Source of the DNA: Cytauxzoon felis
Taxonomy: Eukaryota > Apicomplexa > Aconoidasida > Piroplasmida > Theileriidae
DNA: 26,634 nt
Direction of reading: 5' to 3'
NCBI GenBank assembly: GCA_020283715.1
Contig: JAIQCW010000152.1
Location: forward strand, 1 to 26,634
Under the pieces are notes generated by a model. That model did no database searches and was not told the DNA's origin. It worked only from the letters and a program-made list of their open reading frames with translations. Positions 1-26,634 of the stretch are shown here, one piece after another; position 1 is the stretch's first letter, and every line of letters begins with the position of its first letter. A program made the position numbers and the translations under genes.

Positions 1-81
1 AGTTGTTTAGTTTATTTTCTATAGTTCTTACTATTTTTTGTTATTTTTATATAATGATATATATAGGAGCGTTCATTGGAT

Positions 82-993
82 ATGAGGGATTCGGAGATAT
101 CATCGGATACGGTGAATGAGATGGATATGGGTAATGATGATTATGGATCATTTAATCGTACTAGGAGTATATTGCGTCGTGATTTAGGTTGTATAATGTT
201 AGAATCTGATAATTCTCATAGTGTATGGAATTGTTTGACATATAATGATGTAATGAAGACTGGTTGGGATAATGATGATAATAATTTATGTAATAAGAAT
301 TGGAATGAATCAGATATGACATCAACAAATAGTGGTACATTATTAACATCATATGCACCAAATGATATTGAATTAGAAGAAGAGGTAGAATTAGTAGGTG
401 AAAATATAACATCAACAGATAGTTATTATAAAGATAGAAATAGTATATGTGATAATGGGGTATATTATGATACACATATAACATGTAGTACTGATGATAA
501 TGTAAAAGATGATTGTATAACATCATATAGAAATTATATACCACAATATTTATATCGTAATGATCATCAAGATGGTAATGATTTAATATGTAATAAAAAT
601 AATTATTATACATCTAATATAAATAATACTAATAGTTTCTTAAATAATCATCAAATACTATATGATTTCAATAATACAAAATCAAATATTATTAAAATAT
701 CAAATACTAATACTACAACTACAACTTCAGCATCATCTAATTCTGATATAATACAATCTAATGCTAAACCAATAATCGTTACTGTCCATTCAAATTGGGA
801 TGATAATCAACACTTCGCTAATACAATACCTGTCAAACAATATGATAAAGTCGAACTCATCGCTAGATGTGATGATTGGTTATATGTCAAAACCATCAAT
901 AACCCCAAATTCGGATGGATACCCGAATCAACACTTGTTGAAAATGAACTCATATCACGTGGACTATATAATAAACCCAAATTAAATTCTTGA
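82..993 (+). CDS. SH3-domain protein with Asn-rich N-terminus
   Basis: Single open exon of 303 codons. The ATG at 82 is chosen because an in-frame stop lies at 64-66 and the only earlier start is a TTG at 76. Residues 1 to about 230 are low complexity, rich in Asn, Asp, Ser and Tyr, with a poly-Thr tract. The last 75 residues form an SH3-like module: a VTVHSNW strand, the acidic loop KVELIARCDDWLYVK, and GWIPESTLV matching the GWxP signature of SH3 domains. Such domains bind proline-rich peptides in adaptor or cytoskeletal complexes; the partner is unknown. No signal peptide or membrane segment is seen. The window starts just upstream, so a 5' exon cannot be excluded. Confidence in a real gene is high; function beyond the domain is unknown. 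Confidence 0.75.
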   Translation: MRDSEISSDTVNEMDMGNDDYGSFNRTRSILRRDLGCIMLESDNSHSVWNCLTYNDVMKTGWDNDDNNLCNKNWNESDMTSTNSGTLLTSYAPNDIELEEEVELVGENITSTDSYYKDRNSICDNGVYYDTHITCSTDDNVKDDCITSYRNYIPQYLYRNDHQDGNDLICNKNNYYTSNINNTNSFLNNHQILYDFNNTKSNIIKISNTNTTTTTSASSNSDIIQSNAKPIIVTVHSNWDDNQHFANTIPVKQYDKVELIARCDDWLYVKTINNPKFGWIPESTLVENELISRGLYNKPKLNS

Positions 994-1034
994 AAAAAAA
1001 TTTATATATCTAAATATCTCTAATATAAATAACA

Positions 1035-1316
1035 CTCCACTCGAGGTCCAATCCACCTCTTTTCGTCCTGCATACAGCTCTCCACCTGAGGTTACATCTA
1101 CTGTTCCACTCGCCGTGGAGGCCTCTTCCAATTACCTATCTCTAAAGAGTAGAGCCACTCCCAGAGATCGTGGCGATGATGAAGGTAAGGATTAGACCTC
1201 AAGTGGAGAACCTGGAAGCGATCTACGGGAGCTGGAAGGGGAAGTAATAGAAGAGCTGTCTGCAAGACGACCTCAGGTGGAACAGCGAGTGGAAGGAGAG
1301 TAGGATTGAACCTCAG
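1035..1316 (+). repeat. Fold-back element copy R1 (A...B1), intergenic
   Basis: Fills most of the 994-1433 gap between the SH3 gene and the PSMG3-like gene. Module A lies at about 1131-1175 and module B1 at about 1213-1248, with outer TCCACCTGAGGT and ACCTCAGGTGG motifs and end blocks CTCGCCGTGGAGGCCTC on the left and GAAGAGCTGTCTGCAAG on the right. Read in the frame used by the exonised copies it stays open through both modules except for one TAG in the spacer, where other copies have TGG. No gene was found in the rest of the gap. Confidence 0.9.
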
Positions 1317-1433
1317 TGTAAAGTGGATATGTAGTGATATATTCTGAGCGTTGTAAGTATTTGTATAGTTTATAATAAATATATATATATATATTCGTAC
1401 TTTAATATTTCTATAAATGTATATAATGTCGCT

Positions 1434-1953
1434 ATGAATGAATCTCCGGTATCTACAGACTTTCCACCGACTGTTAGGGACGAGTTTGTAGTAAGGAACG
1501 ATAAGGGTAAGATACTCATGCCTTGTATTTGTACGCTTATAATAAAATTTTTATAGATGAAGATATTAAATATGAGATTGCAGTCATTAGATTCTCGAAT
1601 TCATGGCAAATGTTTATAACGTCTAGTGGAAATGTATCAACTTGGGTATGTATTCCTCTACACATTTCATAATTTAAAACACAGTTATGTTCATCCGCTG
1701 ATTTATCGCAATTGGATATCTATTCTGTTAAAGTATTACTAGGAGATCGGTATGTATCTCCCTTAATTTATAAATTGATAACCCATTCATCAGCACAAAA
1801 GAGTATCTGCAAGTTTATGCTAGGAATACAATTAAAATACTCTGCGATTTACTCAAAAATAGTAAATCGTACGACAGATTTGATATCACAAGTTTGTCTT
1901 CTATTAATCTTATATCCATCTCTCAGATAATCTCATACTCATCATGGCTCTAG
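1434..1953 (+). CDS. PSMG3/PAC3-like proteasome assembly chaperone
   Basis: Four exons rebuilt from GT...AG sites: 1434-1506, 1557-1645, 1685-1749 and 1794-1953, with introns of 50, 39 and 44 nt. Together they give 128 aa with consistent phase. The protein begins MNESPVSTDFPPTV, and its middle KVLLGDR...EYLQVYARNTIKIL resembles the conserved core of proteasome assembly chaperone 3, about 122 aa in animals, which with its partner helps build the 20S alpha ring in the cytosol. Size and strand order fit, but similarity is distant and rests on memory of the family. The ATG at 1426 hits a stop two codons later, so 1434 is preferred. Repeat R2 begins 38 bp after the stop. Confidence 0.55.
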
Positions 1954-1990
1954 ATATTAAAGTATGTTCAACTAACCAACACAGTTAACA

Positions 1991-2199
1991 CTCTACTCGA
2001 GGTTGCCTCTACCAAAGGTCTTCCACTCGCCGTGGTGGCCTTCTCTATTTACCTCTCCCTCCGCTTCCCTGAGATCAGCTGCGGGTTCCACTCGAGGTCC
2101 AATCCTGACCTCCATCTTCGCCACGATCTCCGGGAGTGGCATTACTCTTTAGAGATAGGTAAATAGAAGAGCTGACGGCAGGATTGGACCTCAGGTGAG
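1991..2199 (-). repeat. Fold-back element copy R2 (B2...A), intergenic
   Basis: On the + strand the order is reversed B2 (about 2045-2085) then reversed A (about 2120-2160), closing with GAAGAGCTGACGGCAGG, so the element reads A...B2 on the minus strand. Outer motifs are CTACTCGAGGT and ACCTCAGGTG. It lies downstream of the PSMG3-like gene. The rest of the 1954-2355 gap holds nothing I can support. Confidence 0.9.
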
Positions 2200-2355
2200 A
2201 TTCAAGGTAGTGGGATAACAAGGTAGAGTATGGATACTAGCCTGGTCGACAAACTCTCGTCTCTATATACGTTCTGACCATGACAATATTATAGGACGAT
2301 GACAGGTGTACTTTCACAGGTATAATGGAGAATATAACGCGTGTGTTAAATAAAT

Positions 2356-2880
2356 TTAATTTTTCTTAATGAGGTATATAATTTTATTAAAAATGCGATT
2401 TATACGTTTCTTTTTCTTCTTTTTTTCATCATCTTGTTCATAATACTTGCTGGATGTAGCGATATTACCAACTTCGTTCTCCTCTTTGATGTCAAATACT
2501 TGTACAGATGAATTTGAAGATGATGTCGCTACATTTCTTACTTCTATTGTATCCTCAGATGTATTTTCACTTTTGATCTTCGGGTAATGATCTGAATTAT
2601 ATCTCTTTGGATCCAAACGTCCCAAAGTCTTCAAGTCCCAGTCATCTACAACAGCTTCCTTCCTCCATAGCTGGTCAAATGTCAAATCATCCGAGTCTTT
2701 ATCTTCAATTGATTGTGGGAATGAATGACTTTTCATCAATTCTATTTTAGTACTATTCTCACTTTTAAATAGAAATGATGATAGGGGTACCTTATGATTA
2801 GGGATAACCCTTGGGACATTTTTAGAAACATCATTAGAGGTACCAAAAATACGATCCAATAATGATGAAATTATAATCAT
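2356..2880 (-). CDS. Hypothetical protein, lysine-rich C-terminus
   Basis: Uninterrupted 174-aa ORF starting at an ATG (2880-2878). The start overlaps the stop of the upstream gene in an ATGA tetranucleotide. The protein starts MIIISSLLDRIFGTSND, has a charged middle with the motif FDQLWRKEAVVDDWDL at about residues 68-83, Ser/Asn-rich stretches, and ends in a poly-Lys block followed by a hydrophobic, basic tail. No domain is recognised. The compact middle is unlike random AT-rich sequence, so I favour a real gene. An alternative is that it belongs with the upstream gene through a splice form I could not define. Confidence 0.5.
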   Translation of the reverse strand: MIIISSLLDRIFGTSNDVSKNVPRVIPNHKVPLSSFLFKSENSTKIELMKSHSFPQSIEDKDSDDLTFDQLWRKEAVVDDWDLKTLGRLDPKRYNSDHYPKIKSENTSEDTIEVRNVATSSSNSSVQVFDIKEENEVGNIATSSKYYEQDDEKKKKKKRINRIFNKIIYLIKKN

Positions 2881-3745
2881 TGTGCTTCTTTTAAATTGAT
2901 TGCGATTTTTATAGATGAAATTATACGTTTACGTTCAAATGATGACATGTTCAAATTAGTATTGACAAAGGGTGATGGGACTATATTAAAAATTAAAATT
3001 AATTTATTTTAGTATAATAAAACTACAAATTACCTTGAAAGTTAGATAAATCTAATTTAATATTACTTTGGAATTTCCAGATGTCATCAATACAGGTTAT
3101 AGATCCAGATGTTATCTCAATATCAAATAAGCTCTTTATAAGGGCTTCTAATTTCTTATTCAACTCTAATTTACACTTTATACAATCATTTTTAACATCT
3201 CTATCTCTTTTTCTACCCTCTTGTTTCATCTTTTGTCTACAATCTTGACAATAAATACGTAAAGTACCAGAGAATCTAGATTTTCCATCAAGGTACATTG
3301 TTCCCAAGTAATCGTATATATCTTGTAATAAATAAAAAGCTCTTTTAATACAAGTACCAGCAGCATAAATTGTTATACCTTTCTTAGTCAACTCTCTAGA
3401 TGTTAAATTTCTCTTTGTCATTGTCATTGTTATAGCCTTTGAATCCTGCATTAAATCCTCACTGGATAAAATTATACTTTTATTACGTAGTTGCCCAGTC
3501 TTAGAGTTCACATTATATTTCGCCAAGTTATCTGCAGATGTCGTTTGTCCAAACTTTGACAACTGCCATCGCAATAAATCAACTGCCCTCTTGTGATAGA
3601 CACATAAAGGAACTTTATTTGTAATGTAAATATCATTATATTCCTTATTAAAAGTTATTATAGGCCTCTTGTATAGCTGAGTTTCACATAAAGTGCCCGG
3701 AGATACTTGTCGATGAGATTCCTCCTGGCTTCCATCAATGTCCAT
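2877..3745 (-). CDS. Possible Alba-like nucleic-acid-binding protein
   Basis: Two exons, 3745-3034 and 2980-2877, joined through a 53-nt intron (CAAG|gtaatt ... aatatag|TCCC), give 271 aa. Residues about 28-58 (ITFNKEYNDIYITNKVPLCV then YHKRAVDLL) and about 124-145 (GITIYAAGTCIKRAFYLLQD) resemble the two halves of an Alba fold, as in Rpp20/Rpp25 of RNase P/MRP or Alba DNA/RNA-binding proteins, separated by an insertion. A later segment has two CxxC pairs (CQDC, CIKC) that could bind zinc. Assignment is tentative and based on pattern only. The C-terminal exon ends in TGA overlapping the next gene's ATG. ATG 3745 follows a sequence with no longer in-frame start in view. Confidence 0.5.
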
Positions 3746-4262
3746 GATTCATACATTGTATTTTGAAGATTTATATCAATCAATATTTATAAATCAACAT
3801 CGACAGTCATCACCTAGTACGTTAGATTCCTATTCCCACAATGCCACACATTATATTGGGATTTGAAGGGCTATTTACCCACAAGAAGACGATTACTCTC
3901 AGAATTGACCATATTTTAATCATGATATACTATATCTTCCACAACTTTTGCCAGCCTTCATTACAATTCTCCAAAATTTGGGTAAATGTGTAAGCGTATG
4001 GATGATAATCATCGACTATTACGAAATAAATATGGAAATTACTCCTGAAATACATTCTGTATCAGTTATAAATCTGTAATTCAACTCTGCTTTAATTAAT
4101 TACCCCAAATGTGTGCGTAAATTTGGCTCATTGGTACCCATCACCTACACAGTGTCAATCATTTCATCACAAATGTCCACTAAAGGCATATAAAACAGTA
4201 TTTTATACTCCATAACTATCATATATACATTTAAATTGCATATCATTAATAATATTCACATA
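3746..4262. other. Divergent intergenic region, no gene seen
   Basis: 517 bp between the minus-strand Alba-like gene and the plus-strand secreted-protein gene. It is AT-rich with stops in all frames and no copy of the fold-back element, which is notable because most other large gaps carry one. It presumably contains both promoters; no specific site is recognised. Confidence 0.6.
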
Positions 4263-5655
4263 ATGTCTACTATTTCATCCCTCCTGCTGTATGTACATTT
4301 GCTGGTAGTTGTCATTTATACTGCGATAAGACCCATCAAAAGTAATAATTTGGCCTCTATGGAGTATTATGTGATTGATAAGATTGATTTTACATTTAAT
4401 AAATACTGTAATAATGATAATAGTAATTATCATAATAATGTATGCTGTATAATAACAGACCATATAAATGGATACTATTATGAATATAAATACTACGTAT
4501 GTAATATAATAATATTAAATACTTATAAAAGGGACATTTGTTATTATGTGATTGATTTTTTTTAAGCGTGACATCAATAATGCAGCTGAAATGATTTTGA
4601 AAGACCTTTCAAATAGCCTACCATCATTTGGAAATAAGAGAGTCGACATCAATAATCCTATAAGTTACTTGGCATTTTTGGAGAATAATAGAATGAAAAC
4701 TGTTATTAGGAAGCCTGAAACTAAGGAAATGGAATTTATATGGACCAAATGTATAAATTTTGCATCGGAAATTTGTAGAATACATCAGGACTTCAGTGAT
4801 GGGATTGCATATTTTTATAGGACAAAAAACACTAATATTAGAGCGTTATTTAAGGTTAAAGTATCTATGGACAATGAAATAAATTATCCAATCACCAGTG
4901 AAGGAATTGGATTCAAATTACCGACGGTTAGATTTATTAATGATTGGATAAGCAAGATGATCTTCGACAAGGTTAGTTGTAGTATATTATTATTCAAGTC
5001 ATTTAAATAGATTTATAATTATCACAAGAATATGATTACTAAAGTTGATCATGATATACGCATGAGAGATTGCCTACTAATTAATGAAATTGATAAATTT
5101 TTCATGGGATTGCATTCATACCCAGAGCCAATTTATCAATTGTAAGTTGAAGCTAGATCCCATAATTTATCATCTATACTTTAGAATAATAGATATTCGT
5201 CTACATATAATGAGTGCGTTTAATAATATGGCCTCATTGATGAGCAAGAAAGCTGAAGGTTAGTTGATATAAAATAGTTTGATAAAAGTACAGAGAAATG
5301 GCTCGAAATTCAAAAAGCATCAATAAATGATCTATCAGATGTTATAATGGAGTGGTATGACTTGTTTGATTGGTTTAAAAAAGATTTATTTACACCCATG
5401 AAATCATTATTCGATGATCAATCAACACTCGCATTCATAAGTGAAATGGCAGAATATTTCCATCAATCATCACAATTAAATAAATATTATGGTCCAGTAA
5501 CAACTAAAGAGTATGAAATTGCACTAGAAAGATGGGATAATGCACACCAAAAATTAGCAATACTGTTCACATCACAACTAAGTACACCCTCGAAATACGG
5601 TATCGCCGCTACCAGAATGTTCTTTACAATCAACCTCTCGAAATATGATCTATAA
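4263..5655 (+). CDS. Secreted protein of unknown function, six exons
   Basis: Exons 4263-4407, 4459-4496, 4567-4971, 5011-5141, 5185-5258 and 5294-5655 join in phase to give 384 aa. The first intron (51 nt) is a multiple of three and open, so it could be retained. The N-terminus MSTISSLLLYVHLLVVVIYT is a convincing signal peptide. The mature part is mostly predicted helix, rich in Asn, Lys and Asp, without Cys motifs or membrane segments. No family is recognised. Secreted helical proteins of this kind are common in piroplasms, but I assign no role. The start at 4263 is preferred over an upstream TTG because it begins the hydrophobic signal. Fold-back copy R3 starts 36 bp after the stop. Confidence 0.65.
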
Positions 5656-5690
5656 CATGAAGATTAAAATAACATCGCTTGGAGATATCT

Positions 5691-6030
5691 TTCCACTCGA
5701 AGTTATAAACTTGTCTTCCACTCGCCGTGGCGGCCTCCACCTGAGGTTGAAGTCCTGCCGTCAGCTCTTCTATTTACTTCCCCCTTCGCTTCCCTGAGAT
5801 CAGCTGCGGGTAGTCCACTTGAGGTCTCCACCTGAAGTTACATCCAACACATCCTTAGAACCATCTTCCATCATTCCCATGATGGATGATCCATCACTAC
5901 CCTTCTCACCGCCACGATCTCTGGGAGTGGCTATACCGTTTACGGGGAGATAATTGGAGGAGCTCTCTGCAAGAGAATGCGAGGTGGTTGTAACCTCAGG
6001 TGGAATGGCAAATGCAATACAGAATTGTAT
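5691..6030 (-). repeat. Fold-back element copy R3 (B2...A) with exon-like spacer
   Basis: Lies between the convergent secreted-protein and WDR18-like genes. It contains reversed B2 (about 5770-5815), a long spacer at 5840-5905 and reversed A (about 5910-5955). The spacer matches, inverted, the spacer of the copy translated inside the gene at 16931-19063 (18137-18203) at all but two or three positions. Its outer right flank, about 5985-6030, matches copy R6. R3 is therefore a mosaic of two different relatives. Confidence 0.9.
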
Positions 6031-6072
6031 GATCCGTGGGGTATATATTTACATTTTAATAAAATTAAAATT

Positions 6073-8267
6073 TTATTTATCAAATTTGAATTTGATGATG
6101 AATTGTTGTTCATCTTGTTGTGTGGTAGTAGTTTTGAGTGGTACGAATGATTGATTATTTGGGAATGGTTTGATGTAAAGGAATAATTTATAGATGTTGT
6201 CTAAATGGGGTTATTTAATTATGGATTTATAAGTACCTAAATTTTGATGATGTGATAAACATATGAGATTATTAACATCCCATACTCTTATACCATCCAT
6301 AGCACTTGAAATTAAATTATAACTCTCTATACATCCATTGACTGGACCTCTAAATATTAAATAATTTTATATATCAACTTCAATATACATATGCCCTTTA
6401 AGATATTTTTTGTCGAGACCATTGAATGATAATATAATAATCACGCCATCATCGCATGGCAAATAATATTTAGTGTTACATTTACTCTATAGAATTAATA
6501 ATTCCCACAACCTCAAATCTTACAATCACAATAGATAGAGGAGTATGATCCAGATATATCGATTCCAATGAATTCACACCACCATAATCCCACAAACGCA
6601 AGTTCCTGTCCTTCGATACCGATACAAATGATACACCATCATTCACGCTCTTTAGTTGAGATACCTATAGAAGAAGAGTGAATATAGTGAGCAATCCACT
6701 TGAGTTTACATCTAGTATAGTTTCCACTCGCCTGCACCTGAGGTTACAATCCAACTCTTCTTTCCACTAGGCGTGGTGCTTCTTCTATTTACTTCCCCTT
6801 CCAGCTCCCGTAGATCGCTTCCATGTGTTCAAGACTACGAATACTTAGTGAGATAGGTCCAGAACTAGGATAACCTTTATCATTATCACCGAGTTTATCT
6901 TTAATTCCATTGAGTTTGGTTACAAGTGCAGACTCAATTGTACTCGCACCTGGATTTATATTGTCATAACCAGTTTCACCAATGGTCGCATCTGTCCATG
7001 TATAATTATCACCACTCCTCGTACGTTTATACCATTTATTATCGGGACTAGGAGCTGCTGCTCCGGTTTTAGATAAACATATCAATAGAGGTTTTTCCAG
7101 ATCAGGGTTATTACTTTCATCCAATGGAAAATATACGTATACACCTCCATTAGTATTAAATTGCTGACCAGTAAGCACACTATCTCCAATTCCATTCGTC
7201 ACCTGACCGTGGATCGTAATCCTGTTAACTCTGTCATTGATATTTGGAATTTTATGTCTATAACCTTTAAAACCAGTGTTACCAGGGCTTATTGCTTGAA
7301 CAGTAATTTTATCGTTAGCATTATTACCAGGGCGCGCAATATATCCAGCGGTGCTAGTTTCTTCAAGCTTAACTTCAAATTTCTCTTTAACCTCACCAAG
7401 TTTCTGTTGAAGTTTAGTAAGTTAGCACCTACAGTGGAATACCTGGAAGCGATCTATGGGAGCTGGAAGGGGAAGTAAATGGAGGAAGCAGTCTGCAAGA
7501 CGACTTCAGGCGGAACGGCGTGTGGAAGGAAAGTGGCCGACATGAATGATCTTCAAACTTCAACTTACGCTTGTAATAGCTGATGAATGCCCGATATAGC
7601 TCTTGTATCTAAATCCCTCCAGAAATAGCCTATAGAATGGCGATGATAAGAAGAGCAGAATACTTCGTGATGTTGACGAGAACCAAGTCACCGGACGATG
7701 ATGAAATTAGCAACTTTGTGTTATCATCGTTGATACTTAAATCTGTCACTTGAGTATAGAATAATTGTTGCGATTCCAATAGATATCCACCATTTAGCTG
7801 TAGAAATAGGATGATGAATCCATCATCTGATGAAATTAACTTCCCAAATCAACAATTTGCCTGTCTTTGTACCGGCAAAGAGCAAATAATCGTCGGTTGA
7901 GAACTCGATTGCTGTAACCTAAAGGTATTGAGGTGATGTAAATTTAGAGAATGTCTGAAGCCGGATGTCACGTTGAGAACTATGGAGACAACTCGGCTTT
8001 AGACATACCAATTCAGGTACGGCAGCTCTATAATTCTGAGATTGTGTAATAAAGATTAGCTTTGCTTTAGTTTGCTGTGCTATGCATATAAATGAGGGTC
8101 TGATCTTGGCTGAGTTATACCCGCAGTTGATATTATCCTATAGTAATTAGTATATATAAATATGAGAAAAATATATAAACATTAAAAATTGTCTCTAGTA
8201 CGTGTATATTTTGGTCTAGAAGTATTATATTGGACCCAGTGACTGCGATTAGGTTATCATTTAGCAT
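6073..8267 (-). CDS. WDR18/Ipi3-like WD40 protein, nine exons
   Basis: Exons 8267-8181, 8137-8009, 7918-7841, 7797-7664, 7629-7569, 6664-6524, 6486-6389, 6349-6237 and 6200-6073 join in phase to 322 aa. WD signatures are visible across junctions: GHSSAITS, SVSKDRNLRLWD, LKGHIGPVNGC and SSAMDGIRVWD. The pattern of blade 3, a short D-x-x-x-x-LWD followed by a strand and then CDDGVIIIL, resembles WDR18/Ipi3, a Rix1-complex subunit in 60S ribosome maturation in the nucleolus. Identity within WD40 proteins is uncertain. Seven introns are 34-90 nt, but the one at 7568-6665 is 904 nt and contains a complete repeat-bounded cassette with a foreign gene fragment. It is divergent from the Rrp9-like gene, 71 bp away, which supports a shared role. 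Confidence 0.7.
6695..6824 (-). repeat. Fold-back half-element R4L (B1 reversed)
   Basis: Left boundary of the intronic cassette. It carries TCCACTTGAG, CACTCGCC, CACCTGAGG, end block CCACTAGGCGTGGTGC, arm CTTCTATTTAC and reversed B1 ending CTTCCATG. Module A is absent. It is inverted relative to 7432-7530. Confidence 0.85.
6789..7425 (-). pseudogene. 3' fragment of a repeat-unit protein family
   Basis: An open frame of about 210 codons without an ATG; its first start-like codon is a GTG at 7202 and it opens just after a TAA near 7425. It encodes the end of one unit (KFEVKLEETSTAGYIARP) and one whole unit: FKGYRH..., RITIHGQ, GGVYVYFPLD, KPLLICL, KWYKR, then GYPSSGPISLS. The same motifs in the same order occur in the last unit of the gene at 19375-21315. 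After GPIS the reading frame runs into repeat R4L, so the last residues HMEAIYGSWKGK are translated reversed B1 sequence read in another frame, and the stop lies in the repeat arm. It sits inside an intron, lacks a start, and is read as a captured fragment. Confidence 0.75.
7432..7530 (+). repeat. Fold-back half-element R4R (B1)
   Basis: Right boundary of the intronic cassette. B1 at about 7443-7480 reads CTGGAAGCGATCTATGGGAG, followed by arm and GCAGTCTGCAAGACGACTTC. It is the inverted partner of 6695-6824, and the pair can fold back around the gene fragment. Confidence 0.85.
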
Positions 8268-8338
8268 TTTAAAGGATAAATATAAAATGTTTCAGGAGAT
8301 ATAGGGATTTTTATCGGTATAAATATTTCCTGGGCATA
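8268..8338. promoter_or_regulatory. 71-bp divergent promoter region
   Basis: The start codons of the WDR18-like gene (minus) and the Rrp9-like gene (plus) are separated by only 71 bp of AT-rich DNA. Both transcripts must start here or in the opposite gene, so a bidirectional promoter is inferred. No specific motif is recognised. Confidence 0.5.
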
Positions 8339-9434
8339 ATGGAAATTGATTTGATGAAAAGTATAGAAAAAAAATCGCATAGGAATTGTATAACATCTAT
8401 AAGTTGTACGAGTAACCACAGGATAGTAACGGGAGGGAAAGATTCTACGGTGATTTTAACTCAAGTGACGGAAGATGGATTGAAAGTAATAAATAAATAT
8501 AATCTAATTGATGAAAATCTTTTAAACTGTAATGTAACAAGTGTAGATGTTCATGAAAATCTCATCATCTGTGGTACCAGTATAGGTGTACTTAATGTCA
8601 TAAATCAGGGCGCCATTACTAAATTACCTGTCCATACCAAGCAGATAAGTTATGTAAAGTTCTTGAGTTACGAGAGGAATCTTATTGTTACTTCCGGTTA
8701 TGATAATAAAGTTAAAGTATGGGACCTCAGATACACATCTACACCTATTCATAATCTGATAGGCCATACATCCTCCGTAAACTACTGCGATAGCCTACCA
8801 ATGATGGATGATAATGAAAGTTTAATTCAGTTTAATGATAACATGGAAAGAGTACTCTCAACCGCTAACGATCGCACCGCAAGATTATGGAATGTGAGTT
8901 GACTCTCATTGCCTCTATCATTTTATTTCATTTCAGCTGAACACAAGCACTCATACAGTATATAAGATACCACTAGAATTGTCACAAAATGTAGAATCTT
9001 GTACATTAATGACCAAGAAGCCATGTTACATTTTTGCAGTTGGCTTGGATTCCGAATATTTACTCATCTACTCCAGCAAACTGAAGAATCCCATTGGTAA
9101 ATTATCACTGGATAAAGGTATATGTATAAATTGTATCCGTTGTATATGTTGTAAAATATTAGTTGTCGGTACTAGCAATGGTAAAATGTATTTTATAGAT
9201 TGTAGATTCAATAACGATTATACCTCTTGTGAACTCTACATCATTAAAATGTTCAAGTATAAGGGTTCAGTAAATGAATTCAAGTGCATAGTTGATGGTG
9301 ATTTTGTAGATGTTTACACTGCAGTTGCTACTGAAGTACGTCTTGGACGATGGTTCAATGTCATGATTGAAGATGGCGAAAAGCCGAAAAATCTCATCAA
9401 TTATAGTAGATTTAAGCTCGTTGCTGAAGATTGA
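8339..9434 (+). CDS. RRP9: Rrp9/U3-55K-like WD40 protein
   Basis: Two exons, 8339-8893 and 8937-9434, flank a 43-nt intron (AAT|gtgagt ... tttcag|CTG) and give 350 aa. WD features include RIVTGGKDSTVILTQV, SGYDNKVKVWDLR, GHTSSVNYC and STANDRTARLWN, the last completed exactly at the splice. The C-terminal motif AVATEVRLGRW is the strongest clue: Rrp9 (U3-55K) proteins end with a similar G/T-E-x-RLGRW strand. Rrp9 binds the U3 snoRNA box B/C motif in the nucleolar small-subunit processome for 18S pre-rRNA cleavage. This protein is shorter than the human one (about 475 aa), lacking the long basic N-terminus. Assignment is likely but rests on motif memory. Confidence 0.7.
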
Positions 9435-9645
9435 TGATATTGTAGTAATTTTTCTATACATTTGGATGAATTATAATCACCCTCGTATATTACACACTTG
9501 ATGAGGGATTATTTCAACCACTAGCTGATTATACACGAACAATAAACTCTACGTCCATAAAAACACTAAATAAATATGTATTGTAAATTTTATCTGTATT
9601 AAATTAAATGTTAATATTACGAGCATATAATGCCGTTAATAAAAT

Positions 9646-12209
9646 TCAATCATCAGTAAACAATCTCGATAAAATCGAAATAGATTCCTCATCCAAATGG
9701 AATTCATTCTTTAATCTCTGTTTAAATTTAATCTTCATCTCATCCAATAACATATCCTCAGCATCTGTACAAATTATCGATACATGTCGACGATTTTCCA
9801 ATAATACATGCAATAAAAATACTGCAACTACATTATAACCATTCTTATTCAAACATAATGTTATCTGTAATATTAATATATAACGAACAAACATAAAAAG
9901 TAAATCGTATAATCCACTACAATTTATATTCCCGACTCGACGTTCCACCTGAGGTCCTTTCCTTGTCTTGCAGACGGCCTCCTCTATTTACTTCCCCCTT
10001 CGCTTCCCTGAGATCAGCTCCGGGTAGTACACCTGAGGTATCCACTCGAGGTCCAGTACTAACTACACTCGCATCACTACCTTTAACATCGCCACGATCT
10101 CTGGGAGTGGCATTACCGTTTACGGATAGGTAATTAAAAGAGCTGTCTGCAAGACAAGAGAAGGCAGACATTGGACCTCGGTGGAAGAGCTGACGGCAGG
10201 AAAGACCTCAGGTGGAGAAGAGCTGTCTGCAAGACTAACGGTGGTTGTAACTTCAGGAAGAATGGCGAATATAATACAGAATTGTATTTATTGATATAGA
10301 TAATATAACATACCCTTGCGATATTGAAGGTGGAGAGTAGATTTTTGATATGTGTATCTAATATGACTTTGACTTCATCTGTGATTACATCTATACATGA
10401 TTGATAGATGGGTATTACAGTATCCTATATGATGTTTTGAATTATTAGTTGTATTAAACAAACATCCATTTGCGATTCATCGATATTACCATAAATTAAC
10501 ATATGTTTGGTTCTAGTTGTAATGAAATTATTGAATGTACATAAGAGGATAGAGAATAGACTAAGGCTATGATAAAGTAATTCTTTATTATATGATTCAA
10601 ATTCTAAATAATTATTATTTGATGTTGACATTTTTAATTTTGGATCATGTAAAAATTTCTCTATAACTTTTGGACTTTTATAAATAGATAATGGACATTT
10701 TAATGGTTTTGATTGTTTATTTATATTTTGTTCATTATTTCCTGTAGCTGATGCTACTACAGCAGCTGCATTTGCAAATGGACATTTAGATATTTTTTGT
10801 TTTGATTCTATATCATCTCCATCATTATCCATATTCTCTTTAATTATTACATCATCTACAATTGTTGTATCATTTGAATCTTTTTTATGAAATTCTAATG
10901 TATTCATATCAATATCACCATGTACTCCAATACATTTAGGTATATTTAATACATTGTCATATAATCTCTCCAATGATGAATTATTAGCAGAACGCATTGC
11001 TCTAGGTGTTATAGCACCCGTCTCCATAGGAGAATTCGCTATTATCGATTTTATCGATTTATTATCATCTATACATTGTGGACAACAAAATGAATAATAC
11101 ACAGATCTCTTATATATATTCTTCGTCACCAAATCTATCTTATATGTTGACCTACTCTTCTTCCTATATATCATATATAAATACAGATTAACATCTCAAT
11201 GTATACTCCACTCGTATTACAATCCAACTCTTCTCTTCACATCTCCCTTTGTCTTGCAGACAGCTCTTCTATTTACTTCCCCCTTCGCTTCCCTGAGATC
11301 AGCTACGGGTGTAAAATCTAATCTCGGCGAGATAAGGATAAAGTGATGGAATGTATGTTTGAAGGGATAACTCAATGAATATAAATTGGAATGAAGTGAT
11401 GTTTATTCAATTCAATACATTCATCAAAATCCTTTTCAATGAGATATTGACATTAGAAATTCATCCAATATTCATTGAGTAATCTTCAGTAGTTTCCCCA
11501 GAAATTGAGAATTTCCTTCAAATTTTGAGGTTGAAAATGAAGTTGTGAAATTAGACCTCAAGTGGAGACCTCAAGTTTAACACCTGGAAGCGATCCACGG
11601 GAGCTGGAAGGGGAAGTAAATAGAAGAGCTGACGGCAGGATGAAGGAAAAGTGAATGGAATGTAAAGTTGGATTGGACTTTAGGTGGAAACGTGTGGGAA
11701 GTAGTGATAATAATATTTGATATGGTGACTTACTTTTCGATGAGTAATTCTTCAGGTAGGTGGTTATTGCAGTAGATATATCCGCAAATTCCGTATTTAT
11801 TTCTTTGATTTACTATATCTTGTAGAGTGGTAAGGTCGATGTATGTTGAGAGTAGCTTTTCGAGTGGTTTGCAAGAGTTGCAACAGCGATTGAGGAGTGT
11901 ATCTACACATTTAAATCGGCTTCCATCACTTAACATATTTATAATGTGATCTAAGATAGAGTAGAATATGGACGCATTTGATCTTTTGGGGTATTCGAGA
12001 TTATTGTCATTGTTGTTGGTGTCGTCATGTTTCCCATTTTGAAATATGTCGGCATTTTGATGAACTTGATCAAAATCGTATTGTAGAGACTCATATCTAT
12101 AGATATGAGGTTCATTAGAATCGAATCGGACGCTGCATTTATTGGAAGTAGAGGATTCGTATTCTGTATCGCTTAATGACCTTCCGTCATTGCCGTGGGT
12201 CCCGAGCAT
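9646..12209 (-). CDS. RPAP2/Rtr1-like RNA polymerase II CTD phosphatase
   Basis: Four exons, 12209-11734, 11163-10464, 10424-10314 and 9864-9646, join in phase to 501 aa. The Rtr1/RPAP2 zinc-binding signature is split across intron 1: exon 1 ends with YGICGYIYCNNHLPEELL and exon 2 continues KKSRSTYKIDLVTKNIYKRS then YYSFCCPQCID, supplying the CxxxxC and FCxxxC halves in the family's order. Rtr1/RPAP2 proteins dephosphorylate or bind the Pol II C-terminal domain and aid polymerase import. The rest is low complexity and an Apicomplexa-type C-terminal helical tail. Introns 1 (570 nt) and 3 (449 nt) each contain fold-back repeats; intron 2 (39 nt, donor gtttgt) is normal and its boundaries are the least certain. 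Confidence 0.7.
9934..10287 (-). repeat. Fold-back element copy R6 (B2...A) in RPAP2-like intron 3
   Basis: Occupies most of the 449-nt intron 10313-9865. Reversed B2 is at about 9975-10025 and reversed A at about 10090-10135, with extra end blocks duplicated on the right (GACGGCAGG, ACCTCAGGTGG, GCTGTCTGCAAG). Read on the minus strand (10171-9917) it has an open frame with both modules in the frame used by exonised copies (SSFNYLSVNGNATPRDRGD ... ADLREAKGEVNRG). It shares the rare variant ACCGTTTACGG and the outer right flank with R3. Confidence 0.9.
11206..11310 (-). repeat. Fold-back half-element R7L (B2 reversed) in RPAP2-like intron 1
   Basis: Contains CTTGCAGACAGCTCTTC, the arm and reversed B2, ending AGCTACGGGT. 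It is one boundary of a B...B cassette inside the 570-nt intron 11733-11164. Confidence 0.85.
11311..11552. other. Unidentified cargo between inverted B modules
   Basis: About 240 bp of AT-rich sequence without an ORF worth calling. It contains an imperfect inverted repeat of its own: CTCAATGAATA near 11371 and TATTCATTGAG near 11470, each followed or preceded by a TTGGA/TCCAA extension. It has no similarity that I can see to the family gene fragment carried by the other two cassettes. Confidence 0.5.
11553..11689 (+). repeat. Fold-back half-element R7R (B1) in RPAP2-like intron 1
   Basis: Begins ACCTCAAGTGGAGACCTCAAG, then CTGGAAGCGATCCACGGGAG (B1), the arm AAATAGAAGAGC and the end block TGACGGCAGG. 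It is inverted relative to 11206-11310, although that partner uses variant B2. Confidence 0.85.
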
Positions 12210-12317
12210 TTTTTTCCTGTTGAAGCTACATGTATTTAAAAATATAAATTAAACTATATTTAATATATTAATAGTTTAATGTGTGAAATTTACATTTCTG
12301 TTATGGTTAATCTGTTG

Positions 12318-14348
12318 CTATAGATCTGGAGGGCCAGGTTCCCTGGGCTTAGGGCCACCTGCTGGTTTGGCCATGATGATTTGATCGATGGATAGTATTG
12401 TATTTACAGCTTCATATGTTAATTTAATTGTAAATAATTTACAGGCGTAATGGTCGAATATGCATAAATCTTTGGAATTTCCAACGCATGTATCGGGGTC
12501 TGTACCTACACAGGCGTATTTATTTCCGGCGTCATGAGCGGCATATAATTCCGTAACAGTTAATGTTGAATCATAACCTGCATTAGCAGCAAGTATTTTT
12601 GGTATACATTCAAATGACTCGCCAAACTTGGCTACAGCATAATGTTCAAGGCCTGGTATTGTCTGTGATGCTTCTGTTAATCTTTTAGCCATTTCTATTT
12701 CGAATGCCCCACCTCCTGGTAAAAATCGACCATCTTTAATGGAAGAATTGATACAACAGATCCCATCATCTATAGCGCGTTCAATTTCATCTAAGATACC
12801 CATTGTTGGTCCTTTTAATATAATTGTAGAGACACGACAATCACGGGCATGAATTATAGTAGCCTTCTTAGATGATATCTCTACTACCTGTATAGATTCT
12901 GCTACACCTAATTCATCATCTAGAGGTTCACATAATTTGACCATTGCTGTAGCGCCTAATGAACGACATAATCTACGTACCTCAAATTTAGATAAAATTT
13001 TCAGTACAACAATATTATACTTATTACAATAATGTAAAGCAATCTCAGAAACAGCGCCATTTGAAATAATACAACCGACACCTTTATCTTTAATCTTCTT
13101 AATAACCTCTTCCATTTTGTTTTCCTCACCGCGTGTAAAATTCATCAATTCATCAGCGGTCTTTATTAATACTGTACCTTTAGCCTCAGGTCCAGCCAAT
13201 TCTAATCCACAAGTCAATACCATTACCTTAGTAGCATCACTTTTCTTAATATAACCAACAGCATCCGTCATCACAACCATACCATTCATAACAGATGATT
13301 GAACTATAGAACCACCAAATATTTTCACTACACGAATATTATCAATATTAAAAAGATTTTTATTCTCAGGCATCACCATAACAATAGCCTTTGATAATAA
13401 TGAAGAAATTTCATGAGCATTCACAATCTGCTTCCCAAATATACAAGTACGAACCACATTTAATACCTCAGATTCCGATTTAAAGTCACGAAGCTCATAA
13501 AATACTTCATCTAAAAAATTTTATATATAAATAAAACTAGATTAAACACGAGGTACATTCTTACTCTCCTTTCAACTAGACATTCCAATGAAAGTCTTGA
13601 AGACAGCTCTCCACTTGAGGTCGGTCTTGCAGACAGCTCTTTTAATTACCTATCTCTAAAGAGTAAAGCCACTCCCAGAGATCGTGGCGGAAGTGAGGAT
13701 TGGACCTCAAGTGGAACCTGGAAGCGATCTGCGGGAGCTGGAAGGGGAAGTAAATAGAGGAGGCTCCACGCCTAGTGGAACAACCTCAGGTGGATAGCTG
13801 TCTGCAAGATGAAGATAAGATGGTTATAATTTAAGGTGGAAGACCTTCGGTATACAATGGATCTACATTAAATTCGTTTGGTGCTCACCTTGCATAATCT
13901 CGAGTAGTTTATTGTAGGCGATCTCATATCCTTTTCTGATATCGGAGACATGTAGGCCTTCATTTATGAGTAGAGCAGCCTGTGATGTTGATGAGTATGG
14001 AGTTGATATACTTACGTTGCTTAACAATTCACCTGCTAGAGCCATTAGGGTGTTGGTACCATCACCGAATTCATTTTGTAATGTTTGGACAGCCATTACT
14101 AGAACTTTTGCTGCTGGATGTTGAACATCAAGTTCAGATAGGATTGTATCACAGTCCGATGTCACAAACTTTTTATCAATATGATTGACAATCAATTTTT
14201 TCATACTATTAGGACCTAAAGAGGTCTTTAGCATATCAGAAATCGTAGAACACGCTTCTATATTCCTTAAAACTGCATTATCAGCTGGGCCAAATAGACG
14301 GCCACCGTCACGTAATAGAGCTTTAGCGCCAAATTTATGGGAAAACAT
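12318..14348 (-). CDS. CCT8: T-complex protein 1 subunit theta
   Basis: Two exons, 14348-13889 and 13510-12318, splice ATGCAAG|gtgagc to tttttag|ATGAAG and give 550 aa, the normal length for CCT theta (548 in human). Group II chaperonin marks are clear: SLGPNSMKKLIVNHIDKKFV near the N-terminus, the nucleotide-binding GDGTN at about 100, DNIRV and KGTVLIKTADELMNFTRGEE in the middle, LPGGGAFEIEMAKRL near 400, and the theta-type C-terminus MAKPAGGPKPREPGPPDL. One of eight subunits of the cytosolic TRiC ring that folds actin, tubulin and others using ATP. ATG 14348 is chosen over an upstream in-frame TTG. The single 378-nt intron is almost filled by repeat R8. Confidence 0.95.
13593..13814 (+). 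repeat. Fold-back element copy R8 (A...B1) in CCT theta intron
   Basis: Lies within intron 13888-13511, antisense to the gene. It has CTTGCAGACAGCTCTTTTAA, module A (about 13645-13690), a short spacer, ACCTCAAGTGG, B1 (about 13718-13755) and end blocks CACGCCTAGTGG and CCTCAGGTGG. The A frame is open into the spacer but a one-codon-breaking indel before B1 shifts B out of that frame. Confidence 0.9.
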
Positions 14349-14608
14349 TTTTGGTAAATCCCTTTGAAATTTTTGATATATATACTGAATTAACAAATTA
14401 TTATAGAATTTAAATCCTTAAATGGTCATTTTATACGTCTTTTCAATTAATACTGAAAAATCACAGTGGATTCCAGACCATGGTGCAGAAAATATCAAGT
14501 CCAACACAGATATTCAATAAATCTCTATAAATCGCAATAATTAATGTATAATAATAAATTTAATTTAATGTACAACTTTATATTTAATGTCTCTGACTAT
14601 GTGTTTTA

Positions 14609-15742
14609 ATGAACAAATCTAAGCTCTATGGGTATATTAAGGACTTAGGGGTGAGTTTTAAAAGTGACGCGGCTAGGAAAGACCTATATAATTTCTCAAT
14701 TAAGCAATTTAAATTGTTGTCTGATACGTCAAAAATTATTTCTAAAGTGGATCCTATAAATAATAATGTATTGGATAACGTAATTTTACATGAATATGTA
14801 AATAATTCAATAGACATAATTAATCGCTATAAAATTGTTTGTGATGAATGCTTCAATGTGAGGCAAAAACTTTCAAATGGTAGATTGACACAGGATTTAT
14901 CGAATTCCTCTGGGATTGCTTCATATAATCCCTCGTGTGACCAGTGGAAGTTCTCCAACTTCCAGAGGTCTATACAGGACTCATTATTATCATTTCTTAT
15001 CGCTACAAGTGTTCATGGAGGTTTATATAACATGGAAGATGTTCTTATACGACTGTTACCCATGGTGGATCTCACATTTTGTCAGCCTTCAAGCGTCTTG
15101 GCACTGATTGGTGCTCTACATAAAAGTGGCGTGTCTACTCTTGAATGCGTTGAACAATTCATCCACAAAACGCTCGAATATATCTTAAAGCGCCGCAAAC
15201 TTTATGGAAAGTTGTCCCTATTGGAAACATCCCTACTATTTTGGCACAAATGCTCACTTGTCTTCATGTACCTCTACCCATTCAACCACATCCAGGCCAA
15301 AATTCTCATACACTCCACTTATCTATCCATGAAGGAAATAACAAACGAAGTGAACAGAAGGGGCGCAACTACTGAATTAAAGAATCTTGTGTATTCTGGA
15401 AAGGATAACTCCCCACCAGAACCCCATTCACGTGGGGATAATAAACTTCTTGATGTCTTTTTCGCATGCTATAGAAACATGACACAAGCTCTTCATATCC
15501 TAGTCCTCATTCAAGACCTGGATAAATTCAATTTGAAGACGTTGAATATGCTAAACGAGATGTTGGAGCCGCGGGCCTGGTCGGAAATCACAGCCCCTGG
15601 GACTACACCCAGTGATATCCACACTAAAGTTACATTCACCTTCAGACAGGTGCTGGATCCACAGAAGTACAGTTATAAGCACGAAGTCAGTGTAGGCAAT
15701 ACAGCATATACCATAGACACTTTAATAACATTAAAATGTTAA
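14609..15742 (+). CDS. Hypothetical 377-aa protein
   Basis: Single-exon gene starting MNKSKLYGYIKDLGVSF; the upstream ATG at 14587 is in another frame and stops quickly. The protein is mainly helical, with alternating hydrophobic helices (for example SLLSFLIATSVHGG, SSVLALIGALHKSGV, LETSLLFWHKCSLVFMYLY) that look like stacked helical repeats as in RAP/FASTK or other organellar RNA-binding proteins, but no RAP or PPR signature can be confirmed. No signal peptide. Residues about 246-253 read EVNRRGAT, the same octapeptide as the B-module border in copy R11. It ends in TAA overlapping the stop of the converging zinc-knuckle gene. Confidence 0.65.
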   Translation: MNKSKLYGYIKDLGVSFKSDAARKDLYNFSIKQFKLLSDTSKIISKVDPINNNVLDNVILHEYVNNSIDIINRYKIVCDECFNVRQKLSNGRLTQDLSNSSGIASYNPSCDQWKFSNFQRSIQDSLLSFLIATSVHGGLYNMEDVLIRLLPMVDLTFCQPSSVLALIGALHKSGVSTLECVEQFIHKTLEYILKRRKLYGKLSLLETSLLFWHKCSLVFMYLYPFNHIQAKILIHSTYLSMKEITNEVNRRGATTELKNLVYSGKDNSPPEPHSRGDNKLLDVFFACYRNMTQALHILVLIQDLDKFNLKTLNMLNEMLEPRAWSEITAPGTTPSDIHTKVTFTFRQVLDPQKYSYKHEVSVGNTAYTIDTLITLKC

Positions 15743-16669
15743 CGTATTCCATATTTACAATCTTTTGCATAGTGACCGGGCTGTAGGGAAGGATTTGGGA
15801 GTTTACTGAAAAGCTTACACTAACCTGATTACATGAGTAGCATAAGTCCCTTGAAGTTATTACTACACAAGATGGATCCTTAATGACAGCACCTCTATAA
15901 AAGTTATGGAGCAACACTCAAATACACTAACCTTACAGCCATGTATTCATGATATTTATTTGCCTTGTTCCTCCTATATGATTCAAAGGCATCTCCAGAT
16001 GATGTAGCACCAAGTCCGGAATATTTGCTGGGCTCTAAAGGAGATTAGATGTCAATACAACAAACTCACCGAATCCAAAATCTGTATATCTCTTGACAGA
16101 ATCATCACTCTTCTTAAACCTACAGAGGTAAATATAATTAAAATCGTATAAAAATTCAACTCACCTCGATTGATTCTGCACTAATTCCTCTTCAGAAATG
16201 ATTTTTATGGGTACTTTAAGCTGCTTATGAGTATTGTATTGCTTCCTCTTAGAATAATTAAACTTAGGATCCTCATTATCAATTTCATTCTTAAACTCAT
16301 TAAAAAGATCATCCAGATCATCGTAAAAGTCATTTATGCGATTATTTTCAATTTCATTTATAGTTTCTACAACTACAGTTTCTATAGGTGTAACATCTAT
16401 ACCCAGAGGTGTATAAGGTATAAATGCCCCTTTATTTTTCAATTCATTGATATCACTCTTTAAAACAGATGCCATTATACCTACAGGGCATGTATCCAAC
16501 GTATTTGGCAGTTTGTCAGATTTTAGCGATAAAGACTCCACCACAGATTTCACTTCCTGGACTTTATTCGAATCTACAGGTGGTTTATCAAATCGGCTTC
16601 TATAGGAATAAAGTGTAGATGTTATGGATAATAAGCTTACTTCCTCTTGCTACCTGGTACGGGGGACAT
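15739..16669 (-). CDS. CCHC zinc-knuckle protein, six exons
   Basis: Exons 16669-16641, 16599-16165, 16119-16070, 16034-15932, 15894-15825 and 15780-15739 join in phase to 242 aa with introns of 35-45 nt. The N-terminus MSPVPGSKRK then SRFDKPPVDSNKVQE is basic and proline-containing; the middle is acidic. The C-terminus spans the last intron and forms CYSCNQPGHYAKDC, a perfect CX2CX4HX4C knuckle, which binds single-stranded RNA. The layout suggests an RNA-processing factor but no orthologue is named. Any missed exon would destroy the knuckle, so the structure is well supported. The stop TAA (15741-15739) overlaps the opposite gene's TAA within the palindrome GTTAAC. Confidence 0.75.
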
Positions 16670-16930
16670 TTTTTGCAATTCGGCAATGATGGCATTAAAA
16701 TTTAACCAAATGGGATAATATCAACCTTTTAAGCTCCATAATTATTTATTAATACTCAATACATATTAATTTTACATTATAATTACCTAACGACCGTTGG
16801 TGTTGTAGATCAAGGGTATAGTGGTATGCCCGTTTTACTGGATTCGATTATGACTATAGAATAGTGCTTAATAGTTTAGACACACTTGTATTATAAAAGA
16901 TGAATTATATCACACAAATTATATATATAA
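16670..16930. promoter_or_regulatory. Divergent promoter region
   Basis: 261 bp of AT-rich DNA between the zinc-knuckle gene (minus) and the WD-like gene (plus). It must hold both promoters; no fold-back repeat and no recognised motif. Confidence 0.4.
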
Positions 16931-19063
16931 ATGTATTATTGTTGTAATATGTCGCAAGACTTGACTGATAGAACGGATATATCAAACAGTGATGATTCCG
17001 TGGAAGATACGGATCGAAAGCTAAGTGATCCTAATATTTCCACTAATATAACTCATAATAAATTAAAATCTACTGATAAAAATGATCAGTGGTCATCTAT
17101 TAAAGGATTAGCTAAAAGGATTAGCACATTGGCGGATTTTGGTACATCGGATTTGGCTTGGGGTTTATCATTTGAAATACCTACCAAGAGTGGTAGAAAA
17201 GGTCCAGCATTAGGTATATATTCGGATGTAATTGATCCTGTACAAGGGAATTGTGTGGTACTTCAGACGCCAGATTCGATGGAACGTTATTCGTTAAATG
17301 GTAAACTTATTCAACATCGCAGTTGTTTACCTCATGCTATAACTAAAGTTACATATGGAAATATAGTAGGTATAGGTAGAGTTGTTGTATGTGGTACACA
17401 GGCAGGTACTATACTTATATATTCTTTTTCAAAATTCAAGGAGCTACAGGTTATAAATACTTTTGACATATACAGTACCGCATTATTGAATGAAAAGTGT
17501 GAGAATGATGAATTAAAACTTTCATTTGATGTTAAATTATTGGAGATCAATTCTCTTTCACTTATAAATTGTCTGGATAATTATTCCAAATGGCTGGTAG
17601 TTGGTAATTCATTAGGTGACTTGTTAATATATGAAGTACCATCATTGAAGTTATTAAATTTGATATCATATCCACCTGTAGTTAATTATGTTCCTATAAA
17701 GTATTCATATCATTCATTTGATTATGATGATACAGAGGTTGAATATCACGGGAACACGACACCAAATTTCAATTCTTATTGTGAATATGGACATAATTAT
17801 ATATCATGCATCAATTATTGTAAGAAGACACGTGATTTGTGGGTAGCATATGGTGATGGATCGTTCGCTATATTTGATGTCATTAGCGGACAGTGTAAAA
17901 AATACGTCGCCTACAATAGTAAAGATAATGAATCTAATAATAACTCCACAGATACAGATAAAATTAAATATAATAATAATCTACCCGAAATACCAGAAGA
18001 ACACACATCTCTTCGTCCTCCACTCGAGGTCCAATCCAACTCTGTTCCACTCGACGTTCCACCTGAGGTCGTCCTGCCGTCAGCTTCTTCCAATTACCTA
18101 TCTCCAAAGAGTAGAGCCACTCCCGGAGATCGTGGTGAAGGTAGTGATGGATCATCCATCATGGGAATGATGGAAGATGGTTCTAACGATGTGTTGGATG
18201 TGACCTCAAGTGGAATACCTGAAAGCGATCTACGGGAGCTGGAGGGGGAATTAAATAGAGAAGCTCCATGCAATGGGAAAGAGACTAGAAATGCAACCTC
18301 AACTGTACTACCCGAAAGTGATCTACGGGAACTTGAGGGGGACCTAAATAGAGAAGGCTCCACACCTAGTGACAAAAGTGACGATGTAACCTCGAGTGGA
18401 GAACCCGTAGCTGATCTATGGGAAGCGGAGGGGGAAGTAAATAGAGGAGCTGACGGCAGGAATGGACCTCGGGTGGAGGGCTGTCTGCAAGACGAAGATA
18501 ATGTTGTATTAGAAGATGGGATTGTGAGTGTTAATGATTTGGATAAGTCACCGATTGTATACCCGACTACATTTGATAATATGATGCGTAGATCGATAAC
18601 TACTATACAATTTTCTTATATGAATGATTTAGCGATATTAGTTTATGATGATGTTAGGGTAGATGCATGGGATTTACAAGAGATTATATTTTTGAAATCA
18701 TATCCATCATCTATATTAACTTGTGGTAATTTAATGACATCAATTTATATTTATGAAAGAGAATTTCTTAATTTAAGTTTATTATTTATCGGTACTATGG
18801 ATGGTTCAATTATATCAAGAAGAATTGAAAGATCATTTAATAAAGAAATTTCTTGTACACTTATTTTCAATTTATTAAATACAGCTTTAGATAAAAATGA
18901 ACATAAAAATGATGGTGAAAGTAATCGATCTGATTCAAGTTTTGATTTTAGAGGTGCACCAATCACATGTCTATTCCCATTACTTAATCAAAATGTTATC
19001 TTCGCTGGTAATGCATGTGGTGGACTCGTCTCCGCTATCAATGTACTCAAGAAAATCAAATGA
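16931..19063 (+). CDS. WD-like protein with translated fold-back insertion
   Basis: One exon of 710 codons; translation may begin at 16931 or at the Met at 16949 (MSQDLTDRTD). Residues about 70-350 and 530-710 consist of beta-propeller-like strands (VVVCGTQAGTILIYSFSKF, WLVVGNSLGDLLIYEVPSL, LWVAYGDGSFAIFDVISGQ, LAILVYDDVRVDAWDLQ, LSLLFIGTMDGSIIS, VIFAGNACGGLVSAINVL). Between them, residues about 362-521, an insertion encoded wholly by fold-back repeat carries module A as SSNYLSPKSRATPGDRGEG, the spacer, two B1 modules (ESDLRELEGELNRE and a diverged copy) and one B2 (ADLWEAEGEVNRG). No stop or frameshift occurs in 480 bp. Specific function unknown; it may be a scaffold with a disordered loop. 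Confidence 0.75.
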   Translation: MYYCCNMSQDLTDRTDISNSDDSVEDTDRKLSDPNISTNITHNKLKSTDKNDQWSSIKGLAKRISTLADFGTSDLAWGLSFEIPTKSGRKGPALGIYSDVIDPVQGNCVVLQTPDSMERYSLNGKLIQHRSCLPHAITKVTYGNIVGIGRVVVCGTQAGTILIYSFSKFKELQVINTFDIYSTALLNEKCENDELKLSFDVKLLEINSLSLINCLDNYSKWLVVGNSLGDLLIYEVPSLKLLNLISYPPVVNYVPIKYSYHSFDYDDTEVEYHGNTTPNFNSYCEYGHNYISCINYCKKTRDLWVAYGDGSFAIFDVISGQCKKYVAYNSKDNESNNNSTDTDKIKYNNNLPEIPEEHTSLRPPLEVQSNSVPLDVPPEVVLPSASSNYLSPKSRATPGDRGEGSDGSSIMGMMEDGSNDVLDVTSSGIPESDLRELEGELNREAPCNGKETRNATSTVLPESDLRELEGDLNREGSTPSDKSDDVTSSGEPVADLWEAEGEVNRGADGRNGPRVEGCLQDEDNVVLEDGIVSVNDLDKSPIVYPTTFDNMMRRSITTIQFSYMNDLAILVYDDVRVDAWDLQEIIFLKSYPSSILTCGNLMTSIYIYEREFLNLSLLFIGTMDGSIISRRIERSFNKEISCTLIFNLLNTALDKNEHKNDGESNRSDSSFDFRGAPITCLFPLLNQNVIFAGNACGGLVSAINVLKKIK
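18018..18494 (+). repeat. Fold-back element copy R9 inside an exon (A, B1, B1, B2)
   Basis: The longest copy, lying wholly within the 710-codon gene. It begins TCCACTCGAGGTCCAATCC, includes CTGCCGTCAGC, module A (about 18090-18135), the spacer shared with R3, and three successive B modules separated by TCCACACCTAGTG-type blocks, ending GCTGTCTGCAAGACGA. Its length is compatible with reading straight through in one frame. Confidence 0.9.
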
Positions 19064-19151
19064 TCCATAATCCCAACTTTATCTTTTATATAAAAGATAC
19101 ATGTATAATAATGAAACTCACTGAATTATAATACATTTACTTCACACCATC

Positions 19152-19266
19152 TTTCCACTAGGCGTTCCACCTGAGGTCTTTCCACTAGGCGTGGGGCCCT
19201 CCCCATTTACCTCACCCTACGCCTACCATTTAGTCGGCTACGGGTATTCCACTTGAGGTACAATCC
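19152..19266 (-). repeat. Fold-back half-element R10L (diverged B reversed)
   Basis: Contains two CACTAGGCGT blocks, TTCCACCTGAGGT, arm CCATTTACC, a diverged reversed B ending GGCTACGGGT and TTCCACTTGAGGT. It is the left boundary of the largest cassette; module A is absent. The remainder of the 19064-19374 gap is AT-rich with no gene. Confidence 0.8.
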
Positions 19267-19374
19267 TACTACCTTCACCTTCCTTCAATCACTTATAACT
19301 CAAGTATAATATTATAATAATTTTATTGAAGTTAGTTAATTTAGTATCATTATTAGTATACTATACTGAATGTA

Positions 19375-21315
19375 GTGACATCACTTCGTGTTTATACATA
19401 TAGTATATGTAATAACTTTAAAGGTTTTAAACATACTGTTACTAATGGGACTATAAATCTTGTTACTATACACAATCAACCGATAGTGGCAACACCACCT
19501 ATTACTAACGCTGATCTTACTGGTAAACAATATGTATTTGTATATTTTGAAAAGAATGATGCAGAGGGTACTCGTGAGAAACCACTATTGATATGTTTAG
19601 CTGTGGCAGATGGAGCCAATGCAGGTAATTTATGGTATTCACGTACGAGGCCTGGTGGTCAAAATACATGGAGCAATGCAAGCAATTTTGGTACTAATGA
19701 TAATCCAAACACTATCAACGGTACATTTGCACAAAAACTCAAAGGAATTAAACAAACACTTGAAACTGGTCGTAAAGATACAGGTTATACTCCATTAGAT
19801 TCCGTTGAAATTGATATAAGTCAGACAGCTGGGCCAGCTACTAGTGATTTCAGTTATTATTTTTCTGGAGGAGAGCAAATTACAGTGTAGAAGAAAGAAG
19901 TTAAAGATGCTGGTGGTCTTGCTAGTAATACATGGGTAGGCTATAGGCATTATAGTAGTGGAACATTTACACCTAATAAAATAGTGCACAGTGACCAGGA
20001 AATGCGTGACTTGTCAACTTCTTTGAATCAGCAAATACAACCCAGAGGAGGTATATATGTTTATTACCAAGGAGATGATATAACGAATCCTAAGGTGATA
20101 TGCATATCTAAAGACAATCCTTCAACTTTTTCTAATAATACGTGGTATAAAGCAGGTAGTGGTCCAACTGATTGGAGTGAAGTCTCTGCTAGCGCTGATA
20201 TTAAAAGTAAAGATCCTAGCGTTACTACTGGAGGAACAACTGCAGTTACTGCAGCAGACCTTGAAGCCGCTGGTGCTCAACCAATTACTATTACCCCCGG
20301 TAACGATTATGTAATTAAATTGGACAAGAGGCCTAAGGAGAAGGGTTCTGAAAAAAAGATTAAATATAGAACGAAGGATAAAGATGTTGAGGTTGAGAAG
20401 ATAGAATACGAAGCCGCAGGAAATAGTAAAGTACCTCAAGGATATATATCATATAAACACACAACTTCTATTAATGGCACAATTATATTTAAACATAATG
20501 GCTTTACTTTAAAAGAAGTTAATGAAACCAATGTCTCTAAAATTTTTGTATATTACAAACAAACTGGAGATGAAAAACATGAATTCCCACTCATTATTTG
20601 TGTTGATACTGGAAGTAATTCCAGGAAATACTATAAGAGAGGAAACACGTGGAGTGTAGACGAAGGTCTAAAGGACGTAAATCCAGAAAATCCTGGTGGT
20701 GGTCTTACTACACTTGAAGAGAAACTTAATGATGTTAAAGCGAAATTTGAAGTTAAATTGGACCGTAATTCTTTATACACAGCACGCCCTGATTCTAGCG
20801 GTGGTCAGATTACCCCTGAGGAAGTAAATGATTCAACTAGTAATCCTAAATTTAAAGGTTTTAAACATCGTGCTTCTGCTGGCACTAGTTTCAAGATAAA
20901 TCGTATAACGATACACAATCATGTGATAAAAGGCATTACTGAAGTAGAAGGAAGTGATGGATTTCAAGTAACTTCCAATAATGGAGGTGTATTTGTATAC
21001 TTTACTGAGACTGATGGCAGTCCTACCGGAAAACGTGAGAAACCACTTTTGATATGTCTATCTCAGGATTATACTAAAAGTAATAATGAATCTCCCGGTA
21101 ACAATGTATGGTATAAGCGGAAGAAGAGTGGCAGCGGCTATATATGGCAGAAGGAAACCACTGATTATGATGGTATAAAACCGGGTGGAGATGGTGGTAC
21201 CACAATTGTACAAGAACTTAAAACCGAACTCGAGAAAATTAGTACTCAAGTTGATTCTGATGATCCAGGTTATCCTAGATCTGGACCTATTTCAATGATC
21301 GTTATCACATTGTAA
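19375..21315 (+). pseudogene. Four-unit family gene with in-frame TAG
   Basis: One reading frame from about 19357 to 21315 interrupted only by TAG at 19888-19890 (ITV-stop-KKEV); homologous sequence continues at once in the same frame. No ATG opens the first part: it begins after a stop at 19354-19356 and its first start-like codon is GTG at 19375. It encodes four diverged units of about 110-150 aa with ordered motifs: a YKHxx/FKGFKHR strand, TIHN, VFVYF or IYVYY, KPLLICL or PKVICI, WYKR and a W then a helical LKGIKQTL-type end. The last unit matches the fragment at 6789-7425. No signal peptide or membrane segment is seen. I do not recognise the family. Best read as a gene fragment or pseudogene carried between inverted B modules; an unseen 5' exon is possible. 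Confidence 0.7.
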
Positions 21316-21334
21316 TGTGTTCATTAACTTCATT

Positions 21335-21455
21335 CACCCGTAGCTGATCTCAGGGAAACGGAGGGGGAAGTAAATAAAAAAGCTGTCTGCAAGACAACCT
21401 CAGGTGGAGGCGAGTGGAAAGGTGGAACAGATGTGGATTTGACCTCTAGTGTAGA
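21335..21455 (+). repeat. Fold-back half-element R10R (B2)
   Basis: Starts 20 bp after the stop of the four-unit gene with CACCCGTAGCTGATCTCAGG (B2), then arm GTAAATAAAAAAGCTGTCTGC, CCTCAGGTGG and GGCGAGTGG. It is inverted relative to 19152-19266 and closes the cassette. The remaining bases to 21536 hold no gene. Confidence 0.85.
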
Positions 21456-21536
21456 GGGGCTTCATGAATGAGGAGAATTCACAACTATAATTACATCGTC
21501 CATAGTTCATCATATAAACATTAATGATATTAAAAT

Positions 21537-22818
21537 TCATTTATTATGTGTGATGTGCATGATTTGCGTTACATTTTGTCTACAGATTGGGCATTTCCCG
21601 CTTCTGAGATTGACTTCTTTTGCGCACGAGAGGCAGACACATAAATGTCGACATGGCATAAGTATAGTATCCGATAATGTAGCGAGACAAATAGAACAAG
21701 CCTTAGATTCTTGATCACATTCTTTATTATTATCCAAGGCTGATGATTTAAGGCCATAAACTTCTTGGATTTGATAGCCATAATCACCTTGACGTATGCG
21801 ATATTTTGTTAAAATTATCCTCCAAATATTATTCCTATCATCATACAACAAGCCAGAAGTGATGTAATATGTGAAAACTCTACTTAGAGACTCTACCTTT
21901 ATCAATATCGGGACATATTTATTATCCTTTGAAAATGAACAAAATTCTAAAGTACATTCCAACATCGAACTCAATACATCCGCATCCATACGATATTCCA
22001 AATCCTTACCAACACATAACTTATAGACATCAGTCGAAAACTTTGGAGCAGAGAACCTATGATATCATTTTATCAGTTCAAACGAGATGTACACAACCCG
22101 AGGTTACAACCTTGTCTTCCACTCACCTCCACTTAGGTAACCACCGCCGTTTGTCTTGCAGACGGCTCTTCCATTTACCTATCTCTAAAGAGTAAAGCCA
22201 CTCCCATAGATCGTGGCAGAAGTATACTCATTGGACCTCAAGTGGAACCCGAGAGCGATCTACGGGAGCTTGAGGGGGAAGTAAATAGAAGAGGCGCCAC
22301 GCCTAGTGGAAAAGAGAGCAAGATTGGACTTCAGGTGGATCTGCAGGACAAGGAGCGGTGTTGTTATCTTCAGTGTAGGAATCTCATGTATTGTATTCTC
22401 TCAGTTAAACTTACATTGGAATCCCTCCATTGAGTCCTTTGTGGAATTGTCCAAAGTGGAATGAGACTTCATGTTGTTCGTAAGCATCGTATTTGAAAAT
22501 GATTATAAACTGATCTCCAACCTGGATGAATAGAAGATTAATTGATTATTAAATCTTACAATTTCAATAGCTAGAGATTCTCTCTTGAGTATAAAGGTAG
22601 ATTTTTTACTTGCGATGCCGTTTATTGCAATATTTTGCACTTGTAGAGGCTTAGATGTGATCAAATGCTCCTCCTGTATAACAAGTATGTAAATGATTGA
22701 AGATAAATATACAAACAGGTATAATATTGGTAGTTGAGTATATAATTTGCTGAGGTGTAACGTGATGATTTTCAGTAGTATTGGTACATGTAGTACGACA
22801 TGATAGAGATTGACCCAT
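21537..22818 (-). CDS. MGRN1/RNF157-type RING E3 ligase
   Basis: Exons 22818-22717, 22673-22560, 22521-22415 and 22056-21537 join in phase to 280 aa. The C-terminal RING reads CSICLATLSDTILMPCRHLC then VCLSCAKEVNLRSGKCPICR, a C3HC4 domain with the LPCRHLCxCxxCA spacing typical of the MGRN1/RNF157/LOG2 family. Upstream, KKSTFILKRESLAIEI followed by FIIIFKYDAYEQHEVSFHFG and FSAPKFSTDVYKL match the family's DAR2-type beta region. If translation starts at the second of two adjacent ATGs the protein begins MGQSLSC, an N-myristoylation and palmitoylation motif, as in plant LOG2, suggesting a membrane-bound ligase. The third intron, 22414-22057 (358 nt), is filled by repeat R11. Confidence 0.8.
22099..22342 (+). 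repeat. Fold-back element copy R11 (A...B1) in RING-ligase intron
   Basis: Lies in intron 22414-22057, antisense to the gene. CTTGCAGACGGCTCTTCC, module A (about 22171-22217), a short spacer, ACCTCAAGTGGAACC, B1 (about 22250-22285), then CCACGCCTAGTGG and CTTCAGGTGG. Module B is open in the coding frame as SDLRELEGEVNRRGATPSGK. Confidence 0.9.
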
Positions 22819-23036
22819 CATGTAAAACTATACAACTGAAAAAATAAAATAAATTACATTATTAAACTATTTAAAAAATTAAATTAAACAGTGATAAATT
22901 CATTTTTTGTGAAATTGGGTTACCCTGAGGTACAAACATCTACATTAAGTTCGAAGTTAGCTTCATCGCATATCCATACCTAACACTCACCGATTAACAT
23001 CTAATCTCCGACTAATCTTCCATTGCATGGAGCTTC

Positions 23037-23255
23037 TCCACCTGAGGTCGTCTTGCAGACAGCTCTTCTAATTACCTATCCCTCCAGCTCCCGTAGATCG
23101 CTTCCAGGTATTCCACTTGAGGTCCAATCACTACACTTCCGCCACGATCTCTGGGAGTGGCTTTACTCTTTAGAGATAGGTAATTAGAAGAGCCGCCACG
23201 GCGAGTGGAGAAGAGTTGGATTTGACCTCAGGTGGAGAGGAGCTCTCTGCAAGGA
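23037..23255 (-). repeat. Fold-back element copy R12 (B1...A), intergenic
   Basis: Sits in the 22822-23332 gap. It opens with TCCACCTGAGGTCGTCTTGC and AGACAGCTCTTCTAATTACC, then reversed B1, TTCCACTTGAGGT, a short spacer and reversed A, closing with GAAGAGCCGCCACGGCGAGTGG and ACCTCAGGTGG. The left arm is a hybrid: ATTACCTATCC, typical of module A, runs directly into CTCCAGCTCCC of module B. No gene is seen elsewhere in the gap. Confidence 0.9.
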
Positions 23256-23332
23256 AAGGTTAGGTGGATAATTAGAAGTTGGTTGGACTTAGGTCGATAC
23301 ATAATGCGGTAAGAACAGAGATATGATCCATC

Positions 23333-23947
23333 TTAGGCTTTTGTAATTTTAAGTTCTCCGATATCATATACGTATAATGTTTTAATTGATTCGTCTACTT
23401 TGCATAGGTGTAAGAATGCTAGCATAGTGCATATAACTCTTGAGATTGACGATTGTGATTTTGATGGGTCATATTGTTGGTATATGCATACTGTATAATC
23501 ATCTGGTTTCACTATATGTACATTTTTGAAGACGAGTTTGGACTCTGTTGCTTCGACTGTATATTCAGGATCTAGAACACTAGCTGTGAAGGTTAAATCA
23601 TCCTTCAGAGTATCTTTACTGCATTTATTACCACCTTTTACTACCATCAAACCAATGCACTGATTAAAATTCTTACCCTCCAATTCTATATCTCCAACAC
23701 CATGACCGTCACTATTTACCTTCATGAGGTGAATATGAACCGCTGTTACATCTGGCGCCGCACATGGAAAATATCCCTCTCTACAGTCAAAATTATTTAC
23801 ATCAGAAAACACCGAACATGTTTTTTCTTTATCCCCATTATTAATACATTGAGTTTTACCCCCCAAAAAATTTTCACATGAAGCATCACAATCTATGGGG
23901 CATGTGAGGTTCAGTGATTTTGGCCCCCCCCTTGAGGGGGCCATCAA
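23333..23947 (-). CDS. Cys-rich C-terminal part of a secreted protein
   Basis: Open frame of about 204 codons. The first half is cysteine-rich (TCPIDCDASCENF, TQCINN, KTCSVF, FDCREGYFPC); the second half alternates beta strands with further Cys (NFNQCIGLMVV, NKCSKDTL, DYTVCIYQQYD, RVICTMLAFLHLC), suggesting a disulphide-bonded extracellular domain. No family is recognised. It lacks its own signal peptide; the apparent start is a TTG-ATG at the edge of a frame break. The upstream acidic ORF belongs to the same locus and would be continuous but for one base in the A8 or G8 run at 23920-23960 and a TAG at 24114-24116. It is annotated separately because the sequence as given does not join them. 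Confidence 0.55.
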   Translation of the reverse strand: MMAPSRGGPKSLNLTCPIDCDASCENFLGGKTQCINNGDKEKTCSVFSDVNNFDCREGYFPCAAPDVTAVHIHLMKVNSDGHGVGDIELEGKNFNQCIGLMVVKGGNKCSKDTLKDDLTFTASVLDPEYTVEATESKLVFKNVHIVKPDDYTVCIYQQYDPSKSQSSISRVICTMLAFLHLCKVDESIKTLYVYDIGELKITKA

Positions 23948-24113
23948 CGTTTTTTTTCTCGGATGATGATGCTTGTTCTTCTTCTGATGTTTTGCTCTCT
24001 ACTTTATCATCTTCTGTATTTGCGATTGGCTCCTTTAAAGTCTCGTGCTGATGCACATCGGCATCTGTCTTTGCAGAGTCTAGCTGCTCTTCTTCCGATG
24101 TTTTCTGTCCTTC

Positions 24114-25234
24114 CTATACCTTATAATCATCTTCTAATGGTTTGTTTCTTACCTCTAACTTATGTTTATCTTTGCGGTCCCCATCTTCTGAATTATCCAC
24201 CTTCTCCGGTTCTTTGTGATTTTCTTGTTTCTTATCATCCGTTTTTACATTATTATCGTCATCTTTAGAGTTGTTTTCTTCCCCTTTTCCTTTTTCCTCG
24301 TCCTTATCCTTGTCATTTCTATCTGGGGACGCAGCACCAGATGTAGGGGAATCTTTATTTGCATCATCTTTAGTTTCACCTTTATCATCACTTGAAGATG
24401 CAGTCTTGTCATCAGTTTCACCTGATGTCGTACTATCGTTGCCACTAGCCGTGGTGGCCTCTTTATTTACTTTTCCCTTCGCTTCCGTGAGATCAGCTTC
24501 GGGTTTCTTATCCTTTCCTTCCTCATTATCATCTTTTCCATCGCCAGAACTATTGTCCTTATCATCAGAATTCTTCTCATCCTTTCCTCCCTTATCTTCT
24601 CCATCAGTATTATCGCTCGTACGGTCACTTTCTCCACTCGAGGTCCTGCCGTCAGCTTCTTTATTTACCTCACCCTTATCTTCACTGACATCAGCTGCGG
24701 GTTTTCCACCTGAAGTTTTATCCCCTTCCTTCTCGCCTTCGCCACGGTCTCCGGGAGCGTCTTTACCCTTTAGAGATAGGTAATTAGAAGAGCTCTCTGC
24801 AGTATCTTTCTTGGTATCATGTTTATGGTCATCTTCATGTTCATGGTGATTTTCATGGTCATCATCATAATCATCATGTTCATCATGGCCATGTGCAACA
24901 GACTCTGTGGTATGTGAAGCAGTCTCATGAGTTTCATCTGCTTTATCTGTACCTTCCTGGTCATGTTTCTTGATACTTACAGTCTTTTGTTCTATTTGTA
25001 TGGATGAAAAAGACAATCTTAACCATGATCAATTACCTGAATCGACGTGACGACCTCCGTCATCACTTGGAGCCACATCCAGAAAAGATGACTGAACCTA
25101 TAAAATAAATAAATTTAATATAAAATTTATATTAAGCTTACATTTACTATACGATTTTCATTAATAGACAATGATGGCTTAGTCAAGAGTATAGAGGATA
25201 AGAAAATTATAAAGACACTACTATACCCTAACAT
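24114..25234 (-). CDS. Secreted acidic His/Asp-rich protein with translated repeat
   Basis: An exon from 25234 starts MLGYSSVFIIFLSSILLTKP, a strong signal peptide, and ends near 25144 at AAT|gtaagc; a second short exon lies at about 25099-25040; the main exon runs from about 25017 to 24114. The second junction is not solved: no GT...AG choice that I found keeps phase neatly. The main exon encodes a His/Asp/Glu cluster (HDEHDDYDDDHENHHEHEDD), likely metal-binding or simply acidic, then a long Lys/Asp/Ser-rich disordered region. Module A is translated as SSSNYLSLKGKDAPGDRGEG and B2-like modules as ADVSEDKGEVNKEADGR and ADLTEAKGKVNKEA. The same frame stays open past the TAG at 24114-24116 as far as about 23890 and repeats KTSEEEQ twice, so the TAG may lie in a tiny intron or be a mutation. 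Confidence 0.6.
24441..24505 (-). repeat. Exonic B2-like module (R13a)
   Basis: Reversed CACTAGCCGTGGTGGCCTC block, arm TTTATTTAC and B2 within the acidic protein's exon, translated as EADLTEAKGKVNKEATTASG. No module A accompanies it directly. Confidence 0.8.
24632..24802 (-). repeat. Exonic fold-back element (R13b, A...B2)
   Basis: Contains TCCACTCGAGGTCCTGCCG, arm, reversed diverged B2, TTCCACCTGAAGT, a spacer and reversed A ending GAAGAGCTCTCTGC. It is fully open in the host frame. The B module is more diverged than elsewhere (SEDKGEVNKE), which suggests an older insertion. Confidence 0.85.
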
Positions 25235-25379
25235 TATAGTGTTTTACCTAAATTAGATTAATTTTATTCATCTAAAACACATTTTTATCCATCTAATATC
25301 CTCAATCAATCCCTCATTCACCAATCATCATGTGCACTTGTTGCACCAATCTTACATAAATACATTAAACCTTGTCTAC

Positions 25380-25583
25380 TTCATCTGAGGTCCATCCTGC
25401 CATCAGCTTCCTCTATTTACTTCCCCCTCCGCTTCCCTGAGATCAGCTACGGGTATTCCACTTGAGGTTACATCCTCACTACTTTAGCCACGATCCCCGG
25501 GAGTGACTTTACCCTTTAGGGATAGGTAATTGGAAGAGGCCTCAACGACAAGTGGAAGATAAGGTTATAACCTCAGATGAAGA
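25380..25583 (-). repeat. Fold-back element copy R14 (B2...A), intergenic
   Basis: Lies in the gap 25235-25700 between the acidic-protein gene and the membrane-protein gene. Order: TCATCTGAGGTCC, CTGCCATCAGCTTCCTC, arm, reversed B2, TTCCACTTGAGGT, spacer, reversed A, GAAGAGGCCTC and ACCTCAGATG. Nothing else is seen in this gap. Confidence 0.9.
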
Positions 25584-25700
25584 GTGGAAGTTGAGATATG
25601 TACATAAATAATTTATAAGATTAAATATGTCTAATGATTGACTGCGTTTAAAATATTTTTATTTCGTGAGTTGATGAGATTATAGATACAATTCGTGTGT

Positions 25701-26630
25701 TTATTCATATGACATGAGTAATTTTCTCATATCTCTTGTGAATACTTCTCTAAATGTTTTTTTAGCTTCTTTTACACCACTGCCAAACCAAAATTTGAAT
25801 CCCCTATATCGTGTATAACCTTTAGTTGGCCAATGATCCCTATCAGCTTTCCTATAAGTCTTTAAGTAGCCATCTGAGATGAACATTCCAATAACTAGTG
25901 TTATGAATGCTAATAACAAACTTAATGCTGTCAGAGTACCATTGCTGCTACAGCCTTGATTTCCTACTCCACCCATTCCTATTCCTAACATGACTTCATT
26001 ACTAAGTTGTAGTGTTACAGACAAGAGGTATATTCTGAATTTAGTCCTGTAGAAATATCTAGAGATTCTACAGTATGGATAATGAAGCATGATTAGACAT
26101 ATGGCAGCAGCTGAAAGTAGTGGTAACATTGCGCACCATGCCATATGATAAAATGCCAAACCACTCTTCCACTCATTTTCTGGTGACTTTTTACCACCAT
26201 CTACTCCATACTTTAATACAGTGAAAACACATGAAGGTATACATGTCGTGAATGTCACCAGGAGTGACACCTTATAACCATCAATAAGACCAAGGAATTG
26301 ATACGGAGCAATTGATGGATTGAATGAATAGGCTATTGGATTACTAATCGGGAACATAAATAAAGCTGATATTGCATTAATATCAGTTAACCCTGCGAAA
26401 CTCCCGCCACTGCAGCAACAACATTTACCAGATGCACATTTGTTACATGGACAAGTAGGTTGGCATTCTGAATTACAACTACATTGGCAAGAACTACCCT
26501 TACAACAGCAACAACAACATTTCTTCGTAGAGCTTCCATCACTTCCACTCCCGCCCTTGTATCCGACTGTCCAGCTTATAGCTGCGGAGAGTGAAACAAA
26601 CATCAGCAAAATAAAATACCAAATGAACAT
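25701..26630 (-). CDS. Cys-rich multipass membrane protein
   Basis: Open frame of 309 codons from the ATG at 26630, only four bases from the window edge, so the true start could lie outside. Residues 1-20 (MFIWYFILLMFVSLSAAISW) form a signal peptide or anchor. A Cys cluster at about 38-74 includes CCCCCC and CQCSCNSECQPTCPC, possibly palmitoylated or metal-binding. Four hydrophobic segments follow (SLLVTFTTCIPSCVFTVL, AWCAMLPLLSAAAICLIML, YLLSVTLQLSNEVMLGIGM, ALSLLLAFITLVIGMFI), and the tail is basic and presumably cytosolic. The family is not recognised; lineage-specific multipass families exist in Theileria, but I see no basis for naming one. Confidence 0.7.
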   Translation of the reverse strand: MFIWYFILLMFVSLSAAISWTVGYKGGSGSDGSSTKKCCCCCCKGSSCQCSCNSECQPTCPCNKCASGKCCCCSGGSFAGLTDINAISALFMFPISNPIAYSFNPSIAPYQFLGLIDGYKVSLLVTFTTCIPSCVFTVLKYGVDGGKKSPENEWKSGLAFYHMAWCAMLPLLSAAAICLIMLHYPYCRISRYFYRTKFRIYLLSVTLQLSNEVMLGIGMGGVGNQGCSSNGTLTALSLLLAFITLVIGMFISDGYLKTYRKADRDHWPTKGYTRYRGFKFWFGSGVKEAKKTFREVFTRDMRKLLMSYE

Positions 26631-26634
26631 ACGG

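Follow-up and report, generated by a model that had tools for sequence, protein, structure and literature searches.

A dispersed family of paired-hairpin elements, probably mobile and non-autonomous, in the genome of Cytauxzoon felis

Short non-coding elements, each built of two facing half-units that mostly end in unlike hairpins, appear to be scattered by the thousand through the Cytauxzoon felis genome. They probably represent a non-autonomous, lineage-specific family of mobile DNA of the foldback or MITE-like kind. The evidence comes from the anatomy of the half-units, the rule by which these are paired, the insertions in open reading frames (ORFs) and the interiors that duplicate other loci.

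Anatomy and abundance of the elements

The starting point was a first-pass annotation of a 26,634-nt stretch (the window; GC range 27-42%), which described a repeat family with inverted arms and two internal modules, A and B. Profile models for A, B1 and B2 detected 276 modules in 235,676 bases (2.7% of the genome), 266 of them scoring above 30 bits; the top score in reversed sequence was only 5.9 bits. The 8.6-Mb genome contains 3,580+3,565 (7,145) exact copies of the shared loop, TCCCNNAGATC, as opposed to 6+8 (14) for the reversed controls. The family is thus real and extends well outside the window. The exact arm, GCTCTTCTATTTAC, is present 318+326 times, against 0+0 for its reversed controls. 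The density first estimated, about one copy per 2 kb, is upheld. On contig C4 of the same genome, 51 elements lie in 120 kb and, with 70-nt margins included, cover about 14% of the sequence; extrapolation from this contig gives roughly 3,500 elements in the whole genome.

A typical half-unit comprises outer P words, a small hairpin (4-bp stem; loop TGC or TCGCC-like), a pyrimidine arm ending in ATTTAC or AATTAC, and a main hairpin (A, B1 or B2). The annotation had treated A and B as separate modules; all of A, B1 and B2 turn out to be forms of a single hairpin type that share an 11-nt loop, TCCCnnAGATC, near-invariant across half-units. The stems under this loop vary in their letters between modules and keep their pairing. 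In 150 B1 and B2 modules, 96.4% of main-hairpin cells are paired, as opposed to 69.3% in shuffles, and four of the six stem pairs are altered on both sides. For six cores of the window, the folds predicted as DNA were uneven (z from -5.0 to +0.3). Cores measure about 130-370 nt overall, with a median of 135 nt for A/B elements (87 elements). The elements resemble the TIR type in being short, non-coding and present in many copies, with ends inverted as convergent pairs of halves, and the foldback type in having inverted repeats made of subrepeats (P and hairpin words, modules) around a variable interior.

Elements in the window

A motif map of the window yielded 15 clusters, which were grouped by hand into 13 loci, in agreement with the about 13 counted originally. 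Profile matches amounted to 10 A, 9 B1 and 9 B2 modules and one C interior (see below). The loci are listed here; intron and spacer contexts were read from the sequence by eye, without transcripts.

1035..1328, plus strand: Element 1; outer words, A 1122-1176, B2' 1210-1257; read as spacer between genes
1990..2200, minus strand: Element 2; B1 2039-2086, P word 2087-2098, A' 2118-2172; read as spacer
5690..6004, minus strand: Element 3; B1 5764-5811, two P words, A' 5909-5963; read as spacer
6695..7540, no strand assigned: long-interior element; B2 6779-6826 and B2' 7441-7489 flank a gene-family piece (ORF 6789-7421, minus strand); inside an apparent intron of a minus-strand gene
9931..10258, minus strand: Element 5; B1 9978-10025, P words, A' 10089-10143, outer words; apparent intron
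11206..11690, no strand assigned: B-C-B' element; B1 11263-11310, C 11309-11567, B2' 11582-11629; apparent intron
13571..13810, plus strand: Element 7; decayed outer words, A 13636-13690, P', B2' 13716-13763; apparent intron of a TCP-1/cpn60 gene
18018..18493, plus strand: exonic element; A 18083-18138, B2' 18217, B2' 18310, B1' 18403-18450, all in frame in a 710-aa ORF (16931-19063)
19154..21460, no strand assigned: probable long-interior element; B1-like left half at about 19177-19245 (decayed, below the profile cut-off, found by eye and repeat search), B1' 21336-21383; encloses gene-family ORFs 19357-21315
22105..22350, plus strand: Element 10; A 22165-22219, P', B2' 22247-22294; apparent intron of a RING-finger gene
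23034..23255, minus strand: Element 11; Q hairpin, B2 23062-23109, P, A' 23139-23193, S hairpin; read as spacer
24437..24800, minus strand: exonic element(s); B1 24457-24504, B1 24655-24702, A' 24739-24793; in frame in an acidic ORF (24114-25028), A to B' on the coding strand
25384..25557, minus strand: Element 13; D hairpin, B1 25407-25454, P, A' 25485-25539; read as spacer

Copies thus map to spacers, apparent introns and ORFs, on both strands, as had been described.

Pairing of the half-units and their interiors

Ordinary copies had been said to pair an A in one half with a B in the other, and no copy to hold two A modules. Among 120 convergent neighbours with interiors of up to 700 nt (235,676 bases), 101 were A/B and none was A/A, where random assortment would give about 20.3 A/A pairs. 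The remaining 19 were B/B, a regular second class that had been overlooked; 14 of them carry a conserved 276-nt interior, C, and C lay between B halves in all 14 complete cases. One A/A pair encloses a 2.7-kb interior (C4 48737-51557). At window positions 6781-7486, B...B' surrounds a piece of a gene family, and another such pair probably lies at about 19154-21460. Neighbouring lone halves were convergent in 15 cases, divergent in 2 and tandem in 1; 9 of the 15 convergent pairs have interiors of 198 nt or less, the longer ones being 6 convergent, 2 divergent and 1 tandem.

Interiors can duplicate other loci. At C4 48.8 kb, a segment beginning 7 nt past the A half is identical at 332 of 335 positions to C4 22.1-22.4 kb, a region with no module within 1.1 kb. 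Other interiors are pieces of gene families: window 7022-7269 is 73% like C4 49163-49404, and window 7071-7376 is 67% like C4 53907-54209. A protein search with the enclosed gene family, which needs shared 5-residue words and similar length, gave no match at E <=0.01 among 6,422 candidates.

So strict an A/B rule speaks for an enzyme whose action depends on two unlike ends. Such an enzyme, acting in trans, would recognise the half-units and require A with B, or else a B at each end, in most cases with interior C between them. The interior would be a free cargo slot, filled by a short spacer, by C or by pieces of host gene families, the latter perhaps captured during repair. Pairing of A with B, and not of A with A, would offer a testable rule for how an enzyme reads DNA ends. 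One may go further and propose a new kind of mobile element, with ends recognised as folded hairpins, a fixed loop, exchangeable stem letters, arms free to mismatch and half-units reassorting under the two-unlike-ends rule, that has come to occupy about one seventh of a contig in an apicomplexan without a known DDE transposon behind it; we regard this as a tentative and rather doubtful extension.

Copies inside ORFs and genomic placement

Seventeen of 108 copies examined span an ORF, as judged by a frame open for 240 nt past both ends, with hexamer scores playing no part in the selection; the second exonic copy of the window, open for 236 nt, falls narrowly short. ORF-spanning copies encode recognisably the same two peptides, and all but one (16/17) read A to B' on the coding strand. 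Since module A has one open frame and its reverse has stops in all three, this bias is expected from purging: frame-breaking copies would be lost after landing, leaving exonic survivors in the sole open orientation and frame. At the one site compared, the exonic insert is missing from the orthologues of T. equi and B. bovis, which supports an insertion there after divergence from both. Of the two marks of insertion that the annotation had named, absence from orthologous loci was found at this site; the other, a target-site duplication, did not show up in 65 elements whichever fixed distance from the outermost P word was taken, element boundaries being uncertain, nor did shared flank words (longest common word, 65 elements) show an excess. 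The exonic insert gave nothing at E <=10 in a protein search of 3,934 candidates, which needs shared 5-residue words and similar length. One host ORF carries a FAINT domain, and one protein had two named matches, the nearer being T. equi at 46%; both point to a Theileria-like piroplasm. Hexamer gene scoring labelled the elements themselves as coding and was for that reason left out of the assignment of context classes.

Spacing of the elements on C4 (CV 0.83) fits random placement with a 350-nt exclusion (55% of 2,000 simulations gave this value or a lower one), and the idea of regular spacing as a functional landmark was rejected for this contig. The lower CV of a stretch of C8 (0.41) permits no inference because that stretch was picked for its arm matches. 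A further stretch, L032, runs for 10 kb without any copy.

Intact cores within decaying flanks

Outer words degrade with distance while cores remain intact. Of 240 flanks, 66% show an intact P word at 20-40 nt and 1.7% at 110-140 nt, around modules that nearly all keep the high profile scores given above. Loop sites are off consensus in 0.7-2.1% of cases, against 3.4% private change in interior C. On both sides G becomes scarce in comparison with C as the element is approached, with a skew of about -0.4 that fades by 300 nt (108 elements). Decay of outer words around intact cores, with little change in the loops, could also reflect a host function: the core would be a hairpin site used, for example, in chromatin, replication or RNA processing, formerly mobile and now held by selection. 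The flank skew would suit such a site too. We consider this unlikely, given that the window copies, by reading, are not bound to one gene feature, that C4 spacing is compatible with random placement, that L032 has its 10 empty kb, and that copies sit in frame within ORFs.

Independence of the two arms

The inverted arms had been described as shared by the loci. Identical positions between the two arms of an element total 942, compared with 933.6 +/- 7.7 after permutation (93 elements). Arms within an element therefore match each other no better than arms taken across elements, where terminal inverted repeats of a foldback transposon would be expected, by our own criterion, to match better. Long arms lacking covariation inside the element do not establish the long fold-back as the maintained feature. 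The numbers of P words on the left and right sides are likewise uncorrelated (r 0.11, equalled or exceeded in 12% of permutations; 106 elements). The nearest distinct copies are about 92% identical over 177-199 nt (best 40 pairs; 2.7% of the genome), so that no fresh insertion was caught; matches of 100% identity, at first candidates for young copies, proved to be overlapping flanks of adjacent elements.

Uncoupled arms and P-word counts, tandem near-identical half-units at C4 63983 and the failure to find target-site duplications in 65 elements would all agree with spread by hairpin-driven template switching, gene conversion or unequal exchange among palindromic copies, with no enzyme of the family's own. 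A sharp A/B rule and thousands of unrelated sites would, however, be hard to obtain by exchange alone, and we think this route improbable. The annotation had left the family as either non-autonomous or spread by recombination; its dispersed, non-coding, non-autonomous appearance is upheld, and either a transposase or recombination may have spread it. For enzyme-driven mobility, the reading we prefer, we count the dispersal on both strands and the random-like spacing on C4, besides the pairing rule, the duplicated interiors, the exonic copies and the kept stem pairing; against it count the target-site duplication, MULE or DDE_3 transposase, fresh copy and linkage of the halves in arm letters or P-word number, all sought and not found, together with the intact cores in decaying flanks and the uneven predicted folds.

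Searches for an enzyme and for related sequences

MULE and DDE_3 transposases were not found, their positive controls giving a signal; the search also covered Helitrons, for which the control was silent. The genome has a single RVT_1 locus, which reads as telomerase-like. A search of the window against Rfam gave 0 matches (E <=1), and no described piroplasm family of such elements was met in a limited literature search, consistent with the annotation's remark that no named piroplasm element of this build was known to it. Viral contigs had 0 matches to the element and prokaryote genomes 1 (a Gemmatimonadetes bin; about 0.2 expected by chance in 257 Gb), and a bacterial or viral origin was rejected on these counts.

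Conserved loops on swapped stems resemble the conservation of an RNA, as would be expected from RNA-mediated copying of a SINE-like or structured transcript. We hold this to be very unlikely: G-T mismatches in stems do not exceed A-C mismatches (21 vs 25), on which basis an RNA-strand signature was rejected; interior C covaries in only 2 of 29 pairs (14 copies), leaving its candidacy as a structured RNA unsupported; Rfam has no match in the window; and the one RVT_1 locus is telomerase-like. That every copy creates an intron, like the inverted-repeat introners spread through the genes of Amoebophrya, also an alveolate parasite (excerpted text of PMC7789003), is hardly tenable even with several window copies in apparent introns and a possible splice donor, GTAAAT, read in the reverse of the B arm, because those introners define introns, whereas the present elements also lie in spacers and in frame in ORFs, and the splice sites read in the window are tens of nt beyond the element ends, the introns outreaching the element.

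Relation to known systems

FB and Galileo are foldback transposons that we take to be among the closest known systems. The present elements differ from foldback transposons in having ends made of a few small hairpins strung together, in obeying an A/B rule, in their cores of about 130-370 nt, and in that neither a target-site duplication nor an autonomous copy was found. Tetris, a foldback element of Drosophila virilis, shares with them modular inverted ends, internal subrepeats, a variable interior and an apparently non-autonomous nature, according to the excerpted text of PMC4079207. MITEs are similarly short and non-coding, with inverted ends and thousands of copies near or in genes; here, in contrast, a defined terminal sequence and a target-site duplication were not found, and the halves reassort. 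Rickettsia palindromic elements, as excerpted in PMC10969869, are palindromes of about 150 bp that also insert in frame in unrelated ORFs, but these are bacterial, whereas the present family carries two module types and spans an ORF in the 17 of 108 copies noted above.

In the portion available of a survey of 64 Apicomplexa, no Class II elements are reported and MITE candidates are dismissed as likely false positives (PMC9141347); some 3,500 elements, the extrapolated total, would challenge that absence for at least one apicomplexan lineage. Five DNA elements are listed for Babesia sp. Xinjiang in the part of PMC5081931 consulted, which gives its genome as 8.4 Mb with 43.9% GC, unlike the 27-42% of the window. 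The elements would also supply a ready set of insertion markers.

A dispersed family of modules

The motif map of the window (bases 1-26634 of contig C90) contains 15 clusters of pyrimidine arms, outer words (P) and modules, which we grouped into 13 loci, in line with the approximately 13 recognized in the first-pass annotation. Profile models built on the window copies were iterated over a 235,676-base sample, in which the window was joined by three loci of 3 kb and twenty stretches of 10 kb. Twelve of these stretches are contiguous on contig C4, where an arm search had already given five loci; the other eight, on C8 and C9, were picked for previously seen arms. The search returned 276 modules (112 A, 105 B1 and 59 B2), 266 of them scoring above 30 bits, against a best score of 5.9 bits in the reversed-sequence control. 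Throughout the genome (8,623,106 bases in 181 contigs), the exact arm occurs 318+326 times and its reversed pattern 0+0 times; for the loop TCCCNNAGATC, the counts are 3,580+3,565 and, reversed, 6+8. Together with the motif map and the profiles, these counts establish the dispersed family as real. The 120 kb of C4 hold 51 elements (pairs of facing halves), including seven lone halves. The resulting density, one per 2,353 bases, bears out the figure of one copy per 2 kb or so read from the window and extrapolates to some 3,660 elements in the genome. Modules alone make up 5.9% of C4, a share that rises to 13.6% when 70 nt are added at either end. Two extra stretches outside the sample yielded six elements plus a lone B2 half in one case and no element in the other. 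Element-free stretches of about 10 kb, where some four elements are expected, occur at C56:60001-70000 and C4 13.1-23.6 kb.

Small hairpins

All three modules bear the loop TCCCnnAGATC on a stem.

Main stems of the modules
A: GCCAC/GTGGC
B1: CCC + GCT / AGC + GGG
B2: CCT + AGC / GCT + AGG

In the 150 B1 and B2 modules, 96.4% of cells of the six stem pairs are paired, versus 69.3% in 500 shuffles (maximum 72.7%); pairing drops to 35% or less when the register is slid, and four of the six pairs have changed on both sides. B2 alone (95.6 vs 86.1% shuffled) and the small A hairpin (97.6 vs 75.5%; 109 modules) also pair above the shuffled level. Covariation signal is absent from B1 alone (96.9 vs 96.6%) and from the main A stem (94.1 vs 94.2%). 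Since the stem changes mark subfamilies, they represent a few events rather than hundreds. A hairpin with 4 bp or more adjoins the arm in 169 of 270 flanks, versus 22 in shuffled flanks and 50 at a distance of 126-150 nt, and a TGC loop is found on three stems (GTCT/AGAC, CTCT/AGAG and CCAT/ATGG). In contrast, long arms within one element match no better than chance pairs (93 elements), and the predicted DNA folds of six cores from the window (halves plus spacer) are uneven (z = -2.96, -5.03, -1.51, +0.33, -1.03 and -2.46). Judged by their pairing, therefore, the small hairpins are maintained, but the data give no such sign for the long fold-back with inverted arms initially proposed.

Pairing of unlike halves

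Among convergent neighbours with interiors of up to 700 nt, counting only modules above 25 bits, 101 pairs are A/B, 19 are B/B and none is A/A (n = 120), when about 20.3 A/A pairs would be expected (P about 2e-10). Thus, the exclusion of A/A noted in the first-pass annotation stands at this range, as does its rule of one A and one B per ordinary copy, with the B/B pairs as a regular second class; a single A/A pair was seen, around an interior of 2.7 kb. The spacer within A/B cores is short (the core has a median of 135 nt; 87 elements) and carries on its B side a P word, which matches at 11 or 12 of 12 positions in 76 of 90 spacers. A second class has the structure B-P-C-P'-B' (primes denote reverse orientation), C being a conserved 276-nt interior whose copies are 69-87% alike; C is flanked by B/B halves in each of the 14 complete pairs that carry it, and the fifteenth copy is truncated by the stretch end. 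Neighbouring lone halves are convergent in 15 cases, divergent in two and tandem in one, and their interiors range from 132 to 2,713 nt; among the convergent ones, nine measure 198 nt or less, just past the chaining cut-off, and only six are long. Half-units in tandem, about 93-102 nt apart (window 18203-18461; C4 63983-64131), suggest growth by local duplication.

Several transposases bring together two unlike ends. An enzyme of this type would fit the strictness of the A/B rule as well as the free interior and the scattered insertion. The target-site duplications sought in 65 elements, whose outer boundaries are uncertain, were not found, and searches for MULE and DDE_3 transposases identified no gene. 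An RVT_1 search gave a single reverse-transcriptase locus (C56:73693-74436), lying in a frame of 1010 aa that, by reading, resembles telomerase reverse transcriptase. In one survey, no Class II elements are recorded in Apicomplexa, and LINE-like elements are listed for T. equi and some Babesia and not for C. felis, T. parva, T. annulata or T. orientalis (PMC9141347); a report on Babesia sp. Xinjiang counts 5 DNA elements among 581 interspersed repeats (PMC5081931). Among the open-licence papers listed in literature searches, we saw no earlier description of the hairpin family and, as first surmised, no named piroplasm element of such architecture, though the family may be described in a paper on the species.

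Enclosed sequences

Some interiors duplicate sequence from other loci. One case is at C4 48.8 kb, where 335 nt that begin 7 nt inward of an A half match C4 22.1-22.4 kb at 332/335 positions; the module closest to the latter is 1.2 kb off. Other interiors carry pieces of a gene family whose multiple copies, present in the window, C4 and C2, contain repeated domains (EKPLLICL...WYxR). Searches with this family gave neither a Pfam match above cut-off nor a homologue at E up to 0.01.

Gene-family stretches
Window 6789-7421, minus strand: piece as interior
Window 19357-21315, plus strand: piece as probable interior
C4 20768-22379: gene-family stretch
C4 49163-51434: gene-family stretch
C4 53286-54209: gene-family stretch

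Facing halves enclose three of these stretches, both of those in the window and one at C4 48.7-51.6 kb; those at C4 20.8-22.4 and 53.3-54.2 kb lie outside.

Copies within genes

By sequence reading, apparent introns hold five of the window copies, exons two and spacers (convergent or tandem) six, in keeping with the three settings originally listed. In the sample, 17 of 108 chained elements are spanned by a single frame that stays open for 240 nt or more past both element ends. On the coding strand, 16 of these, spread over 13 ORFs, read from A to B', and the remaining one does not; the 16 recognisably share the predicted peptides ..NYLSLKSRATPGDRGE.. and ..VADLREAEGEVNREA... The A consensus has one open frame forward and stops in all three frames backward, so that an orientation bias is expected if frame-breaking copies are purged; the bias alone is no evidence for peptide function. 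Comparison with orthologous loci showed one exonic window copy to be absent from T. equi and B. bovis. An ORF for a NOG1-like GTPase (L023:5392-6744, minus strand) has two in-frame elements between P-loop and switch region, which are separated by about 305 residues versus four in the solved relative 2e87. The GTRWG donor is absent from this interval; looser GTAAAT words are present inside the elements, so that splicing may still occur. In a CAF1B-like ORF (stretch L026), an element lies between two propeller pieces.

Decay of copies

Intact outer P words fall off with distance in 240 flanks, from 66% at 20-40 nt to 15% at 40-60, 13% at 60-80, 7% at 80-110 and 1.7% at 110-140 nt, with none beyond. 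Loop positions depart from consensus in 0.7-2.1% of modules and other module positions in 11-13%; private changes in C amount to 3.4% per copy (14 copies). This pattern is compatible with fairly young copies or with some constraint on the core, which it does not separate. In 108 elements, a C-rich, G-poor skew toward the element extends to about 300 nt. The GC-skew flip seen over 0-300 nt is strong and symmetric (about -0.4 toward the element in either flank) and outreaches the recognisable words.
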